Assembly (NCBI RefSeq): GCF_041821085.1
Contig: NZ_JBGUAZ010000002.1
Coordinates: 558,001 to 622,000, forward strand
Source of the DNA: Natrinema sp. HArc-T2
Lineage (GTDB): Archaea; Halobacteriota; Halobacteria; Halobacteriales; Natrialbaceae
Direction: 5' to 3'
Length of the DNA stretch: 64,000 nt
The first letter of the stretch is position 1. Every line of letters starts with the position of its first letter. Positions 1 to 64,000 of this stretch are shown piece after piece. The notes under the pieces are model-generated. The model saw nothing but the letters and a program-made list of their open reading frames with translations. It was not told the origin of the DNA and ran no database searches. The translations under genes were made by a program, and so were the position numbers.

Positions 1-1081
1 TCTCCGAGATCGCACCCGCGTTCTGCGGTGCCTGCAAGATTGCGAACCGCTCACCCATGTTCTCACAGTGAGCGACGAGCGCCTCAGTCAGCCCCTCGAT
101 CTCGTTTTCGTCAGGGACACACATGAGTGAGACATCGTCGAGCTCCCTGAACGCCGCAAGACCGGTTCGCATCCCGGGCTTGTCGATTCCTTCGTAGTCA
201 CTCAGCGACACCGCCTCGGTCTCGGGCATTGCCGAGAGATCAGAGACAACGTTGACATCAACCTCCATTTCACCGGCACGGACCTCCTCGAGCTCCGCCT
301 GCAGCTCCTCCTGTGACTGGGATGCATCGATGTCGAACGGTTTGGCGATCCCCTGGAGCGCGGTGTAGTCTCGGTCCTCGAGATCTGGGGGGATGTAAGC
401 AGCAGTCTCCGACTCATCGTCGACCTCGATTAGCCCACCGTCGGTGTACTCCTCCGGGACCTCTCGAGAGAGCCAAGAGAGCCCTTCGGCGGGTCGACCG
501 TCGCCTTGCTGTTCGAGGTTGACGAGTACGGATCCCGGGATCTGTTTCTCGTAGAACTGGCTGGATTCGGGATCTGCCGACATGTCCTCGTAGACTTCTT
601 CGATGTCGGGTGCGGGATCGGGCTGATCAGATGCGGGTTTGCTGACCGCCTCGAGCTCACACGACCAGTATCGCAGCGTCAGTGTGAAATACTCGTTCTC
701 GCCGTCGTCGACGATCGCGGCGATGGAACTTCCCCATGCGCCCGGCCCGATCGCTTCGACGGCGATGACGTCGTTTCGGTCCTCGTCGACGAGCGTCGTC
801 GTCGCGACGTCCGTCGGCTCGGCGGCTGCGACGCGGCCGACGTAGCAGCGACTCCCGCCGTTTTTGAAGAACCCGTCGACAGCCGCATCGAGATCAGATG
901 ATCGTGGACTCGAGCCGAACGTTCGTTCGAATTCGGAAACACTCGTTACGAGTGTCGGTTCGACAGGGCCGCGCTCCGTTTCTCCAAGAAAGCCAGCAGT
1001 GCTGGTGCTGACACCTTCGACGGATTTGGTGCCGCTGTCGACTTCTTCGACGTATACGCCTGGTGAGAGGTATTCTGGCAT
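1..1081 (-). CDS. Contractile injection system / phage tail sheath protein (3' part outside window)
   Basis: Sheath subunit of a contractile phage-tail-like particle; sheath contraction drives the inner tube through a target membrane. The gene starts at ATG 1081 and is still open at base 1, giving about 360 residues of the N-terminal and middle region. The N-terminus (MPEYLSPGVYVEEVDSG, then STAGFLGETERGP) is the hallmark opening of the sheath family, followed by the GFF-x-NGG-x-R-CYVGRV stretch typical of the first sheath domain. A strong Shine-Dalgarno (GGAGGAG, complement of about 1086-1092) sits 7-12 nt before the start, unusual among the mostly leaderless genes here. It is divergent from the CIS-associated gene at 1485; tube genes would be expected beyond the left edge. 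The family call is secure; whether the particle is intracellular or extracellular cannot be told. Confidence 0.93.
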   Translation of the reverse strand, partial: MPEYLSPGVYVEEVDSGTKSVEGVSTSTAGFLGETERGPVEPTLVTSVSEFERTFGSSPRSSDLDAAVDGFFKNGGSRCYVGRVAAAEPTDVATTTLVDEDRNDVIAVEAIGPGAWGSSIAAIVDDGENEYFTLTLRYWSCELEAVSKPASDQPDPAPDIEEVYEDMSADPESSQFYEKQIPGSVLVNLEQQGDGRPAEGLSWLSREVPEEYTDGGLIEVDDESETAAYIPPDLEDRDYTALQGIAKPFDIDASQSQEELQAELEEVRAGEMEVDVNVVSDLSAMPETEAVSLSDYEGIDKPGMRTGLAAFRELDDVSLMCVPDENEIEGLTEALVAHCENMGERFAILQAPQNAGAISE

Positions 1082-1484
1082 TCGTGTCACTCCTCCTATC
1101 AGTTGTGTGGCGACACTATATTCGACTACATATACTATAAAACTTACTTATTTAAGATAGATGAAAATAGTGGCAATGGCTGTAATTTACAGGTATCTAT
1201 TGGCTGTTTTAATCTACAAAATACTGTCTAACCCGGGATGAAATGAAGTTAGAAAATAGTTCGCTACGATAGTAGCCACTGAGAATCAGTGCACAGCTGA
1301 CCGCACGGAGGCTATGCGATCTCTGTGTGAACCGTTTCAGTTGTTACGATAGATTGCTGTCACAGTGATCGGAGCGAGCGCAGTTCGTCTGCGACCGTTG
1401 CCTCCTGTATATTTCAGTATGTTAAACCACTCATTTCTATCCTTCCGCTACGATTAAATATGTGTGAAACGCTAACTGAACGAC
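1082..1484. promoter_or_regulatory. AT-rich divergent intergenic region between two CIS genes
   Basis: This 403-bp stretch holds no gene that I can support. It is markedly richer in A+T than its surroundings, above all at 1118-1215. For the sheath gene (minus) a TATA-like TTTTATAG lies around 1136-1143, with a strong Shine-Dalgarno near 1086-1092. For the plus-strand gene a TATA-like GATTAAATATG lies at about 1452-1462, some 25-30 nt before ATG 1485, which predicts a leaderless or nearly leaderless transcript. The two CIS genes therefore appear to be fired from one divergent control region, with leadered translation on one side and leaderless on the other. Confidence 0.5.
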
Positions 1485-2738
1485 ATGAACCGCGATACGG
1501 ACAATCGGAATGGGGAACGAGGCAGTCTCTCTCAGTTTCGCAAGAACCGCTTCTTTAGCGGGAAACTGATGACGCCCCGTGATATGGACGCAGAACAGGC
1601 GTACCACGCCGAGCGGTTGCACACGTTCGCCCGGTTCGTCGCCGGACGTGGCGTCGTCTACGGACTCGAGGTGCAATCGATCAACGACACCGGCGACGGA
1701 CTCGAGGTGACGATCGAGCCTGGCATCGCGCTGGACGGAAACGGTCGACCGATCGTCGTCGACCGGGTAACGACCGCGTCGCTTCCACACCCCTCTGGAG
1801 ACGAACTTTCACTCTACATTCAGTACGACGAGATCGCACTGGAACCGGTTCCAGTTCCGAATACCGACGACGCCATCGACGACGAATCGACGGCGAATCG
1901 GACGCTCGAGAGCTTCGAGCTGACGTACCGAGAGGAAACGAGTGACGACCGCACGCAACGACCAGCCGTCGAGATCCCGGACATCGAGAGCGACTGTCCC
2001 GATGCGGAATCGGTCTCCCAGCAACTCCTCGAGCGATACCACGACCAATACCGGTCTTCGATCCCGTCCGACTCGGAGACGGGGGTGTTTCTCGGTTCGT
2101 TCGAGCGGACGCCCGACGGTGACTGGACGGACTCAGAGGCGTCGGCACCTCGGGAGTTCGTCTACGATCACGACCTGCTCTTTGGGACGATCATCGACCA
2201 TATCACGGACACCGACAACCCCCACCGAACGCCGGTCGAACGGGAGCCGCCCGACATCCCGGACGATATTACGGCGGTTTCGGATCGACTCGACGCCCTC
2301 GAGACCGACATCGGGCGTGTCAAACAGGATCAGGCTGCGCTGACCCGATATGTCATGCGCAAGACGCTCACAGAGCGGGCGCGCGTTTTCGACGCCCTCG
2401 CAGAGCGGTTAGAACGGCGGACGAGCGAGGGCGACGGCTGCCGACTCGCTCGTGAGCTCGCCACGACCGCTCGCACAGCCAGTGAACAGGCTTGTGAGAG
2501 TGAGGACGCCTACCGTCGTCACGTCCAGCACGTCCTCGAGCAACTGATCGATCTTGGCGACCGACTCGAGGGGACGACGACCGAAGCGAGTCTCGAGCGC
2601 TATCTCAGATCTGTCTCCGACCTGCAGGAAACGCTCGAGGACGACGGCACCGTACTCGCGTTGGCCGAGACACAGGATCGCGTCTGCGAGGCCGCGGATG
2701 CACTCGAGGTCCTCGTCGATATCGTTCCGGACGAGTGA
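1485..2738 (+). CDS. CIS-associated protein with N-terminal FFSGKL-type domain
   Basis: 417 residues, acidic. The N-terminal 100 residues contain RFFSGKLMTPRDMDAEQAYH, then RGVVYGLEV and an E-P-G-x-A-x-D-x-x-G-R-x-I-V motif. From family memory this architecture recurs in proteins encoded inside CIS and phage-tail-like clusters, where it is thought to form a small beta-rich domain at the baseplate or tail tip; the exact role is not established. The C-terminal half (from about residue 250) is predicted helical and rich in D, E, R and L, possibly coiled coil. It is divergent from the sheath gene. Its 3' end lies only 48 nt from the convergent 3' end of the E2 gene. The start is ATG 1485, matched to a TATA-like box 25-30 nt upstream. 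Confidence 0.7.
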   Translation: MNRDTDNRNGERGSLSQFRKNRFFSGKLMTPRDMDAEQAYHAERLHTFARFVAGRGVVYGLEVQSINDTGDGLEVTIEPGIALDGNGRPIVVDRVTTASLPHPSGDELSLYIQYDEIALEPVPVPNTDDAIDDESTANRTLESFELTYREETSDDRTQRPAVEIPDIESDCPDAESVSQQLLERYHDQYRSSIPSDSETGVFLGSFERTPDGDWTDSEASAPREFVYDHDLLFGTIIDHITDTDNPHRTPVEREPPDIPDDITAVSDRLDALETDIGRVKQDQAALTRYVMRKTLTERARVFDALAERLERRTSEGDGCRLARELATTARTASEQACESEDAYRRHVQHVLEQLIDLGDRLEGTTTEASLERYLRSVSDLQETLEDDGTVLALAETQDRVCEAADALEVLVDIVPDE

Positions 2739-2786
2739 CGACTGGCCGTCGATCACGACGCGACGGCCGATGGGGGAGCCCTCGAG

Positions 2787-4379
2787 TCACTCGAGCAAGA
2801 GGAGATCCGGCTGCTCGAGGTACTCCATGACGGTGTTCGTAAACCGGGCACCGACAGCACCGTCGACCAGCCGGTGGTCGAACGACAGCGAGAGGGTCAG
2901 CACCGAGCGGGGTTCGATCGATTCCGTGCCATGCTCGTCGGTGACGACGCGTGGCTTGCGCTTGATTTCGCCGATCGCGAGGATGCCCGCTTCGGGGTAG
3001 TTGATGATCGGCGTGGCGTATTCGCCGCCGATGCCACCGACGTTGGTGATCGTAAACGTCGATCCCTGGAGGTCCTCGGGACTGATCGTCCGGTCGCGAG
3101 CCGTCTGGACGAGTTCGTTCATTTCCGACGACAGTTGCAACAGCCCCTTCCGGTCGGCGTCGTCGACGACTGGCACCATCAGCCCGACATCGGTCGCAGT
3201 TGCGACACCGATGTTGTAGTAATCGCGGTAGACGATCTCGTCGTTCTCCTCGTCGATGACCGCGTTCAGCTCGGGGTATTCGTTCAGGGCCGCCACGACG
3301 GCCTTCATGATAAACGGCATGTAGGTCAACCGGATCCCCTTCTCCTCGGCGCGGGGTTTGAGCGTCTCGCGCGTCTCGACGAGGGCTGTCACATCGACCT
3401 CGTCGTGGTGGGTGACGTGAGGCGCGTTGTATTTGGACTCGACCATCGCCTCGGCGACCGTCTTGCGAACGCCACGGAACGGCTCGCGGCGTTCGCGCTC
3501 GCCGGGCGCGAACTCGGTCCCCGTCGTTCCGACCGGTTCGCCCGCTTCGACCGCCTCGCGATCCGCTTCTTGTGCCTGCCGCTGTGTCTCGGCGTACTCC
3601 CGAACTGCCTCGGGCGTGACGAACGCCTCGCCGTCGCGTTCTTCGGTGGCTGGGACAGCGTCGATATCGATGCCTTCCTCCCCGGCGAGCCGCCGGGTCG
3701 CAGGTGCTGCCAGGGTCGTCTCGCGATCGGCGGCCTCGAGTCGCGCCGATGATGGGGTCCGATCGGAAGCCGCCGGCTCGACTTCGCCAGACCCAATGGT
3801 GTCAGCGCCGTTCTCATCGACAGTCGCCGCGGGTTCGGCGTCGGTCACAGGCTCCTGTGACTGGGGCTGTTCCGGCTCCGTCTCGGCGATTCCGCCGGTA
3901 GCTGCCCGCACGTCGGCTGCAGTGATTCGACCACCGGGGCCGCTTCCGTCGATACTCGAGAGGTCCAGTCCCTGTTCGCGGGCCATGCGACGCACGCGCG
4001 GTGGTGCGAAGACCCTGCCGTCAGGCGGCGTGACGTCCTCGGCTTCGGCTCCGGTCGCGCCGGGACTTCCGGTAGCGTCGTCGGCTGGTTCGCTCGGCTC
4101 GGGTTCCGCGGTCGCTTCTGTCGGTTCGGCTTCCGTGTCGCCTGCGACATCGAACGAGATGATCACCGTTCCAACTGGGACGACCTCGCCTTCTTCGACG
4201 TGTAACTCGCGGACGGTCCCGTCGACCGGTGCGGGCACCTCTACGAGGGCTTTGTCGGTTTCGACCTCCGCGACTGGCTGGTCCTCCGCAACCTCGTCGC
4301 CTGTGTCGACCAGCCACGAGACCAGTTCCCCCTCGGCGACGCCTTCGCCGACGTCGGGGAGTTCGAACTCTCTGACCAT
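2787..4379 (-). CDS. pdhC: 2-oxoacid dehydrogenase E2, dihydrolipoyl acyltransferase
   Basis: Core acyltransferase of the 2-oxoacid dehydrogenase complex; it moves the acyl group from E1-bound thiamine diphosphate via lipoamide to CoA. 530 residues. The lipoyl domain is at 1-80 with the lipoylated lysine K43 in ETDKALVEV. An acidic Ala/Pro/Glu linker follows, then a peripheral-subunit-binding domain at about 124-160 (APPRVRRMAREQGLDL...GGRITAADV) and a second, degenerate-looking one at about 224-262 (APATRRLAGEEGIDID). The catalytic domain runs from about 298 to the end with SFDHRLVDGA, whose His and Asp are catalytic. It starts 1 nt after the E1-beta stop, so the three genes form one operon with lipA upstream. 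In Haloferax the physiological substrate of this complex is unresolved, because pyruvate is oxidised mainly by the ferredoxin enzyme; the pdh name is by homology. No E3 gene follows. Confidence 0.95.
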   Translation of the reverse strand: MVREFELPDVGEGVAEGELVSWLVDTGDEVAEDQPVAEVETDKALVEVPAPVDGTVRELHVEEGEVVPVGTVIISFDVAGDTEAEPTEATAEPEPSEPADDATGSPGATGAEAEDVTPPDGRVFAPPRVRRMAREQGLDLSSIDGSGPGGRITAADVRAATGGIAETEPEQPQSQEPVTDAEPAATVDENGADTIGSGEVEPAASDRTPSSARLEAADRETTLAAPATRRLAGEEGIDIDAVPATEERDGEAFVTPEAVREYAETQRQAQEADREAVEAGEPVGTTGTEFAPGERERREPFRGVRKTVAEAMVESKYNAPHVTHHDEVDVTALVETRETLKPRAEEKGIRLTYMPFIMKAVVAALNEYPELNAVIDEENDEIVYRDYYNIGVATATDVGLMVPVVDDADRKGLLQLSSEMNELVQTARDRTISPEDLQGSTFTITNVGGIGGEYATPIINYPEAGILAIGEIKRKPRVVTDEHGTESIEPRSVLTLSLSFDHRLVDGAVGARFTNTVMEYLEQPDLLLLE

Positions 4380-4380
4380 G

Positions 4381-5373
4381 TTAGAACCCCACAGCGTCTC
4401 GAATCCCGTCCTCGATGCGGGCCGGTTCGGGCAGGTAGTAGTCCTCGAGCGCGTACAGCGGGAACGGTGTGTCGAAGCCCGTAATGCGCTCGACCGGCGC
4501 TTCCTGATAGAGCAGCGCCTCCTCCTGGAGGGTCGCGGTGATCTCGGCTCCGAGGCCGCCCGTCTTGGGTGCCTCGTGGACGACAGCGGCGCGACCGGTC
4601 TTTTTGAACGACTCGACGATCGTCTCTTCGTCTAACGGGGAGAGCGTCCGCAGGTCGATCACCTCGACGTCAATCTCGCCCGCGAGATTGTCGGCGGCCT
4701 CGAGCGTTGGCCGGGTCATCGCACCCCACGTGTAGACCGAAATGTCGGATCCCTCACGGCGGACTGCGGCCTCACCGATCGGGATCTCGTAGGACTCGCT
4801 GGGGACTTCCTCGCGGAAGGCCCGATAGATGAGCTTTGGCTCGAGGAAGATCACCGGATCGGGACTCCGAACCGCGCTGGTGAGCAATCCCTTGGTGTCG
4901 TACGGCGTCGAGGGGATGACGACTTTGAGCCCGGGCTGGTGGACGAACATCGCTTCGGTCGACTCGGAATGGTGTTCGGGCGCGCGGATACCGCCGCCGT
5001 AGGGGGCCCGAACCACCATCGGACACGTATACCGACCGCGCGAGCGCGTCCGCAGGCGAGCGGCGTGGGAGACGATCTGGTCGAACGCGGGGTAGATAAA
5101 GCCCATGAACTGGATCTCGGAGACCGGGCGCTTCCCGTAGGCTGCCATCCCGATCGCCGTACCGACGATACCCGATTCTGCGAGCGGAGTGTCGATCACC
5201 CGGTTTTCGCCGAACGCCTCGTAGAGGCCGTCGGTCGCGCGGAAGACGCCGCCGTTCTCGCCGACGTCCTCGCCCATGACGATGACGTCGTCGTCGCGTT
5301 CCATCTCCGTGTGCAGTCCGTCTCGGACTGCCTCGACCAGCGTGAGATTCTCTGCTTGTGATTGTGTCGCCAT
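4381..5373 (-). CDS. pdhB: 2-oxoacid dehydrogenase E1 component, beta subunit
   Basis: 330 residues from ATG 5373 (MATQSQAENLTLVEAVRDGL). The frame stays open upstream to 5832, but that extension overlaps the E1-alpha gene and is not coding. With E1-alpha it forms the alpha2beta2 thiamine-diphosphate decarboxylase of the complex. Family landmarks are MGEDVGENGGVFRATDGL near the N-terminus, the TPLAESGIVGTAIGMA block, the EIQFMGFIYPAFDQI segment, and the C-terminal transketolase-type domain with VIDLRTLSPLDEETI and HEAPKTGGLGAEI. It starts 4 nt after the E1-alpha stop and ends 1 nt before the E2 start, so translation is very likely coupled. Length matches the family. Confidence 0.96.
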   Translation of the reverse strand: MATQSQAENLTLVEAVRDGLHTEMERDDDVIVMGEDVGENGGVFRATDGLYEAFGENRVIDTPLAESGIVGTAIGMAAYGKRPVSEIQFMGFIYPAFDQIVSHAARLRTRSRGRYTCPMVVRAPYGGGIRAPEHHSESTEAMFVHQPGLKVVIPSTPYDTKGLLTSAVRSPDPVIFLEPKLIYRAFREEVPSESYEIPIGEAAVRREGSDISVYTWGAMTRPTLEAADNLAGEIDVEVIDLRTLSPLDEETIVESFKKTGRAAVVHEAPKTGGLGAEITATLQEEALLYQEAPVERITGFDTPFPLYALEDYYLPEPARIEDGIRDAVGF

Positions 5374-5377
5374 CGTA

Positions 5378-6484
5378 TCACTCCAGGAGGGCGTCGTCGC
5401 CGTGTTGTTCGCGGATCGATTCGAAGTACTCGAGTTGGCGTTGCAGTCGGCGGGGCATTCCCTCGTAGACGTGTGCGAAGATCTCCTCGGGTTCGGGTCG
5501 TTCGAACGATTCGGCTCCGTCGATGGCGTCGGCAACATCGTCTTCGATCCGCGCTTCGATCGCGTCGACTCGCTCGTCGTCGAGCATGCCGTTCGACCGC
5601 AGATACGTCTCGAGGCGCGGGATCGGATCCTTCTGCTTCCAGCGCTCGACCTCCTCGTCGCTGCGGTAGACGGAAGGGTCGTCGGCGGTCGTGTGGGCTC
5701 CGAAGCGGTACTGGACCGCTTCGATGAGCGTCGGGCGGAGTTCGTCCTCGTCGGGATCTTTGGCCTTCTCGACGGCCTCGCGAGTAACCTTGTACACTGC
5801 CAGCGGGTCCATCCCGTCGACTTGCACGCCATCGAAGCCGTAGGCGGTGGCCTTCTGCGCTAAGGTCGCACTCGCCGTCTGGCGCTCGCGTGGGACCGAG
5901 ATGGCCCACTGGTTGTTGTTACAGAAGAAGACGGTCGGCGTATCGAAGACGCCGGCGAAGTTCAGCCCCTCGTGGAAGTCACCTTCCGAGGTCGCCCCGT
6001 CGCCGAAGTAACAGATGAACGCCTTCTCCTCGCCGTCGAGTTTCGAGGCCCAAGCAGCCCCCGTCGCGTGGGGGATCTGGGTCGCGATGGGGACCGCGAC
6101 CGAGAAGATGTTGACATCTTCGGGCATGTAGTTACCCCGTTCGTGGCCCATCCAGTAGAGCAGGGTTCGCTCGAGGGAGAGCCCCCGAACGAGGCCGACG
6201 CCGTGTTCGCGGTAGCTGGGGAAGACCCAGTCCTCAGTGTCTAAGGCGTGAGCGCTGCCGACCTGTGCGCCTTCCTGGCCGGACAGCGGCGGGTAGGTTC
6301 CCATCCGCCCCTGGCGCTGGAGGCTGACGGCCCGCTCGTCGAAGCGGCGCACGAGCCGCATCTGCTCGTACATCTCGACGAGTTCGTCCTCGGTGAGGTC
6401 CGGTACGTCGGCACCCTCTCGGACACGGCCCGCCTCGTCGAGTATCTGGACTCGCTCGCGGGGATCGCGCTGTATCGTACTCAC
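5378..6484 (-). CDS. pdhA: 2-oxoacid dehydrogenase E1 component, alpha subunit
   Basis: Decarboxylating subunit that binds thiamine diphosphate. The cofactor motif [18 protein letters not shown] is followed by [12 protein letters not shown], and the substrate-side segment [15 protein letters not shown] is present. The frame also allows a GTG start at 6496. I prefer GTG 6484 ([15 protein letters not shown], 368 residues) because a GGTGGG Shine-Dalgarno-like stretch precedes it by 5-10 nt and this N-terminus fits haloarchaeal relatives. A TATA-like CCTTTAGCC lies around 6527-6535 on the minus strand. First gene of the E1a-E1b-E2 operon; the spacing to E1b is 4 nt. Lipoyl synthase lies upstream in the same orientation, supplying the cofactor for E2. 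Confidence 0.95.
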
Positions 6485-6706
6485 GGGAAAACCCACCTAT
6501 ACATACCCTAGCACACGACCGCTCAGGCTAAAGGAGTTTCCCAAAATAGTTTACTACCCGAGACATTCTTCCCAGCGCCCCTCAGAAATGCCGTACGCAA
6601 CCGGACGATTGTGGACGGAACTGAACGGAACTGGCCATTTAGTGCCGATTATCGAATCTCAGGCGATGGACGGGAACGAGACTGGACGAACCAGCGTTCG
6701 ATCCAA

Positions 6707-7690
6707 CTACGTCTCGGTCTGCTGTGGCTGCGTCCGGCGTGCGTCGGCTCGCGCCTCCGCGACGCTTTTGCCCTCACGCAAGATGGCGTCGACGAACAGT
6801 TCGCCGGCCTTGTACGACGACCGCACCATCGGACCGCTCGCACAGTAGAGAAAGCCTAACTCCTCTTCGGCGACGCGCCGCCACGTCTCGTACTTGTCCG
6901 GGTGGTCGTAGCGTTGGACCTCGAGGTGGTTTCGCGAGGGCCGCAGGTACTGGCCGAGCGTGACGATGTCGACGCCGCGCTCGCGCAGGTCCGCAAGCGT
7001 CTGGTAAACCTCGTGATCGTACTCGCCGTGGCCGAGCATGATCGAGGTCTTGGTGTAAATGTCGGACTCTCGTTCGACTTGCTCGAGCACCGAGAGGCTC
7101 TGTTCGTAGCCCGCACGCCGGTCGCGGACGGGAAACTGCAGCCGTTCGACGGTTTCGACGTTGTGGGCGATCACGTCGGGCTCGGCGTCGATGATCTTCC
7201 GGACGAGGTGGTCTTCGCCCTGGAAGTCGGGGATAAGCACTTCCACGAGGATGCCGGGATGGCGGGCTTTGATCTCGCGGATCGTCTCCGCGAAGTGGCC
7301 CGCGCCCTGATCGGGGAGGTCGTCACGGTCGACGCTGGTCAGCACGACATAGTCCAGGCCGATCTCGGCGATGGCGCTCGCGACGTTTCCAGGTTCGTCG
7401 GGGTCGAGTGGCTCCATCCCGCCGGTCTGAACGTCACAGAAGTTGCAGCCTCGAGAGCAGCGATCGCCCATCAGCATGAACGTCGCCGTCCCACCGCGGT
7501 CCTGATTGCCGGCGCCGTCCGCGTCGCCGGCTTTGGTGCGTCCGGACCAACACTCGCCCAGGTTCGGACAGTTGGCCTCCTCGCAGACGGTGTGGAGTCC
7601 GTGGTCCCGAAGCGTCTCCCGAATGCCGGCGAACTCCCGTCCCGATGGCGGACGGCTCTTCAGCCAGTCAGGTTTGCGCGCGCGGCTCAT
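6707..7690 (-). CDS. lipA: Lipoyl synthase (radical SAM)
   Basis: Inserts two sulfurs into the octanoyl chain on E2-type domains to make lipoamide. 327 residues. The auxiliary cluster motif is CEEANCPNLGEC (C36, C41, C47); the radical-SAM cluster is CSRGCNFCD (C78, C82, C85). The C-terminal serine that ligates the auxiliary cluster fits RSSYKAGE near residue 300. Between the two motifs sits a haloarchaeal-looking insertion of about 15 residues (GRTKAGDADGAGNQDRGG). It is transcribed toward the E1a-E1b-E2 operon with a 210-bp gap, so it may have its own promoter but a shared function. It is divergent from the PH-domain gene at 7881. Confidence 0.96.
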   Translation of the reverse strand: MSRARKPDWLKSRPPSGREFAGIRETLRDHGLHTVCEEANCPNLGECWSGRTKAGDADGAGNQDRGGTATFMLMGDRCSRGCNFCDVQTGGMEPLDPDEPGNVASAIAEIGLDYVVLTSVDRDDLPDQGAGHFAETIREIKARHPGILVEVLIPDFQGEDHLVRKIIDAEPDVIAHNVETVERLQFPVRDRRAGYEQSLSVLEQVERESDIYTKTSIMLGHGEYDHEVYQTLADLRERGVDIVTLGQYLRPSRNHLEVQRYDHPDKYETWRRVAEEELGFLYCASGPMVRSSYKAGELFVDAILREGKSVAEARADARRTQPQQTET

Positions 7691-7880
7691 AGTGTGTCAT
7701 GGGACCGCGCGGTGAAAAACCGTGTCGGTCGTCTCGAGTTAGTAGCCGACTGTGCCGGCAGGTGACGCGGTCGGTCGCCAACTGATGATGGCGATGGATC
7801 GATCTAGTGCGCCAAATCGGCTGAACCTCTCCGTCAGAGCCGTTACGCACTCCATTCTGCCGGCAGCTTTACGGACGGCG

Positions 7881-8414
7881 ATGGACTACTCCGTTCCGAT
7901 GGCTTTCGGCTCGACACCCGACTGGTTTCACATCAGCGAGGACGAGGATATCGTCTGGGAGAGTCGGCCCCACCCGATCACGATGGGGGCCAGACTGCCG
8001 GTCGGGATCGGACTCGCGCTTGCGGGCCTGGTCGTCGCAGGCTGGAGCGTAATCGACGGCGGCACCCTCGTGGCGCTTCTCGGTCTCGGCCTGCTCGCCG
8101 TCGGCGTGGTCGTTGCGGTCGCCCGCTATCTCGTCTGGACGAACACCCGCTACGTCATCACCTCCTCGGAACTCTACAAGAAACGCGGTATCGTCTCGAG
8201 AGACGTCACCCAGTTTCGCCTCGAGCGCGTCCAGAACACCAGCCTCAGTCAGAGTGGGCTCGGTCGCCTGCTCGGCTACGGCGATCTGACGGTCTACACC
8301 GCCGGCTCCGGCGAGCCGGAGCTGACCTTCGAACGTGTCCCGCAGCCGGAGGTGGCGAGTAGCCGCCTCAGCGACCGGCTCGAGGTCGTCGCGACCGACG
8401 AATCGGCGCTCTGA
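7881..8414 (+). CDS. PH-domain (bPH2/YdbT-type) membrane protein
   Basis: About 177 residues from ATG 7881 (MDYSVPMAFGSTPDWFHISEDE). The open frame extends upstream to 7752, but that part looks non-coding. ATG 7899 is an alternative, supported by a TTTAC-type TATA element near 7868 at leaderless spacing. The layout is a short WFHISEDEDIVWESRPHP lead, two hydrophobic segments (about residues 40-56 and 60-82), then a cytoplasmic bPH2 domain with TNTRYVITSSELYKKRGI, RLERVQNTSLSQS and LTVYTAGSGEPELTF. This is the usual architecture of YdbS/YdbT-like proteins, whose function is generally unknown. It is followed 74 nt later by another membrane protein gene. Confidence 0.85.
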   Translation: MDYSVPMAFGSTPDWFHISEDEDIVWESRPHPITMGARLPVGIGLALAGLVVAGWSVIDGGTLVALLGLGLLAVGVVVAVARYLVWTNTRYVITSSELYKKRGIVSRDVTQFRLERVQNTSLSQSGLGRLLGYGDLTVYTAGSGEPELTFERVPQPEVASSRLSDRLEVVATDESAL

Positions 8415-8488
8415 TCGGCGAGCGTCGGAACCGACCGCTCGAAAAACCACAAAACCCATTAGCCGACTCGGCTTCGAGAGTCGGTACG

Positions 8489-9088
8489 ATGCCCTCCCAA
8501 TCAGTCCCCGCCGAAGAGCCACCGGTCTCGCGTCGCTCGAGCGTTGCAGCGAGTGCGGGACTCGGCGTCTTCGCCGCCGTGATCGGCTATCTCCTGACGT
8601 ACCTGCTGGTCGCCAGTGAGGTCCGCGAGGCCGTCGGCGACACCGTCGCCGAGTGGAAAGCCGTCGCCTGGTTCTTCTACGAGGCGCACCTGATCGACAT
8701 CGAGGTCAGCGGTCAGATCGGCTCGTTCGCCGGGATGAGTACCCTCGATCTCATCGCCCAATCGGACGCTGCGGGCGCGACCCTGTTGTACGTGGTGCCG
8801 CCGCTCGTGTTGCTCGCGACCGGTGCGATGCTGGCCGTCCGGTGGAACGTGACCGATCTCGGCGAGGCCGTCGTCGCCGGCGCGCCGGTGGCGATCGGCT
8901 ATGCCGTGGTCATGGGCCTCGGAGCTGTCGTCACTGAATCCACCACCGAAGCGTCCGCGCTCGGCATCGAAGCGAGTAGTTCGATCGCACCGGCGCTCCT
9001 GCCAGCGATCGTCCTCGGCGGCGTGTTGTATCCGCTGGTGTTCGCGACTGCCGGGGCCGCGATCGCCGCTGCCGTCGCCACGCGATAG
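8489..9088 (+). CDS. Haloarchaeal multi-pass membrane protein, function unknown
   Basis: 199 residues with a Ser/Pro-rich N-terminus and about five hydrophobic segments: about 21-42 (SAGLGVFAAVIGYLLTYLLV), 96-118 (GATLLYVVPPLVLLATGAML), 128-150 (AVVAGAPVAIGYAVVMGLGA), and 165-197 (IAPALLPAIVLGGVLYPLVF plus AGAAIAAAVA). A soluble loop at about 45-90 carries WKAVAWFFYEAHLIDIEVSG. It resembles a family seen only in haloarchaea (DUF7978-like, from memory). I recognise no catalytic motif. Same strand as the PH-domain gene and the helicase, with a 50-nt gap to the latter. Confidence 0.75.
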   Translation: MPSQSVPAEEPPVSRRSSVAASAGLGVFAAVIGYLLTYLLVASEVREAVGDTVAEWKAVAWFFYEAHLIDIEVSGQIGSFAGMSTLDLIAQSDAAGATLLYVVPPLVLLATGAMLAVRWNVTDLGEAVVAGAPVAIGYAVVMGLGAVVTESTTEASALGIEASSSIAPALLPAIVLGGVLYPLVFATAGAAIAAAVATR

Positions 9089-9138
9089 GTTGGACGCGAA
9101 GGAAACGCCTTTGATAGACCGCCACCCGTTTCTGCCTG

Positions 9139-11490
9139 ATGGAGGTCGCCGAAGTTCTCCCGGGGTTCGCCGATGCGTTCGCGTTCGAGGAGTTCAACCG
9201 GATGCAACGCGAGGCACTGCCCGCATTACTCGAGTCCGACGAGAATGTGGTCGCGAGCGCGCCGACGGCGTCGGGAAAGACGGCGCTCGCGGAGTTGGCG
9301 ATCTGTAAGGCGCTCGCCGACGGCGGCACGGCGCTGTTTATCGCCCCGATGCGAGCCCTGACGAACGAGAAAGAAGACGACTGGGATCGATTCGAGGACC
9401 TGGATTACTCGGTGTACGTCGTCACCGGCGAGCGCGACCTGAATCCTCGTCGCGCGCGTCGGGCTGATATTCTCGTGATGACCCCCGAAAAGCTCGACTC
9501 GGCGACCCGGAAACACGACTCCCGACGGTACGACTTTGTCACCGATGTCGACGTCTGCGTGATCGACGAGGTCCACCTGCTGGATGCGGATCGCCGGGGC
9601 TCCGTGCTCGAGGTAACGATCTCCCGGCTGCGCCGGCTCTGTGAGCCCCGAATCGTCGCGCTCTCGGCGACGATGCCCAACGTCGGCGATGTCGCGGCGT
9701 GGCTCGACGCGCCCGAGGAGTGTACATTCGAGTTCGGCGAGGAGTACCGCCCTGTCAACCTCAATGCTGGCGTCAAGACCTACACGCACGGCGAGAACTC
9801 TTTCGCGGACAAGTACCGCCGCCTCTACCGGGCGCTCGATCTCGCGGAACCGCACCTCCGGGAGGACGGGCAATCGCTCGTGTTCGTCTCCTCCCGCCAG
9901 GACACCGTCCAGGCCGCAAAGAAGGCCAGAGACGAGATCGCCGAACGCGACATCCCGATGGGTGCACGCGGTGACTACGACTTTCATACCGAATCGAAAG
10001 CCCTCGAGAACGACACCCTTCGAAATTCCGTACTCGACGGTGTGGCTTTCCACCACGCCGGCCTCTCGAAGAACGACCGCGACCTCGTCGAGGAGTGGTT
10101 CAAGGCGGGTCACGTCGAACTCCTCTTTTCGACCTCGACGCTGGCCTGGGGGGTCAACCTGCCCGCGCGTTGCGTCGTGATCCGCGATACGAAACTGCAC
10201 GACCCCCTCGAGGGCGAGATCGACATGAGCTCCCTCGACGTGCTCCAGATGCTCGGGCGCGCGGGGCGTCCGGGCTACGACGACATCGGCTACGGCTGGG
10301 TGGTCTGCGATACGGCGGAGGCCGACAAGTACCGCCGACTGCTCCGCGATGGCAAAGAGATCGAGTCCCGGCTGGCCGAGAGCTTAGCGACCCACCTCAA
10401 CGCCGAGATCGCGATGGGCACGATCACGGATCTCGAGGACGTGATGGACTGGCTCGAGACGACCTTCTACTACGTCCGCGGGCAGTCCAAACCCGACGAC
10501 TACGACTTCCCGAATCTGCGTGAGCGGGTTCGGGACTGTCTCGAGGGGCTGGTCGACCGTGGCTTCGTCGAGACCGGCGAGGACCTCTCGATCGAGGCGA
10601 CGCCGCTTGGCGTGCTCACGTCGAAGTACTATCTCCGGCTCGATACGGCGGCTCATTTCGCTGATCTCTGCGACCGGGCCGAATCGGACGGGCTCGCAGC
10701 CGGCGACATCCTCGAGACGATCGCAACCGCTGAAGAATTCGACTCCGTCTCGGCCCGCCAGGACGAACGCGACGCGATCAACGCGGTGCTGGTCGGCGAG
10801 GAGACCGGCGACCTCGAGGCAGGCCAACGGAAGGTGCTCGCGATCCTCCGAGGTGCAGCCAGTGGCTCGACGCCCGCAGAACTGCGCAGCGACGCCTGGG
10901 TTATCCGACAAAACGCCACGCGGCTCGTCTCGGCGCTCGAGGCGTTTCTCGATCGCTTCGTCGGCCCCCACGCCGCCAACCTCGCGCGGCGAGTCGAGGC
11001 CCGCATCGAGAACGGCGTCGCTGAGGACGCGGTCGGACTCACTGCCATCGACGGCGTCGGCCCGGGTCGCGCGAGCAAGTTAGCGACAGAGGGGCTGTCG
11101 ACCCCCGGCGACGTGGTCGACGCGGGCGTCGCGGGCCTCGTCGACGCGGGTCTCACGGAGGGCGTCGCCGAGGGCGTCTACGAGGGAGCACAGTCGCTGC
11201 CCGCGATCGACCTCGAGTGGGGGCAGTTCCCCGATGCCATCGCGACCGGCGAGAACGAGGTTTGCGAGGTCACGGTCCGCAACGTCGGCGAGCCCGCCCG
11301 CGCCGGCATTCGCGTGACCGTCAATGGGGTCGAGATGACGAGCACGAACACCTACTTGCGCGACACGGAAACCGTCCCGGTGGGCGTCTTCGGTGCCGAC
11401 GCAGACGAACTCGAGTTCACCGTCAGCGTCGCCTTCCCCGAGGAGCCGCTGGTGCCGGTCGAAGCGACCCGGACGGTCGAGGTCCGGTAG
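9139..11490 (+). CDS. Ski2/Hel308-like ATP-dependent helicase
   Basis: 783 residues; superfamily 2 helicase. Motif I is SAPTASGKTALAE (GKT 46-48), motif Ia PMRALTNEK, motif II DEVH at 143-146, motif III SATMP at 176-180. Domain 2 has SSRQDTVQAAK, VAFHHAGLSKNDRDLVE, FSTSTLAWGVNLPA and QMLGRAGRPGYD (motif VI). A winged-helix/ratchet region is followed by a helix-hairpin-helix segment near residues 635-670 (LTAIDGVGPGRASKLATEGL). The C-terminus is a beta-rich Ig/Sec63-like domain (ENEVCEVTVRNVGEPARAGI). Canonical archaeal Hel308 remodels stalled forks; this looks like the second, Hel308-related paralogue of haloarchaea, so the substrate (DNA or RNA) is not certain. ATG 9139 lies 50 nt after the membrane protein gene. 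Confidence 0.9.
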   Translation: MEVAEVLPGFADAFAFEEFNRMQREALPALLESDENVVASAPTASGKTALAELAICKALADGGTALFIAPMRALTNEKEDDWDRFEDLDYSVYVVTGERDLNPRRARRADILVMTPEKLDSATRKHDSRRYDFVTDVDVCVIDEVHLLDADRRGSVLEVTISRLRRLCEPRIVALSATMPNVGDVAAWLDAPEECTFEFGEEYRPVNLNAGVKTYTHGENSFADKYRRLYRALDLAEPHLREDGQSLVFVSSRQDTVQAAKKARDEIAERDIPMGARGDYDFHTESKALENDTLRNSVLDGVAFHHAGLSKNDRDLVEEWFKAGHVELLFSTSTLAWGVNLPARCVVIRDTKLHDPLEGEIDMSSLDVLQMLGRAGRPGYDDIGYGWVVCDTAEADKYRRLLRDGKEIESRLAESLATHLNAEIAMGTITDLEDVMDWLETTFYYVRGQSKPDDYDFPNLRERVRDCLEGLVDRGFVETGEDLSIEATPLGVLTSKYYLRLDTAAHFADLCDRAESDGLAAGDILETIATAEEFDSVSARQDERDAINAVLVGEETGDLEAGQRKVLAILRGAASGSTPAELRSDAWVIRQNATRLVSALEAFLDRFVGPHAANLARRVEARIENGVAEDAVGLTAIDGVGPGRASKLATEGLSTPGDVVDAGVAGLVDAGLTEGVAEGVYEGAQSLPAIDLEWGQFPDAIATGENEVCEVTVRNVGEPARAGIRVTVNGVEMTSTNTYLRDTETVPVGVFGADADELEFTVSVAFPEEPLVPVEATRTVEVR

Positions 11491-11629
11491 CGACGACCCC
11501 TGACGGCGGCTCCGTTACTGCTTCGTAGAAGTCTTCGCATAACTCCAGTGTCGCAATCTGATGAACGGTACGTTCAGGTCAAATACACACCTCTCAAAAC
11601 CCGCTCAGTCAGTATCGTCTCTCGAATGG

Positions 11630-12055
11630 TTATTCTGCCACGTGGGTGTGACAAGCAGCGGTACGAATCGGACACTCCGCAGTATGCGTCACGAATGACG
11701 GGCGATCGTTGCGGATCTCGGCTACAACACCCAGACAGTCTTCATAGTCTGAGGTCGTGAGGCGATTCCAGTTCCCATCCATCTGTCGGACCATCACCGT
11801 CACGGGTGCATCCGGCCAGACGCAATCGAGTGTCACCATGTTTGGGTCCGTCAGAATCTCATGGGTTTCCAGATATGCGACTTCATCAGTATCTTCCCGG
11901 TCTATTCTAACGTCCACCGTGACAGGCTCTCTACGTGGATTTGTCAAATCCAGCCTCTGCAACGTTGCGTATGTCTCTCCACCAAAAGATAGACAGCCTG
12001 CCGTGGCACCCATGCCACCGCTCGAGGCAAGCGCAAGAAACCGGCGTCTCTTCAT
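11630..12055 (-). CDS. Small Tat-type lipoprotein, function unknown
   Basis: 141 residues. The N-terminus MKRRRFLALASSGGMGATAG has an R-R-x-F-L Tat motif and a TAGC lipobox, so the mature protein is probably lipid-anchored at C21. The body is beta-rich (YATLQRLDLTNPRREPVTVD...VAYLETHEI) and has three further cysteines near the C-terminus that could form disulfides or bind metal (EDCLGVV, AECPIRTAACHTH). The design is that of haloarchaeal surface lipoproteins with an Ig-like body. No partner genes are obvious. The 139-bp gap to the helicase 3' end holds nothing I can name. Confidence 0.8.
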   Translation of the reverse strand: MKRRRFLALASSGGMGATAGCLSFGGETYATLQRLDLTNPRREPVTVDVRIDREDTDEVAYLETHEILTDPNMVTLDCVWPDAPVTVMVRQMDGNWNRLTTSDYEDCLGVVAEIRNDRPSFVTHTAECPIRTAACHTHVAE

Positions 12056-12195
12056 ATCACTTCTAAGATATTGACTAATAAATATATTCTGCGATCGATG
12101 GATTCGATCTATTCAGAGATCTACTTATCAGTCAATCCAGTCCAGAGTGCCGTGTAATCTCCCCTGTAGAACGAACGCTGGGATTCCGTTTACTG

Positions 12196-12846
12196 CTACG
12201 TGGTCAACTCGAGCACCCGCTCGCGAAGTTCCGCGGGCGAACCGACGATCACGTCCGCAGCAGAGCGATCGATATCGCCGTGGGCGTCGATCCGGTAGGC
12301 GACGACGGTCATGGCTGCTCGCGCGGCCGCCTCGATCCCGTTTGCCGAGTCCTCGACGGCGACGCAGTCGGCGGCGGGAACGCCGAGTTCGCCCGCGGCG
12401 TACTCGAAGACGTCCGGTTCGGGCTTGCTCGCGGCGTCGATGTCGTCGGCACTGATGACACGGTCGAACGAGTCCTCGAGGGCGAATCGCTCGAGGACCA
12501 TGCCGATCCAGTTGTGGGGTGACGACGAGACGAGCGCCGTCGGCACGCCGCGAGCGTCCAGCTCGGCGAGCAACTCGGGCAGGCCATCGAGGAGGGTGGC
12601 GCGCTCGGTGTAGATCTCCTCGGCAGCCGCATTGAAGCGCTGGATAAACTCCTCGCGGGAGATGGCAGTCCCGTATTCGGACTCGAGGTAGTCGTAGATC
12701 TCGCGGAAATTCATGCCACTCGTCTCGGCGACGGCGACGTTCGCGTCGGGGACAGCGGCCGGCAGGATCTCCTCGCGCTGGAAGTCGACCCAGAAGTCTT
12801 CGCTGTTGACGACGACGCCATCCATATCGAACAGCACAGCAGTCAT
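12196..12846 (-). CDS. HAD-superfamily phosphatase/phosphomutase (IA subfamily)
   Basis: 216 residues from ATG 12846 (MTAVLFDMDGVVVNSEDFWV); the frame continues upstream to 12888 without coding character. The nucleophile motif is DMDG (D7 and D9), motif II is LVSSSPHNW, and motif III/IV is the SKPEPDVFEYA lysine followed by CVAVEDSANGIEAAARA. An alpha-helical cap is inserted after motif I, as in beta-phosphoglucomutase and phosphoglycolate phosphatase relatives. Cap sequence and context do not fix the substrate. Neighbour on the same strand is the DJ-1-family gene, 54 nt upstream of its start. Confidence 0.9.
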   Translation of the reverse strand: MTAVLFDMDGVVVNSEDFWVDFQREEILPAAVPDANVAVAETSGMNFREIYDYLESEYGTAISREEFIQRFNAAAEEIYTERATLLDGLPELLAELDARGVPTALVSSSPHNWIGMVLERFALEDSFDRVISADDIDAASKPEPDVFEYAAGELGVPAADCVAVEDSANGIEAAARAAMTVVAYRIDAHGDIDRSAADVIVGSPAELRERVLELTT

Positions 12847-12900
12847 GTACGCCGGGGTAGTCGACCGGCCCGTATAGCCGTTTGGCACGCAGCAGTGTGG

Positions 12901-13497
12901 TTATCGGACGACCTCGCCGTGTCGTTCGTGTTCCATCTCCGTCTCGACCGCTGTCGCGATCTCTGCGCCGAATTCGCGCTCGAGCACCCACAGCGCCAGA
13001 TCGATCCCCGCGGTAACGCCGCCGGCGGTGAGGACGTCCCCGTCGTCGACGACGCGCGCGTCGACCACGTCCGCGACGTGGGCCTCGAGGTCGTCGACGG
13101 CGACCTGATGAGTCGTCGCCGGCCGTCCCTCGAGGAGACTGGCTTCGGCCAGCACCATCGCGCCGGTACAGACCGAGGCGACAGTTGCGCCAGCGGTAGC
13201 GCAGTCGTCGACCGCCGCCGGCAGGACACCGTCCTCGATAACTGCGTGAACGCCGCGGTCGGCAGTCGTCCAGCCCCCGCCGGGGACGAGCAACAGATCC
13301 GGATCACCGAGCGTCCCATCCGGTTCGACCCGAAGGTCGTGACTCGCCGTTACGAGATCCGTCTCTGCGAGCGTGACCAGTCGCGTCTCGAGGGATGCAC
13401 CGGCCTGGGAACCGTTCTGAAACACTTCGTAGGGACCGATCGCGTCGAGTTCGTCGAAGCCGTCGAACAGCACGATTTCGGCGGTCAGGTCGACCAT
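12901..13497 (-). CDS. DJ-1/PfpI-family protein (class I glutamine-amidotransferase fold)
   Basis: 198 residues from ATG 13497 (MVDLTAEIVLFDGFDELDAI); the frame is open to 13713 but that part is arginine-rich and unlike coding sequence here. The fold signature is VLFDGFDELDAIGPYEVF, the PGGGW turn, and the nucleophile elbow ASVCTGAMVLAEASLL with C110, followed by ATTH. This arrangement matches the DJ-1/PfpI group that includes isonitrile hydratase-like and AraC-fused regulators; here no DNA-binding domain is attached. Possible roles are deglycase, chaperone or small-molecule hydrolase. Same strand and 54 nt from the HAD gene. Confidence 0.88.
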   Translation of the reverse strand: MVDLTAEIVLFDGFDELDAIGPYEVFQNGSQAGASLETRLVTLAETDLVTASHDLRVEPDGTLGDPDLLLVPGGGWTTADRGVHAVIEDGVLPAAVDDCATAGATVASVCTGAMVLAEASLLEGRPATTHQVAVDDLEAHVADVVDARVVDDGDVLTAGGVTAGIDLALWVLEREFGAEIATAVETEMEHERHGEVVR

Positions 13498-13863
13498 ACC
13501 CCATCGTCGACGGTACTGGAGAAAGCCGTTGTGTCCACGCTGGCTCCAGTACCAACTGCACGTCAGTGTCTCCTCGATCGCACGACGGCGACGCGATTGA
13601 TGTGGAAACCGTTTCGGTCGGTACGATAGTGATGCGAGGCGGGTCCGCGAGTCGGCCCGCGATAGCGCGTGCCGCGTCGATTCGCTCGGCGGCGTCGCCA
13701 CGTCCTGGCTCACTGGGTGTCCCGGTGACGCTCCTGTCCGATCCGCGTTGAACGGGCCACAAACCGACGAAAACGTCGGTTAAATGGCTTCAAACTCCCG
13801 AAAAGCGTGTTCACGACGATCCCCCTTCAAGTCGGTCCGGCCACCGAGCATCGGTTGCAAGCT
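13498..13863. other. 366-bp intergenic region with one palindrome
   Basis: No gene is supported here: the open frames are Arg-rich shadows. The one structured feature is a perfect inverted repeat, AACCGACG-AAAA-CGTCGGTT, at 13762-13781, immediately followed by TTAAAT, which could act as the TATA element of the secreted-protein gene at 13864 (TSS near 13810). The palindrome could be a regulator-binding site or a small hairpin; the sequence alone does not decide. Confidence 0.4.
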
Positions 13864-14409
13864 ATGAAACGAACGACGCTCATCGCTGCTGTGTTCGCAG
13901 TACTGATCATGGCGACCGGGTTCGCCGTCGCGGCACCCGGAAACGCACCCGTCGACGTTGACACGGGTGCGGATAGTACCGACGACCACGCGGAGAGCGA
14001 ACCACAGCACGCGACCGACCACGACGATCGACGCGAAAACGCTGCTACCGAACGCAACGGGAACGGTGCCGCTGCCGACGAGCACAACGGGAACGGCGCC
14101 GCCGACGAACGCAACGGTCAGGGACCGAACGTCGATCTCCCAGCTCAGGTTCCCGACCACGTCTCCACGATCCACGACCGGATTTCGTCGTTCCTGAGCG
14201 GTGACCTCGAGACCTCACTCGGCGACGCGATCAGCGAGGTGACGCCGGATGACGAGAACGCAGACGAGAGCGACGAGGCGGGCGACGCCAGCGAAGACGA
14301 GACTGACGACGAGCAGACCGACGACGAGCAGACTGCCGATGAACAGACCAACGACAAGCAGACCGACGACGAACAGACCGAGTCGGACGACACGCAGTCC
14401 GATGCCTAA
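13864..14409 (+). CDS. Secreted acidic protein with TDDEQ low-complexity tail
   Basis: 181 residues from ATG 13864 (MKRTTLIAAVFAVLIMATGF); upstream in-frame sequence to 13807 is discarded because the signal peptide starts here. A Sec-type signal peptide ends near AVAA-PGN. Then comes a very acidic low-complexity region with NGNGAA repeats. A conserved core follows at about 90-125 (NVDLPAQVPDHVSTIHDRIS, then SFLSGDLETSLGDAISEVTP). The tail is built of (T/A)DDEQ repeats. The core matches the small protein at 16293 (DLPEPVPEFVSEILETISDF...LESLGEAVRTLTP), so the two are paralogues. Each is paired with a paralogous 4-TM membrane protein. It ends 10 nt before that partner. Confidence 0.8.
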   Translation: MKRTTLIAAVFAVLIMATGFAVAAPGNAPVDVDTGADSTDDHAESEPQHATDHDDRRENAATERNGNGAAADEHNGNGAADERNGQGPNVDLPAQVPDHVSTIHDRISSFLSGDLETSLGDAISEVTPDDENADESDEAGDASEDETDDEQTDDEQTADEQTNDKQTDDEQTESDDTQSDA

Positions 14410-14419
14410 CTGACACGCC

Positions 14420-14791
14420 ATGCCAACACCAGCGCCGCCGTCGCTTGGCATCGAAGACCGGCTGCTGGCGTTCGCCGTGAGCCTGCTGGTCGGCGGTGTG
14501 GCCCTCCACGTCGGCACCCACGTCGTCGCGGACGCTCGAGACTACGCCCACGCGGTGCTGACCGCGCTGCTCGGCGCGGTCGTCTGGGCCGTCCTCGAGC
14601 CGGTGCCACTGCTCGGCGGGCTGCTGGCGCTGCTCGCGTGGGTCGCGATCGTCAGGTGGCGCTACCGGCTCGGCTGGCTGCGGTCCGCCGGGGTCGGTGT
14701 CGTTGCCTGGACGGCTGCCGTCGTCGTGATTGCGGCCCTCGAGTTGGTCGGCATCGGCTCGGTCTCGGCACTCGGCGTGCCGGGTGCCTGA
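14420..14791 (+). CDS. Small 4-TM membrane protein (module copy 1)
   Basis: 123 residues, mostly hydrophobic: segments at about 12-30 (AFAVSLLVGGVALHVG), 42-62 (AHAVLTALLGAVVWAVLEPV), 63-80 (LLGGLLALLAWVAIV) and 90-115. Signature stretches are DYAHAVLTALLGA, VPLLGGLLALLAWV, RWRYRLGW and the ending GVPGA. All recur in the protein at 15838 (DYSHALVTALLGA, VPLLGPILALIAWI, NWRYPGGW, GVPGM), so the two are clear paralogues. It follows the secreted protein gene by 10 nt and is likely co-transcribed with it. No known function. Confidence 0.8.
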   Translation: MPTPAPPSLGIEDRLLAFAVSLLVGGVALHVGTHVVADARDYAHAVLTALLGAVVWAVLEPVPLLGGLLALLAWVAIVRWRYRLGWLRSAGVGVVAWTAAVVVIAALELVGIGSVSALGVPGA

Positions 14792-15020
14792 ATTGCGTCC
14801 CCGCTGACGCTTCCCTCCACGACACCATTTCTGTCGCCGTATCTGTCCCAACGTGTGACTTCGACCGATCCGTTTTCGAAGCCGCAACTGGTCGGCAGTT
14901 GCTCGATCCGTAGCACACTCAATGCAGGGGGTTTCGACGGAACAAACGGAATCAACGGTCGGAAAATCGGAGTAACTGTCTTCTGGGTATATCTATCGAC
15001 AGTGGTTGTCTCCAGTCGCA

Positions 15021-15749
15021 ATGAATCCAATCGATGCCGTCGGACGACGCGACTATCTCAAGCTAACGAGCGGCGTTGCCGCTGCCAGTACCGTCGGGCT
15101 CAGTGGCTGTCTCGGAGGGAACGGTGGCGACGAGGCCGAAACAGGGACGCTCGGCACGAAGGTTACTGACCAGCCCGGTGATATCGCCGATTTCGACTCC
15201 TGCGTGGTGACGATTCAGGGAATCTGGGTCAAACCATACACCGAGGAGGAGAGTACCGACGAAGACGAGAGTGCTGGAGACGAAGCGAACAGTACCGACA
15301 ACGACAGTGACGACGAAGGCGAGACGGACGTCGACGAGAGCGAAGGCAGAGAGTACCACGAATTCGACGAGCCACAGGAGGCAGACCTCGTCGACCTGCA
15401 GGGCGACAACACGCAGCTGATCGACGAGCGTGAACTGACTGCCCAGGAGTACGAGTTCCTCCAGCTCGATGTCTCCGACGTTGCAGGCAAGCTGAAAGGG
15501 GGCGGCGACGCGGAGGTATCAACGCCCGGAAACGCGCCGTTGCAGTTCACCGAGCGCTTTGAGATTCGACCGGACCAGCGGACCACCTTCGTCGGTGACT
15601 TCACACCCGTTCGCCGGGGACAGCAGGATAGTTATCTCCTGCAGCCGGTCGCCCAGGGAACGCGAGTCGTCTACGAGGACGAGGAGGACGAGGCCAACGA
15701 GACCACCGAAACCAGCAACGATACCAACGGGTCCGAGAACGATGCATGA
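15021..15749 (+). CDS. DUF4382-like Tat lipoprotein
   Basis: 242 residues from ATG 15021 (MNPIDAVGRRDYLKLTSGVA). A TTG at 15006 is in frame, but the TATA-like GGTATATCTA at about 14986-14995 fits a leaderless start at 15021. A Tat motif (GRRDYLKL) precedes the lipobox LSGC, so the mature protein is lipid-anchored. The body carries GTLGTKVTDQPGDIADFDSC and VTIQGIWVKP, typical of the DUF4382 family of secreted beta-sandwich proteins. A roughly 60-residue acidic insertion of S/D/E/T follows, then VDLQGDNTQLIDERELTA and a C-terminal acidic Asn/Thr-rich tail. It sits between the two copies of the duplicated secreted/membrane pair, suggesting a joint cell-surface role. Confidence 0.85.
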   Translation: MNPIDAVGRRDYLKLTSGVAAASTVGLSGCLGGNGGDEAETGTLGTKVTDQPGDIADFDSCVVTIQGIWVKPYTEEESTDEDESAGDEANSTDNDSDDEGETDVDESEGREYHEFDEPQEADLVDLQGDNTQLIDERELTAQEYEFLQLDVSDVAGKLKGGGDAEVSTPGNAPLQFTERFEIRPDQRTTFVGDFTPVRRGQQDSYLLQPVAQGTRVVYEDEEDEANETTETSNDTNGSENDA

Positions 15750-15837
15750 TCACCGTCTCTCTCCGGACGAGCGCACGTCAGGATCGACTCGGCAGCGATA
15801 CCAGAGCTATATCCGCTCTAACGGAGAATAGGTAACG

Positions 15838-16188
15838 ATGGTACCACTCATCGGCCCGCTCGTCGCATTCCTCGTTGCCCTCCTCGTCGGTGGGCTGGCG
15901 ATCTTCGTCAGCGCGAGGATCGTCGTCGACGTCGACGACTATTCACACGCGCTCGTCACGGCCCTCCTCGGTGCGATCGCGTGGGCGATCACGTCGTGGG
16001 TTCCGCTGCTTGGCCCGATACTGGCACTGATCGCCTGGATCTGGGTCATCAACTGGCGGTACCCCGGCGGCTGGGGGACGGCCGCGGCTATCGGGCTCGT
16101 CGCCTGGCTCGCCGCACTCGTCATCCTGTTCGTACTCAACGCCATCTTCCGGCTCGGCGTCGGCGCGTTCGGCGTCCCCGGAATGTAG
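15838..16188 (+). CDS. Small 4-TM membrane protein (module copy 2)
   Basis: 116 residues, paralogue of the protein at 14420 (shared DYxHAxVTALLGA, VPLLGxxLALxAW, WRYxxGW and GVPG ending). Four hydrophobic segments cover most of its length: about 4-25, 38-56, 58-76 and 85-108. A TATA-like GCTATATCC at about 15807-15815 lies 23-30 nt before ATG 15838, so it probably starts a leaderless transcript of its own. In this copy the membrane gene precedes the secreted partner (16293); in copy 1 the order is reversed. Function unknown. Confidence 0.8.
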   Translation: MVPLIGPLVAFLVALLVGGLAIFVSARIVVDVDDYSHALVTALLGAIAWAITSWVPLLGPILALIAWIWVINWRYPGGWGTAAAIGLVAWLAALVILFVLNAIFRLGVGAFGVPGM

Positions 16189-16292
16189 CGGTTTCCGGAC
16201 GCTGAAACCGCTCGATATTCGGCACAAACCGGCTCAAACCGGAGTCACGAACTGACCAGTTGATTGTGGTGACCGTCCGTCGTCCGATCGTG

Positions 16293-16538
16293 ATGCAACG
16301 ACGAACGCTACTCACGATCGCGATCGGACTCACACTCCTCGTCGGTTCGATAGGTACCGTGACGGCACAGCCAGCCGATGGCCCGCCGGACGACCTGCCA
16401 GAACCGGTCCCGGAGTTCGTCTCCGAGATCCTCGAGACGATATCTGACTTCGTTAGCGGGACGCTCGAGTCACTCGGCGAGGCCGTTCGAACACTCACTC
16501 CCGGCGGTGACGCGGTCGAGCCGAACGGTGATGGATAG
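16293..16538 (+). CDS. Small secreted protein (module copy 2)
   Basis: 81 residues from ATG 16293 (MQRRTLLTIAIGLTLLVGSI); the frame is open to 16260, but the signal peptide places the start here. Signal peptide to about TVTAQ. The mature part (PPDDLPEPVPEFVSEILETI, then SDFVSGTLESLGEAVRTLTP) aligns with the core of the protein at 13864 and lacks the long acidic repeats of that copy. It is therefore the minimal form of the family: a short amphipathic helical domain exported from the cell. It follows the membrane partner by 104 nt. Confidence 0.72.
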   Translation: MQRRTLLTIAIGLTLLVGSIGTVTAQPADGPPDDLPEPVPEFVSEILETISDFVSGTLESLGEAVRTLTPGGDAVEPNGDG

Positions 16539-16563
16539 TGAATTAAAATTGACTGGTTTCATA

Positions 16564-16629
16564 CCAAATTTGGCGTATGGGGCCGAAAAAGTACGAGAAA
16601 TCCGGTTCTACGACTTTCGTATGCTTTAA
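16564..16629 (+). promoter_or_regulatory. Promoter of the membrane-anchored regulator gene
   Basis: A perfect 10-bp palindrome CCAAATTTGG lies at 16564-16573, and a TATA-like GCTTTAAGC at about 16621-16629. The TATA element is 25-30 nt before ATG 16654, supporting that codon rather than the in-frame ATG at 16633 and predicting a leaderless mRNA. The palindrome is well placed for an operator upstream of the TATA box; which protein would bind it is unknown, though the gene encodes a winged-helix protein that could be autoregulatory. Confidence 0.4.
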
Positions 16630-16653
16630 GCGATGTGGCAAGTACCGACTCGT

Positions 16654-17784
16654 ATGAACGGTCGCGTCGGCGTGACGGTCGTGGTCGTCGCGGTACTCCT
16701 CACCGGAGCGGGGCCGGTTACCGCCGCTACAGGAGCGACGGATTCCGCACAGGCCCGCTCGAGTCCGTTTGCACTCCAGCAGGACGGGATCGACGCGGAC
16801 GAGGTCCAGATGGATGTCGCGCTCCAGCCGAACGGTACTGCCGAATGGACCCTCGAGTTCTGGGTCCGACTGGACGACAACGAGAGCACGACGGCGTTCG
16901 ATTCGTTGCAGGACGACATCCGGGACGATCCGGAGAATTACACCCAGACCTTCGCTGCGCGGATGAACGAGACAGTCGCCACGGCGAGCAACGCTACGGG
17001 CCGTGAGATGTCCGCTGACGGGTTCGCCGTCGAGACCGAGCGCCAGTCGTTCGCCCGCGAGTACGGCGTCGTCAGGTACACGCTCCGCTGGCACGGGTTC
17101 GCCGCCGTCGAGGGCAACGAACTCCGGGCGGGCGACGCTATCGAGGGGATCTACCTGGACGAGGGCACGCGATTGCTGGTCACGTGGCCCGAGAGCTACG
17201 AGCGAACGTCGGTCACGCCCGATCCAGACGACGACCGCGAGCACGCGGTGATCTGGCGGGGCGGCGAGACCGACTTCGTCTCTGGAGAGCCTCGTATCGT
17301 TGTCACTGCTGGGGGCAGCGGACTCAGTACGACGACGATCGCGGGCGTCGCGGTTGCCGCAGTCGGACTCGGTGCTGTCGGCGCGTGGTGGTACCGCAAC
17401 CGAACGTCGACGGTGGGCCCGCCAGCAGACGGAGATGGGGAGCCGGATCGTACATCCGATCCCGGGTCCAGCCCGGAAACGGCGACGGCGTCAGCAGAGG
17501 CGACCGACGAATCGGCGGGGCCGAGTGCGACCAGCACACCCGATATGGAACTGCTGAGTAACGAAGAGCAGGTCCACCGACTCGTCAGGGACAACGGCGG
17601 TCGGATGAAACAGCAGGCGGTCGTCGAGGAACTCGGCTGGACCGACGCGAAAACCAGCAAGGTGGTCAGTGGCTTGCGCGAGGAGGGAGAACTCGAGTCG
17701 TTCCGTCTCGGTCGCGAGAACGTACTCTCGTTGCCCGACGCGGACGACCCCATGGCGGAACTTGACAGTGACAGCGCAGAATGA
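16654..17784 (+). CDS. Membrane-anchored winged-helix transcriptional regulator with extracytoplasmic sensor
   Basis: 376 residues from ATG 16654 (MNGRVGVTVVVVAVLLTGAG). Signal peptide; extracytoplasmic domain about 45-225 with EVQMDVALQPNGTAEWTLEF and repeated beta strands (DUF7345-like, from memory); one membrane span near 228-248 (TTIAGVAVAAVGLGAVGAWW). A Ser/Thr/Asp-rich linker leads to a cytoplasmic winged helix at about 300-365: LLSNEEQVHRLVRDNGGRMK, VVEELGWTDAKTSKVVSGL, LESFRLGRENVLSLP. The topology is that of haloarchaeal one-component membrane regulators, which sense something outside and bind DNA inside. The neighbouring surface-protein modules are plausible targets; the signal is unknown. 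Confidence 0.85.
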   Translation: MNGRVGVTVVVVAVLLTGAGPVTAATGATDSAQARSSPFALQQDGIDADEVQMDVALQPNGTAEWTLEFWVRLDDNESTTAFDSLQDDIRDDPENYTQTFAARMNETVATASNATGREMSADGFAVETERQSFAREYGVVRYTLRWHGFAAVEGNELRAGDAIEGIYLDEGTRLLVTWPESYERTSVTPDPDDDREHAVIWRGGETDFVSGEPRIVVTAGGSGLSTTTIAGVAVAAVGLGAVGAWWYRNRTSTVGPPADGDGEPDRTSDPGSSPETATASAEATDESAGPSATSTPDMELLSNEEQVHRLVRDNGGRMKQQAVVEELGWTDAKTSKVVSGLREEGELESFRLGRENVLSLPDADDPMAELDSDSAE

Positions 17785-17947
17785 CACGAACACGCTACGC
17801 GAACCGACCGACGAGCACGCCACGGCCACGCTCGTCGAAATCGACGGACAGCATCGGGTCGAAAACGGCGTTGAACGACGTTAATTGTCGTTGAACCCAC
17901 GTCATCGTCTCGAGTGTATATCACTACGCGAATACGACCAACGAGCA

Positions 17948-18634
17948 ATGAACCGAACCACCGCGATCACACTGACAGCGATCCTCGCCGTTGCGATGGT
18001 CGCAGTTCCCATCGCTGCGGCAGGTATCGTCTCGAGTGGGACTGTACAGGACACTTCCGACGGGGACGACGGGAACGCATCGATCAAGCCCGGCGAACAG
18101 TTCAGCGCCGCCGTCGGCGTTCAGAACGCCGAACTCGACGGCGAGGTCTCGGAGCGAGCGCTCGGCGCGAAGATCGCGGCTGCCGAGACGGACGAGACGA
18201 GAGCAGCCGTCGTCGCAGAGGGATTCACCGAGAGCCAGACCCGCCTCGAGGAACTCGAGACCAGACTCGAGCGGTTGAACGAGTCCCGTGAGGCCGGCGA
18301 GATCAGCGAGGGCCGCTATCGCGCCGAAGTCGCGACGACCGTCGCCGAGTTGCGAACTGTCGAACGACGGCTAGCAGTCGTCGAGACGACGGCAGCTGAG
18401 CTTCCCGCCGAGGCCCTCGACGACCGCGTCGACGTCGAATCGATTCGAGCGCTTCGCGACCGAGCGGGCGAACTCGGCGGTCCCGAGACCGCGTCGATCG
18501 CGCGCTCGATCGCCGGTGATGACGTCGGCCAGTCGGTCAGCGACGACCGAGCGCCGCGTGGACCGTCCCAGCGGGATGCCAACGAACGCCCGGACGGCCA
18601 GATCGGGACTGCCGATCCGTCGGGCGAGGACTGA
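17948..18634 (+). CDS. Secreted coiled-coil protein, function unknown
   Basis: 228 residues from ATG 17948 (MNRTTAITLTAILAVAMVAV). A TATA-like GTGTATATCAC at about 17916-17926 gives leaderless spacing, so the in-frame ATG at 17885 is rejected. Signal peptide to about PIAAAG. The core (IKPGEQFSAAVGVQNAELDG, EVSERALGAKIAAA) is followed by a heptad-rich coiled coil (SQTRLEELETRLERLNESRE, YRAEVATTVAELRTVERRLA). The C-terminus is disordered and rich in R, D, P and G. It probably works at the surface with the preceding regulator and secreted modules. The stop codon forms the first bases of structured repeat copy A. Confidence 0.78.
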   Translation: MNRTTAITLTAILAVAMVAVPIAAAGIVSSGTVQDTSDGDDGNASIKPGEQFSAAVGVQNAELDGEVSERALGAKIAAAETDETRAAVVAEGFTESQTRLEELETRLERLNESREAGEISEGRYRAEVATTVAELRTVERRLAVVETTAAELPAEALDDRVDVESIRALRDRAGELGGPETASIARSIAGDDVGQSVSDDRAPRGPSQRDANERPDGQIGTADPSGED

Positions 18635-18720
18635 TACGGTCTGTTGTCACGATGTACGGTGCACCCGTAGGGCGGTCGCGGCCCCACCGGCACTGACTGA
18701 CAGGAGTCCGTACGATACCA
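18632..18720 (-). repeat. Structured intergenic repeat, copy A
   Basis: One of three copies of an element of about 86 bp (others at 21097 and 40555). Read on the minus strand it runs from about TACGGACTCCTGTCAGTCAG to GTGACAACAGACCGTATCA. The ends are imperfect inverted repeats (TACGG-C--CTGTCA type) and a second, weaker stem (CGGTG/CACCG) lies inside. It begins at the stop codon of the secreted protein gene and lies before the Lrp-domain gene at 18785. It could be a MITE-like mobile element or a structured RNA or terminator. Confidence 0.7.
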
Positions 18721-18784
18721 CCGGTCGTCCCGCGAGCGCGACTGCACTCGTGTTTTTTGGTTCCTGAGCCCGTACTTCGGTGGG

Positions 18785-19015
18785 ATGGTCGACGCGTATG
18801 CGATGCTCGATACCGCGGCTGGAACCGCCGACGACGTCTGTCAGTCACTGCACGATACAGAGGGTATCGTCGAGGTCCACGCCATCGCGGGCGACTTCGA
18901 CGTTATCGTCGAGTTGACGGGCGATGACCCCCGCGATCTCCTCGAGACGGTCACCGACACGATTCGACCGCTCGAGGGCGTCGGGACGACGCGAACGTAT
19001 GTCTGTATCGACTGA
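18785..19015 (+). CDS. Stand-alone Lrp/AsnC effector (RAM) domain protein
   Basis: 76 residues (MVDAYAMLDTAAGTADDVCQ...IVEVHAIAGDFDVIVELTGD). The single beta-alpha-beta ligand-binding domain of Lrp/AsnC regulators has no helix-turn-helix. Such proteins assemble into rings and bind amino acids, usually modulating full-length Lrp proteins or enzymes. The conserved G-D-F-D-V-I-V core and the final strand (VGTTRTYVCID) are intact, so it is not a truncated pseudogene. It lies 46 nt before the start preferred for the next gene; an earlier ATG of that frame (18999) overlaps its end. Confidence 0.88.
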   Translation: MVDAYAMLDTAAGTADDVCQSLHDTEGIVEVHAIAGDFDVIVELTGDDPRDLLETVTDTIRPLEGVGTTRTYVCID

Positions 19016-19061
19016 GACTGTCGTCCGCGGGTTTACATACGAAGCCGCGGCCAGACCGTCC

Positions 19062-19838
19062 ATGATCGACGATGCGATCCGCGTTCTCGCGGGTGACTGT
19101 ACCGTTATCGCCGAAAACGACGACCGCCAGGAGTACCGCGGCCGGGTGACGACGATCGTCAAACCCGACAACACCGTTCTCGTCCACGACATTGACGGCT
19201 ACCAGCCTGTCGCGTGGCTGACCCGCGCCGACAGCGTCTCGAGCGATCGCCGCGACGGCTTCACGCTCGTCGCGAAAAAGGACACCCAGACGCTGCGGAT
19301 CGCTGCCCACGACCAGGACGGCTTTGCCCACTACCCGTCGTCGGCAGCCGGCACACCCGTCGGGACGTGTCCCGACTGTGGCGGTACACTCGTGCGCTCG
19401 AGCGGGGTCCACTGTGTGGGCTGTGGCGACCGGTACGGCGTGCCAGCCGACGCGACGATCCGCGACGACCAGTGTGATTGTGACTGTGGGCTCCCGAAGA
19501 TGCGCGTCGAGCGCGGCCTGGCCTTTAACGTCTGTCTCGACCGGAGTTGTGAATCCCTCGACGCGGCAGTCACGGAAGCGTTCGACCGCGAGTGGTCGTG
19601 TCCGGAACCGGGTTGTGACGGTGACCTCCGGATCCTCCGGCGTGGCGGTCTCATCGCTGGCTGTGAGCACTATCCGGACTGTGACACCGGCTTTGCCGTT
19701 CCCGCCGGCGTCGTCGACGGCGAGTGTGGCTGTGGGCTGCCCACCTTCGAGACCACGAGCGGTATTCGGTGTCTCGATGCGACCTGTGAGCGTGCGCTCG
19801 AGGGGACGGTCGCGACCGAGCCCGCGGCTGACGACTGA
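19062..19838 (+). CDS. NucS N-terminal-domain protein fused to topoisomerase-type zinc fingers
   Basis: 258 residues from ATG 19062 (MIDDAIRVLAGDCTVIAEND); TATA-like GTTTACATACG at about 19031-19041 gives leaderless spacing, so ATG 18999 and the open frame to 18924 are disfavoured. Residues 1-75 match the DNA-binding N-domain of NucS/DUF91 (YRGRVTTIVKPDNTVLVHDI, then QPVAWL). The rest is a string of C4 zinc fingers of the topoisomerase I C-terminal kind: CPDCGGTLVRSSGVHCVGC, a CDCDCG...C-x4-C unit, CPEPGCDGDL...GCEHYPDC, and CGCGLPTF...CLDATC. The NucS nuclease domain (D/E-x-K) is missing. Inference: single-strand or branched-DNA binding accessory protein. Natural for haloarchaea, but the biochemical role is unknown. 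Confidence 0.82.
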   Translation: MIDDAIRVLAGDCTVIAENDDRQEYRGRVTTIVKPDNTVLVHDIDGYQPVAWLTRADSVSSDRRDGFTLVAKKDTQTLRIAAHDQDGFAHYPSSAAGTPVGTCPDCGGTLVRSSGVHCVGCGDRYGVPADATIRDDQCDCDCGLPKMRVERGLAFNVCLDRSCESLDAAVTEAFDREWSCPEPGCDGDLRILRRGGLIAGCEHYPDCDTGFAVPAGVVDGECGCGLPTFETTSGIRCLDATCERALEGTVATEPAADD

Positions 19839-19905
19839 TCACCAGCCGATACCGGATCAGCTACCGCGCGATAACCGCGCGACCAGCCGCCGCTGCGGTG
19901 GGTGG

Positions 19906-19999
19906 GACTGAAAGGGGCTTTCGAGGTAGTTGCATTTGGCGATCCAACCCAAATCGGATCACGACTGACGAACGGGAATCGATCCGCAGCCCCTTAGTC
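19906..19999. repeat. 94-bp element with 12-bp inverted ends, upstream of endA
   Basis: The left end GACT-GA-AAGGGGCT (19906-19919) pairs with the right end AGCCCCTTAGTC (19988-19999) over 12 bp with a 2-nt bulge. Inside, GATCC/GGATC forms a 5-bp stem over a 10-nt loop. It fills the gap before endA (20020). It could be a MITE-like sequence or a structured leader; a second copy was not found in this window. Confidence 0.5.
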
Positions 20000-20019
20000 G
20001 CGGCTGCCCAACACCCGCT

Positions 20020-21087
20020 ATGACACTCGAGGGGCGGTTCGAGGACGGCGTCGTCCGCGTCGGCGGCGACGCACGTCAGCGGTATCACGATTCGCGGGGG
20101 TATGGCTATCCACTCGAGGGCAACGAGATCGCTCTCGCACCCGTCGAGGCGGCCCACCTGCTGTATCGGGGCGACCTCGAGGCGGTGGTCGCCGAGAGCG
20201 GCGAGCGACTCTCCTTTCGGGAGTTCGTCGCACGTGAGCCCGGTGAGAACTTCGACGTGCGGTTTCTGGTCTATGCGGATCTGCGCTCGCGTGGGTTTTA
20301 CCTCTCGCCGGCCACCGAACCGTGGGTGCCGAACCCGCCCGGCGGCGCGACCGACTTCGCGGTCTTCCCGCGTGGGAAAGGCCCTCGCGACGGCGAGATC
20401 GAATACGCCCTGCGAGTCATCGGCGAGCGAACCGACGTTCCCGCCAGCGAACTTCAGGCGGGCGTGCTGGCGGTCGTCGACGAAGAAAGCGAGATCACCT
20501 ACTTCGAGGTCGACCGTCGCGATCCAACCGGGACCTCCGGCACCGACGCCGCGTTTCCCGACAATTGTGAAGCCGACTTGCTTGCTGACCGGGTCGTCGT
20601 CTGGGAGCCACCACTCGACCTCTACGAGCGGACGTTCTACGGCCAGCCGCTCGAGGGTCGGGAGTACGACGAGCCGACGCTGCAGTGTTCGCTGCTCGAG
20701 GCAGCCTACCTCGCCGAACGTGGGGCCATCGACCTCGAGCCGGCGACGGTCCGCGAGCGGGGTCGTGAGGTCGAGGGTGAGCGGTTTGACCGACGGCTGA
20801 CCGTCTACACGGCCCTGCGTGAGCGCGGTGTCGTCCCCAAGACGGGCTACAAGTTCGGTGCAGACTTCCGGACCTACGCCGACGTGGAGTCGGTCGAAAA
20901 CCTGGGTCACTCCGAGTTGCTCGTACGGGTGCATCCAGCCGACTACGTCTTCGAGCCCCGCGATCTGGCACTGGACGTGCGGCTTGCCCACGGCGTCCGG
21001 AAGACGATGGTGTTCGCGCTGGTCGGTGACAATGTCGATGACAGCGACGGCATCGAGTGGTGGTCGCTCGAGCGATTGACACCATAG
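20020..21087 (+). CDS. endA: tRNA-splicing endonuclease (fused two-repeat type)
   Basis: 355 residues. Cuts pre-tRNA at the bulge-helix-bulge motif to release introns. Two tandem endonuclease-like repeats are visible (N-terminal half 1-175, with ALAPVEAAHLLYRGDLEAV; C-terminal half, with TLQCSLLEAAYLAERGAI), as in the fused homodimeric EndA of haloarchaea. The catalytic triad is in the second repeat: Y286 in FGADFRTYADVE, H305 in LLVRVHPAD and K328 in GVRKTMVFALV. The first half lacks the triad, as expected of a structural repeat. trpS follows 163 nt later; haloarchaeal tRNA-Trp genes carry a large intron that EndA removes, so the linkage is functionally sensible. Confidence 0.96.
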   Translation: MTLEGRFEDGVVRVGGDARQRYHDSRGYGYPLEGNEIALAPVEAAHLLYRGDLEAVVAESGERLSFREFVAREPGENFDVRFLVYADLRSRGFYLSPATEPWVPNPPGGATDFAVFPRGKGPRDGEIEYALRVIGERTDVPASELQAGVLAVVDEESEITYFEVDRRDPTGTSGTDAAFPDNCEADLLADRVVVWEPPLDLYERTFYGQPLEGREYDEPTLQCSLLEAAYLAERGAIDLEPATVRERGREVEGERFDRRLTVYTALRERGVVPKTGYKFGADFRTYADVESVENLGHSELLVRVHPADYVFEPRDLALDVRLAHGVRKTMVFALVGDNVDDSDGIEWWSLERLTP

Positions 21088-21096
21088 GCCGGTCGC

Positions 21097-21181
21097 TGAT
21101 ACGGACGCTGTCAGTCAGTGCCGGTGGGATCGCGACCCGCCCTACGGGTGCACCGGCACATCGTGACAGCAGACAGTATGA
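21097..21181 (+). repeat. Structured intergenic repeat, copy B
   Basis: Copy of the about 86-bp element also present at 18632 (minus) and 40555. It begins TGATACGGACGCTGTCAGTC and ends TGACAGCAGACAGTATGA. The outer arms are imperfect inverted repeats. The inner stem is a perfect 9-bp pair, GTGCCGGTG (21118-21126) with CACCGGCAC (21151-21159). It lies in the 163-bp gap between endA and trpS. Confidence 0.75.
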
Positions 21182-21250
21182 AACGAGCGTCTGTATCGAA
21201 CGCGCCCGAAGCCGAAGGCTTTTGCGCGCTGCCGAGCCAAACCCGAGGTA

Positions 21251-22831
21251 ATGACCGGAGACGACCCACTCGAGGAGTCCGAGTCAGGGGAACCGCTGAC
21301 CGATGGAGGGGCCGCTGGAGCCGATGATGTTGCGCTGGACCCCTGGGGATCCTCGAGCGTCTCCGACTACCGCAAACTCTTCGAGGAGTTCGGCATCGAG
21401 GAGTTCGACGAAGTACTCGAGGAAGTACCCAATCCGCACTACCTGATGCGCCGGGGTGTCATCTTCGGCCACCGGGACTATCGCCCAGTCGCTGAGGCGC
21501 TACAAAACGACGAGCCCGCAGCCGTCCTCTCGGGCTTTATGCCGACCGGCGACCCCCATATCGGCCACAAGCTGGTCTTCGACGAGATCATCTGGCATCA
21601 GCAACAGGGAGCCGACGCCTACGCCCTGATCGCCGACCTCGAGGCCAATTCGGCCCGCGGGATGAGCTGGGACGAGATCGACGAGCACGCGCGCGATTAT
21701 CTGCTCTCCCTGCTCGCGCTCGGCTTCGACCCCGAGGAGGGCACACTCTACCGCCAGTCGGAAAACCGCGACCTCCAGGATCTGGCGTTCGAACTCGGCG
21801 CGGAGGCTAACTTCTCGGAGCTGCAGGCGATCTACGGCTTCGACGGCGAGACCGACGTTTCGCACATGCAATCGGTCGTCACCCAGATGGCCGACATCCT
21901 CTATCCGCAACTCGAGGAGCCCAAACCCACGGTTATCCCCGTCGGCCCCGACCAGGACCCCCACGTCCGGCTGGCCCGTGACCTGGCCGAACGGATGCGC
22001 TTTTTCAAGGTGAGCGAGGCCTACGCCAGCTTCGAACTCGAGCCCGCCGAGCGGGACCTGGTCGTCGAGTTCTACGAGCGACTCGAGCCTGCCGACTTCG
22101 ACGACGACATGCTTCGGTGTGTCCACGTCGCCGAGGCGCTCGAGGAGACGCCGCTGTCGGAGCTCGGCGTCGGTGCCGACGTCCTCGATTCGGTGTTGAC
22201 GAAGCTGAACGAGGCTGGCATGGAGCCGATCCGACCGCGCACGCGCTTTTTCGACCGGCGGGCGACCGACGAGGCGTTCGACGCACTCATCGACGCCGTC
22301 GAGGGCGAAAAGCGGGTCTACGAGAACCACGTCGACGCCTTCGAGATCGATCTCGCCGAGGCCGAGGAACTCGCCCGCCAGGTCGAAGTCGACACCGGTG
22401 GCTACGGCTTCCAGCCACCGTCGTCGATCTACCACCGCTTCATGACCGGGCTGACCGGCGGGAAGATGTCCTCTTCGATCCCCGCGAGCCACATCTCACT
22501 GCTGGACGACCCCGAAGACGGCTACGACAAGGTGAAGGCGGCGACGACTGGGGGCCGCGAGACCGCCGACGAACAGCGCGAGAAAGGCGGGAAGGCCGAC
22601 GAGTGTCCGGTCTACGAACTCTACGCCTACCTGCTGTCCGGCGACGACGATGAGTTCGCCAAGCGCGTCTACGACGAGTGTGTCGGCGGTGAACGCCTCT
22701 GTGGCGACTGCAAGGAACAGGCGGCGCAGTTGATGCGAGAGTTCCTCGAGGAACACCAGGAGAAACGTGACGAAGTCGAGGAGTTGCTCGAGGACGTCGA
22801 CATCGAACTCGAGTCACCGCGTCGTCGCTGA
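21251..22831 (+). CDS. trpS: Tryptophanyl-tRNA synthetase
   Basis: 526 residues; class I synthetase that charges tRNA-Trp. Signatures: SGFMPTGDPHIGHKLVFDE (HIGH), the Trp/ATP pocket VIPVGPDQDPHVRLARDLA, and the KMSKS loop as TGGKMSSSIPASHISLLDD. An acidic N-terminal extension of about 35 residues precedes the catalytic fold, and a Glu/Lys-rich anticodon-side helical tail (EEHQEKRDEVEELLEDVDIE) closes it. The longer, archaeal/eukaryal-type organisation and length are normal for haloarchaea. ATG 21251 is preceded by CGAGGTA, a weak Shine-Dalgarno. Downstream of endA and repeat copy B. Confidence 0.96.
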   Translation: MTGDDPLEESESGEPLTDGGAAGADDVALDPWGSSSVSDYRKLFEEFGIEEFDEVLEEVPNPHYLMRRGVIFGHRDYRPVAEALQNDEPAAVLSGFMPTGDPHIGHKLVFDEIIWHQQQGADAYALIADLEANSARGMSWDEIDEHARDYLLSLLALGFDPEEGTLYRQSENRDLQDLAFELGAEANFSELQAIYGFDGETDVSHMQSVVTQMADILYPQLEEPKPTVIPVGPDQDPHVRLARDLAERMRFFKVSEAYASFELEPAERDLVVEFYERLEPADFDDDMLRCVHVAEALEETPLSELGVGADVLDSVLTKLNEAGMEPIRPRTRFFDRRATDEAFDALIDAVEGEKRVYENHVDAFEIDLAEAEELARQVEVDTGGYGFQPPSSIYHRFMTGLTGGKMSSSIPASHISLLDDPEDGYDKVKAATTGGRETADEQREKGGKADECPVYELYAYLLSGDDDEFAKRVYDECVGGERLCGDCKEQAAQLMREFLEEHQEKRDEVEELLEDVDIELESPRRR

Positions 22832-22965
22832 CCGACTCGGAGACTCGCGACGAGTGTCGGCGGCTTGCGGTTGATAACCCGCACTCGTGTGTTTCTGGCA
22901 GCGTGTGCGACGACCGGGTGTCTGACGAAAGTATATACGGTCGTCCGTGAAATCCGGAACTATCG

Positions 22966-24210
22966 ATGGCTCGGCCCCTCCACGAGTCAGACGACTTGTT
23001 GGTCTCCGCTGACGTCCTCGGCGCGTTCGGCGTCACTCCTGCGGATCTCGATCAGACGCCGGCCAGCGATGACTCTCTCGAGACCGCGCTTGCCGACGCG
23101 CTCGCGACGGGTGTCGACCGGACGACGGTGCTTCGCCGGACCATCACCCGGAGCGATCGTGGGCTGTCCTGCCCGGCCCGGTACGCGGCGGCAGCTCTCG
23201 AGCGCGAACTCGTCGCCGTTTTCGAGGCGATCGGCTGGTCGTTGTCCGTCACCCACTCCGGCGAGGGACTGACACTCACCGCGGCTGACCGCCACGATCG
23301 CCGGCGCGAGACGACGATCACGTATCCCGACACGCCACTTGGGACCGACAACCTTCCTGCCGTCCTGTGGGCGATCAACGACGCCGTCTTCGCGGGAACC
23401 GACGCGCGGTTCGTCCTTCTTTCGGCAGGTATCGACCGCTGGCGGGCCGGCCTGATCGACGAAGCCGAACTCGAGCGACTTCGCGATCGCTACGGTTCGC
23501 GAATCGAAGCCGTCGAGCAGCCGCTGTGTCCCGAATATGGGTTCGCGGCGTACGTGCCCGATGCAACGGCCAACGACGCGATCGGAGCGACAAACGGCGA
23601 CCCGTGGCCGCCGTGGGCGCTCGAGCGGGACACTCGTGGGAGGGACACGGCCACTCGAACCGCGGACGACGGCGTCAACTCGCTCATCGACGAAGCGGAG
23701 CCGTCGACGGGATCGGATGCGGTGTCGGTGTCCGACGGCTCGAGCGAAATCGACGGCTTCGAACTGCGAGGGACGCCCGCACGCTCGCGACACGGAGACG
23801 ACGACGAAAACGCAACGGATGACGCGACGCCGACGTGGTCACAACCCTCGAGTCGGAACAGTCGATCGACGGACACCGACGACTTCGGCACGCTCTCGGG
23901 GCCCAGCCAGACGACACGCGTCACGAACGACTCGTTCGGGACGGATATCGACTCCGGGTCCGACGACGACCGCTATCGTGCGCTCGGGGCCGCCCTCGAC
24001 GCCGGTGGCACCGTCTCGGTTCGCGGGCTGCTCGAGGACGACGATTTCCTGCCCGAACTGCCGGCCACCGAATCCGAGGCGGTCCGCATCGAATTTACCG
24101 AGGAGTTCGATCCCGCGGCGATCACCGAAGCGACGGCGACTGCCGAGGAAGAAGGGTTCGAGTGGGTCGATTCCGGCTCGCTCGAGACGACGCGCATCTC
24201 CGACGGGTAA
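22966..24210 (+). CDS. Conserved haloarchaeal protein of unknown function
   Basis: 414 residues. The N-terminal globular domain (about 1-205) contains SADVLGAFGVTPADLDQTPA, RYAAAALERELVAVFEAIGW, TYPDTPLGTDNLPAVLWAIN and RFVLLSAGIDRWRAGLIDEA. A long disordered Ser/Thr/Asp-rich linker covers about 210-325. A small acidic C-terminal domain (YRALGAALDAGGTVSVRGLL...ESEAVRIEFTEEFDPAAITE) ends it. No catalytic motif, signal peptide or membrane span is evident. A TATA-like AAGTATATACGG at about 22927-22937 is at leaderless distance from ATG 22966, so it is independently expressed. I do not recognise the family. Confidence 0.75.
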   Translation: MARPLHESDDLLVSADVLGAFGVTPADLDQTPASDDSLETALADALATGVDRTTVLRRTITRSDRGLSCPARYAAAALERELVAVFEAIGWSLSVTHSGEGLTLTAADRHDRRRETTITYPDTPLGTDNLPAVLWAINDAVFAGTDARFVLLSAGIDRWRAGLIDEAELERLRDRYGSRIEAVEQPLCPEYGFAAYVPDATANDAIGATNGDPWPPWALERDTRGRDTATRTADDGVNSLIDEAEPSTGSDAVSVSDGSSEIDGFELRGTPARSRHGDDDENATDDATPTWSQPSSRNSRSTDTDDFGTLSGPSQTTRVTNDSFGTDIDSGSDDDRYRALGAALDAGGTVSVRGLLEDDDFLPELPATESEAVRIEFTEEFDPAAITEATATAEEEGFEWVDSGSLETTRISDG

Positions 24211-24223
24211 CGCCACTCCGTGA

Positions 24224-24242
24224 TGTGATGATCCGTATCACA
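24224..24242. promoter_or_regulatory. Palindrome TGTGAT-N7-ATCACA in the gap before pheS
   Basis: A perfect 6+6-bp inverted repeat with a 7-nt spacer begins 14 nt after the stop of the preceding gene and is followed by ATGTTTTAG. It is a plausible regulator site or short terminator hairpin. The rest of the 287-bp gap before pheS holds no gene I can call with confidence; see the findings for a possible broken zinc-ribbon on the minus strand. Confidence 0.3.
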
Positions 24243-24497
24243 ATGTTTTAGCCCGCTCGCGAATCATCCCGGATATGGCACTCGAATCCCGCGGGCGTGC
24301 CGGTGTCAGTAGCCAGCCACAGCGACCGCACACGGGATTCGGCTTCTTTTTCGCCCGGTGAGCCGGGCCGGTGGATCCGCGAGCGTCCACATCGGACGCA
24401 CGCGGCGAAACCGACCGTTCGACGCCGCTGCCGGGGAGCCGCCCGGGGCAGTATCGGAACCGCTAACTGACCGACACGCAGCCATCCAAACAAGCGA

Positions 24498-26024
24498 ATG
24501 CAACTTCCAGCACAACAGGTCGCGGTCTTAGAGACCGCGAGTGCGGACGAGGCAACGTCCGTCGACGCCCTCGCCGCGGCGACTGATCTCCCCCCCGAGA
24601 CCGTCACCGGAGCGGTCTTCGAACTCGAGGACGAGGGGCTGGTCGCCGTCAGCGAACGCGTCGACGAAACGATCGCGCTCACCGACGAAGGACGTGAGTA
24701 CGCCGAGGAGAAACTCCCCGAGGTCCGGCTCTACGAGGCTGCCCTCGAGGCCGGTGCCGACGACGATCCCGTCTCGATGGGACAGGTTATCGGCGCGTCC
24801 GGGCTCGAGGGCGGCGCGGTCGATATCGCGCTCTCGAACTACGCGCGCAAGGGTTACGGCATCATCGACAGCGGTGAAATCACCGCGGATCCCGACGCAG
24901 AGCCCGATACGGACGCCGAAGCGAACGCGCTTGCGGCACTCGCCGATGTCGACGATGCGCCAGTCGACAGCGTCGCTGTTGACGCGGACACGCTGGATCA
25001 ACTCGAGCGCCGCGGCCTGCTCGACCGTCACGAGTCGACGGTTCGTGAGGTGACGCTGACCGAACTCGCCGTCACGGAGCTGATGGCGGGGATCGAGACC
25101 GCCGAGACGGTCGGCCAGGTCACGCCGGAACTGCTCACCAGCGGCGACTGGGAGAACGTCGAGTTCGCCGAGTACAACGTCGAGGCAGACGCCGAACAGT
25201 TCGAAGGTGGCAAGGTTCACATCTTGCGCCAGACCGCCGAGCGCGTCAAGGACGTCCTCGTGGGGATGGGCTTCCAAGAGATGGAAGGCCCCCACGTCGA
25301 CGCTGACTTCTGGATCAACGACTGCCTGTTCATGCCCCAGGACCATCCCGCACGCACCCACTGGGATCGGTTCGCCCTCGAGCAGCCGACCCACATCGAC
25401 GAGTTGCCCACGGACCTCGTCGACCGCGTCGAGCGCGCGCACAAGGAGGGCGTCGGCCCGGACGGCGAAGGCTATCACTCGCCGTGGGACGAGGACTTCG
25501 CGCGGGCGCTGGCCCTGCGCGGGCACACCACCTCGCTGTCGACGCGATACCTCTCCGGCGAGGAGATCGGCGAACTCGAGCCGCCACAGCGCTATTTCAG
25601 CGTCGAGAAAGTGTATCGCAACGACACGCTCGACCCGACCCATCTGCTCGAGTTCTTCCAGATCGAGGGCTGGGTGATGGCCGAAGACCTCTCGGTGCGC
25701 GATCTGATGGGCACCTTCGAGGAGTTCTACGCCCAGTTCGGGATCGAGGACATCCAGTTCAAGCCCCACTATAATCCTTACACGGAGCCGAGTTTCGAGC
25801 TGTTCGGCACTCACCCGACGACCGGCGAGCTCGTCGAGATTGGTAACTCGGGCATCTTCCGCGAGGAGATGCTCGAGCCGCTGGGTGTCGAGTGTGACGT
25901 GATGGCCTGGGGACTGGCCTTAGAACGACTGCTCATGCTGATGTACGGCTTCGAGGACATCCGGGACATCCACGGGACGCTGTGTGATCTGGAACTGCTT
26001 CGCGAGACGGAGGTGACCTACTGA
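24498..26024 (+). CDS. pheS: Phenylalanyl-tRNA synthetase alpha subunit
   Basis: 508 residues; class II catalytic subunit of the (alpha-beta)2 enzyme that charges tRNA-Phe. An N-terminal winged-helix-rich region (about 1-200) is typical of archaeal/eukaryal PheS. The catalytic domain follows with motif 1/2 elements DVLVGMGFQEMEGPHVDADF, FMPQDHPARTHWDRF and YFSVEKVYRNDTLDPTHLLE, the Phe pocket FQIEGWVMAEDLSVRDLMG, and motif 3 WGLALERLLMLMYGFEDIRD. The TGA stop overlaps the ATG of pheT (TGATG at 26022-26026), so the two subunits are translationally coupled. Confidence 0.96.
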   Translation: MQLPAQQVAVLETASADEATSVDALAAATDLPPETVTGAVFELEDEGLVAVSERVDETIALTDEGREYAEEKLPEVRLYEAALEAGADDDPVSMGQVIGASGLEGGAVDIALSNYARKGYGIIDSGEITADPDAEPDTDAEANALAALADVDDAPVDSVAVDADTLDQLERRGLLDRHESTVREVTLTELAVTELMAGIETAETVGQVTPELLTSGDWENVEFAEYNVEADAEQFEGGKVHILRQTAERVKDVLVGMGFQEMEGPHVDADFWINDCLFMPQDHPARTHWDRFALEQPTHIDELPTDLVDRVERAHKEGVGPDGEGYHSPWDEDFARALALRGHTTSLSTRYLSGEEIGELEPPQRYFSVEKVYRNDTLDPTHLLEFFQIEGWVMAEDLSVRDLMGTFEEFYAQFGIEDIQFKPHYNPYTEPSFELFGTHPTTGELVEIGNSGIFREEMLEPLGVECDVMAWGLALERLLMLMYGFEDIRDIHGTLCDLELLRETEVTY

Positions 26025-27736
26025 TGCCTACGGTCGACATTGACCCCGACGAACTGCGCGACCTGACCGGCCACGAGGAGAAAGGCGACGAGGAGCTGAA
26101 AGAGGACTTGTTCGGCCTCGGCCTCGAGTTCGAGGGCCGAACCGAAGAGGGAACGTTCGAACTCGAGTTCGCGCCGGACCGGCTCGACCGGCTCTCGGTC
26201 GAGGGCGTCGCCCGGTCGCTGCGTTACCAGTACGGCGACGCGCGAGGGGTCCACGTTCCCTCGCCGAACTCGGCGGACTGGACCATTGAAGTGGACGAGT
26301 CGGTCCCCGACGAGCGCCCGTACGTCACGGGCGCGGTGATCCGCGACGTGGACCTCGACGAGGAGGCCCTCGAGTCGCTCATCCAGCTCCAGGAGAAACT
26401 TCACGCGACGATGGGGCGCAAGCGCGCGAAGGGCGCGATCGGGATTCACGATCTGACGATGCTGAAAGGGACGGCCGCAACCGAAGGCAACCCGACGATC
26501 GAGTACGTCGGCGTCGAACCCGACGGCGATCAGTTCGTACCCCTCGATTCCGACGCGGAGATGACGCCCGCGGAGGTGCTCGAGACCCACCAGACGGGCC
26601 AGACCTACGCTGATCTCATCAGCGAGTACGAGCGCTACCCCGCGATCTACGACGACATCGGGCTGTTCTCGTTCCCGCCGGTGATCAACGGCCGTCGCAC
26701 GGAGGTGTCGACGGACTCGCGGGACCTGTTCGTCGAGATGACTGGCACCGACCAGTGGACGATCGACAAGATGCTGAATATCGTCTGCTACGCGCTGTCA
26801 GCCCGCGGAGCCACGGTCGAGGAAGTCACCGTCGAATATCCCGACCACGACCTCGTCCGCCCGGACCTCTCGATGAAGACGAAGACGGTCGCCCACGACC
26901 GTATCGAAACGATCCTCGGAATCGGGCTCGACCCCGCCGAAGTGATCGATCTGGCCGAGCGATCCGGTCTCGAGGCCGAAAAGGAAGAAAACGAGGATGG
27001 GGACCTCGTCTACGAAGTGACGATCCCACCGTATCGCGTCGACGTGCTCCACCCGCTGGACATCATCGACGATCTCGGGCGCGCCTACGGCTTCAACGAC
27101 CTCGAGCCCCGCTATCCCGACGTGGGGACCGTCGGCGGTCGTCACGAGCGGTCTCGCCTCGAGCGCGCGGCCCGCGAGGGGCTCGTCGGGCTGGGCTTCG
27201 AGGACCTCCTGAACTTCCACATGATCAGCGAGGAAGAGAACTACGACCGGCTCGACGTCGAGCCGGGCGCGGACGTCTACGGGGCCGGCGAACCCGCGAC
27301 GATCAAAGAACCCTACAGCGAGGACTTCACCATGCTGCGGACCTGGGTCATGCCCTCGCTGTTGATGGTCTTAGAGCGCAACACCCATCGCGCGTACCCG
27401 CAGGACCTCGCCGAGATCGGCTTCGCCGCCGCAGTCGACGAAGACGAAAACACCGGTGTCACGGAAGGGCGCCGCGTCGGGGCCGTCATCGCCAGTCATG
27501 ACGCCGGCTACGAGGATGCCAAGGCACGGCTCCAGGCGCTCGCGCGCAACTTCGACGTCGACCTCGAGACACCGCCGACCGACCACCCGACCTTCATTTC
27601 GGGTCGAACCGCCGCGGTCGTCATCGATGGCGAGGAGGTCGGCGTGATCGGTGAAGTCCATCCGAAGGTACTCGTCGAACACGACCTCGAGGTACCGGTC
27701 TCTGCGTTCGAGTTCGATCTCGAGGCGCTGCGCTGA
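26024..27736 (+). CDS. pheT: Phenylalanyl-tRNA synthetase beta subunit
   Basis: 570 residues, archaeal/eukaryal-length beta subunit without the bacterial N-terminal EMAP-like domain. B3/B4 editing-domain landmarks are VIRDVDLDEEALESLIQLQE, GIHDLTMLKG and YAIYD-like RYPAIYDDIGLFSFPPVING. The B5 region (STDSRDLFVEMTGTDQWTID) is followed by the pseudo-catalytic domain (YRVDVLHPLDIIDDLGRAYG, NFHMISEEENYDRL, LRTWVMPSLLMVLERNTHRA). It overlaps the pheS stop by one base. Downstream lies a row of hairpins at 27797-27933 that may end the transcript. Confidence 0.96.
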   Translation: MPTVDIDPDELRDLTGHEEKGDEELKEDLFGLGLEFEGRTEEGTFELEFAPDRLDRLSVEGVARSLRYQYGDARGVHVPSPNSADWTIEVDESVPDERPYVTGAVIRDVDLDEEALESLIQLQEKLHATMGRKRAKGAIGIHDLTMLKGTAATEGNPTIEYVGVEPDGDQFVPLDSDAEMTPAEVLETHQTGQTYADLISEYERYPAIYDDIGLFSFPPVINGRRTEVSTDSRDLFVEMTGTDQWTIDKMLNIVCYALSARGATVEEVTVEYPDHDLVRPDLSMKTKTVAHDRIETILGIGLDPAEVIDLAERSGLEAEKEENEDGDLVYEVTIPPYRVDVLHPLDIIDDLGRAYGFNDLEPRYPDVGTVGGRHERSRLERAAREGLVGLGFEDLLNFHMISEEENYDRLDVEPGADVYGAGEPATIKEPYSEDFTMLRTWVMPSLLMVLERNTHRAYPQDLAEIGFAAAVDEDENTGVTEGRRVGAVIASHDAGYEDAKARLQALARNFDVDLETPPTDHPTFISGRTAAVVIDGEEVGVIGEVHPKVLVEHDLEVPVSAFEFDLEALR

Positions 27737-27796
27737 GAAGACGGCGACTTTCTCGAATTTGGCTCTGATTCTGCAGTAGCGGTCAAGCGTTTGTAC

Positions 27797-27933
27797 CGCG
27801 AGCGAACGAAGTGAGCGAGCGGCTCTTTTTGGTCGAGATTTTTGCGCCCAGCGCGGGACCTCCGGTCCCGCGTGCCGTGCGAACGGACGCTTCGCGTCCG
27901 TGAGCAGAGAGTGGTTCGCTCGCAGAGCGAACC
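27797..27933. repeat. Row of perfect hairpins with 3-nt loops downstream of pheT
   Basis: Three perfect hairpins follow one another: CGCGGGACC-TCC-GGTCCCGCG (27852-27872), ACGGACGC-TTC-GCGTCCGT (27883-27901) and GGTTCGCTC-GCA-GAGCGAACC (27913-27933). They are preceded by an imperfect palindromic stretch around 27797-27824 (GCGAGCGAACGAAGTGAGCG). They lie between the convergent ends of pheT and the small gene at 27956, so a bidirectional termination or processing role is plausible; equally they may be dispersed haloarchaeal repeats. Confidence 0.6.
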
Positions 27934-27955
27934 CGAGGCGTAAAAAGGTCGTTCT

Positions 27956-28153
27956 TTAGAACTCGTGTTCGACGTCGTCTTCGTCGGCTTTCTGGATGAT
28001 GATTTTGCCGTCCCGGACTCGGACGAAGACCTCGTCGCCGATATCCATGCCCGCGACTGCGAGTTCATCCTCGTGGAGATTGAGGTGGACGTTGTGATAG
28101 TTGCCGTCGTCGTCTTTCGCACCGCTTGGACTCAGCTTCTTTTTCCGTACCAT
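27956..28153 (-). CDS. Small AbrB-like conserved haloarchaeal protein
   Basis: 65 residues (MVRKKKLSPSGAKDDDGNYH, then VHLNLHEDELAVAGMDIGDE and VFVRVRDGKIIIQKAD). The pattern, basic N-terminus, short beta strands, a GMDIGDEVFVRV turn and a KIIIQKA strand, resembles the swapped-hairpin AbrB/SpoVT DNA-binding fold. The helix and substrate contacts cannot be verified here, so the DNA-binding role is inference. An acidic tail (DEDDVEHEF) closes it. ATG 28153 is used. It converges on pheT across the hairpin row. Confidence 0.8.
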   Translation of the reverse strand: MVRKKKLSPSGAKDDDGNYHNVHLNLHEDELAVAGMDIGDEVFVRVRDGKIIIQKADEDDVEHEF

Positions 28154-28389
28154 CGCGGGATTCTATTCCGAACTTCGCCGTAGGATGTACTTAAGTGTTT
28201 TCGACGCCTGTGCGAATGATCGTCCACGACGTGCTGAGGCGGTAATGACGACACGGCGCCAGTCTCCGACTGGAGATACTGTGAAAGGATGGCATTCGCG
28301 CTGTACTTAAACATACCGACGCAGTCGGTCGGTTTTCGGGGATATCTTTATGTCGGGTCGTGTGCTCGTTTGACACGGAGGCGACAATC

Positions 28390-28698
28390 ATGGTACGCGA
28401 AGACGGTAAACGAAACTTTGCACTGCGCGAATCGGGCGGTGACGAATCGAGTGTCTTCTCCGGCAATACGCCCCGTCAGGCCGCGCTCAAGGCGGCCCGA
28501 CGGCTCGAGCCGGGTTCGAGCGAGGAGGAAGCCGACCGCGTCGAGCTCAAACTACGAGAGAAGGGGACGGACAAGGTACACATCTACGAGGGCTGGGCGT
28601 GGGAGGAGACGGCGCCGAGCGACAAGCCTGACTGGATGCCCGACGAGATCACGGAAGCGAACGTCTCGAAGAAAGGAATCGATCACTTAGACGAGTAG
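28390..28698 (+). CDS. MC1-family chromosomal DNA-binding protein
   Basis: 102 residues from ATG 28390 (MVREDGKRNFALRESGGDES); the frame is open to 28360, but the TATA-like TCTTTATG at about 28344-28351 and the family N-terminus place the start here. MC1 is a small nucleoid protein that binds and sharply bends DNA. Family landmarks are FALRESG, SVFSGNTPRQAALKAARRLE, ELKLREKGTDKVHIYEGWAW, KPDWMPDEI and the C-terminal VSKKGIDHLDE. The sequence shows the acidic adjustments usual for haloarchaeal MC1. It is transcribed singly. Confidence 0.95.
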   Translation: MVREDGKRNFALRESGGDESSVFSGNTPRQAALKAARRLEPGSSEEEADRVELKLREKGTDKVHIYEGWAWEETAPSDKPDWMPDEITEANVSKKGIDHLDE

Positions 28699-28879
28699 TC
28701 CGTCCGATGGGTTGTTTTCTCTCGTTTGACCAGCCGGTAGCGATGCCGTCGTCCAGCGCGCGTGGCGTGTACCAGCCCTGACAGCCGAACCACGGTCGTC
28801 TCGGGGGCGGCTGCGGGAGGTGTCGATCGAACTGGAAGACCCGACGGCCTTTTGACCCGTACTGCACTATCGGCCCGTA

Positions 28880-29695
28880 ATGGCTGCAGTTACGCTGGGA
28901 CCCGAAGGAACCTATTCACACCGGGCGACGAGCGCGATCGCCGACAACGGCGAGATCGACTTCCGCCAGTCGGTGACGGCGATCGTCGACGCCGTCGCCG
29001 CCGGCGAGTACGACCGCGGCGTCATTCCCATCGAAAACAGTATCGAGGGCTCGGTGACCGAAAGCCTCGACGCGATCGCGGAGTACGACGTCGCCGTCGT
29101 CCGCGAGATCGTCACCCCGATCCGCCACGCCTTGCTCGCACAGGGTCCGGAGTTCGACACCATCGCCAGTCACTCGCAGGCGCTGGCGCAGTGTCGTTCG
29201 TATCTCGAGCGCGAGTATCCCGACGCAACTCTCGAGGCTGTCGCGAGCACGGCCCAGGGCGTTGAGTTCGCCCGCGATGACCCGTCGGTCGCGGGCATTG
29301 GTCATCCGGCGAACGCCGACGGCGACGGTCTCGAGGTGCTGGCCGAGGACATCCAGGATCAGGATTCGAACGCGACGCGGTTTTTCGCGCTCGCGCCCGC
29401 CGACGAGCGCTCGACCGGCGGCGGCAAGACCTCGCTGGTGGTCTACCCGAACGCGAACTACCCCGGCCTGTTGCTCGAGTTGCTCGAGCCGTTCGCGGAT
29501 CGAGACATCAATCTGACCCGTGTCGAATCGCGTCCAAGCGGCCAGCGGCTGGGCGATTACGTCTTCCACATCGACTTCGAGGCCGGTCTCTACGAGTCGC
29601 GCACCCAGGAAGCGATCGCAGATTTAGAAGAGCTTGCCGAGAACGGCTGGGTCCGGCGGCTCGGCTCGTACGACACCGAACACGTCGTCGAGTAA
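28880..29695 (+). CDS. pheA: Prephenate dehydratase
   Basis: 271 residues; converts prephenate to phenylpyruvate, the committed step to phenylalanine. The catalytic domain starts VTLGPEGTYSHRATSAIA, continues with IPIENSIEGSVTESLDAI and contains the T-R-F signature as NATRFFALA. A C-terminal ACT regulatory domain (KTSLVVYPNANYPGLLLELL, then LTRVESRPSGQRLGDYVFHI) should give feedback inhibition by Phe, the ESRP motif being the Phe-binding one. It is monofunctional: no chorismate mutase is fused. Located about 1 kb from pheST, so Phe synthesis and Phe-tRNA charging are close on the chromosome. Confidence 0.96.
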   Translation: MAAVTLGPEGTYSHRATSAIADNGEIDFRQSVTAIVDAVAAGEYDRGVIPIENSIEGSVTESLDAIAEYDVAVVREIVTPIRHALLAQGPEFDTIASHSQALAQCRSYLEREYPDATLEAVASTAQGVEFARDDPSVAGIGHPANADGDGLEVLAEDIQDQDSNATRFFALAPADERSTGGGKTSLVVYPNANYPGLLLELLEPFADRDINLTRVESRPSGQRLGDYVFHIDFEAGLYESRTQEAIADLEELAENGWVRRLGSYDTEHVVE

Positions 29696-29750
29696 GCGGG
29701 TGGCATCGCGTCGAACGAGCAGCGCGACGCCTCGAGCGGCGGTCAACCGA

Positions 29751-29909
29751 TTATTCTGCGGCGGTGTTGTCGGCAGGACGAACCCAGTCTCGAATGCGAT
29801 CGGCGTAGGTCATTGCGCCGAGTCCCGCGAGGAACGAGAGGAACGCCGGGACGAGGATCCACAGGAGGTCTGGGTGTTCCGATCCGGTGTGAAGGACGGT
29901 GTCGATCAT
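29751..29909 (-). CDS. Single-span membrane microprotein
   Basis: 52 residues from ATG 29909 (MIDTVLHTGSEHPDLLWILV); an upstream in-frame ATG at 29933 would add 8 residues. One hydrophobic helix (LLWILVPAFLSFLAGLGAMT) is followed by YADRIRDWVRPADNTAAE. Short single-span proteins of this kind are common in haloarchaea and usually unannotated functionally. It sits between convergent pheA and divergent peroxiredoxin. The call rests on composition and on acidic, haloarchaeal-like codon use only. Confidence 0.6.
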   Translation of the reverse strand: MIDTVLHTGSEHPDLLWILVPAFLSFLAGLGAMTYADRIRDWVRPADNTAAE

Positions 29910-30050
29910 CGGCAGTTCTAGGCGAACCGTCATGCATAATCCGACCGACGTGGGCAGAATTGGCCGTTACCGAACCAGGCCAGTATCGTCTCGGACACCG
30001 CCGTATTGGCCGACCACAAACTGTTTTTCGGGCCCCGCGCTACCACGAGT

Positions 30051-30506
30051 ATGCCTCTCGTTCCAGGCGACGACACGCCGACCGTAACCGCACCGAATCA
30101 GGACGGCGAGACCGTCAGCCTCGCGTTCGCAGCGCCGACGGTCCTCTATTTCTACCCGAAAGACGACACGCCCGGCTGTACCGTCGAGGCAAACCAGTTC
30201 CAGCGTGAGCGCGAGACTTACGCGGACGCTGGCGTCGACGTCTACGGCGTCTCGACCGACGGCGTCGATTCCCACCAGTCCTTTTGCGAGTCGGAAGGCC
30301 TCGAGTTCGACCTACTCGCAGATCCCGACGCCGAGCTCGCTGCGGCCTTCGATGTCGAACTTCGGAACGGCAAACCCGCGCGGACGACGTTCCTGCTAGC
30401 CGACGGCGAAGTGCAGGCGGTCTACGAGGGCGTCGATCCTGACGGCCACGCACGCGAAGTTCTGCGTGACGCCCTCGAGGACGGCCTCGTGACCCTTCCC
30501 GAGTGA
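30051..30506 (+). CDS. Thioredoxin-dependent peroxiredoxin (Bcp/PrxQ type)
   Basis: 151 residues from ATG 30051 (MPLVPGDDTPTVTAPNQDGE); the frame is open to 30006 without coding character. Reduces H2O2 and organic peroxides. The peroxidatic site is YFYPKDDTPGCTVEANQF with C43. The usual Bcp resolving cysteine five residues on is replaced by Asn. A second cysteine, C79 in SHQSFCESEG, could serve as resolving residue as in the alpha-3 type. The rest follows the family (LLADPDAELAAAFDV, ARTTFLLADGEVQAVYEGVD). A small heat-shock gene follows 52 nt later on the same strand, suggesting stress-related grouping. Confidence 0.92.
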   Translation: MPLVPGDDTPTVTAPNQDGETVSLAFAAPTVLYFYPKDDTPGCTVEANQFQRERETYADAGVDVYGVSTDGVDSHQSFCESEGLEFDLLADPDAELAAAFDVELRNGKPARTTFLLADGEVQAVYEGVDPDGHAREVLRDALEDGLVTLPE

Positions 30507-30558
30507 GCGTTCTGTCGTCGTTCTGCGGGCAGAATTTATCCCGGTCGGCGACCTACAG

Positions 30559-30984
30559 ATGCGTATGCGACGCAATCCGTTCGACGAAGTAGAGGAACTG
30601 CTCGACCGCGTGAGTCAACAGGTCGAAGAGGGGATGGCTGCCGGCGGGCTGCAGGTTCCGGGGACGGTGCCGGTCGATGTCGCCGACCGCGACGAGGAGT
30701 ACGTCGTCACGGCTGACCTCCCCGGCTACGAGACCGAGGACATCGAGCTGACGCTCTCGGACGGGACGCTGCGCCTCGAGGCCGACCGGATCGACGAGGG
30801 CGAGTTCGCCGAGGGGCATTACATTCGCCGCGAACGGACGGAGACCTCGGTGAATCGACGAATTCGACTCCCCGAACCGGTCGACGAGGACGGGGTGGCA
30901 GCCGGCTTCGAAAACGGTGTGCTGACGGTTCGGCTGCCGAAGGAGTCGGGTGGCGAGGATTCGAAGCAGATCGACATCGAGTAA
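30559..30984 (+). CDS. Hsp20/alpha-crystallin small heat-shock protein
   Basis: 141 residues. ATP-independent holdase chaperone. The N-terminal helix MRMRRNPFDEVEELLDRVSQ leads into the alpha-crystallin domain: VPVDVADRDEEYVVTADLPG, YETEDIELTLSDGTLRLEAD, HYIRRERTETSVNRRIRLPE, and the closing A-x-F-E-N-G-V-L-T-V-R-L-P-K. The C-terminal KQIDIE gives the I-x-I anchor motif. TATA-like TTTATCC at about 30535-30541 gives leaderless spacing to ATG 30559 or 30565. Confidence 0.94.
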   Translation: MRMRRNPFDEVEELLDRVSQQVEEGMAAGGLQVPGTVPVDVADRDEEYVVTADLPGYETEDIELTLSDGTLRLEADRIDEGEFAEGHYIRRERTETSVNRRIRLPEPVDEDGVAAGFENGVLTVRLPKESGGEDSKQIDIE

Positions 30985-31111
30985 TCCTCGAGCGAAAAGT
31001 CGGCTCCCGTAAACTCGTTTTCGAGGGCGGTACGCGGTGCCGTACAGTGGCCTGACGGGCTAGTGTATGGAAAGGTATAGGGAGATGTCTCACAGAGACG
31101 TATATAAGCAA

Positions 31112-33769
<2,658 letters not shown>

Positions 33770-33881
33770 CCGGTCGCACCTACGGTGGCGATATCCGAAC
33801 CATCCTTGGATCTGACAACAGACTATCTAGTTTATACCCCGGTCCGCTGTAGGTGTGGGACAGCAGTCGCTGGTTCCGAGG

Positions 33882-34640
33882 ATGTCCGAACAACGCACGG
33901 TGCCGTTTCGATGGCCGTTCACAGGCGGGTCGGCACTGAACGTCCCACACGTCACTTCGATGACCTGGCGCGATGGGTTGTTCGCTCACTGGCGAGTCGA
34001 TCCGGAGGCACTTCGACCGCACGTGCCCGGGCAGTTGGCCCTCGAGACGCGGAACGGTCACGCCTGGGTGAGCGTCCTCTCGTTTGTGCTCACGAACGTC
34101 GGTCTCCGCGGGTCGCCGCCGATCATGCGGCTGGCGTTTCCAGCACTCACCGTCCGAACCTACGTTCGATATCGGGGCGATCCCGGGCTGTTTTTCTTCA
34201 GTATCGATATCGACAGGTCGCTGCTCGCGACGGCCATCGGTCGAGCGATTCGGTTGCCCGTCTCCGACGCGACGATCCAGGTTGGGGCCACCGCGGAGAA
34301 TCACGTGGTTTTCGCGAGCGACCGGCTGCAGACAGCGCGGACGCGTGATGGCCCCGCCCGGTTTGCCGCGACGTATCGCTCTGATGGTCCTGTCTTTACC
34401 GCCGAGCCAGACACGCTCGCATATTGGCTCACCGCCCGGCGTCGCTTCTACGCGCCGACTGGCCGTGGCGTCCTCGTCGGTGAGATCGCCCACGATCCGT
34501 GGCCGCTCCAGCCCGCTGCCGTAACGATCCACGAGAACACTCTGTTTGAAGCCAACGGACTCCCGACACCGGTCGGCGACCCGGTCGTCCACTACGCTGA
34601 CGACCTGTCGATGACTGGCTCCATTCCACGGCGATTGTGA
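33882..34640 (+). CDS. YqjF-family DUF2071 protein
   Basis: 252 residues from ATG 33882 (MSEQRTVPFRWPFTGGSALN); a GTG at 33855 is also in frame. Family landmarks are VTSMTWRDGLFAHWRVDPEA, LRPHVPGQLALETRNGHAWV, PALTVRTYVRYRGDPGLFFF and YWLTARRRFYAP. DUF2071 proteins share an acetoacetate-decarboxylase-like fold; their function is not established. No signal peptide or membrane segment. It follows leuS by 112 nt on the same strand and converges with the alanine dehydrogenase-like gene. Conserved domain, unknown role. Confidence 0.85.
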   Translation: MSEQRTVPFRWPFTGGSALNVPHVTSMTWRDGLFAHWRVDPEALRPHVPGQLALETRNGHAWVSVLSFVLTNVGLRGSPPIMRLAFPALTVRTYVRYRGDPGLFFFSIDIDRSLLATAIGRAIRLPVSDATIQVGATAENHVVFASDRLQTARTRDGPARFAATYRSDGPVFTAEPDTLAYWLTARRRFYAPTGRGVLVGEIAHDPWPLQPAAVTIHENTLFEANGLPTPVGDPVVHYADDLSMTGSIPRRL

Positions 34641-34663
34641 GAGCCACCGGTCAACGGGTTTGG

Positions 34664-35659
34664 CTACGACTCGCCGACGCCGATCATGTCGAACGGGTGG
34701 CCCGCACCGTCTGTCGATGCCTGCTTGTAGACCACGTGTGCGGCCGCTACGTCCTGGATCGCGAGTCCGGTCGAGTCGAAGACCGTGATGCCAGTCTCGT
34801 CGGTCCGCCCGTCTTTCGCCCCGACGACCAGTTCGCCGATCTCGCCGTGGATATCCGCATCAGTCAGCACATCCTCGCCGTAGGGGACGTTGATCTCGCC
34901 CGAGTGGGTACACTGCTCGTGGTCGTCGATGACGATCCGGGCCGCCTCGAGCACCGCGTCGGCCAGTTCGTGTTTCCCCTCGGCGTCGGCGCCGATGGCG
35001 TTGATGTGCGTGTGCTCGCCGACATCCTCGAGGCCCACGATCGGATCCTCGACCGGCGTTACCGTCGAGAGCACGTCGCAGCTCCCGGCCTCCGAAATCG
35101 AGCCGCCGCGAACGTCGAACTGGTCGTCGTAGGTCTCGACGAAGTGCTCGACGCGGTCCTCGTCAAGGTCCGAGACGACGACCTCCTCGATCGGTCGGAT
35201 CTGGCTGATCGCCTCGAGTTGCATATAGGACTGGACGCCGGCCCCGACGAGCCCGAGACTCGAGGCGTCCTCGACGGCCAGATAGTCGGTGGCGACCGCC
35301 GCCGCTGCGCCGGTGCGTTTCATCGTGAGTGTCGTCCCGTCCATGATCGCGAGCGGGAACGCGGTCTCCGGGTCGGAGTAGATCATCGTCCCCAGGACGG
35401 TCGGCAGGTCGTGGTCCTCGGGGTTGTCGGGGTGGACGTTGACCCATTTGAGTCCTGCGGCGTCCCACTCGCCGGTGTCGAGGTAGGCGGGCATGGACCG
35501 GAAGTCGCCGTTATATTGTGGGAGGTCGATATAGGATTTCGCGGGCATCTGCGTATCGCCACGTTCGAAGGCCCCGAAGGCACCCTCGACGGCGTCGATG
35601 ACATCAGCGAGCAGGGCGTACTCGTCGACGTCGTCACTGTCCAGAAGGAGCGTGTTCAT
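34664..35659 (-). CDS. Ornithine cyclodeaminase/mu-crystallin family, archaeal alanine dehydrogenase-like
   Basis: 331 residues. NAD(P)-dependent enzyme family whose archaeal members interconvert alanine and pyruvate + ammonia; others act on ornithine or imino acids. Substrate-domain motif: MPAKSYIDLPQYNGDFRSMP, with AAGLKWVNVHPDNP and MDGTTLTMKRTGAAAA. Rossmann fold: LGLVGAGVQSYMQLEAI with acidic VVVSDLDEDR at the end of the second strand, favouring NAD+. C-terminal TVFDSTGLAIQDVAAAHVVY is the typical closing helix. Minus-strand TATA-like AAATATAAG around 35688-35696 gives near-leaderless spacing. Ala-specific assignment is by similarity to the archaeal subgroup. Confidence 0.88.
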   Translation of the reverse strand: MNTLLLDSDDVDEYALLADVIDAVEGAFGAFERGDTQMPAKSYIDLPQYNGDFRSMPAYLDTGEWDAAGLKWVNVHPDNPEDHDLPTVLGTMIYSDPETAFPLAIMDGTTLTMKRTGAAAAVATDYLAVEDASSLGLVGAGVQSYMQLEAISQIRPIEEVVVSDLDEDRVEHFVETYDDQFDVRGGSISEAGSCDVLSTVTPVEDPIVGLEDVGEHTHINAIGADAEGKHELADAVLEAARIVIDDHEQCTHSGEINVPYGEDVLTDADIHGEIGELVVGAKDGRTDETGITVFDSTGLAIQDVAAAHVVYKQASTDGAGHPFDMIGVGES

Positions 35660-35730
35660 ACTCGTGACTATTGTGGGTAAGTACTTATATTTCGTCAGTA
35701 GCTACCGACAGCAGGCACCACGACGTATCG

Positions 35731-36498
35731 TCAGGCAGTCACGTGAAGCAACACGACGCCGGTTCGGTACGACGCGAGCCGTTCGCCGTCGGCCTCGTAC
35801 TGAAACTCGAACTCCGCCTCGAGGTCGGTCGGTGCGTCCGACAACAACGATCGAATCCGCTGGCGGTCTCCCTCGGGGACGGCCATGCGGTCGAGCCAGG
35901 CGTCGACCTCGAGTTCTCGGCTCGTCTCGTGGACCGTTTCGACGGTCAACCCCGTCGCGTCGAGCCAGTCGAGCCACTGTGCTCGGGAGTAGGTCTCGAC
36001 GTGCCCCGAATCGCGTAATCGCTCGATCCGGTTGACGTAGGCTGCTAACTCGGGATCTGCCGGCACGCAGAGATCCTCGAACGCGAACACGCCTCCAGGT
36101 TTGAGGACGCGCTCGACTTCCGCAAGGAAGGCCTCGGGGTCGGGAAAGTGGTGGGCGGCGAACCGACAGGTGACCGCGTCGAACTGGTCCGCGGGAAACG
36201 GAAGCCGTTCGGCATCGACCGCCACGCCCTCGAGTCCACGGTACTCCGTCGTCGCCGTCTGGACCATTGCCGGCGAGAGATCGGACGCGACGACCTTCGA
36301 GACGCCAGCGTCGGCGAGCGACCCAGCAACGTGGCCCGCACCAGTCGCCACGTCCAGCGCACACGTCGCGTCACCGCACCAGTCGACGAGTTGCTCGAGG
36401 TCCGCGCCTTGCTTGAGGACGTTCCCTTCCAGATAGCCGTCCGTCGCGTCGCTGAAGGACGCCGCGACGTCTCGTTTTCTGCCGGTATTATTCGTCAC
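35731..36498 (-). CDS. Class I SAM-dependent methyltransferase (UbiE-like)
   Basis: About 255 residues from GTG 36498 (VTNNTGRKRDVAASFSDATD); an in-frame GTG at 36507 is also possible. SAM-binding fold: motif I ALDVATGAGHVAGSLADAG, acidic loop VVASDLSPAMVQ, motif II region DAERLPFPADQFDAVTCRFA, and motif III VLKPGGVFAFEDLC. The AHHFPDPEAFLAEVERVL stretch is usual for the UbiE/ubiquinone-methyltransferase superfamily of small-molecule methyltransferases. The C-terminal half (SRAQWLDWLDATGLTVETVH) determines substrate and gives no identification. Transcribed singly toward the alanine dehydrogenase-like gene. Confidence 0.88.
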   Translation of the reverse strand: MTNNTGRKRDVAASFSDATDGYLEGNVLKQGADLEQLVDWCGDATCALDVATGAGHVAGSLADAGVSKVVASDLSPAMVQTATTEYRGLEGVAVDAERLPFPADQFDAVTCRFAAHHFPDPEAFLAEVERVLKPGGVFAFEDLCVPADPELAAYVNRIERLRDSGHVETYSRAQWLDWLDATGLTVETVHETSRELEVDAWLDRMAVPEGDRQRIRSLLSDAPTDLEAEFEFQYEADGERLASYRTGVVLLHVTA

Positions 36499-36801
36499 TC
36501 CCACCACTTGTAGTGAAAAATATATGATTGTTTCGTGTGGGGTGTTGACTAACGATTAGCTGCTCGAGATTCCGAGAGGTGGGATGTGTGAATTGAATGC
36601 AGAAATGACGACGAACCGGCAACGAAAGATGGGCCGACTCGAAATAGGAGGCGGTGTTGCAAGCGGTAGTAGTCCCACCGTGGCCGCTCAGCCTTGGACC
36701 CACTGTCGGCGAGCGAGCGGTTCGAAGAACCCGAGCGACGCCGTTCACCGAACGCGTCGCGTTCGGGCCGACGACCGATGTGACGGGTCGCGATGCGACC
36801 C

Positions 36802-36902
36802 GGAACGGAGGGAGGAGTGCTTTTATACTAAATTTTGCCGAGGGCCGCCTTCGGCGGCCCGCAGAGCAAAATTTAGGTTTAGCTCGCGGGTCACTCCGTT
36901 CC
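36802..36902. repeat. 101-bp nested palindromic element downstream of the thermosome gene
   Basis: Three nested perfect stems: GGAACGGAG (36802-36810) with CTCCGTTCC (36894-36902); CTAAATTTTGC (36828-36838) with GCAAAATTTAG (36866-36876); and an inner hairpin GGGCCGCC-TTC-GGCGGCCC (36842-36860). Two further hairpins precede it: CCGAACGC-GTC-GCGTTCGG at 36748-36766 and CGGGTCGC-GAT-GCGACCCG at 36784-36802. All lie in the 453-bp gap between the methyltransferase and the thermosome, which holds no gene. Since thermosome transcription runs into it, a terminator or processing role is possible; a MITE-like origin is the alternative. Confidence 0.65.
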
Positions 36903-36951
36903 CCGCTCGCTTTCAGCGTTTCTCACTCACTACGTTCGTTCCGAACCGCTC

Positions 36952-38628
36952 TTACATCATGCCGCCCATGCCACCGCCCATACCGCCCATGCCGCCCATG
37001 CCACCGCCGCCCGGCGGCATCTCGTCTTCCTCATCGTCGTCGTGGGAGACGGCGAGGTCGCCAGCGGCGATGACGTCGTCGATGCGCAACAGCATAACGG
37101 CCGCTTCGGTGGCGGATTCGATGGCCTGGGTCTTCACGCGCAGCGGCTCGTAGACGCCTTCGGCGTCCATGTCGATGGTGTCGCCGGTGTAGGCGTCGAG
37201 GCCGGCACCGGTGTCGCCACCGTCGTGGGCGCTACGGAGTTCGACCAGCGAGTCGATGGGGTCGAGCCCGGCGTTCTCGGCCAGCGTGCGTGGGATGACC
37301 TCGAGCGCGTCCGCGAAGGCTTCGACAGCGAGCTGCTCGCGGCCGCCGACGGAGTCGGCGTAGTCACGCAGGGCGAGCGAGAGGTCGATCTCGGGTGCGC
37401 CGCCGCCGGCGAGGACTTTGCCGTCCTCGATGGTGGTGCGCACGACACCGAGGGAGTCCTCGATGGCGCGGTCGATCTCGTCGATGACGTGCTCGGTGCC
37501 ACCGCGGAGGATGAGGGTGACAGCCTGGGCATCGTCGACATCCTCGACGAAGATGCGCTGGTCGCCAGCGATCTCCTTCTGGGCGACGCTGCCAGCGACG
37601 CCGAGGTCCTCGGCGGTCAGGTCGTCGACGCTCGAGACGGGCGTGGCGCCGGTCGCGCGGGCGAGCTGGCTCTGGTCGCTGGACTTGACGCGGCGGACGG
37701 CGATGATGTCCTCCTGTGCGAGGTAGTGCTGGGCCATGTCGTCGATGCCGCCGTCGACGAAGACGACGTCGGCACCGGCGTCGGCGACCTGCTCGGCCAT
37801 CTCGCGGAGCTGCTGTTCTTCCTGCTCGAGGAACTGCTCGAGCTGGTCGGGGTCGGTGACGTTGACTTCGGCGTCGATCTCGGTCTCCTTGATCTCGAGG
37901 TCGCCGTTGACGATCGCCACGTTGGCGTCCTCGGCGAAGTACGGCATGTTCTCGGAGACGCGCTCCTTGTCGACGATGACACCCTCGACGAGCTCGGAGT
38001 TCTCGATCGAGCCGCCGACGACCTTCTCGACTTTGATGTTGTCCGTGTCGACGCCATCGTCGTCAGCGACCGCGCGAACGGCCTCGACGACGAGTTCCGA
38101 GAGGAGGTCTTTGGCGCTTTCGGCACCTTTGCCGGTCATCGCCGTCGCGGCGATCTGCTCGAGCACGTCGGTGTCGTCCTCGTCGACGTCGATGGCGATC
38201 TCTTCGAGCGCGTCGATCGCTTCCTCGGCGGCCTCTCGATACCCCTGTGCGAGGGTGGTCGCGTGAATGTCCTGGTCGAGGAGGTCCTCGGCCTGACTGA
38301 GGAGCTCGCCGGAGATGACGACGGCACTCGTCGTGCCGTCACCGACCTCTTCTTCCTGTGTCTCGGCGACTTCGACGATCATGTCGGCTGCGGGGTGGTC
38401 GATCTCCATCTCCGAGAGCAGGGTGACACCGTCGTTCGTGACGATGACGTTCCCCGAGGAGTCGACGAGCATCTTGTCCATCCCCTTCGGGCCGAGCGTC
38501 GTCCGAACCGATTCGGCGACCGCTTTCCCGGCCTGTACGTTCATGGACTGTGCGTCCTCTCCGGAGGTGCGCTGGCTGTCCTCCGAGAGTACGATAAGGG
38601 GCTGGTTGCCCATCTGCTGTTGAGCCAT
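36952..38628 (-). CDS. Thermosome subunit (group II chaperonin)
   Basis: 558 residues from ATG 38628 ([20 protein letters not shown]); the open frame to 38691 is not coding. ATP-driven double-ring folding chamber. Family motifs: [53 protein letters not shown] at about 94-104, the apical domain with [13 protein letters not shown], and [17 protein letters not shown] near the C-terminus. The tail is the Gly-Met repeat ([19 protein letters not shown]) that lies inside the cavity. The minus-strand promoter is TATA-like GTTATATAG at about 38655-38664. From memory the order thermosome-KH-RIO1 matches cct1 and neighbours in Haloferax volcanii. Confidence 0.97.
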
Positions 38629-38654
38629 AGTCACCCGAAGGATTGATTGTGATT

Positions 38655-38664
38655 CTATATAACT
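38655..38664 (-). promoter_or_regulatory. TATA box of the thermosome gene
   Basis: Minus strand AGTTATATAG, preceded by the purine-rich CAGCAAAAG that could serve as BRE. It lies 27-36 nt before ATG 38628, predicting a start site within a few nucleotides of the codon and a leaderless message. The remainder of the 267-bp gap to the KH-protein gene contains no gene that I can support. Confidence 0.55.
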
Positions 38665-38895
38665 CTTTTGCTGCCGGTCGAATGGGAACACTCGATCGCC
38701 CCCTCGTCTGCCGGTTTCGGATTCCTATGTATCGGGTATTTATACCGCTAATTCTCGAGAACGTACGATTGGTTGACGCGCCGGCAGCGACTCGCGTGGC
38801 GGGAGACAAAATCAGGCGGACCGGCAGCGCTCATGCGGTTCGAATCCCATCTCGTGTTCCGTTACAAATCGGAAACGGAGGGCGAGCAGGAGAAC

Positions 38896-39453
38896 TTAGG
38901 ACTGGCCGCCGGGGAACCGGTGGTACTCCAGCCCCTGGTGTTTCATCTCGTTGTGTTTCTCCTCGAGGAAGGAGTAGACCGCACCGTGGGGGGCCCCATC
39001 CAGCAGCATTTCGGCGGCGCTGCGGACGGCGTCGACCTCCTGTGGTGCGCCGATGACGCCGAGCGTCGAGCCGTAGATGACGACGTCGGCACCAGTGAGT
39101 TCTTCCATCAGTTCGCGGGTCCGACCACCTTCGCCGATGAGTCGGCCCTTCTTGCGTTTCATGTCGTTTTTGTTGCGTGCGGCGGCGTCGATGTCGACGA
39201 CGTCGAACAACATCATGTCGTCCTCGAGCAGTCGCAGGGCGTCCTCGGGAGCGAAGCCGCGACCGATGGCGCGGACGATCTCGGGACCTTTGAGTCCGAG
39301 CACGGGATCGCCGACGGCTTCGACGGCGACGGAGCCGTTCTCCGAGTCGATGTCGAGTCGCACTTCGGCTTCCGCCTCGATCTCGCGCATCGTCTCGCCT
39401 CCTTCGCCAATAAGAACGCCGATGCGGTCCTGCGGAATCTTCACGTGCTGCAT
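38896..39453 (-). CDS. KH-domain RNA-binding protein (Dim2/Pno1-like)
   Basis: 185 residues from ATG 39453 (MQHVKIPQDRIGVLIGEGGE); the in-frame extension to 39501 is not needed. Two KH domains: the first has the GxxG loop as LIGEGGET, followed by LDIDSENGSVAVEA; the second has KGRLIGEGGRTRELMEELTG and YGSTLGVIGAPQEVDAVRSA. This two-KH arrangement is that of archaeal Dim2/Pno1 homologues, which bind the 3' end of 16S rRNA during small-subunit maturation and partner with RIO kinases. RIO1 lies directly upstream on the same strand, consistent with a ribosome-assembly operon. Confidence 0.93.
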   Translation of the reverse strand: MQHVKIPQDRIGVLIGEGGETMREIEAEAEVRLDIDSENGSVAVEAVGDPVLGLKGPEIVRAIGRGFAPEDALRLLEDDMMLFDVVDIDAAARNKNDMKRKKGRLIGEGGRTRELMEELTGADVVIYGSTLGVIGAPQEVDAVRSAAEMLLDGAPHGAVYSFLEEKHNEMKHQGLEYHRFPGGQS

Positions 39454-39605
39454 ACAGTCCGTTACTGGCTGGGTGAGGTTAAGACCTTGGTCCGGCCCCA
39501 CTGAATGCGTGTGTTGAACCCACGCATTCGGCTGTTTGGGACGACAGCTATGTTTCGTACTCCGGGCGTCCTGTCGGATCTGTCTCTGTTACCGAGCTGC
39601 AGCGA

Positions 39606-40481
39606 TCAGTCTCGAGACGGGTCCGGCTCCGGGCTCGTGACGAACTCGAGGAGGTCGTCTTCGGTCACGTCCAGTCCCTGTCGGGAGAAAAACGAGGCGA
39701 CGTTTCGGCAATCGCGTTCCAAAAAGTCGCGACTGTTGGGGTGGTGGACGGTGACGGCCTGCCCGAGGTCGATGAGCACGAGTTGGCCCTCAGTCTCGTC
39801 GAAAACGACGTTGTACTCGCTCAAGTCGCCGTGGATCAGTCCAGCCGAGTAGAGCCGGCGCATGTACTCGCGCATGACCTCGTAAGCGGTCTGGGGGTTC
39901 TCGATGTGGACCTCGCCGAGGCGTTTCGCGCGACCGTCCTCGGTGCCGATGTACTCCATGACTAAGACGTTGCGCTCGGTCGCGATCGGTTCGGGCACCC
40001 GCACCCCGGCTGCTTTCGCTCGCCGGAGGTTCGCCAGTTCCTTTTTCGTCCACGCGAGGACGACGTCTTTCTTCTGACCGCCCAGTCCTTCGAAGCGGGG
40101 ATCGCCCTCTAAGTAGTCGCGCATCTGCCGGAAGTTCGAAGCGTTGATCCGGTAGATCTTGACCGCGACTTCGCGATCGTCACCCAATGCGTGATAGACG
40201 TTCGCCTCCTTGCCCGTCGAGAGCGGCCCGCCGAAGGCCTCGACGTAGCCGTCTTGGACCAGTTTGTACAGTGCTGCGAACGTCGCATCGTCGAACACAG
40301 ATTGCTCGACTTTGAACTGGTCGGCGTCTTTGATTCGCTCCTCGAACTGTTCGAACTCCCGGTCGCGCTTGCGGGCGATCCGATCCGCTTCGGTATCTGA
40401 GACGTCGATCTCTTCCCACTCGTCGCCCGGGCTGTCGACCTCTTCGAGATCGACCAGTCCGAATTCCGTTCCCTGTCCCAT
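39606..40481 (-). CDS. RIO1-type serine/threonine protein kinase
   Basis: 291 residues; atypical kinase/ATPase of late small-subunit ribosome assembly. Glycine-loop motif GPLSTGKEANVYHAL is the RIO1 signature. The ATP lysine is in EVAVKIYRI. The catalytic loop is LIHGDLSEYNVVF (D-x-x-x-x-N) and the metal-binding loop LVLIDLGQAV. An N-terminal acidic helix region (about 1-75) precedes the fold, and NVASFFSRQGLDVTEDDLLE closes it. Minus-strand TATA-like AGTATTTACCC around 40508-40518 predicts a near-leaderless mRNA. aIF1A, which I remember as the upstream neighbour in Haloferax volcanii, is not here; repeat copy C lies upstream instead. Confidence 0.95.
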   Translation of the reverse strand: MGQGTEFGLVDLEEVDSPGDEWEEIDVSDTEADRIARKRDREFEQFEERIKDADQFKVEQSVFDDATFAALYKLVQDGYVEAFGGPLSTGKEANVYHALGDDREVAVKIYRINASNFRQMRDYLEGDPRFEGLGGQKKDVVLAWTKKELANLRRAKAAGVRVPEPIATERNVLVMEYIGTEDGRAKRLGEVHIENPQTAYEVMREYMRRLYSAGLIHGDLSEYNVVFDETEGQLVLIDLGQAVTVHHPNSRDFLERDCRNVASFFSRQGLDVTEDDLLEFVTSPEPDPSRD

Positions 40482-40554
40482 CTATTCGGCTCTACGGGTC
40501 GAGCGTGGGTAAATACTGGGACTCGTTCGAAGACCCCGCTGGCGTCGACGACAG

Positions 40555-40640
40555 TCATACGGACGCCTGTCAGTCAGTGCTGGCGCGACCGCGAGTCTCC
40601 CTGCGGTCGCGCCGATAACTCGTGACAGCAGATCGTATCA
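40555..40640 (+). repeat. Structured intergenic repeat, copy C
   Basis: Third copy of the element found at 18632 and 21097. It begins TCATACGGACGCCTGTCAGT and ends TGACAGCAGATCGTATCA. The outer arms are like copies A and B, but the inner stem has a different sequence and is longer: GGCGCGACCGC (40582-40592) with GCGGTCGCGCC (40603-40613), 11 bp perfect. It lies between the divergent RIO1 and ferredoxin genes. Confidence 0.75.
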
Positions 40641-40728
40641 GGCGACCCCCAGGCACACTTTTTGCGACGTCGGTGGTAGCATCGACTGTGAGTAACTCGA
40701 CCGAACGCCGCCCTGCGGGGATCGAGCG

Positions 40729-41106
40729 ATGACGAGCCACGACATAACCCTCGAGCGGCTCGACGGCCCGAACCGGACGATCGAGGTTGCCGACGACGAG
40801 ACGGTCCTCGAGGCGGCCCAGCGGGCGGGCGTCCGGCTGCCGTACGACTGCCGGAAGGGGACCTGCATCACCTGCGTCGGCCGGCTGCTCGCGCTTGAGG
40901 ACGGAGTGTCCGAATCCGACGCGAGCGGAGCGGAGCAGCCACGCGACACCGACGCGTTCACCTATCGGCGTCCCCCGGCGGCGCTGACCGACCGCGAGCG
41001 GACCGACGGCTACGTCCTGTTGTGTATCGCGTCCCCGCGAACCGACTGCCGCATCGAGGTCGGCCCGAGGGTACGTGCCGAAGTCGGCGACAGCCCCTGG
41101 TCGTAG
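40729..41106 (+). CDS. Plant-type [2Fe-2S] ferredoxin (first of pair)
   Basis: 125 residues. The cluster motif is YDCRKGTCITC (C-x4-C-x2-C) with the fourth cysteine in YVLLCIASPRTDC. The beta-grasp fold is seen in ITLERLDGPNRTIEVADDET and VLEAAQRAGVRLPY. An insertion between the third and fourth ligands (AFTYRRPPAALTDRERTDGY) is shared with the ferredoxin at 42582 and differs from photosynthetic-type ferredoxins. Together the two ferredoxins flank the methanethiol-oxidase-like gene. The abundant haloarchaeal ferredoxin has a different N-terminal extension, so this is a specialised paralogue. Electron partner unknown. Confidence 0.92.
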   Translation: MTSHDITLERLDGPNRTIEVADDETVLEAAQRAGVRLPYDCRKGTCITCVGRLLALEDGVSESDASGAEQPRDTDAFTYRRPPAALTDRERTDGYVLLCIASPRTDCRIEVGPRVRAEVGDSPWS

Positions 41107-41172
41107 CTTCTGTACCTTCCCGTCACGTCCCCTCGGGTCAGATTTATACCCGTGTTTGTGGTTGGCGACGCC

Positions 41173-42573
41173 ATGAGTGATAGTCCCACGCAAGGAAGCG
41201 CACAACCGGAGCACGACCACGAGCACCACCACAACCACGAGGGACCTGGGTACGCGACGCCACAGGCCGCGATCGAGGAGGGCGGTCGGGAGAAGCTGGC
41301 CTACGTGATGAGCCTCTACGTCGGCACTGACGTCGACGCGCCGGACTTCGTGGCAGTCGTCGACCTCGATCCCGAGTCGGACACGTACTGTGAAATCGTC
41401 GACCGCATCGAGATGCCAAACCGCGGTGACGAACTCCACCACTTCGGGTGGAACGCCTGCTCGTCGTCGTGTCACATGGAGGGCCTCGAGCGCCAACACC
41501 TGATCGTCCCCGGTCAGCGTTCCTCGCGGCTCCACGTGATCGACGCGGCGGACCGGCGCAATCCCGAACTGGTCGAGGTGATCGAACCCGAGGAGGTCTT
41601 CGAGTACGATCTCTCGGCCCCGCACACAGTTCATTGCGTTCCGGACGGACAGATTCTGATCAGCATGCTCGGCGACGCCGACCTTCCCGGCGGCTTCCTC
41701 GAGTTGAACGAGGACTTCGAGATCGAGGGCCGGTGGGAGCCTCCGGGCGAGATCGAGATGAACTACGACTACTGGTATCAGCCCCGCCAGAACGTGATGG
41801 TCTCGACTGAGTGGGCCGCGCCGAAGACCTACTATCCGGCCTTCGACTTAGAGGACGTCGAGGAGGGCAAGTACGGCCAGAAGATCCACTTCTGGGACTG
41901 GGAGGATGGCACCGTCGAACAGACGATCGACCTCGGCGAGGAAGGCCAGATTCCACTCGAGGTACGATTCCTCCATACGCCCGAATCGACGCACGGCTTC
42001 GTCGGGACTGCACTCTCGTCGAACATGTTTCACTTCTGGCGCGACGAGGAGGCTGGCGAGTACCGCGCCGAGAAGGCGATCGACTTCGAGGCCCGCGAGC
42101 ATCCCGACTGGGATATGCCCGTTCCCGGCCTGACGACGGACATCCTGATCTCGCTGGACGATCGCTACCTGTTCGGCTCGAACTGGCTCCACGGCGAGGT
42201 CTGGATGTACGACATCTCGGACCCGTCGAACCCACGACGGGCCGACTCGTTGTCGGTCGGCGGCACCTTCGGCGACGTCCGGGAAGTCCAGGGACGGGAA
42301 ATCGTCGCTGGTCCGCAGATGCTGCAACTCTCGCTGGACGGCGAGCGACTCTACTGGACCACCTCGCTGTTCTCCTCGTGGGACGACCAGTTCTACCCCG
42401 AGGAGGCCGAACGTGGCTCGGTAATGTTGAAAGCCGATGTCGATCCCCGAACGGGCACCCTCGAGCTCGACGAAGACTTCCTCGTCGACTGGGGCGAATG
42501 CCCGGCGGGTCCAGCCCGCGCCCACGAGATCCGCTGGCCCGACGGCGACTGCACGAGCGACGTCTGGCAGTGA
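41173..42573 (+). CDS. Selenium-binding protein/methanethiol oxidase family (SBP56)
   Basis: 466 residues from ATG 41173 (MSDSPTQGSAQPEHDHEHHH); the frame is open to 41152. Bacterial and human members oxidise methanethiol to formaldehyde, H2S and H2O2 using copper. Landmarks are HHFGWNACSSSCH with C96 and C100 (the family cysteine), LIVPGQRSSRLHVID, PHTVHCVPDGQILISMLGD, RFLHTPESTHGFVGTALSSN, and SWDDQFYPE near the end, all part of a seven-bladed propeller. A His-rich N-terminal stretch (residues 14-23) is a likely metal-loading site. The two flanking ferredoxins suggest that here electrons may be passed on rather than only to O2; that is inference. The stop overlaps a possible GTG start of the second ferredoxin. 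Confidence 0.9.
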   Translation: MSDSPTQGSAQPEHDHEHHHNHEGPGYATPQAAIEEGGREKLAYVMSLYVGTDVDAPDFVAVVDLDPESDTYCEIVDRIEMPNRGDELHHFGWNACSSSCHMEGLERQHLIVPGQRSSRLHVIDAADRRNPELVEVIEPEEVFEYDLSAPHTVHCVPDGQILISMLGDADLPGGFLELNEDFEIEGRWEPPGEIEMNYDYWYQPRQNVMVSTEWAAPKTYYPAFDLEDVEEGKYGQKIHFWDWEDGTVEQTIDLGEEGQIPLEVRFLHTPESTHGFVGTALSSNMFHFWRDEEAGEYRAEKAIDFEAREHPDWDMPVPGLTTDILISLDDRYLFGSNWLHGEVWMYDISDPSNPRRADSLSVGGTFGDVREVQGREIVAGPQMLQLSLDGERLYWTTSLFSSWDDQFYPEEAERGSVMLKADVDPRTGTLELDEDFLVDWGECPAGPARAHEIRWPDGDCTSDVWQ

Positions 42574-42581
42574 CCGGGCCG

Positions 42582-45171
<2,590 letters not shown>

Positions 45172-45219
45172 CCGTTCGGGAACCCGTTTCTCGAGGTCAG
45201 CGAACCGAGGCGGTGTCGG

Positions 45220-45366
45220 TTACTCGACCCGAACGAGTCGCTCGTTCCAACACTCCTGACAGGTCGTGTCGTTGGTCTCGTACGTACAGCCGCAGTTCGT
45301 ACACCGGTAGATCTCCGCCGGGGTCGTCCGAAACAGCCGTCTTAGGTGCGTTACCAGGAAACTCAT
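45220..45366 (-). CDS. Zinc-ribbon microprotein (48 aa)
   Basis: Short gene read on the minus strand from ATG 45366 to TAA 45220-45222. The product begins MSFLVTHLRRLFRTTPAEIY and contains two C-x2-C knuckles: YRCTNCGCTYE and TTCQECWNERLV. The sequence is acidic in the tail and fits a haloarchaeal rubredoxin-like or zinc-ribbon microprotein. The same plan recurs at 51921. Its neighbours, ligA (convergent) and a 2-TM protein, give no functional hint. Such tiny zinc proteins are numerous in haloarchaea and mostly uncharacterised. Confidence 0.75.
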   Translation of the reverse strand: MSFLVTHLRRLFRTTPAEIYRCTNCGCTYETNDTTCQECWNERLVRVE

Positions 45367-45513
45367 GTCGGCCAGTAGTGTGTCAGCTACGAGTTCGAGC
45401 AGTCAGCGATCCATTATAAGTTTCGTGGTTGTTACGATTCGACTGACACGAACTCGAACCACTGCTTCGGCGCGCACACGACTGGGTTCGGACCGGATCG
45501 CCACCATCGGGAG

Positions 45514-45702
45514 TCATCCACGACGGACGACGAACACGAAGACTGCGATCACCGCAGCGATCACGCCGACGATCGTCGGGACGAGCTGTCCCGATCCCCA
45601 CTCCCACCCGAGAAACTGCGTGCCGACGAACGCGACGAGCGCGAAGACGATACCGATCGCTGTGATGACCGGCGACGACTTCCATCCGAACGATCGTGCC
45701 AT
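45514..45702 (-). CDS. Small 2-TM membrane protein
   Basis: 62 residues from ATG 45702 (MARSFGWKSSPVITAIGIVF); the frame is open to 45726. Two hydrophobic helices: about 11-31 (PVITAIGIVFALVAFVGTQF) and 39-58 (QLVPTIVGVIAAVIAVFVFV), joined by LGWEWGSG, and ending in VRRG. No known function. It precedes the ArsA-like gene's 3' end on the same strand by about 58 nt. Confidence 0.7.
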   Translation of the reverse strand: MARSFGWKSSPVITAIGIVFALVAFVGTQFLGWEWGSGQLVPTIVGVIAAVIAVFVFVVRRG

Positions 45703-45760
45703 AGTTGAATGTGAACGCACCGACACATTAGTGTCCGGGTCGAACCTGTCGGACGGTCGC

Positions 45761-46732
45761 TCAGCTCGGTAATCGTTCGGCGATAACCGACAGCGACTCC
45801 GGACCCTGTGCCTCCCCTTCGAGATCCGGCAGCGTCACGACCTCGAGCTCGGGGAACGTCTCGTGAATCTCGGCGAGGCGCTCCTCGTGGCGCGCCTGTC
45901 GGGACTGACAGCGCGGACAGCCCTCGTGTGGGTCCTCGAGCACTCGATTGACGATCACGCGCTCGACAGGTACGTCAGCCTCGCGCAGTCGCGTGACGAG
46001 TCGTTCGGATTCCGCGATGGCCATCGCCTCCGGGATGAGCACCACGCGAAACTCGGTACGTGCTGGATCGACCAGTACGTCACGAGCACGCTCGAGGCGG
46101 GCCTGAAACGACTCGAGACTCTCGTCATCGCCGTCGGTCCCAAACATCGACAGCGGCCCGAACATCGCCGTGCGGGCAGCCGAGCCGATCCGGCGAGCCT
46201 GCCCGCGTAGCGACTGGGCCGTCTCGAGCGCACGCCCCATGACGCCGGGCATGTCGAACAGCCGGAGGGTGTGCCCCGTCGGCGCGGTATCGAGGACGAC
46301 GACGTCCCACTCGCCGGAGTCGACGTACTCGACCAGCAAGTCGAGCGCTGCGATTTCGTCGCTGCCGGCCGGCATGCCCCCGGAAAAGAGCTGTTCGATC
46401 TCCGCATCCGAGAGACTGATCCCGGCGCTGCGCAGATCGGCTGCCAGCGCACGTGCCATTTTTTCGTATCGTTCCTGTTGCGTTTCAGGGTCGATCTCGA
46501 CGGCCCACAGTTCAGCTGCGTGGTTCGTCTCTGGCTCGAGCGCTCCAGCGAGCTTGAGTTCGGTCGGCTCCGGTCCGATGTCGGCTTCGATGGAGTCGGA
46601 TAGCGAGTGGGCGGGATCGGTCGAGACGACGAGTGTTCGCTTGCCTGCAGCGGCCAGCGAGAGCCCAGTCGCCGCCGCACAGGTCGTCTTCCCAACGCCA
46701 CCCTTGCCGCCGTAGCAGATGCAGTCAGTCAC
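45761..46732 (-). CDS. ArsA/Get3-family ATPase
   Basis: About 323 residues from GTG 46732 (VTDCICYGGKGGVGKTTCAA); an in-frame GTG at 46747 is also possible. Single-domain deviant Walker-A ATPase of the SIMIBI class. Motifs: GGKGGVGKTT, STDPAHSLSDS (switch I), DVVVLDTAPTGHTLRLF (switch II/A-loop), and a C-x2-C pair in EGCPRCQSRQARHEER that in Get3 binds zinc at the dimer interface. Eukaryotic homologues target tail-anchored membrane proteins, bacterial ones extrude arsenite; no arsenic genes are nearby, so the Get3-like reading is preferred. It lies next to an ABC-2 transporter operon on the same strand. Confidence 0.92.
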   Translation of the reverse strand: MTDCICYGGKGGVGKTTCAAATGLSLAAAGKRTLVVSTDPAHSLSDSIEADIGPEPTELKLAGALEPETNHAAELWAVEIDPETQQERYEKMARALAADLRSAGISLSDAEIEQLFSGGMPAGSDEIAALDLLVEYVDSGEWDVVVLDTAPTGHTLRLFDMPGVMGRALETAQSLRGQARRIGSAARTAMFGPLSMFGTDGDDESLESFQARLERARDVLVDPARTEFRVVLIPEAMAIAESERLVTRLREADVPVERVIVNRVLEDPHEGCPRCQSRQARHEERLAEIHETFPELEVVTLPDLEGEAQGPESLSVIAERLPS

Positions 46733-46808
46733 GGCCACGGATACCACGATCGATGATATAAACGGTCTCCCGAAAACAGATGCTGCCGTTTCGATCGGGG
46801 CCGAGCGG

Positions 46809-47756
46809 TTAGATGTCGACCCGATCGAACCGATAGAGTGCGACGGCCAGCGGGATGGCGATCCAGAACAGCAGGATCAGGAGGGAGAACCAGTCTTCCA
46901 GATAGAACGGCAGTCCATCGGGGAACGCAGCCGTCGGGAACCGTGTCCCGATCCGGTCACTGGAGAGGGCGCTAAACAGCGTGATCGTGTTCTGATAGGC
47001 GTTCCCCGGATCGATCATGTCGATAAACAGCGCCCAGTCGGGAAGTCGGGTCGTCTCGATCTGTTGGCCGGTGAAGTTCGTCGTCGTGTAGGTGACGCCC
47101 TCGATGAAGCCACGTTGCATCAGGAGGCCGAGTGCCGTTCGGATCGAGTTCCAGACGATGTAGAACAGGACGAAGATGCCAAACATCGCCGCGCCGGCCA
47201 TCGTCGTCGACCGGGTCAGCGACGACAGCGAGACGGCGAGACTCATGTACGCGAGCCCGTAGACGATCGTCATCGCGAGGAAGGCGATGTACGCGGGGAA
47301 GGAAAACTCCGAGACCGCGAACACGACGGCGACCATCGCGATAAGGAAGCCGATGAGCAACGAGAGCGAGAGCACGGCCGTCCGACCGAGCAGCTTGCCC
47401 AGCAGCACGTCTTTCCGAGAGTGAGGCAGCGACAGTAAGATCTTGATGCTACCCGCTTCGCGCTCGCCGGCGATGGCCTTCCAGCCGAGGAGCAGCGCGA
47501 TCAGTGGGATGATCAGCTTACAGACTTGACTGACGAGGGCGATGAAGCTGATCGTCGTAAAGTTGTCCGGATTCGCCCACGAGATGAATCCGGCCAAAGC
47601 AGCCATCAGCGTAAAGAAGAACGCGCTCAGGCCCCAGAACAGCCACGAGCGAACTGCATCCTGAAAGTCCTTCTTCGCGATCGTGCGGACGCTCTCTGTG
47701 TCGATCGAACTCGCGGGCGACCCGCTCGAGCCTGCCGTCGTGGTTTCGGTACTCAT
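46809..47756 (-). CDS. ABC-2 type transporter permease
   Basis: 315 residues with about six membrane spans: about 39-60 (WLFWGLSAFFFTLMAALAGF), 70-92 (ISFIALVSQVCKLIIPLIAL), 122-147, 150-172, 178-203 and 290-308 (FSLLILLFWIAIPLAVALYR). The cytoplasmic segment ERE-A-G-S-I-K-I-L-L-S-L-P-H-S-R-K is the coupling region with the ATPase and is typical of ABC-2 exporters such as NosY-like proteins. Its ATG overlaps the stop of the ATPase gene (47753-47756), so both are one operon. Substrate unknown. Confidence 0.9.
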   Translation of the reverse strand: MSTETTTAGSSGSPASSIDTESVRTIAKKDFQDAVRSWLFWGLSAFFFTLMAALAGFISWANPDNFTTISFIALVSQVCKLIIPLIALLLGWKAIAGEREAGSIKILLSLPHSRKDVLLGKLLGRTAVLSLSLLIGFLIAMVAVVFAVSEFSFPAYIAFLAMTIVYGLAYMSLAVSLSSLTRSTTMAGAAMFGIFVLFYIVWNSIRTALGLLMQRGFIEGVTYTTTNFTGQQIETTRLPDWALFIDMIDPGNAYQNTITLFSALSSDRIGTRFPTAAFPDGLPFYLEDWFSLLILLFWIAIPLAVALYRFDRVDI

Positions 47757-48685
47757 CGCGCGTGCACCTCCGTCTCCGCGCCGGTCGTATACGACTGGAA
47801 GACGTCCTCGAGCGAGGCTTCGGTCGTTTCGAAGTCACGGACCTCGATGCCGCGGTCCTCGAGCGCCGAGAGGACGGTCGTCTTCGAGCCGTCGACGGTG
47901 ACGACGATCGTCGGCGGCGTGTGGTCGTCGACGGTGGCGTCGGCCACGTCGGGCAGCGAGCGAACTGCCTGCAGGGCGTCGTCGTCGATCCGGTCGACAG
48001 TAACCTGCAGCGTCGTGCCGTTCCCGAGGGAGTCACGCAGCCCCTCGACGGAGTCGACGGCGACCATCTGGCCATCACGCAGAATGCCGACCCGGTCACA
48101 GACCGCCTCGACCTGTTCCATGCTGTGACTCGAGAAGAAGACGGTCGCGCCGCGTTCGTTCTCCTTACGGACGATCTCGCGCATTTCGAGGGCCCCGTTC
48201 GGGTCGAGGCCGGTGGAAGGCTCGTCTAGAATCAGCAAGTCGGGCTCGCCGACCAGCGCCATCGCGAGCATGAGCCGCTGGGCCATCCCTTTCGAGTAGC
48301 CACCGGCCTTCCGATCGATCGCGTCGACCAGTCCGACGCGCTCGAGCAGCGCTTCGGGGTCGTCGGCGGCGTCTTTCGAGTCGATGACGAACTCGAGGTG
48401 CTGGCGGGCGGTCAGGCGATCGTACAACTCGACGCCTTCGGGGAGCACGCCGGTTCGCTGGCGGATCTCCCGGCTCTGTCGCTGGGCGTCCATTCCGAGG
48501 ACGCTGGCCGAGCCCGACGTCGGGCGAACGAAATCGAGGAGGACGTTGATCGTCGTCGACTTGCCGGCGCCGTTTGGCCCGAGAAAGCCGAACACCTCGC
48601 CGTCCTCGACCTGGAAGGAGAGCGCTTCGAGTGCGACGGTCTGACCGAACCGCTTGGTCAGCTCGTCGACTGTGATAGCGGGCAT
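47753..48685 (-). CDS. ABC-2 type transporter ATP-binding protein
   Basis: 310 residues from ATG 48685 (MPAITVDELTKRFGQTVALE). The frame remains open to 49126, but that part covers the tandem duplication and the small upstream gene and is not coding. Walker A GFLGPNGAGKSTTINVLL, Q-loop region RTGVLPEGVELYDRLTARQH, signature YSKGMAQRLMLAMALVGEPD, Walker B LLILDEPSTGLDPNGALEM, H-loop FFSSHSMEQVEAVCDRVGIL. A C-terminal regulatory domain of about 90 residues follows. First gene of a two-gene exporter operon with the permease. Upstream lies a 78/79-bp tandem duplication holding two copies of its putative promoter. Confidence 0.93.
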   Translation of the reverse strand: MPAITVDELTKRFGQTVALEALSFQVEDGEVFGFLGPNGAGKSTTINVLLDFVRPTSGSASVLGMDAQRQSREIRQRTGVLPEGVELYDRLTARQHLEFVIDSKDAADDPEALLERVGLVDAIDRKAGGYSKGMAQRLMLAMALVGEPDLLILDEPSTGLDPNGALEMREIVRKENERGATVFFSSHSMEQVEAVCDRVGILRDGQMVAVDSVEGLRDSLGNGTTLQVTVDRIDDDALQAVRSLPDVADATVDDHTPPTIVVTVDGSKTTVLSALEDRGIEVRDFETTEASLEDVFQSYTTGAETEVHAR

Positions 48686-48744
48686 GGCTGTGTGGTCGGA
48701 GCGGTGCCGGATAAGGTTTGTGCCACCCGAATCCAGGCTGAATT

Positions 48745-48901
48745 CATTGGTTTCAGGCGGTATAATGGCTATTCGGGAGTTAAACGGACGCTGCAGATCA
48801 GATCGGATCGTCCGGATCGTACCATTGGTTTCAGGCGGTATAATGGCTATTCGGGAGTTAAACGGGCCGCTGTAGATCAGATCGGCTCGTCCGGATCGTA
48901 C
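48745..48901. repeat. Tandem duplication (78/79 bp) upstream of the ABC operon
   Basis: Unit 1 (48745-48822) and unit 2 (48823-48901) are near identical for their first 43 bases and differ by a few substitutions and one indel thereafter. Each begins CATTGGTTTCAGGCGGTATA. The second part of each unit equals the last codons of the small gene at 48877, so unit 1 carries an extra, untranslated copy of that gene's tail. Read on the minus strand each unit holds TTTAAC and CATTATACC elements that could act as TATA boxes for the ABC ATPase gene. Confidence 0.85.
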
Positions 48902-49146
48902 CGGTCGGCGGTCCGTTCGACCTCCGTAGCGTAGCGTTCGCGGGTTTCCTTGTCCGGCACCGTCTCGAGTTCCTCTTCGGGAATCTCGACCGCTGCGGTG
49001 ACCTGTGGGCCGGTCCGCAACGCCGTCGATGATCGCTGGCGCTGCTGATAGCGCGAGCCGTCCGGCGTCGCGTAGACCAGCGTGACGAAATCGCGGTCGC
49101 CCAGTTCCCGTTCGACCAGCCAGCACTGGACCGTCGAGTCACTCAT
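48877..49146 (-). CDS. Small conserved haloarchaeal protein, function unknown
   Basis: 89 residues from ATG 49146 (MSDSTVQCWLVERELGDRDF). Predicted alpha/beta, soluble, acidic: VTLVYATPDGSRYQQRQRSS, QVTAAVEIPEEELETVPDKE, TRERYATEVERTADRYDPDE. I do not recognise a named family with certainty; similar short proteins are conserved in haloarchaea (DUF7967-like, from memory). The 3' end lies inside unit 2 of the tandem duplication, and a second copy of its last codons follows the stop. Divergent from the PH-like gene at 49314. Confidence 0.75.
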   Translation of the reverse strand: MSDSTVQCWLVERELGDRDFVTLVYATPDGSRYQQRQRSSTALRTGPQVTAAVEIPEEELETVPDKETRERYATEVERTADRYDPDEPI

Positions 49147-49313
49147 AGCCCGCGGTTTGGGATCGAGCACCGAGAATGTACCGCGTTTGCGCCGCCTCGA
49201 AAGGACAGCCTACGGGTGCGAACGACGACCGTACACGCGCGAACGACACCCATACGCCGCTGAACGAGCCCCGACGTACTTGGTGGTCGGCGGTGGACGG
49301 GAGACGACCACCG

Positions 49314-50009
49314 ATGACCAGCCGGACCGACCGCATAGACGAGTGGCGCGAGCACGTCGACGAATTGTGTTACGACGGCGAACACGTCGAACATCGCGTC
49401 GACCTCGAGCGCGCGACGGTCGTCGTCACGACGCAGCGCGTGCTGGCGTTCGTTCCCCACACTGCTGGCCCGGCCTTTCGCCACGTCGATCGACCGAACG
49501 TCGGGACCGTGACCGTCGAAACGTCACAGCGACTGGCCGTCCTCTGTGCGGGGGTCATCGCCGCGTTCGCCGGCGTCGCCACGCTCGAGATGGCGACCAG
49601 CGTCGGCGTCTCGTCGGTCGTTCCGACCGCCGACCTCGAGGGGATCGCGCCCCTGCCCGGCTCCGGTCTGCTCGTCGGTTTCGTCGAGGCGGTGCTCGCG
49701 GCCATCGAAACGGTTCTGTTACTGCTGCAGTGGAGCGCCCTCCTGGTCGGCGCCGCCGCACTCGTCGTCGCCGTCGGTCTCATCGCATACTACGTTCGCT
49801 CGCGCACGCGGCTGCTCGTCGTCCGCGTCAGCGGTGACGATGACCTCGCGATTCCCGTTCGCGGACCCGATCTCGAGGACGAACTGGCCGCTGACCTCGA
49901 GGCTGCGATCCGGCCAGCGTCGAAATCGGAACCGATACTCGAGAGCGAGGATGGCCAGCGCGCCAGCAACCGGAACTGGGCCGAGGTCGATCACGAGGAG
50001 TCAGGCTAA
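49314..50009 (+). CDS. Membrane protein with PH-like N-terminal domain
   Basis: 231 residues from ATG 49314 ([20 protein letters not shown]); the open frame to 49176 is not coding. The N-terminal part ([36 protein letters not shown]) looks like a PH-type domain of the kind found in haloarchaeal membrane proteins. Two spans follow, about 70-90 ([20 protein letters not shown]) and 140-165 ([20 protein letters not shown]). A C-terminal cytoplasmic strand-rich segment ([20 protein letters not shown]) ends the fold, then an acidic tail. It lies 26 nt before uvrC and may be co-transcribed with it. Confidence 0.75.
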
Positions 50010-50035
50010 AACCGTCCCGCTCCGTAGGGCCGCCG

Positions 50036-51787
50036 ATGAACGCCGATGGGGTTCGCGAGCGCGCCGGATCGCTGCCGCGAGAGCCCGGCGTCTACCAGTT
50101 TCGGGCGGGTGAGACGACCCTGTACGTCGGGAAGGCAGTCGACCTTCGGGACCGGGTGCGGTCCTACGCTGACCCGCGCAGCGCGCGGATTGGACGGATG
50201 GTCGATCGAGCCGACGACATCGAGATCGCCGTCACCGACACCGAGACGCAGGCGCTGTTGCTCGAGGCGAACCTGATCAAGCGCCACCAGCCCCGCTATA
50301 ACGTCCGGCTGAAAGACGACAAGTCCTATCCGATGGTCCAGGTGACCGACCACGACGCGCCGCGGATCGAGGTCACCCGCGATCCCGACGAGTCCGCGAC
50401 CGTCTTCGGCCCCTACACCAGCAAGCGCCAGGTCGAGACCGTCGTGAAGGCGCTGCGCGAGACCTACGGAATCCGGGGCTGTTCGGACCACAAGTACGCG
50501 GGCCGCGACCGACCGTGTCTGGACTACGAGATGGGGCTATGTACCGCCCCCTGTACCCGCGAGATCGATCTCGCGAGCTACCGCGAGGACGTCACCGCCG
50601 TCGAACGCTTTCTCGAGGGTGAGACGGGAATCCTCGCCGACCCGTTGCGCCGGGAGATGGAAGCCGCTGCGGAAGCACAGCAGTTCGAGCGCGCGGCGAA
50701 CCTGCGGGACCGGCTCGAGACCGTCGACGCGTTCCACGGCGAGGGCGGCGAGGCGGTCCAGTCGGTCGGCGACGAGCGAGCCGTCGATGTCCTCGGCGTC
50801 GCCATCGAAGGCGAGGACGCCACCGTCGCCCGCCTGCGCGCCGAGGACGGCAAGCTGGTCGATCGGGATCGGCATACGCTCGAGGCCCCCGGCTCTGCGG
50901 GCGCGACCGGCGAGGACGAGGGCGTTGCGAGCGTCCTCGCCGCCTTTATCGTCCAGTACTACGCCGAGCGCGACCTGCCAGATGCCCTGCTGTTGCCCGA
51001 GCGCCACGACGACGAAGAGGTCGCGTCCTGGCTCGCAACCGAGGGCATCGCGGTTCGCGTCCCGGGTGCCGGCCGGGAGGCCAAGCTGGTCGACCTCGCG
51101 CTGAAAAACGCCCGGCGCAACGTCGGTCGGCGCGACGAGTGTAGCATGCTCGCGGACGCGCTCGAACTCGACACCGCCCGGCGGATCGAAGGGTTCGACG
51201 TGAGCCACGCCCAGGGAACGGCAGCGGTCGGCAGTAACGTCACCTTTGTCGACGGCAGCGCCGAAAAAGCATATTATCGACGGAAGAAGCTCACCGACCA
51301 GAACGACGACTACGACAACATGCGTGCCCTGCTCGAGTGGCGCGCGACGCGAGCAGTCGAGGGCCGCGACGACCGGCCCGACCCCGATCTGTTGCTGATC
51401 GACGGCGGGGAAGGCCAACTCGAGGCGGCCCGCGACGCGCTCGCCGACGTGGGCTGGGACGTGCCGGCGGTCGCGTTGGCGAAAGCCGAGGAGCGAGTGA
51501 TCACTCCCCGGCGGACGTTCTCATGGCCGAGCGACGCGCCACACCTGCACCTCCTCCAGCGCGTCCGTGACGAGGCCCACCGCTTTGCGGTGCAGTATCA
51601 CCAGACCGTCCGCGACGAGGTGAAGACGGTGTTAGACGACGTCGATGGGGTCGGCCCCGAGACCCGGAAACGGCTGCTGGGCCGCTTCGGTAGTGTCGAG
51701 AACGTCCGCGAGGCGAGCCTCGAGGATCTCCGGAGCGTCGAGGGGATCGGCGAGAAGACCGCCGAGACGATCAAGTCGCGACTCTGA
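50036..51787 (+). CDS. uvrC: Excinuclease ABC subunit C
   Basis: 583 residues; makes both incisions in bacterial-type nucleotide-excision repair. GIY-YIG domain at the N-terminus: [21 protein letters not shown] Cys-rich iron-sulfur-like motif appears as [20 protein letters not shown] followed by GLCTAPC. UVR (UvrB-binding) motif: [20 protein letters not shown]. RNase H-like C-terminal nuclease: [19 protein letters not shown] and [20 protein letters not shown]. Tandem Hh[21 protein letters not shown] and [19 protein letters not shown]. Haloarchaea acquired UvrABC from bacteria; uvrA and uvrB are not in this window. Confidence 0.97.
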
Positions 51788-51920
51788 GATGGACCTGTCA
51801 GCGGATTCCGGTCCAGCAGACCGTCTGAATCTGCTCGCGAACCGTCTCACCGTGGTGAGGTCCGTAAATAGCGATCGCTGCTGGCTGAGAACTGTCGGAC
51901 GAGAGTCGCGGGTTGACCGC

Positions 51921-52061
51921 TCAAAACTCGTAGTGAGCGATCTCCCGTGAGTTGCAGTTCGGGCACTGTTCGAGGTCAGGCGCGAGCTTCGTCCCACAGT
52001 TTCGGCATTCGTACAGCCCCGTGTCGTTTGTTTTCCCGCGCAGTGTTCTAAGCACACCCAT
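51921..52061 (-). CDS. Zinc-ribbon microprotein (46 aa)
   Basis: Minus-strand gene from ATG 52061 to TGA 51921-51923. The product begins MGVLRTLRGKTNDTGLYECR and has two C-x2-C knuckles: YECRNCGTKL and EQCPNCNSREIA. It shares its plan (basic N-terminal helix, then a two-knuckle zinc ribbon) with the microprotein at 45220. Converges on uvrC. The 284-bp gap on its other side, before the SUI1-like gene, holds no further gene that I can support. Confidence 0.78.
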   Translation of the reverse strand: MGVLRTLRGKTNDTGLYECRNCGTKLAPDLEQCPNCNSREIAHYEF

Positions 52062-52345
52062 CTTTGATCCCCCTTATCCAGAGGTTCGGCGTGTACAACC
52101 ATTAACATTGTCGAGGGTTGGAGTGAGACTCACGTTCGCTCGACAATCGGTGTGAAAGACCGCTCGGAACGACTGCATCGAGACACATACTGGTGGTGGG
52201 GTCGTCGTGTGACCGGGACGGTCGTGGCGACGACAACTGGCGAAACGACGGGCATAGCGACCTCCGCTATCGTCGAATACCACCCACAGCGAACCCGTTG
52301 CGACAGCAAGGACAGGACTATCCCCGCGCACATCCATGTGTGTGT

Positions 52346-52642
52346 ATGGCAGACGAAGACGACCTCGAGGACCTGCTCGAGGAATTGGATAGTCAGGGAG
52401 ATCTCGAGACTGCCGAACAGGTGCTGTCGCTGCGGATCGAAAAACGACGCTACGACAAGCCGGTGACGATCATCGAGGGGTTCGACCTGTCGAAATCGGA
52501 ACTCGAGTCGACCGCCTCGGGTCTCAAGAGCGCGCTGGGGACCGGTGGGACGGTCACCGATGGCCGAATCGAACTGCAGGGCGATCACCGTGGCCGCGTG
52601 CCCGATCTCCTGCGCGATCGGGGCTTCGAGATTCGCGAGTGA
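52346..52642 (+). CDS. SUI1/eIF1-like translation factor
   Basis: 98 residues from ATG 52346 (MADEDDLEDLLEELDSQGDL). The C-terminal SUI1 fold is clear: IEKRRYDKPVTIIEGFDLSK, LKSALGTGGTVTDGRIELQG, DHRGRVPDLLRDRGFEIRE. eIF1/aIF1 and bacterial YciH monitor start-codon selection on the small subunit. The acidic N-terminal helix replaces the usual short tail. The G-T-G-G-T-V loop that faces the ribosomal P site is intact. Transcribed alone on the plus strand. Confidence 0.92.
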   Translation: MADEDDLEDLLEELDSQGDLETAEQVLSLRIEKRRYDKPVTIIEGFDLSKSELESTASGLKSALGTGGTVTDGRIELQGDHRGRVPDLLRDRGFEIRE

Positions 52643-52732
52643 ACGATTCCCACGACCGATCGGCGACTAGCTGATCGGATGTTTCCTTTTGATGGTACGG
52701 AGTTATTTATACTCGACATTCAATAATGAGGT

Positions 52733-53212
52733 ATGGACATTCGATCCGCGACACCCGACGATTTCGAGGCGATTACCGCAGTCGCTCGCGAAACCTGGCA
52801 CGCCACCTACGACGAACTCGAGGCCGACATGATCGACCAAACCGTCGACGACTGGTACACCGACGACTCGATGCCACTCGAGGCGCCCGGCACGATCGTG
52901 CTCGTCGCCGAAGAAGACGGCGAACTCGTCGGCTTTACCCACGCCGTTGCCCAGGGCGACAAAGCTGACATCCTTCGGCTGTACGTCCACCCCGACCACC
53001 AGAACGAGGGGATCGGGTTGGCCCTTCACGAGCGGCTGATGAAAGAAATCGAATCCTACGACGTCGATCGCGTCAGATCGTTCGACTTCGCGTTCAACGA
53101 CGCCAGTCGCGCGTTCTACGAAGGGCTCGGCTTCGAACAGACCGACGAAGGCGAGGTCGAAATCGACGGCGAGTACTACTTTGAGGCCGTCTACACGCAC
53201 GACGTATCGTAG
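52733..53212 (+). CDS. GNAT-family N-acetyltransferase (first of tandem pair)
   Basis: 159 residues. GNAT fold: N-terminal MDIRSATPDDFEAITAVARE, core strand VLVAEEDGELVGFTHAVAQG, and acetyl-CoA-binding motif A, LRLYVHPDHQNEGIGLALHE (Q/N-x-x-G-I-G). The TATA-like TTATTTATAC at about 52703-52712 is at leaderless distance from ATG 52733. It is a tandem paralogue of the next gene: both share VARETWHxTYDEL, VHPDHQNEGIG and the C-terminal FYE-x-x-G-F-E-x-T-D-E block. The acceptor substrate is unknown. Confidence 0.93.
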   Translation: MDIRSATPDDFEAITAVARETWHATYDELEADMIDQTVDDWYTDDSMPLEAPGTIVLVAEEDGELVGFTHAVAQGDKADILRLYVHPDHQNEGIGLALHERLMKEIESYDVDRVRSFDFAFNDASRAFYEGLGFEQTDEGEVEIDGEYYFEAVYTHDVS

Positions 53213-53275
53213 CCAACGAGATCACCTAACTGAGATGGTGTAACTCCTTTGCTGCTCGCTGTCGTAACACACAGT

Positions 53276-53758
53276 ATGGAGATCCGACCAGCGAGCCACG
53301 ACGACCGCGACCAGATCAGAGCCGTCGCCCGCGAGACCTGGCACGATACCTACGACGAACTCGATGCCGAGACCATCGACGAGACCATCGACGAGTGGTA
53401 CAGTGACGAGGCACTCGAGACGGCATTGACGAAACCCGGTACGGCGTTTCTCGTCACGGAAGCCGACGGCGAAATCGTCGGCTTTACCCACGGCGTCGTC
53501 TCCGAGGACGAAGGCGATGTCCTGCGCATGTCCGTCCATCCGGACCATCAGAACGAGGGCATCGGCACCGCACTCTACGAGCGACTGCGCGAGGACTTAC
53601 AGGACTTCAACATGGAGCGTATGCGCGCGATCGATCTCGCCTCGAACGAGGGCGGTCGCGAGTTCTACGAAACCCATGGCTTCGAGCCGACCGACGAGGA
53701 CGACGTCGAAATCGGCGGCGAAAAGCGACGTGAGGTCGTCTACACGCTCGAGCTATAA
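53276..53758 (+). CDS. GNAT-family N-acetyltransferase (second of tandem pair)
   Basis: 160 residues from ATG 53276 (MEIRPASHDDRDQIRAVARE). Same architecture as the upstream paralogue: FLVTEADGEIVGFTHGVVSE, then LRMSVHPDHQNEGIGTALYE with the acetyl-CoA loop, and REFYETHGFEPTDEDDVEIG near the end. The start is placed by the homologous N-terminus rather than the in-frame TTG at 53249. Tandem duplication followed by divergence suggests that the two act on related acceptors. Confidence 0.93.
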   Translation: MEIRPASHDDRDQIRAVARETWHDTYDELDAETIDETIDEWYSDEALETALTKPGTAFLVTEADGEIVGFTHGVVSEDEGDVLRMSVHPDHQNEGIGTALYERLREDLQDFNMERMRAIDLASNEGGREFYETHGFEPTDEDDVEIGGEKRREVVYTLEL

Positions 53759-53793
53759 TCCACCGGGAACGAACCGACGGATCGGGTCGCCTC

Positions 53794-54213
53794 CTATGAC
53801 CGGTTGGCGATTCCGATGTTGAGGTCGTCGTTCGAACAGGATAGTTCGACGAGCTGTCCGGTAAACCACAGCGTCCGCTTGTCCCCGCCCGGGACGAAGA
53901 GGCTCCGGCTCGAGGGGAGGTTGGCCGGCGTCGCGACGTATCTGTTCTCGCCGACCCGACCTGTGACGCGGACCGTCACGCGGCCACCGCCGCCGGAACA
54001 CGCCTGTACTGTCACCGCACCGGTCGACCAGTCGTCTGCCGTCAGTGCCGCGTCGTTGCAGCCGCGGGTCCGGATGGTTCCATCGCCCTGTGCTGTGCCC
54101 GTCTCCGTCAGAGCTGTCGCGCCCGTCAGCGCCCCGATCGCGCCGAGCAACGTCCGTCGGCGTGGGAACGTCCCGTCACGCTCACTCGAGTCGGACGGAT
54201 TGTCATTGGTCAT
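53794..54213 (-). CDS. Tat-exported small protein, function unknown
   Basis: 139 residues from ATG 54213 (MTNDNPSDSSERDGTFPRRR); an in-frame ATG at 54225 is possible. A Tat signal (PRRRTLLGAIGALTGATALT) ends near ETGTAQG, without a lipobox, so the product is probably released. The mature part is beta-rich with three cysteines (RTRGCNDAALTADD, VTVQACSGGGGRVTVRVTGR, ELSCSNDD), likely oxidised or metal-binding. It includes SLFVPGGDKRTLWFTGQL. Convergent with the second GNAT gene. No family recognised. Confidence 0.75.
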   Translation of the reverse strand: MTNDNPSDSSERDGTFPRRRTLLGAIGALTGATALTETGTAQGDGTIRTRGCNDAALTADDWSTGAVTVQACSGGGGRVTVRVTGRVGENRYVATPANLPSSRSLFVPGGDKRTLWFTGQLVELSCSNDDLNIGIANRS

Positions 54214-54407
54214 TGTGAGCTCCACCCATTGGCTATGGCTCGAAACATGAAATACCGCTGTTACGGTTCAACGAACTGGTATCGCGCTGAACGAAATTCG
54301 GGTGTTGAAATCGCACGGTAGCGATGTTACATCGACCGATCGGGGATGTCCTTGCAAATGCACCGCAGGGACGCAAGTGAGTCGGTGTCGTGTCTATAGC
54401 TAGCACG

Positions 54408-55742
54408 ATGGGGACGAAAACGCCGAGCGAGGCCGACATCCTGCGACCGATCGGATCGACATCAAGAACGTACTTCATCATGGTCGCCATCGCGGGACTG
54501 GCGTTTGTCGCCTTTCTCTTGGGATGGGCCTACCAGCTTCAGGAAGGGCTGGTCGTCACTGCCCTCGGTGACTGGGGCAGCGGCGGTGGCGCCACGTGGG
54601 GGATCTACATCGGCGCGTTCATCTGGTGGGTTGGGATCGCCCACGGCGGGATCATCCTCTCGGCTGCCGTTCGGCTGCTGGGGATGGACCGGTATATGCC
54701 GGTCGCGCGCCTCGCCGAATTGCTGACGATCAGCGGACTCTCCGCGGCGGGCTTCTATATTATCGTCCACCTCGGTCGGCCCGATCGAATGGTCACCAGC
54801 GTCATCGGCCACTACCACATCACGGTCCACGGCTCGCCGCTGGTGTGGGACGTGACCGTCATCACGGCCTACTTCGTGTTGACGGCGACCTACCTCGGGC
54901 TCACGCTTCGATACGACGTGGCCCGGCTGCGCGATCAGCTGCCCGATCGGCTCGATCCGATCTATCGGGCCATGACGATCGGCTACACGAAAAAAGAAGA
55001 CGCGATCATCGAGCGCATGGTCTGGTGGATCGCGCTCGCGATCATTATCATGGCGCCGCTGTTGCTCCACGGTGGCGTCATCCCGTGGCTGTTCGCCGTG
55101 TTACCGAACTATCCGACCTGGTTCGGCGGCGTGCAGGGGCCGCAGTTTCTCACGATCGCACTCACGTCAGCCATCAGCGGCGTGATCATCCTCTCGTTCG
55201 CGTTCCGGCGCGCGTACGATTGGGATCACATCATCACTGATGACATCTTCCGCGGACTGTTGCTGTGGCTCGGGTTCTTTTGTCTCCTCTTCCTGTGGCT
55301 GCAACTCCAGCAGAACATCACTGGCCTCTTCAAGGCCCCTGTCGACTTGACTATTGCAGCCATCGCCAGAGCCACCAACCCCATATACATCACGTCGATG
55401 TCGCTGGTCTTCCTGACGCTGTCGTACATTTTCGCTCAGTCGATCCGGCCGGCGCTGTTCACCAAGCGGCGGGCCGTCATCGCTGGCCTCGCCGTCCTCA
55501 CCGCGACGATCCTCGAGAAAGTCCTGTTCGTCGTCGAGGGGTTCTTACACCCCACCTTCGACATCTACGAGGCCGTTCCAGGCGTCTACGTCCCAGGGTT
55601 GATCGAGGTCCTGTCGATTCTCGGAACGATCGGCATGGTCTGTTTGTTCTTCCTCACCGTCGCCAAGATCTTCCCAGTGGTCGAACTCCACGCGATCGAA
55701 CACCTGCGTGACGGCCACGAGTCGATCAACGACCACGAGTAG
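54408..55742 (+). CDS. NrfD/PsrC-family polytopic membrane protein
   Basis: 444 residues from ATG 54408 (MGTKTPSEADILRPIGSTSR); an in-frame start at 54390 is possible. Membrane subunit that exchanges electrons with the quinone pool in complexes such as polysulfide, DMSO or nitrite reductases. About ten spans, starting TYFIMVAIAGLAFVAFLLGW. Family blocks: WGIYIGAFIWWVGIAHGGII, then GFYIIVHLGRPDRM, PLVWDVTVITAYFVLTATYL and LLHGGVIPWLFAVLPNYPTW. Such proteins need an Fe-S (NrfC/PsrB) partner. None is adjacent; the neighbours are a secreted protein and a transporter. It may work with a complex encoded elsewhere. Confidence 0.9.
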   Translation: MGTKTPSEADILRPIGSTSRTYFIMVAIAGLAFVAFLLGWAYQLQEGLVVTALGDWGSGGGATWGIYIGAFIWWVGIAHGGIILSAAVRLLGMDRYMPVARLAELLTISGLSAAGFYIIVHLGRPDRMVTSVIGHYHITVHGSPLVWDVTVITAYFVLTATYLGLTLRYDVARLRDQLPDRLDPIYRAMTIGYTKKEDAIIERMVWWIALAIIIMAPLLLHGGVIPWLFAVLPNYPTWFGGVQGPQFLTIALTSAISGVIILSFAFRRAYDWDHIITDDIFRGLLLWLGFFCLLFLWLQLQQNITGLFKAPVDLTIAAIARATNPIYITSMSLVFLTLSYIFAQSIRPALFTKRRAVIAGLAVLTATILEKVLFVVEGFLHPTFDIYEAVPGVYVPGLIEVLSILGTIGMVCLFFLTVAKIFPVVELHAIEHLRDGHESINDHE

Positions 55743-55856
55743 CGGCGAGCAGTCCCCGTTTTCGCGTTCTATCGACCGGCTGAAAGCGGAATCTGTGGGT
55801 CCTCGAGCCGCCGGTAGACCACCAGCAGCTATTTACCTGATGGTGCTAAAGCTGTT

Positions 55857-55872
55857 TTTAGAGATGTCTAAA
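55857..55872. promoter_or_regulatory. Putative DtxR/MntR/SirR-type operator upstream of the transporter gene
   Basis: Perfect inverted repeat TTTAGA-GATG-TCTAAA, 39 nt before ATG 55911 and overlapping the likely core promoter (TTTTTAG, CTTTACC). DtxR-family metalloregulators bind palindromes of this size and A/T-G-C pattern. Given the metal-transporter call for the gene, control by manganese or iron through such a regulator is a reasonable inference, not shown. Confidence 0.5.
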
Positions 55873-55910
55873 CTTTACCCGACCATCGATCAACCTGCGA
55901 GTGAGGTGCG

Positions 55911-57137
55911 ATGAACGAGCTGCTGGACGTGTTGTTCGCGTCGCTCCGGGACGGCTACGTCCAGGTGAGCGCGTTCGTTGCGGTGACGGTGCTTGCGTTC
56001 GGGCTGGTCCAGTATCGGACCGACGGCGCGCTCATCAGCGCGATCGAGGACAACGAGCGACTGCAGGTGCTCTTCGGCGGGCTGCTAGGACTGACGCCCG
56101 GCTGTGGCGGCGCGATCGTCGTCATGCCGCTGTACGTCCGTGGGACAGTCAGTTTCGGGACCGTCGTCGCGACGCTCGGCGCGACTGCGGGTGACTCGGC
56201 GTTCGTCATCCTCGCGCTCGCCCCCGAAGCCGCGCTCTACGCCTACGCTATCGCCTTTGCGGCCTCCGTCGCGACCGGCTATCTCGTCGATTCCGTCGGC
56301 CTCGGCGTCTCGCGGGTCGACGCTGCCGTCGCGCGACTCTCGCCTGCCGCGCGGCCCGACGGCGGTACTGCCGTCAACGGCGGTGTCACGCCGAATCCAG
56401 CCCATGACTACTGCGGGCCGGCACCGACTCACGCCCACGAGACGGGGCCGGATCGTCGCTCTCGAGTCCTCACACCCCTCTCCCATCTCGCACACGTCAC
56501 GTGGTGGATCGCCGCCGTCGCGGGACTGGTCCTCGGGACGCTCTACCTGCTTCGCGGCGGCCCCGAGGTCGCACTCGAGGTCGGCGTCGGCTTCGACGGC
56601 CTCTTTACGATCGTCGGCATCACCGGTGCAGTGCTGTCGCTGTACCTCTACCTGGTCGGTCGCCACTACGTCGGTGAAGGGGAGATCGCGCGGGCTCGAG
56701 ACTCCTTTCGCTCGACCTACGATACGCTCACCCACGCCGCGATGGAGACCAGCTTCGTCACCGTCTGGGTGCTCGTGGCCTTCCTCGTCTACGAGTACGC
56801 CGTGGTTCTGACGGGGCTGAACGTCGCCACCCTTGCCGCAACGGCGGGCGTGCTGGCTCCGATCGGCGGCGCAGCTGTGGGCCTGATCCCCGGCTGTGGC
56901 CCCCAGATCCTGCTGACAAGTGTCTATGCCGAGGGTGGCTTGCCTTTTTCGGCGCTGACCGCCAACGCGATCGCTCAAGATGGGGACGCCCTGTTCCCGC
57001 TGCTGGCCGTCGACGCCAAGGCTGCCGTCGTCGCGACTATCTACAACTTCCTCCCCGCCGTCGTCGTTGGCGTCGCACTCAACCTGCTGTGGGGGCCCGT
57101 CTTCGGCATGGCGGAGTTCGGCTTCGGCGTACTGTGA
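55911..57137 (+). CDS. Putative manganese transporter (ArsP_2-like, 10-TM inverted repeat)
   Basis: 408 residues, two homologous membrane halves. Half 1 has GLLGLTPGCGGAIVVMPLYV and half 2 GAAVGLIPGCGPQILLTSVY: the repeated G-L-x-P-G-C-G motif with inverted topology is the family core. Between them, a hydrophilic loop at about 160-190 has HDYCGPAPTHAHETGPDRR, a Cys/His-rich likely metal-binding site. Related proteins are annotated as manganese or organoarsenical transporters; the Mn choice rests on family memory and on the DtxR-like operator 39 nt upstream. The frame covers its full length from ATG 55911, and the N-terminus is not a signal peptide. Confidence 0.85.
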   Translation: MNELLDVLFASLRDGYVQVSAFVAVTVLAFGLVQYRTDGALISAIEDNERLQVLFGGLLGLTPGCGGAIVVMPLYVRGTVSFGTVVATLGATAGDSAFVILALAPEAALYAYAIAFAASVATGYLVDSVGLGVSRVDAAVARLSPAARPDGGTAVNGGVTPNPAHDYCGPAPTHAHETGPDRRSRVLTPLSHLAHVTWWIAAVAGLVLGTLYLLRGGPEVALEVGVGFDGLFTIVGITGAVLSLYLYLVGRHYVGEGEIARARDSFRSTYDTLTHAAMETSFVTVWVLVAFLVYEYAVVLTGLNVATLAATAGVLAPIGGAAVGLIPGCGPQILLTSVYAEGGLPFSALTANAIAQDGDALFPLLAVDAKAAVVATIYNFLPAVVVGVALNLLWGPVFGMAEFGFGVL

Positions 57138-57374
57138 GGGTGCTCCGAGCAGTATCGCGGCGTGTTCGGTGCTGTTGGTGGCGCAATCGTATTTCCACTC
57201 CCTTCACTAATCCGGTAGCATAGGACATTATATTTTAGTAGTATACTATAGATATTATGGGACAGATAATGGATAATATATTCGAGACGGACAACGGACT
57301 CTCGATGCGATCGGCTGATGCGAAATATAACGGCCTCTTCGACAGCGCTACAATCTGGGTGAACCGGTGAGACG
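57138..57374. promoter_or_regulatory. AT-rich gap at the border of the right-hand CIS region
   Basis: No gene is supported. A local A+T-rich patch at about 57208-57285 contains several TATA-like elements (TTATATTTTAG, GATAATATATTC) and a perfect 10-bp palindrome TAGTATACTA at 57239-57248. The patch is the likely promoter for the block starting at 57375. It also marks the change from housekeeping sequence to the CIS-linked, compositionally different block. Confidence 0.45.
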
Positions 57375-58499
57375 ATGCGCCGACTCTTACAGGCAAAAAC
57401 GGCTGTTCAAAAGCGGCTGCCCGCGGTTTCTCGACTCTCCGTCGCGGCGCTGCTTTTCGCGCTGGCGCTACTCGCTGTGGTTGTCGCAGCAAGTGTCGTC
57501 GAATCCGAATTCCCGTCGAGCACTTCCGTAGACGTGTGGGTCGCTTCATCGCGACTCGTCCTCTGGAGCACCATTGTCGTTCTCATGCTCGTCACGATCA
57601 GTGGCTATCTGCTCTCTCGACGGTACGAGGAGGTGCTCCTCGATCAGTGGAGTCAGTTGTCGAGTTGGGCGCAGGCGATCGTCGCTGGTATCGTCTGTGG
57701 AACGGTCGTTGCAATCGGTCTCGGTGTCGCCACTCTTGCTGGAGCGGTCCCGCTGGCGTTAGTCCCTGTGGGATCGCTGATCGCCTGGCCTGTTGCGACG
57801 GTCTGTACGCTCCGCCAGCGCCGCAAACCGCATGCGGACGATTCCTCGTCCGCGCTGGAGTCGCTACTTATCACGGTCGGATACGCGCAGGCCAAGCACC
57901 TCCAGACACGCACGCTCGCTGGCATCGTGGGTCTTGTCGGTGCCGTCCTCGGAAGCGTCGGCGTTCGTGTGCTGCTCTCGTGGTTCCCGTGGTTCGACGG
58001 GACCCTCACACCACTTCAGACTGCCGTCCTCGCTGTGTGTGGATGGCTACTCGCGACGGTGATCGTCTACAATCGCTACGCGTCGACGATCACCGATCGG
58101 ATCGATCTCCAGCTCGTTGCCGTCTCGAGCCCGGAACTACGGGACGGTCGCGAGCTGACGATCAAAAACACCGGAACCGTCCCCGTCGAGTTGACGCAAG
58201 CGAAGCTTCGTGATACGAACCGTGACTGCTATCAGTTCGGTGTCGGCGTCACGCTCGGACCGGGCGCGTGCTGCTCGTTCGCGGTTCCGGCGTCGTTTTC
58301 GCTCGAGTCGAATGAAACCACGATGGCTCTTCCGCTTGGGTATACGCTCACACAGGGGAGCGAACACCCGATTATTTACACTCGAGACGGCGAGCAGTAC
58401 GTCCTCCGGGAAGGGACTGAACTGCTGGATCGTGATTCCACCCGAGAGACGACCCGACAGACGGTCGCGCTAGGTGTCGAACCAACGCCACAGGAGTAG
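57375..58499 (+). CDS. Multi-pass membrane protein next to CIS genes
   Basis: 374 residues. Six predicted spans: about 21-42 (LSVAALLFALALLAVVVAAS), 58-80 (RLVLWSTIVVLMLVTISGYL), 98-119, 121-145, 178-200 (LAGIVGLVGAVLGSVGVRVL) and 210-230 (LQTAVLAVCGWLLATVIVYN). The C-terminal about 140 residues form a beta-rich domain (LQLVAVSSPELRDGRELTIK, NTGTVPVELTQAKLRDTNRD). No known family. It ends 18 nt before the giant CIS-region ORF on the same strand, so the two are probably co-transcribed. Inference: it could be a membrane partner of the injection particle, for assembly, docking or release. Confidence 0.75.
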   Translation: MRRLLQAKTAVQKRLPAVSRLSVAALLFALALLAVVVAASVVESEFPSSTSVDVWVASSRLVLWSTIVVLMLVTISGYLLSRRYEEVLLDQWSQLSSWAQAIVAGIVCGTVVAIGLGVATLAGAVPLALVPVGSLIAWPVATVCTLRQRRKPHADDSSSALESLLITVGYAQAKHLQTRTLAGIVGLVGAVLGSVGVRVLLSWFPWFDGTLTPLQTAVLAVCGWLLATVIVYNRYASTITDRIDLQLVAVSSPELRDGRELTIKNTGTVPVELTQAKLRDTNRDCYQFGVGVTLGPGACCSFAVPASFSLESNETTMALPLGYTLTQGSEHPIIYTRDGEQYVLREGTELLDRDSTRETTRQTVALGVEPTPQE

Positions 58500-58517
58500 T
58501 CGAACCCGGATTCCACC

Positions 58518-61500
58518 ATGCTATGTGACGATCTCGAATGCGAGTCGACACTGCGAGAGATCAGCGTACTTCGCCAGCAGCCGACGACGGACGATTCGTC
58601 GATAGGAATCGAGTCGAACGACCGTCGATCGCCCGCTCGACTCGAGTCCAGCGTCACGGCGATCGCGACGCTGGCGCCCGATCGATTGGCCGGCGGACTC
58701 GGTGTCCGTATTGCCCGGAAACGGAGTCCGGTCGAGTTGTTGTTTCGGTTACCTCTTCTGACACGTCCTGATGACGGGCTGGGAGACGAGTCGGCGGTTT
58801 CGGTCGTGGCTCCGTCTCCGTTAACCGGGACGAAAACAGGACATCGCAAGAGTTCGGGTTCGGCTGTCATCCCAGCAAGCTATCTGAACTGTACCGACCA
58901 GTCTGGCGGTATCCACAATCAGTCCGCCATCGAGCCGATACGTGCTCCTCGTTCGGCCACCGACACGGTGGGTAACTCGGGTGCAGCGTCACGACGACCG
59001 ACCGAGTCACTCTGGACCGATGCAAAGCGGACACGACGACGGAAGCGACGGTCTCCGACGGGGGTGAGACGATCGATGTTCACGGGAGTCGGTACGGAGC
59101 AACTAGACTCCCTCGTCTCGGATGACAGCGGACGAGCGATAGTCATGCCCAACGTGGCTGGATGCGGCTGGTCACACGCACTCGCCACTCGAACCGTGCC
59201 GTCGATCGACGAGACTGCTGACCCGTCCGCCGGTCACGCTCCCTCGAGCCACGTCGTCGACCGTTCCGATACGACGCTCGAGCTTGTAGTCCAGCAGACT
59301 GGCCTTTATGACGGTACAACGGATCCAATCGCGCGACCCGAGCGGACCGAGACACGAGGTGTGGCTCCACCCGCAGACGACAGCGGACAGAGTCGGCTCT
59401 CTGAGGCTGGTTCGACCGTCTGGATGACGGATCGACACACGGTGACAGATGCTGTGGCCGACAATCGACACACTCCTATCTGGCACCGTTCGATGCGACG
59501 GCGCGATGGACTGGCGTTGTGCCAGTATCGTCCGCGACGGAACGATCGTGCACGTGGCGGTCTCGATCCTCTCGCCGCCCGCTCTTCCGACGACCGACAC
59601 GCTCGGACACGCGACCGTCCACCTAGAGGGTTCGATACACTAGATACCGTCTCTCACCCTCACTGTGTGTCTCGATTGCGCTCGCCGTTCTCGTCCCACC
59701 GGTCGACATCGTTCACGACGAGCACCGATCGGAGTCCGAAGCAGCCACGCCTCGAACTGACCGCTTCGATTGCGCCACACGAGGGACCGATCCCCGCGCA
59801 GTCTCGTCTCGTTTCGGTCGTGTCTCGAGGTGTGCACACGCCGGTCCGATACGCTCGAACGGCCCGCAATCCAGTGGCTCGAGCGCCAACGGCTTCGACT
59901 TCCCGCGTCGTTACGAGTGAGTCACAGCGAACGGCTACCCCGCCCACAGTGCCGATGTGGCTGTCGATCGACACTCATGGCTCTCGTGTCCCACGCAGTC
60001 GGTTGTGGCTGCCGCCGCCCACTCATCAGGATCGCAATGTCTCTGGTGGCACCGCCAGCCAGCATCCGCTTCGTTTACAGCGTGTAACCGGGGCTGACCC
60101 CGTCCATCCGTCGGGAACCGCCTCGCCGACCGCGGGTCTGTCCACTCCATTCGATAGCCGACGTATTCGCCACAACCCCGGGCCCGACACACAGCGTCGC
60201 ACTAACGAAGTGCGATCACGAACCGACGAGCGAGCGCCATCGGATCGTGCTCGCCAACCTCGCCGTCTCCTGTCGATTCGATCCGAGAGCGACGCTGCTG
60301 TCGGACTGATCGCACGCAGACCGAGCATGGAGGGGGCAGTCGAGGGAGATGGTGTCGGTTCGGTTCGGTCGATCCGGAGGCGATCTCCGATCCCGAGGGC
60401 CGTCTCGTCTTCGGTCAGTGCGACCCATGCCGATAGCAGCCGATCAGACCGACAACAGCCGGTCTCCGTGAAAACGAACTCGGCCACCACTGCACACGGA
60501 GTGTCACCGGTTGAACGACGCTGGCCACAACAAGTGTCACAACCAGCAATGTCGTTGGGACGGCTCGCCGCTCCGCGATCCGCTCGAGCAGTGTCGCACC
60601 TCGGTTCGCACCGCGCCCTCGAGCGTGCGGTCAATATGATGACCGAACGGAAGTCCCACAGCGACGACAGCGTTCGCCTCTCGCCCCGGCCTCTCTCAGC
60701 GTTGCGAGTGGTACGGTCATCGATCCAGCGACCAGAACGCTCTCGCCGTTTACGACGCGAAACTGGGCGCATCGACGATACCGTGGTTGGTCTGTGGGAA
60801 ACCGTGACCACACCGAACAGATCTCTATACGTGAACCCGTCCGACACGGCGTCTCGAATGCGAATTGCCGCCGATCGAATCAGGAACAGGGCTGTTAGCG
60901 CTGGCTCCACGGATTCGGTATCTGAGATCCGAGGGCTCTACCAGTCGAACCCCCTCGCTCGCGGCGGTGCATTCGGCACAATGCCTGTCCAGCGCGACCG
61001 ACCGGGTGAAAACGAACTCGACGCGAGTTCCCGGCTGCTGGTGCCCCCAACGGTTACTGACGACCGATCGCATTCCCGCTTGTCCGACAGGACGACAGCA
61101 ACGGCGCTCACGATGATCGAATCGTCGGGACCGATAGCCGGTTCAGGACGACCGGCCTCGAGCGATCGACACCTCGTCGCAAGACTGCAATCGAGCGCAC
61201 GGACATCGCGGGAATCGTCTCACTCACGGCATGGATACGAGCCGAGCGGGCATGGTCGAAACGGGATCGACCCGACCTGTGGCGTTCGATCACCACCGCT
61301 TGGGATCAACGAGACAACCCGACGACAGCACTCGTCGTGGATACAGCGCAAACAACGTGGTGAGAGACGCGTCTCGGTGGGTGGCGGTCGATCAGCGGAC
61401 GTATCGACTGCGTTCGATGTCGTCGAGTTGCCCTCGGATTCGATTGCGCCGCCGAGGAGCGGCCCACGATCGGGCCCACCGTCCGTGATTGGGATAGAAA

Positions 61501-62843
61501 TTCGTGGCGATTGCGGTGCTTGTTCGACCGGTGCCGACGATCGGGGTCGTAATCTGCAGGACGGAACGGCACCGCTCTCGCCGACGCGCCCTGCTGTCTC
61601 ACCGTCTCGTGTCGCTGTCACTCTTCCTCGAACGACACGTTCGGAGCCGACCGTGGCAACGAGTCGACACCGATACCGGCCTGCTGGCGATCGGACTCGT
61701 CTACGTACCGATCGTTCGATTCCTGACCTGAGCGACGCTGGCGTGCCGTCACGTGAACCCGTGTGGCCCAAGTGCGGTGATCGGACAGTGTCGCCTCGTC
61801 TCTTTCGGACGACAAGACGATCCTCGCACTCTACCCTGTGGACGGCGGCTTCCCGAGCCCCCGTCGTCTCTCAGCTAGATTACGTCGGGTCTCTCGCCTT
61901 GAAGCTCCCAGTCGCGGCCACCGTCGACGAAACTGATGACCGTGTCGGTATCGATACTGCCGACTCGGTTACGGCTCCACAGCCCCGTCTGTCGATCGCG
62001 AGCCCAGCCAACTTCAGGAATCGGCGGTTCCAACCCAGCCGCCGTCTGCGGCGGCGGTTGTCGACGGCGGACTCTTCGGCGCGTCGATCGCTCGACGAAC
62101 CCCGACTCGAGAACGATCGTCTGGGGGCTCCGTCGCTTGTATACCCTCCTCGAGAGTACGGCTCGGAAGCTATCGTGACGGCACTAGATTCGCCGTCACG
62201 CGGACGGTGGGTGGAATATACTTCGAACCGGATGTATAGAACAACAAATAATAGTGTTGAATTAATAGAAGAAAATAAAATGGAAGTAGGGCTGCGACCG
62301 AACGCAGGAACAGAACGTCCCTCATTGACGTACCGAACAACGGCAGATGCGGATATGCCATCCGTCGATCGGGACAGGTCGCATCGACTGACTGACGATG
62401 TGTCGAACTCGACAGCCGCGTCGACTGGAGCCTCTCGTGGCTCCAGCCCACGGCGTTCCAGTCGGAATCTCAGGCAGGATCGACACCAGCGCTGGGGGCC
62501 GGAACATGCAGCGCCAGCCGATGACGATAGCGACCGAACGCAAGCAGCGTTCCGTTCGGATACCGATCCGAATCCGGGCTCGGCACATCGTGGGCAATCT
62601 GGGAGTCGTGACGACGGACATCCCTGGCCGGACGAAACACGACAATCACCGATCCAACGACCGGGGCTATCGATCGATCCCGCTCCTGACTCGACTCACC
62701 ACCACGGGCACCGCTTCGATGGCGTCGACGTGCCATCGGGCACTGACCCACGCTTCGACGCCGATGTCGATCGTGCCGTCCAGGAACTCTATCGGAAACT
62801 CGAGCGGAAACTCAGGATCGAGCGCGACCGGAGGGGGCTGTAG
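58518..62843 (+). CDS. Giant Arg/Ser/Thr-rich, mostly disordered protein of the CIS region
   Basis: 1441 residues from ATG 58518 (MLCDDLECESTLREISVLRQ). Composition is unlike the acidic haloarchaeal norm: Arg, Ser, Thr and Pro dominate and Lys is scarce. Little globular structure is expected, apart from a short N-terminal part and a C-terminal helix. The last 25 residues (VDRAVQELYRKLERKLRIER, then DRRGL) form an amphipathic helix. From memory, similar endings occur in low-complexity proteins encoded just before the LysM adaptor in other CIS clusters. The frame is open for 4.3 kb; at about 60% GC chance would give a stop roughly every 30 codons, so the frame is under selection. ATG of the LysM gene follows the stop directly. 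An internal AT-rich stretch at 62216-62280 raises the option of a second start at ATG 62281. Confidence 0.65.
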   Translation: MLCDDLECESTLREISVLRQQPTTDDSSIGIESNDRRSPARLESSVTAIATLAPDRLAGGLGVRIARKRSPVELLFRLPLLTRPDDGLGDESAVSVVAPSPLTGTKTGHRKSSGSAVIPASYLNCTDQSGGIHNQSAIEPIRAPRSATDTVGNSGAASRRPTESLWTDAKRTRRRKRRSPTGVRRSMFTGVGTEQLDSLVSDDSGRAIVMPNVAGCGWSHALATRTVPSIDETADPSAGHAPSSHVVDRSDTTLELVVQQTGLYDGTTDPIARPERTETRGVAPPADDSGQSRLSEAGSTVWMTDRHTVTDAVADNRHTPIWHRSMRRRDGLALCQYRPRRNDRARGGLDPLAARSSDDRHARTRDRPPRGFDTLDTVSHPHCVSRLRSPFSSHRSTSFTTSTDRSPKQPRLELTASIAPHEGPIPAQSRLVSVVSRGVHTPVRYARTARNPVARAPTASTSRVVTSESQRTATPPTVPMWLSIDTHGSRVPRSRLWLPPPTHQDRNVSGGTASQHPLRLQRVTGADPVHPSGTASPTAGLSTPFDSRRIRHNPGPDTQRRTNEVRSRTDERAPSDRARQPRRLLSIRSESDAAVGLIARRPSMEGAVEGDGVGSVRSIRRRSPIPRAVSSSVSATHADSSRSDRQQPVSVKTNSATTAHGVSPVERRWPQQVSQPAMSLGRLAAPRSARAVSHLGSHRALERAVNMMTERKSHSDDSVRLSPRPLSALRVVRSSIQRPERSRRLRRETGRIDDTVVGLWETVTTPNRSLYVNPSDTASRMRIAADRIRNRAVSAGSTDSVSEIRGLYQSNPLARGGAFGTMPVQRDRPGENELDASSRLLVPPTVTDDRSHSRLSDRTTATALTMIESSGPIAGSGRPASSDRHLVARLQSSARTSRESSHSRHGYEPSGHGRNGIDPTCGVRSPPLGINETTRRQHSSWIQRKQRGERRVSVGGGRSADVSTAFDVVELPSDSIAPPRSGPRSGPPSVIGIEIRGDCGACSTGADDRGRNLQDGTAPLSPTRPAVSPSRVAVTLPRTTRSEPTVATSRHRYRPAGDRTRLRTDRSIPDLSDAGVPSREPVWPKCGDRTVSPRLFRTTRRSSHSTLWTAASRAPVVSQLDYVGSLALKLPVAATVDETDDRVGIDTADSVTAPQPRLSIASPANFRNRRFQPSRRLRRRLSTADSSARRSLDEPRLENDRLGAPSLVYPPREYGSEAIVTALDSPSRGRWVEYTSNRMYRTTNNSVELIEENKMEVGLRPNAGTERPSLTYRTTADADMPSVDRDRSHRLTDDVSNSTAASTGASRGSSPRRSSRNLRQDRHQRWGPEHAAPADDDSDRTQAAFRSDTDPNPGSAHRGQSGSRDDGHPWPDETRQSPIQRPGLSIDPAPDSTHHHGHRFDGVDVPSGTDPRFDADVDRAVQELYRKLERKLRIERDRRGL
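62216..62280 (+). other. AT-rich island inside the giant ORF, possible internal promoter
   Basis: About 65 bp that are strikingly A+T-rich (GAATATACTTCG, AACAACAAATAATAG, GAATTAATAGAAG, AAAATAAA) compared with both sides. It stays open in frame, coding for Asn/Glu/Thr-rich sequence, and ends exactly at ATG 62281 (MEVGLRPNAGTERPSLTYRT). The layout looks like a promoter before a 187-codon gene that ends at 62843. Either the giant ORF contains an internal promoter, or two genes are joined in one frame. Confidence 0.45.
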
Positions 62844-63521
62844 ATGAGTGCCCGGAGCGGCAAACTCGAGAAAGCCCAGCTCATGATCGTCAACGGGAAA
62901 CAGAAGGGCGAAACGATCGAGTGTGCGTTTAACCCGAATGCCTACACGGTCGAAAAGAGCGTCAACTACGGCGAACTCAAGGCAACGGGGTCGGGAGCGT
63001 CGATCATGCAGTTCGTCGATGGGAACGCTGAAACACTGTCGATGGAACTGTTTTTCGACACGACCGATGAACTCGATTCGAACGGGTCGCCCGATACGAA
63101 GCAGGTGGATGTCCGCGAGCGATACACACAGCACATCGATACGCTCCTGTCGGTCGACGGGGAGTTACACGCGCCGCCGGTGTGTCGGTTCGTCTGGGGC
63201 GATGGGATCGATTTCACGGCGTTGCTCCAGCGGGCGAACAAACAGTTCACGAAGTTCCTCCCGAGTGGCGTTCCCATCCGCGCTCGAGTGAACGTCGTGT
63301 TCAAGGAATACAAGACAGCCGATTATCACAAGTCGGAGGTGTCTCCGGAGTCGACGGACAAGACCAAGGTCTGGACGGTCACTGACGGCGACACTCTCTG
63401 GTTGATCGCTGCCGAGGAGTACGGCGACGCCGCACACTGGCGGACCATCGCGAACCACAACGATATCGAGAATCCCCGCGCGATCGAGACGGGCGACACG
63501 CTCGAGTTACCGCCATTGTAG
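62844..63521 (+). CDS. CIS tube/baseplate adaptor with C-terminal LysM domain
   Basis: 225 residues; homologue of the LysM adaptor (Afp7-like) that links the inner tube to the spike-baseplate hub in contractile injection systems. N-terminal domain: KAQLMIVNGKQKGETIECAF with the family F-N-P-x-x-Y motif (FNPNAYTVEKSVNY), then LSMELFFDTTDE and VCRFVWGDGIDFTALLQRAN. LysM at about 174-225: WTVTDGDTLWLIAAEEYGD, RTIANHNDIENPRAIETGDT. Its ATG directly follows the stop of the upstream ORF (TAGATG at 62841-62846), and the VgrG gene starts 2 nt after its own stop, so this is a tight operon. Confidence 0.93.
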   Translation: MSARSGKLEKAQLMIVNGKQKGETIECAFNPNAYTVEKSVNYGELKATGSGASIMQFVDGNAETLSMELFFDTTDELDSNGSPDTKQVDVRERYTQHIDTLLSVDGELHAPPVCRFVWGDGIDFTALLQRANKQFTKFLPSGVPIRARVNVVFKEYKTADYHKSEVSPESTDKTKVWTVTDGDTLWLIAAEEYGDAAHWRTIANHNDIENPRAIETGDTLELPPL

Positions 63522-63523
63522 CT

Positions 63524-64000
63524 ATGCAGACTGGAACGAGCATTCAGCCACGCTACTCGCCGCGGTTCAGGGTCGATGTCGGTGATACGACGTTTCAGGA
63601 ACCGGGCGGTCGAATCGCAGATCTCGTCGTCGAGACGACGCTCGACGGCGCGGACCGGTTTTCGTTCACGCTCAACTTTCCGTTCGACGAGGAACTCGGC
63701 GAGTTCAGCGGGCTGACGTGGGACGATTTCGCAATCGGGACGGCCATCGAAATCGCGATGGGGTATGGCGGCGACGGAACCCTGACACCGTTGCTAACTG
63801 GCTCGATTCGATCGATCAACGCCGAGTTCACGACCGATCGAGGACCGTCGGTTACGGTCTCCGGCTACGGGCTACTCTGGGAGCTCATGCAAGGAACGAG
63901 TTCGGAGTCGTGGACGGAGACCACGGTCGGAGAGGTCGTCACGGACGTGCTATCGTCGTACTCGTTTTCGACGGTCGACGTCTCGGACGCGGCGATCAAC
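63524..64000 (+). CDS. CIS spike protein, VgrG/phage late control D type (3' part outside window)
   Basis: First 159 residues of a gene that runs off the right edge; start ATG 63524, 2 nt after the LysM gene stop. The N-terminus (MQTGTSIQPRYSPRFRVDVG, then DLVVETTLDGADRFSFTLNF) and the segment with ELGEFSGLTWDDF and VTVSGYGLLWELMQGTSSES match the gp27-like hub domain of VgrG/GPD proteins that trimerise to form the spike base. The gene order LysM-VgrG is the standard CIS order, expected to be followed by gp25-like and baseplate genes. Confidence 0.9.
   Translation, partial: MQTGTSIQPRYSPRFRVDVGDTTFQEPGGRIADLVVETTLDGADRFSFTLNFPFDEELGEFSGLTWDDFAIGTAIEIAMGYGGDGTLTPLLTGSIRSINAEFTTDRGPSVTVSGYGLLWELMQGTSSESWTETTVGEVVTDVLSSYSFSTVDVSDAAIN

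What the first reader, a model, noticed from the sequence alone, without database searches (positions are those of the whole stretch)
1..64000. Contractile injection system genes sit at both edges: one locus split by rearrangement, or two loci
The left edge has a sheath gene transcribed outwards and a divergent CIS-associated gene; the right edge has membrane protein, giant ORF, LysM adaptor and VgrG transcribed outwards. The usual CIS order is sheath-tube-(linker gene)-LysM-VgrG-baseplate, yet on the right no sheath or tube precedes LysM within the visible 7 kb, only transporter and NrfD genes. A single inversion with one breakpoint in about 57.1-58.5 kb and the other between tube and linker genes left of the window would restore a contiguous locus. 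Two independent loci remain possible.
Basis: partly seen in the sequence, partly recalled or inferred. Interest (0 to 1): 0.8.

Follow-up and report, generated by a model that had tools for sequence, protein, structure and literature searches.

The report
Archaeal injection machine split by inversion
A salt-loving archaeon carries the genes of one syringe-like injection machine in pieces, because a 60-kb inversion cut the cluster in two, and selection seems to have kept both halves even though they now lie far apart.

Summary
Left of the window the sheath is followed by tube, Zn-ribbon and second tube genes, ending 34 bp from uvrB. Right of it lie LysM, hub, spike, gp25, two Baseplate_J and Tail_P2_I genes, then the E3 gene lpdA. 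Genome searches found one sheath and one baseplate set. In 7 of 14 sheath-positive genus genomes the same genes form one locus; in five (G000, G057, G058, G059, G072) the ~59.8-kb tube2-ArsP2 segment is inverted. The breaks are intergenic: uvrB/tube2 and window 57138-57229. The inversion is derived: uvrB and the E2 gene share a strand in 20 genus genomes, sheath-negative ones included.

The CIS had entered a 2-oxoacid dehydrogenase operon between E2 and E3. A TATA-like element before the anchor gene was kept, so both transcription units look intact. dN/dS since the inversion is 0.05-0.26 for most genes of both halves (anchor 0.35, giant 0.68). In G058 and G072 the baseplate half has decayed. 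Cap and AAA+ ATPase genes lie at two further loci. Across the family the halves occur in several arrangements, yet their trees agree (r=0.96). It is a rearranged variant of the known haloarchaeal T6SS-like CIS.

The parts
1..1090 (-). Tail sheath gene (Cis2-like), in-window part; continues to window -640. Downstream, outside the window: tube -1153..-695, Zn-ribbon -1868..-1311, tube2 -2641..-2186, then uvrB -4733..-2676 (+)
   Evidence: Pfam sheath and gp19 matches; sheath found once in the genome
1485..2738 (+). 417-aa gene divergent from the sheath, next to it in every family locus where both were mapped except G122, G039 and G036, where it lies by Tail_P2_I
   Evidence: no convincing Pfam match; mapped in relatives
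2787..7690 (-). E2, E1-beta, E1-alpha and lipoyl synthase genes of a 2-oxoacid dehydrogenase operon; its E3 gene is at 73472-74923, beyond the right edge
   Evidence: Pfam; E2-E3 adjacent in 14 of 15 sheath-negative genus genomes
1..57137 (.). In-window part of the inverted segment (tube2 to ArsP2-type gene, window -2641..57137)
   Evidence: gene order against unsplit relatives and sheath-negative genomes
57138..57229 (.). Right inversion breakpoint interval; the left one is window -2675..-2642
   Evidence: junctions compared across genomes
57230..57241 (+). TATA-like element before the anchor gene, kept in split and unsplit genomes
   Evidence: promoter function inferred
57375..58499 (+). Putative membrane anchor: six hydrophobic segments plus a C-terminal soluble domain of about 140 residues
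   Evidence: hydrophobicity; profile hits in 13 of 14 sheath-positive and 0 of 15 sheath-negative genus genomes
58518..62843 (+). 1441-aa low-complexity Arg/Ser-rich protein between anchor and LysM gene; candidate length ruler
   Evidence: open frame at this place in 18 of 18 family genomes; dN/dS 0.68; no Pfam or PHROG match
62844..63521 (+). CIS_tube + LysM protein (Cis7-like)
   Evidence: Pfam PF19266, PF01476
63524..64000 (+). GPD hub gene, in-window part (to 64552). Beyond: base_V 64549-65286, PAAR-like ORF, gp25 65592-65990, Baseplate_J 65987-69175 and 69236-71215, Tail_P2_I 71219-73348
   Evidence: Pfam; PAAR-like ORF by eye

Best explanation
The window shows two halves of one haloarchaeal contractile injection system of the membrane-anchored, T6SS-like type. 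In an ancestor the structural genes lay together between the E2 and E3 genes of a 2-oxoacid dehydrogenase operon (shown by synteny). One ~60-kb inversion, with breaks between tube2 and the anchor gene and between uvrB and the ArsP2-type gene, moved the sheath/tube half away from the anchor/baseplate half (shown). The break fell between two transcription units, each keeping its start region (inferred from conserved elements), so both halves can be expressed and their products assemble in trans (inferred). Purifying selection on both halves in G000, G057 and G059 suggests that the machine still works; activity was not shown. In this genome shaft, baseplate with anchor, cap, and AAA+ ATPase with an eCIS_core cargo candidate come from four places; that the last two serve this machine rests on co-occurrence and family. 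The job, contact-dependent antagonism, is transferred from Halogeometricum borinquense.
For: One complement. Unsplit order in seven genus mates. Same uvrB/tube2 junction in five separately assembled genomes. uvrB and E2 on one strand within about 110 kb in 20 genus genomes, on opposite strands within 10 kb only in G000, G057, G058, G072. uvrB and ArsP2 gene convergent in 6 of 7 non-inverted regions examined. Low dN/dS in both halves. TATA-like element kept. Congruent module trees, r=0.96.
Against: No expression data. G058 and G072 have lost the baseplate half, so the split state can be an early stage of loss. Anchor and giant evolve faster (dN/dS 0.35, 0.68). The AAA+ gene beside the cap in G059, G072, G060 and G061 is absent there in G000, which has only a paralogue. 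In G066 no ArsP2 gene lies within 11 kb of uvrB.
Confidence: 0.87

Rival explanations
1. Two independent CIS loci flank the window, each with its own full gene set.
For: Some family genomes have more than one cap or ATPase gene.
Against: One sheath match and only the two right-hand Baseplate_J genes in the genome; each half is the orthologue of one part of a single locus in sister genomes.
Confidence: 0.02
2. The split system is a relic: the inversion disabled it, and the genes persist by chance on the way to loss.
For: Two of five inverted genomes have lost baseplate genes by different lesions; the cap-side ATPase is gone in G000, G057 and G058.
Against: In G000, G057 and G059 the mapped structural genes are open, with dN/dS 0.05-0.26 for most in comparisons of lineages that split after the inversion (the G059 sheath is cut by a contig end). 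Two of five against none of seven is not significant (Fisher p about 0.15, by hand).
Confidence: 0.2
3. The separated state is the ancestral one, and the contiguous Natrinema locus was put together later.
For: Far-apart halves are common elsewhere in the family.
Against: Firmicutes loci have the order sheath-tube-Zn-tube2-LysM-hub. In the genus the inverted state is the odd one out even against sheath-negative genomes.
Confidence: 0.03

Closest known systems
Halogeometricum borinquense CIS / archaeal T6SS (PMC11566945; abstract, Results, Discussion and one Methods section read)
   Same: Sheath, tube, LysM, spike, gp25 and two Cis11 (Baseplate_J) genes; structural genes in two subclusters; a six-TM membrane protein with a ~150-residue soluble domain upstream of the core cluster; eCIS_core (DUF4157) proteins; no recognised tape measure.
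   Different: There the subclusters lie 8.7 kb apart on one plasmid and the paper reports well-conserved synteny in 41 clusters; here the halves are 56 kb apart and divergent, with cap and ATPase at two more loci.
Unsplit Natrinema-type loci (G073, G060, G061, G052, G051, G054, G064)
   Same: Same genes, same insertion between E2 and E3, sister clade in both module trees.
   Different: No inversion; in G073, G052 and G051 the cap and ATPase genes lie inside the locus.
Haloferax larsenii plasmid pHl5678-1 CIS (annotated record)
   Same: Same structural genes, plus DUF4255 cap, AAA+ ATPase and DUF4157 genes.
   Different: Baseplate half precedes sheath half; a 178-aa protein stands in place of the giant.
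Streptomyces coelicolor CIS (PMC12237407; one Results section and passages read)
   Same: A CIS with no tape-measure gene found; two Cis11 copies per wedge.
   Different: One gene cluster; its membrane protein CisA has a single TM segment.

Membership tests
Contractile injection system (CIS) | Sheath, tube, baseplate and spike genes all present once assembled from the genome | tested here: met
   Pfam matches on both sides
Contractile injection system (CIS) | Cap (Pvc16/DUF4255) and AAA+ ATPase genes | tested here: met
   Pvc16_N at C2:202456-203058; AAA+ gene at C4:344783-346801, a paralogue of the cap-side one
Contractile injection system (CIS) | Genes in one cluster (how surveys define a locus) | tested here: not met
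   Two halves 56 kb apart, cap and ATPase elsewhere. Clustering is a search criterion, not part of how the machine works.
Haloarchaeal T6SS-like CIS (PMC11566945) | Homologue of the six-TM putative anchor Hbor_38620 | tested here: inconclusive
Haloarchaeal T6SS-like CIS (PMC11566945) | Extended particles docked to the cytoplasmic membrane; contact-dependent killing | not testable with these tools
   needs cryo-ET and killing assays
Phage/CIS tape-measure protein (for the giant ORF) | Sequence match to a known tape-measure family | tested here: not met
   no Pfam or PHROG match
Phage/CIS tape-measure protein (for the giant ORF) | Protein length sets sheath length | not testable with these tools
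   needs a deletion and shortening series with EM; the 178-aa Haloferax larsenii counterpart speaks against

The most novel reading that the evidence does not exclude
Haloarchaeal injection machines are built from portable gene blocks (shaft; anchor+giant+baseplate; cap; ATPase+cargo) that are repeatedly rearranged across the chromosome, even into housekeeping operons (2-oxoacid dehydrogenase, RNA polymerase), yet stay co-inherited as one machine. Between anchor and LysM adaptor they carry the missing length ruler of this CIS class: a very long, low-complexity, Arg/Ser-rich protein held at its two ends, whose middle drifts in sequence but stays long and open.
Probability: 0.28. Interest if true: 0.78.

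Novelty: new variant of a known kind. Interest (0 to 1): 0.55.

Why it matters
Surveys that call a CIS by gene proximity can miss such genomes or read them as broken: in 10 of 30 family genomes with both halves the halves are apart or inferred apart. The split is a natural experiment in assembling a phage-tail machine from distant operons, and its sisters show the machine being lost piece by piece. The giant protein would make the open question of length control in CIS without a known tape measure testable.

Tried and rejected
Repeats at the two junctions of this genome: the best inverted match between the 2-kb junction regions is an exact 11 bp, with 14-bp matches at 93%, chance level. In G072 an insertion of about 1.1 kb lies between uvrB and tube2 and reads like a transposase by eye; not tested.

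Giant as a spurious ORF: thought less likely, since it is open in 18 of 18 family genomes with a conserved end and pN is below pS. Against that, my coding score did not pick it (nor did it pick anchor, gp25 or the first Baseplate_J gene), and its composition is odd for a haloarchaeon.

Giant as universal: not so. Haloferax larsenii has 178 residues in its place, and Paenibacillus L109 has only about 0.9 kb between tube2 and LysM. The Streptomyces clavuligerus plasmid table shows no such gene before LysM, with about 3 kb between listed genes there; not followed. The Paenibacillus plasmid record carries no annotation there.

Structure prediction: not used, because the tool's list of admitted loci does not name stretches from the fetch from genomes, and single sequences give poor models.

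Literature: searches listed no title on split haloarchaeal CIS or CIS in Natrinema. PMC12893001 holds both 'Natrinema' and 'contractile injection' (listing only). Preprints are not held. PMC8213781 and PMC10066040 were seen as passages; PMC8894136 gave no hit for my terms.

Motif control: the shuffles keep base composition only, and the pattern was written after seeing the sequences, so they are weak.
Full report
WHERE IT IS. The window is C2:558001-622000 of a 3,732,888-base, 32-contig genome. Named sheath relatives are Natrinema altunense and N. gari at 87% and N. thermotolerans at 67% identity. Contigs of the same lengths occur among the unnamed genus mates (G051, G054, G075), so the genus is most likely Natrinema (inference).

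THE TWO HALVES. Left, transcribed leftwards: sheath, gp19-type tube, Zn-ribbon protein (weak PHROG match to a tail assembly chaperone), second gp19-type tube; 34 bp later uvrB, convergent. Right, transcribed rightwards: a six-segment membrane protein, a 1441-aa ORF, CIS_tube+LysM, GPD hub, base_V, PAAR-like ORF, gp25, two Baseplate_J, Tail_P2_I, then dihydrolipoamide dehydrogenase, E3. The genome has one sheath match, and its Baseplate_J matches are these two genes. Sheath and anchor genes are 56 kb apart.

THE ANCESTRAL LOCUS. In G073, G060, G061, G052, G051, G054 and G064 the genes form one locus: E1 and E2 genes, 417-aa gene (opposite strand), sheath, tube, Zn-ribbon, tube2, anchor, giant, LysM ... 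Tail_P2_I, E3. Limits: in G064 a contig end cuts the sheath; in G054 I read only part of the locus and placed sheath, anchor and E2 by search hits. In sheath-negative genus mates E2 and E3 matches are 62-117 bases apart in 14 of 15 genomes; in G063 they are about 336 kb apart. G068 and G075, with a CIS elsewhere, also have E2 and E3 adjacent. So in 12 of 14 sheath-positive genus genomes the CIS lies, or before the inversion lay, between E2 and E3, and E3 now follows the baseplate genes (in G058 and G072 their remnants).

THE INVERSION. Reversing the stretch from tube2 to the ArsP2-type gene in G000 gives the unsplit order. The uvrB/tube2 junction is present in G000, G057, G058, G059 and G072. 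Of 29 genus genomes, uvrB and E2 are on the same strand within about 110 kb in 20, and on opposite strands within 10 kb in G000, G057, G058 and G072. In G059 they are on different contigs; in G056, G060 and G061 they are on opposite strands but 456-717 kb apart; in G076 uvrB was not found. uvrB and the ArsP2 gene are convergent, 0.3 to 4.3 kb apart, in G052, G062, G065, G069, G073 and G077; in the seventh region examined, G066, no ArsP2 gene lay within 11 kb. I read this as one derived inversion, older than the split of the five genomes and not an assembly artefact of this one. Breaks: window -2675..-2642 and 57138-57229. No inverted repeat beyond chance joins them.

WHY IT COULD BE TOLERATED. 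A TATA-like element stands 144-147 bases before the anchor start in 8 of 10 genomes tested, four split ones included; in G061 and G052 the count is 159 and 172, taken from a match start rather than the start codon. In this genome it lies at 57230-57241, just inside the break. A conserved AT-rich element also precedes the sheath in the six genomes aligned. The break thus seems to lie between two transcription units (inference; no RNA data).

ARE BOTH HALVES STILL SELECTED? dN/dS, G000-G057: sheath 0.10, tube 0.05, Zn-ribbon 0.10, tube2 0.08, LysM 0.08, hub 0.07, base_V 0.16, gp25 0.12, Baseplate_J 0.19 and 0.18, Tail_P2_I 0.26, 417-aa gene 0.24, anchor 0.35, giant 0.68; for comparison uvrB 0.05, E3 0.08, E2 0.20, NrfD 0.09. 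G000-G059 is similar (anchor 0.41, giant 0.72; sheath 0.16, inflated by a contig cut). G057-G059 are close; there tube2 gives 1.49 on very few changes and the cut sheath 0.31. These lineages separated after the inversion. In G058 a deletion joins the start of the giant to Tail_P2_I, and the sheath lacks its first 139 residues along with 183 of the 417-aa gene; in G072 nearly the whole baseplate half is gone and tube2 aligns only to residue 138 at 74%. The lesions differ. Two of five inverted against none of seven unsplit is not significant.

OTHER LOCI. The cap gene (Pvc16_N) lies at C2:202456-203058, on the opposite strand between a nusA-type KH gene and rps12, next to RNA polymerase genes. 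The same site holds it in G057 and G058 without an ATPase, and in G059, G072, G060 and G061 with an AAA+ ATPase gene beside it; for G060 and G061 only the polymerase side was seen. In G073, G052 and G051 cap and ATPase lie between anchor and giant. In G000 the nearest ATPase is a paralogue at C4:344783-346801. A search with it matched 14 of 29 genus genomes, the same 14 that have a sheath; in 11 the match is 63% or more, in G064 and G068 partial at 48-52%, in G072 the cap-side gene at 51%. Divergent from it is one eCIS_core (PF13699) gene; PF13699 matched 11 of 11 sheath-positive and 0 of 7 sheath-negative genomes, 18 of 29 genus genomes being searched. The anchor profile matched 13 of 14 sheath-positive (not G072) and 0 of 15 sheath-negative genus genomes; seven of its rows come from this genus.

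THE WIDER PICTURE. Of 125 family genomes 32 have a sheath match, 30 of these the Baseplate_J protein. Of the 30: 13 have one locus, sheath half first; 3 baseplate half first (G034, G046, G075); 2 with the halves facing each other (G012, G096); 5 with the halves 46 kb to 0.9 Mb apart on one contig (G000, G057, G068, G030, G033); 4 on contigs whose margins leave at least 41 kb between them (G029, G044, G045, G047); G059 inferred inverted; G036 and G121 unresolved. Trees of the two halves agree: r=0.96 over 33 haloarchaeal loci, highest of 999 permutations 0.47. G000 and G068 are apart in both trees, so I count at least two independent separations. Seven Firmicutes loci mapped with LysM found have the unsplit order. 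PMC11566945 reports 41 clusters with well-conserved synteny, found from a sheath search.

THE GIANT ORF. Directly before LysM in 18 of 18 family genomes there is an open frame of 1366-2160 residues, stop to stop (in G096 at least 1294, cut by the fetched stretch), rich in Arg, Ser and Thr, each ending in a shared motif; a short shared N-terminal motif was seen by eye in part of them. The middle drifts. Among the 80 loci, the motif ends ORFs of 1005-1970 residues in 9 bacterial loci and one of 1007 in a haloarchaeal MAG. Of five bacterial ones mapped, three have LysM next and two gave no LysM match. No tape-measure gene was found in haloarchaeal or Streptomyces CIS by the authors of PMC11566945, PMC10066040 and PMC12237407, the last reporting particles of one length. 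A ruler role is my inference; disorder was judged from composition, not computed; the short Haloferax counterpart speaks against it.

VERDICT. The finding is real and correctly read. The machine is a known kind; the split, the insertion site, the dispersed cap and ATPase genes, and the co-inheritance of rearranged halves are the new parts.

Noticed in passing
58518-62843: 1441-aa low-complexity Arg/Ser-rich ORF, of a kind found directly before LysM in 18 of 18 family genomes and, by its C-terminal motif, in 9 bacterial loci; candidate length ruler.
   Followed up: partly
2787-7690 and 73472-74923 (beyond the right edge): The CIS sits inside a 2-oxoacid dehydrogenase operon, and the inversion has also separated its E1/E2 genes from E3.
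   Followed up: yes
L225 9456-10058 (G000 C2:202456-203058): Pvc16-type cap gene on the opposite strand between a nusA-type KH gene and rps12, beside RNA polymerase genes.
   Followed up: partly
L226 6492-9801 (G000 C4): eCIS_core gene divergent from an AAA+ ATPase gene, with a 279-aa ORF just downstream of the eCIS_core gene; a possible cargo/immunity locus.
   Followed up: partly
L069 about 13600-14750 (G072): Insertion of about 1.1 kb between uvrB and tube2 that reads like a transposase by eye.
   Followed up: no
52733-53758: Two adjacent GNAT acetyltransferase genes in tandem.
   Followed up: no

What the first reader, a model, noticed from the sequence alone, without database searches (positions are those of the whole stretch)
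58518..62843. A 1441-codon basic, Arg/Ser-rich protein in an acidic-proteome halophile
Proteins in this window are strongly acidic, but this ORF is rich in Arg, Ser, Thr and Pro with almost no recognisable fold, and ends in an amphipathic helix (LYRKLERKLRIERDRRG). It sits exactly where CIS clusters encode a low-complexity linker or tape-like protein before the LysM adaptor. A disordered polycation in molar-salt cytoplasm could be a DNA/RNA- or surface-binding cargo, a length ruler, or a sheath/tube scaffold.
Basis: partly seen in the sequence, partly recalled or inferred. Interest (0 to 1): 0.7.

Follow-up and report, generated by a model that had tools for sequence, protein, structure and literature searches.

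The report
Giant disordered plug-like injection-machine protein
A salt-loving archaeon encodes, beside the base of its toxin-injecting nanomachine, a very long unstructured arginine-rich protein whose tail end looks like the missing plug of the machine and whose body may lie inside the injection tube, which could explain how such machines are assembled to a set length.

Summary
The ORF is real: 1441 codons, pI 11.0, Arg 14%, Lys 1%, with soluble neighbours at pI 4.1-4.9. All 45 other haloarchaeal loci with the downstream Cis7 gene have a counterpart. In seven close pairs every indel keeps the frame. The middle is nearly unconstrained (dN/dS 0.5-0.8); the last 40 codons are frozen (0.03 against N. 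limicola). The same C-terminal helix ends the ORF before cis7 in Rhizobium, Nostoc and Paenibacillus, and nowhere else among 3,715 bacterial ORFs scanned. It sits in the slot of the spike plug, Cis6, reported missing, like the tape measure, from the Halogeometricum T6SS. In most giants an AT-rich, often TATA-bearing island lies inside the ORF just before a conserved Met and 'RPSLVYR'-like motif, so a nested 170-257-aa plug is probably also made. Giant forms (over 1300 aa) go with the putative T6SS membrane anchor; loci without it have 381-625 aa. Best reading: a baseplate-hub plug with a very long disordered arm, probably in the tube lumen. A ruler role is attractive but unproven: published absence of luminal density, no periodicity and no family match count against it. 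Basic charge holds for this sequence; the family is near neutral.

The parts
58518..62843 (+). Giant ORF, 1441 codons, disordered Arg/Ser/Thr/Pro-rich protein with plug-like C-terminus
58518..58793 (+). N-terminal ~92 residues, partly conserved (LREISV ... IATL.PDRLAGG.G.RIARKRSP..L.FR)
   Evidence: AF2 finds no confident fold
58794..62214 (+). Low-complexity disordered arm; composition and frame kept, sequence drifting (giant ORF dN/dS 0.44-0.77); length varies by in-frame indels between relatives
62215..62279 (+). AT-rich island inside the ORF (25% GC in 60 nt, z -6.5), candidate internal promoter for a nested short plug and the cis7-onward genes; no canonical TATA in this genome, TATA-like box at -39 to -56 in many relatives
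62280..62843 (+). Candidate nested short product, 187 aa, from conserved internal Met: RPSLTYR motif, disordered loop, C-terminal helix
   Evidence: the annotated H. larsenii gene starts at the same Met
62316..62336 (+). RPSLTYR motif, candidate N-terminal strand of the plug
62748..62834 (+). C-terminal helix (DVDRAVQELYRKLERKLRIERDRRG), the most conserved element
57375..58499 (+). Multi-TM protein (374 aa) 18 nt upstream, likely counterpart of the putative T6SS membrane anchor Hbor_38620; 6 predicted TM segments in its relatives
   Evidence: PMC11566945
62844..63521 (+). cis7: CIS_tube + LysM tube initiator, 225 aa
63524..64000 (+). cis8: VgrG-like spike hub, 342 aa, runs past the window end
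   Evidence: same position as the VgrG/Pvc8-family gene in H. larsenii
2..1090 (-). Part of the sheath gene (cis2, 576 aa in full); the inner-tube genes follow on L112

Best explanation
The gene encodes a giant, plug-type protein of the contractile injection system (archaeal T6SS) baseplate hub. SHOWN: a translated protein of conserved position; frozen C-terminal helix; long arm predicted disordered; partly conserved N-terminal motif; AT-rich island plus conserved internal Met; association with the 6-TM anchor. INFERRED: (1) the C-terminal helix, with the RPSL(V/T)YR strand, sits in the lumen-facing cavity of the Cis8 spike under Cis7, as the Cis6/Alg6 trimer does. (2) The 1,000-2,200-residue arm runs from there into the inner tube, weakly non-acidic against an acidic tube, and fills or spans the lumen. 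(3) The internal start also makes a short plug, so one particle can hold a mixture of short plugs and a few long-armed ones. (4) Least certain: arm length helps set sheath and tube length, doing the job of the missing tape measure.
For: Same gene slot in 46/46 haloarchaeal loci. Helix profile finds only the ORF next to cis7 in Rhizobium, Nostoc and Paenibacillus among 3,715 bacterial ORFs. The C-terminal 40 codons have dN/dS 0.03 against N. limicola, like Cis7's 0.06. AF2: one confident helix, rest unstructured. Cis6 and cis14 were reported missing in H. borinquense, whose contracted sheaths average 220 +/- 16 nm (PMC11566945). Cis6 trimers plug the spike and a flexible loop enters the tube lumen in Anabaena, whose lumen is negative (PMC8894136). 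Alg6 = N-terminal strand, flexible loop, C-terminal helix, essential for assembly (PMC8894135); that layout matches the nested product. S. coelicolor particles are identical in length without a tape-measure gene (PMC12237407); related streptomycetes have 416-1381-aa disordered-looking proteins near cis7. Internal island in 29 of 33 giants, conserved Met, annotated start at the same Met in H. larsenii.
Against: No match to DUF5908 (the Alg6-type family), or to any Pfam, NCBIfam or PHROGs family. No PDB match, so the Anabaena Cis6 chain could not be shown to be this protein. H. borinquense tomograms showed no extra luminal density. No periodicity matching a ring repeat. Length differs by 10-16% between some close species. 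Mass spectrometry of Hb sheath preparations found only Cis2. The Streptomyces C-terminus is not significantly related.
Confidence: 0.5

Rival explanations
1. Assembly tether. The C-terminal helix is in the hub, but the long arm does not enter the tube: its N-terminal motif binds the 6-TM anchor encoded just upstream and reels baseplates to the membrane.
For: Anchor and giant arm are adjacent (18 nt apart here) and co-occur: anchor in 8/8 giants tested, in none of 12 short-arm genomes; N-terminus is partly conserved; explains the empty-looking lumen.
Against: The split coincides with two clades, so the association is confounded by ancestry; one intermediate genome (G119, 1096 aa) has no detectable anchor and two have only weak matches; bacteria with long arms were not seen to carry such a neighbour.
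Confidence: 0.2
2. Only the nested ~187-aa protein matters; the upstream arm is a dispensable in-frame extension with little function.
For: Arm dN/dS near neutral; only the short protein is listed in H. larsenii; island and Met conserved.
Against: A dispensable arm would have gained stops or frameshifts; none in the giant loci examined, and indels in seven close pairs are all multiples of 3; 20-60 stops expected by chance in giants; N-terminal 80 codons are constrained in most pairs (dN/dS 0.10-0.62).
Confidence: 0.12
3. Secreted or injected cargo/effector, or a nucleic-acid-binding polycation.
For: Arg-rich, basic in this genome.
Against: No effector or nuclease domain; basic charge not conserved; most conserved part is a helix tied to the cis7 slot.
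Confidence: 0.06
4. About the island only (compatible with any of the readings above): the AT-rich stretch is merely a Lys/Asn/Tyr-rich protein segment, not a promoter, and no short form is made.
For: No transcription data; no canonical TATA in the Natrinema group including this window; absent in Halohasta.
Against: It is the GC minimum of the ORF in 29 of 33 giants, encodes Lys in otherwise Lys-poor proteins, and has a TATA-like box at a narrow distance before a conserved Met in many genomes.
Confidence: 0.25

Closest known systems
Cis6/Alg6/Afp6 spike plug (Pfam DUF5908, PF19265)
   Same: Slot next to cis7; C-terminal helix; candidate strand-loop-helix layout in the nested product; baseplate hub context.
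   Different: No DUF5908 match; the short plugs seen here and Alg6 have 52-71 aa while this family has 381-2365 aa; internal start; trimer and location untested.
Anabaena tCIS Cis6 (cis7 is All3321 in 7B5H)
   Same: By gene order the plug gene lies just upstream of cis7; a flexible loop of Cis6 reaches into the tube lumen; Nostoc sp. UHCC 0926 has a 524-aa homologue of our protein in that slot.
   Different: The Anabaena Cis6 sequence could not be found in the PDB search, so short or long type is unknown.
Tape measure proteins (Afp14/Cis14, phage TMP)
   Same: The largest ORF of this baseplate subcluster, before the baseplate genes; in clusters where no cis14 was found.
   Different: Disordered, not helical; no family match; no periodicity; no length data for the same species.
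Tme effector of Streptomyces davawensis (PMC11126660)
   Same: Large, largely disordered CIS protein upstream of baseplate genes.
   Different: Tme has DUF4157, TM helices and a nuclease domain; none here.
Long disordered proteins of Streptomyces CIS clusters
   Same: Arg-rich, Lys-poor, mostly basic, 416-1381 aa, just before the tube initiator genes.
   Different: One gene further upstream (before the cis5-like gene); C-terminus not significantly similar.

Membership tests
Cis6 spike plug / DUF5908 | Gene directly before cis7 in the cluster | tested here: met
   46/46 haloarchaeal loci; Nostoc order tail protein - long ORF - LysM
Cis6 spike plug / DUF5908 | Sequence match to DUF5908 | tested here: not met
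   No Pfam match for giant or C-terminus; positive control Azospirillum matches at 5e-10
Cis6 spike plug / DUF5908 | N-terminal strand + flexible loop + C-terminal helix | tested here: inconclusive
   Helix confident, loop unstructured, strand motif conserved but not modelled as a strand
Cis6 spike plug / DUF5908 | Trimer inside the Cis8 cavity; needed for assembly | not testable with these tools
   Needs structure or deletion; known for AlgoCIS, MACs and (structure) Anabaena (PMC8894135, PMC8894136)
Tape measure protein | Protein length tracks tube length | tested here: inconclusive
   Only cross-species pairs: Nostoc 524 aa vs Anabaena 24 rings; S. clavuligerus 1381 aa vs S. coelicolor 62 rings; about 0.17-0.18 nm/aa each
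Tape measure protein | Helical/coiled-coil protein with family match | tested here: not met
   Unstructured in the parts modelled, no match in Pfam or PHROGs
Tape measure protein | Periodic repeats matching ring spacing | tested here: not met
   No period above shuffles
Haloarchaeal T6SS (anchor-bearing clade) | Hbor_38620-like 6-TM gene by the cluster | tested here: inconclusive
   Multi-TM neighbour at 57375-58499; relatives have 6 TM; Hbor_38620 itself not in hand for a direct comparison
CIS-associated effector (DUF4157/Tme type) | DUF4157 or enzyme domain | tested here: not met

The most novel reading that the evidence does not exclude
One gene supplies both parts reported missing from the archaeal T6SS: a spike plug made from an internal promoter, and, read from the upstream start, the same plug fused to a disordered luminal arm acting as tape measure. 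This would be a ruler made of disordered rather than helical protein, and may also explain fixed-length bacterial CISs without a tape-measure gene.
Probability: 0.25. Interest if true: 0.85.

Novelty: new variant of a known kind. Interest (0 to 1): 0.66.

Why it matters
The first archaeal T6SS paper removed Cis6 from its fitted baseplate because no gene was found, and noted no tape measure; S. coelicolor particles are of identical length without one. A conserved protein without any family description, in just that slot, makes both questions testable in genetically usable haloarchaea. It also shows a protein whose frame, composition and ends, but hardly its inner sequence, are selected, and a probable gene-within-gene with its own promoter.

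Tried and rejected
Chance ORF: rejected. Pfam, NCBIfam, PHROGs and PDB searches: nothing relevant. DNA repeats within the ORF: only weak short pairs. Periodicity of charge, hydrophobics, aromatics and proline: none. A protein self-comparison in the same script printed nothing, but it also missed a repeat visible in L072, so it is not counted as a result. Fold of the N-terminal 150 residues: none. Direct search of plasmids with the full protein: no match. H. borinquense ORF length: its plasmid or genome was not recognised in the plasmid, family or genome scans. Bacterial genomes by 'of' handle: not accepted. DUF6760 as the Anabaena plug: no relevant PDB match. Prior description in the literature: none found for Hbor_38630 or All3322.
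Full report
1. The observation. The ORF 58518-62843 (+) is open for 1441 codons. It has pI 11.0, Arg 14.4%, Ser 12.8%, Thr 8.3%, Pro 8.4%, Lys 1.0%; soluble neighbours have pI 4.1-4.9. GC3 is 0.61, lower than the other genes measured, so coding statistics alone would not have singled it out. From its own position-specific composition 33 stops are expected and none is present.

2. It is a gene. The downstream gene is CIS_tube/LysM, the tube initiator Cis7. A search of 391 Halobacteria genomes found Cis7 in 46 including this one. I fetched the DNA upstream of all of them. In every locus a long ORF ends at cis7: 1096-2365 aa in 34 loci including this one, 381-625 aa in 12. All are Arg/Ser/Thr/Pro-rich and Lys-poor (R/(R+K) 0.94), and end in D-R-x-V-x-x-LYRxLERKxRIERERRG or a close variant. 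In seven close pairs every indel in the arm is a multiple of three (5/5, 18/18, 12/12, 20/20, 9/9, 14/14, 11/11). In other pairs the counts blur, I think through misalignment (13/16, 30/35, 26/30), and one pair at 47% identity is uninformative. The close pairs are decisive for translation in this frame.

3. Selection is on the ends. Against N. limicola (L033, named) the whole ORF has dN/dS 0.72, the last 40 codons 0.03, the first 80 codons 0.44, and cis7 0.06; other pairs give 0.44-0.77 for the whole ORF. AlphaFold2 models only the final helix with confidence (residues 157-185 of the last 187); the N-terminal 150 residues have no confident fold. The middle looks like a spacer in which composition and frame matter more than sequence. 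Length is kept in some pairs (1441/1442) but differs in others (1852/2154), so strict length control is not shown.

4. Bacterial counterparts. A profile of the haloarchaeal C-terminus, run against 3,715 stop-to-stop ORFs of bacterial CIS loci, found three significant hits, each the ORF directly before cis7: Rhizobium (2.7e-8), Nostoc (1.3e-5), Paenibacillus (2.2e-4). They are long, basic (pI 10-12) and without Pfam match. Rhodococcus, Embleya and Paraburkholderia have similar-looking long ORFs in the slot, below significance. Streptomyces and relatives have 416-1381-aa disordered-looking proteins one gene further upstream. Other clusters have a 59-71-aa ORF in this slot; the Azospirillum one matches DUF5908 and, weakly (E 0.03), the AlgoCIS plug Alg6 in PDB 7aef.

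5. Which component is it? [quoted passage not shown] without it no particles form (PMC8894135). In Anabaena three Cis6 copies plug the spike and a flexible loop reaches into the tube lumen, which is negatively charged (PMC8894136). PDB 7B5H labels Cis7 as All3321, so by gene order the plug gene lies just upstream. In H. borinquense the plug (cis6) and the tape measure (cis14) were reported absent (PMC11566945). Our protein occupies the plug slot. It is not a DUF5908 member by profile, so I claim that it works like a plug, not that it belongs to that family.

6. A nested short form. In 29 of 33 giants the lowest-GC 60-nt stretch of the ORF lies 180-285 codons before its end (z about -4 to -7). 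In most of them it is followed by a conserved Met and, within about 15 residues, by a motif such as RP[SA]L[VT]YR, TFVYR or MVYR. Many islands contain a TATA-like box 39-56 nt before that Met; the window's own island (62215-62279, 25% GC) has none of the canonical forms. The annotation of H. larsenii starts its gene (177 aa) exactly at this Met and lists no gene on this strand for the 2,100 codons before it (the PLSDB table is incomplete). Halohasta and the short-arm group lack the island. I infer an internal promoter giving a minimal plug plus the baseplate genes; there is no transcript evidence.

7. Link with the membrane anchor. The gene 18 nt upstream (57375-58499) is a multi-TM protein; relatives have six TM segments. 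Its homologue occurs in 8 of 8 giant-arm genomes tested, weakly in two of three intermediates, and in none of 12 short-arm genomes. This matches the anchor-bearing clade proposed to have T6SS mode (PMC11566945), though Hbor_38620 itself could not be compared. The two groups are also two clades, so ancestry confounds the association.

8. Ruler arithmetic, suggestive only. Streptomyces sheath rises are 1.72 nm contracted and 3.85 nm extended (PMC10066040). Anabaena has 22 tube rings plus two initiator rings (about 92 nm); the Nostoc protein has 524 aa: 0.18 nm/aa. S. coelicolor has 60 plus two rings (about 239 nm); the S. clavuligerus protein has 1381 aa: 0.17 nm/aa. But other streptomycetes have 416-1020 aa and each pair mixes species. 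H. borinquense contracted sheaths of 220 nm would extend to about 490 nm; at this ratio its ORF should have about 2,800 codons, a prediction I could not check.

9. What counts against. Zachs et al. saw no extra density in the tube lumen, though one thin disordered chain at low contrast could be missed. Their mass spectrometry found only the sheath. I found no periodicity. A tether to the membrane anchor explains the co-occurrence as well as a ruler does.

10. Verdict. Observation confirmed; interpretation partly supported. Shown: a conserved, translated CIS-cluster protein, predicted disordered, with a frozen C-terminal helix and a probable nested short form. Inferred: plug function (about 0.7), luminal arm (about 0.45), ruler (about 0.25). 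The interest lies in supplying candidates for two missing parts of the archaeal T6SS.

Noticed in passing
window 2-1090 (-) and L112:15359-19090 (-); G000:C2:202456-202992; window 57375-64000: The CIS genes of this genome are scattered on one contig: cap (Pvc16) near 202 kb, sheath and two tube genes at 555-559 kb, baseplate genes at about 615-631 kb.
   Followed up: partly
L078:8286-8819: In H. larsenii only the nested 177-aa form of the protein is listed as a gene; the upstream 2,100 in-frame codons have no listed gene on their strand.
   Followed up: yes
L110:3324-7469, L114:5736-8456, L117:4361-7423: Streptomyces-type CIS clusters carry a 900-1381-aa Pro/Ala/Arg-rich, disordered-looking protein before the tube initiator gene; a candidate for the unexplained length control of S. 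coelicolor CIS.
   Followed up: partly
L057, L059, L062 (Halohasta group): These giants lack the internal AT-rich island, and the anchor homologue lies on the opposite strand.
   Followed up: partly
L072 upstream ORF, residues about 78-210 and 220-357: The short-arm protein of this genome contains a large near-identical internal duplication (read off the sequence), showing how arm length can change.
   Followed up: no
L112:16364-16822 (-): Open frame of pI 11.9 between the two tube genes without Pfam match, possibly spurious.
   Followed up: no
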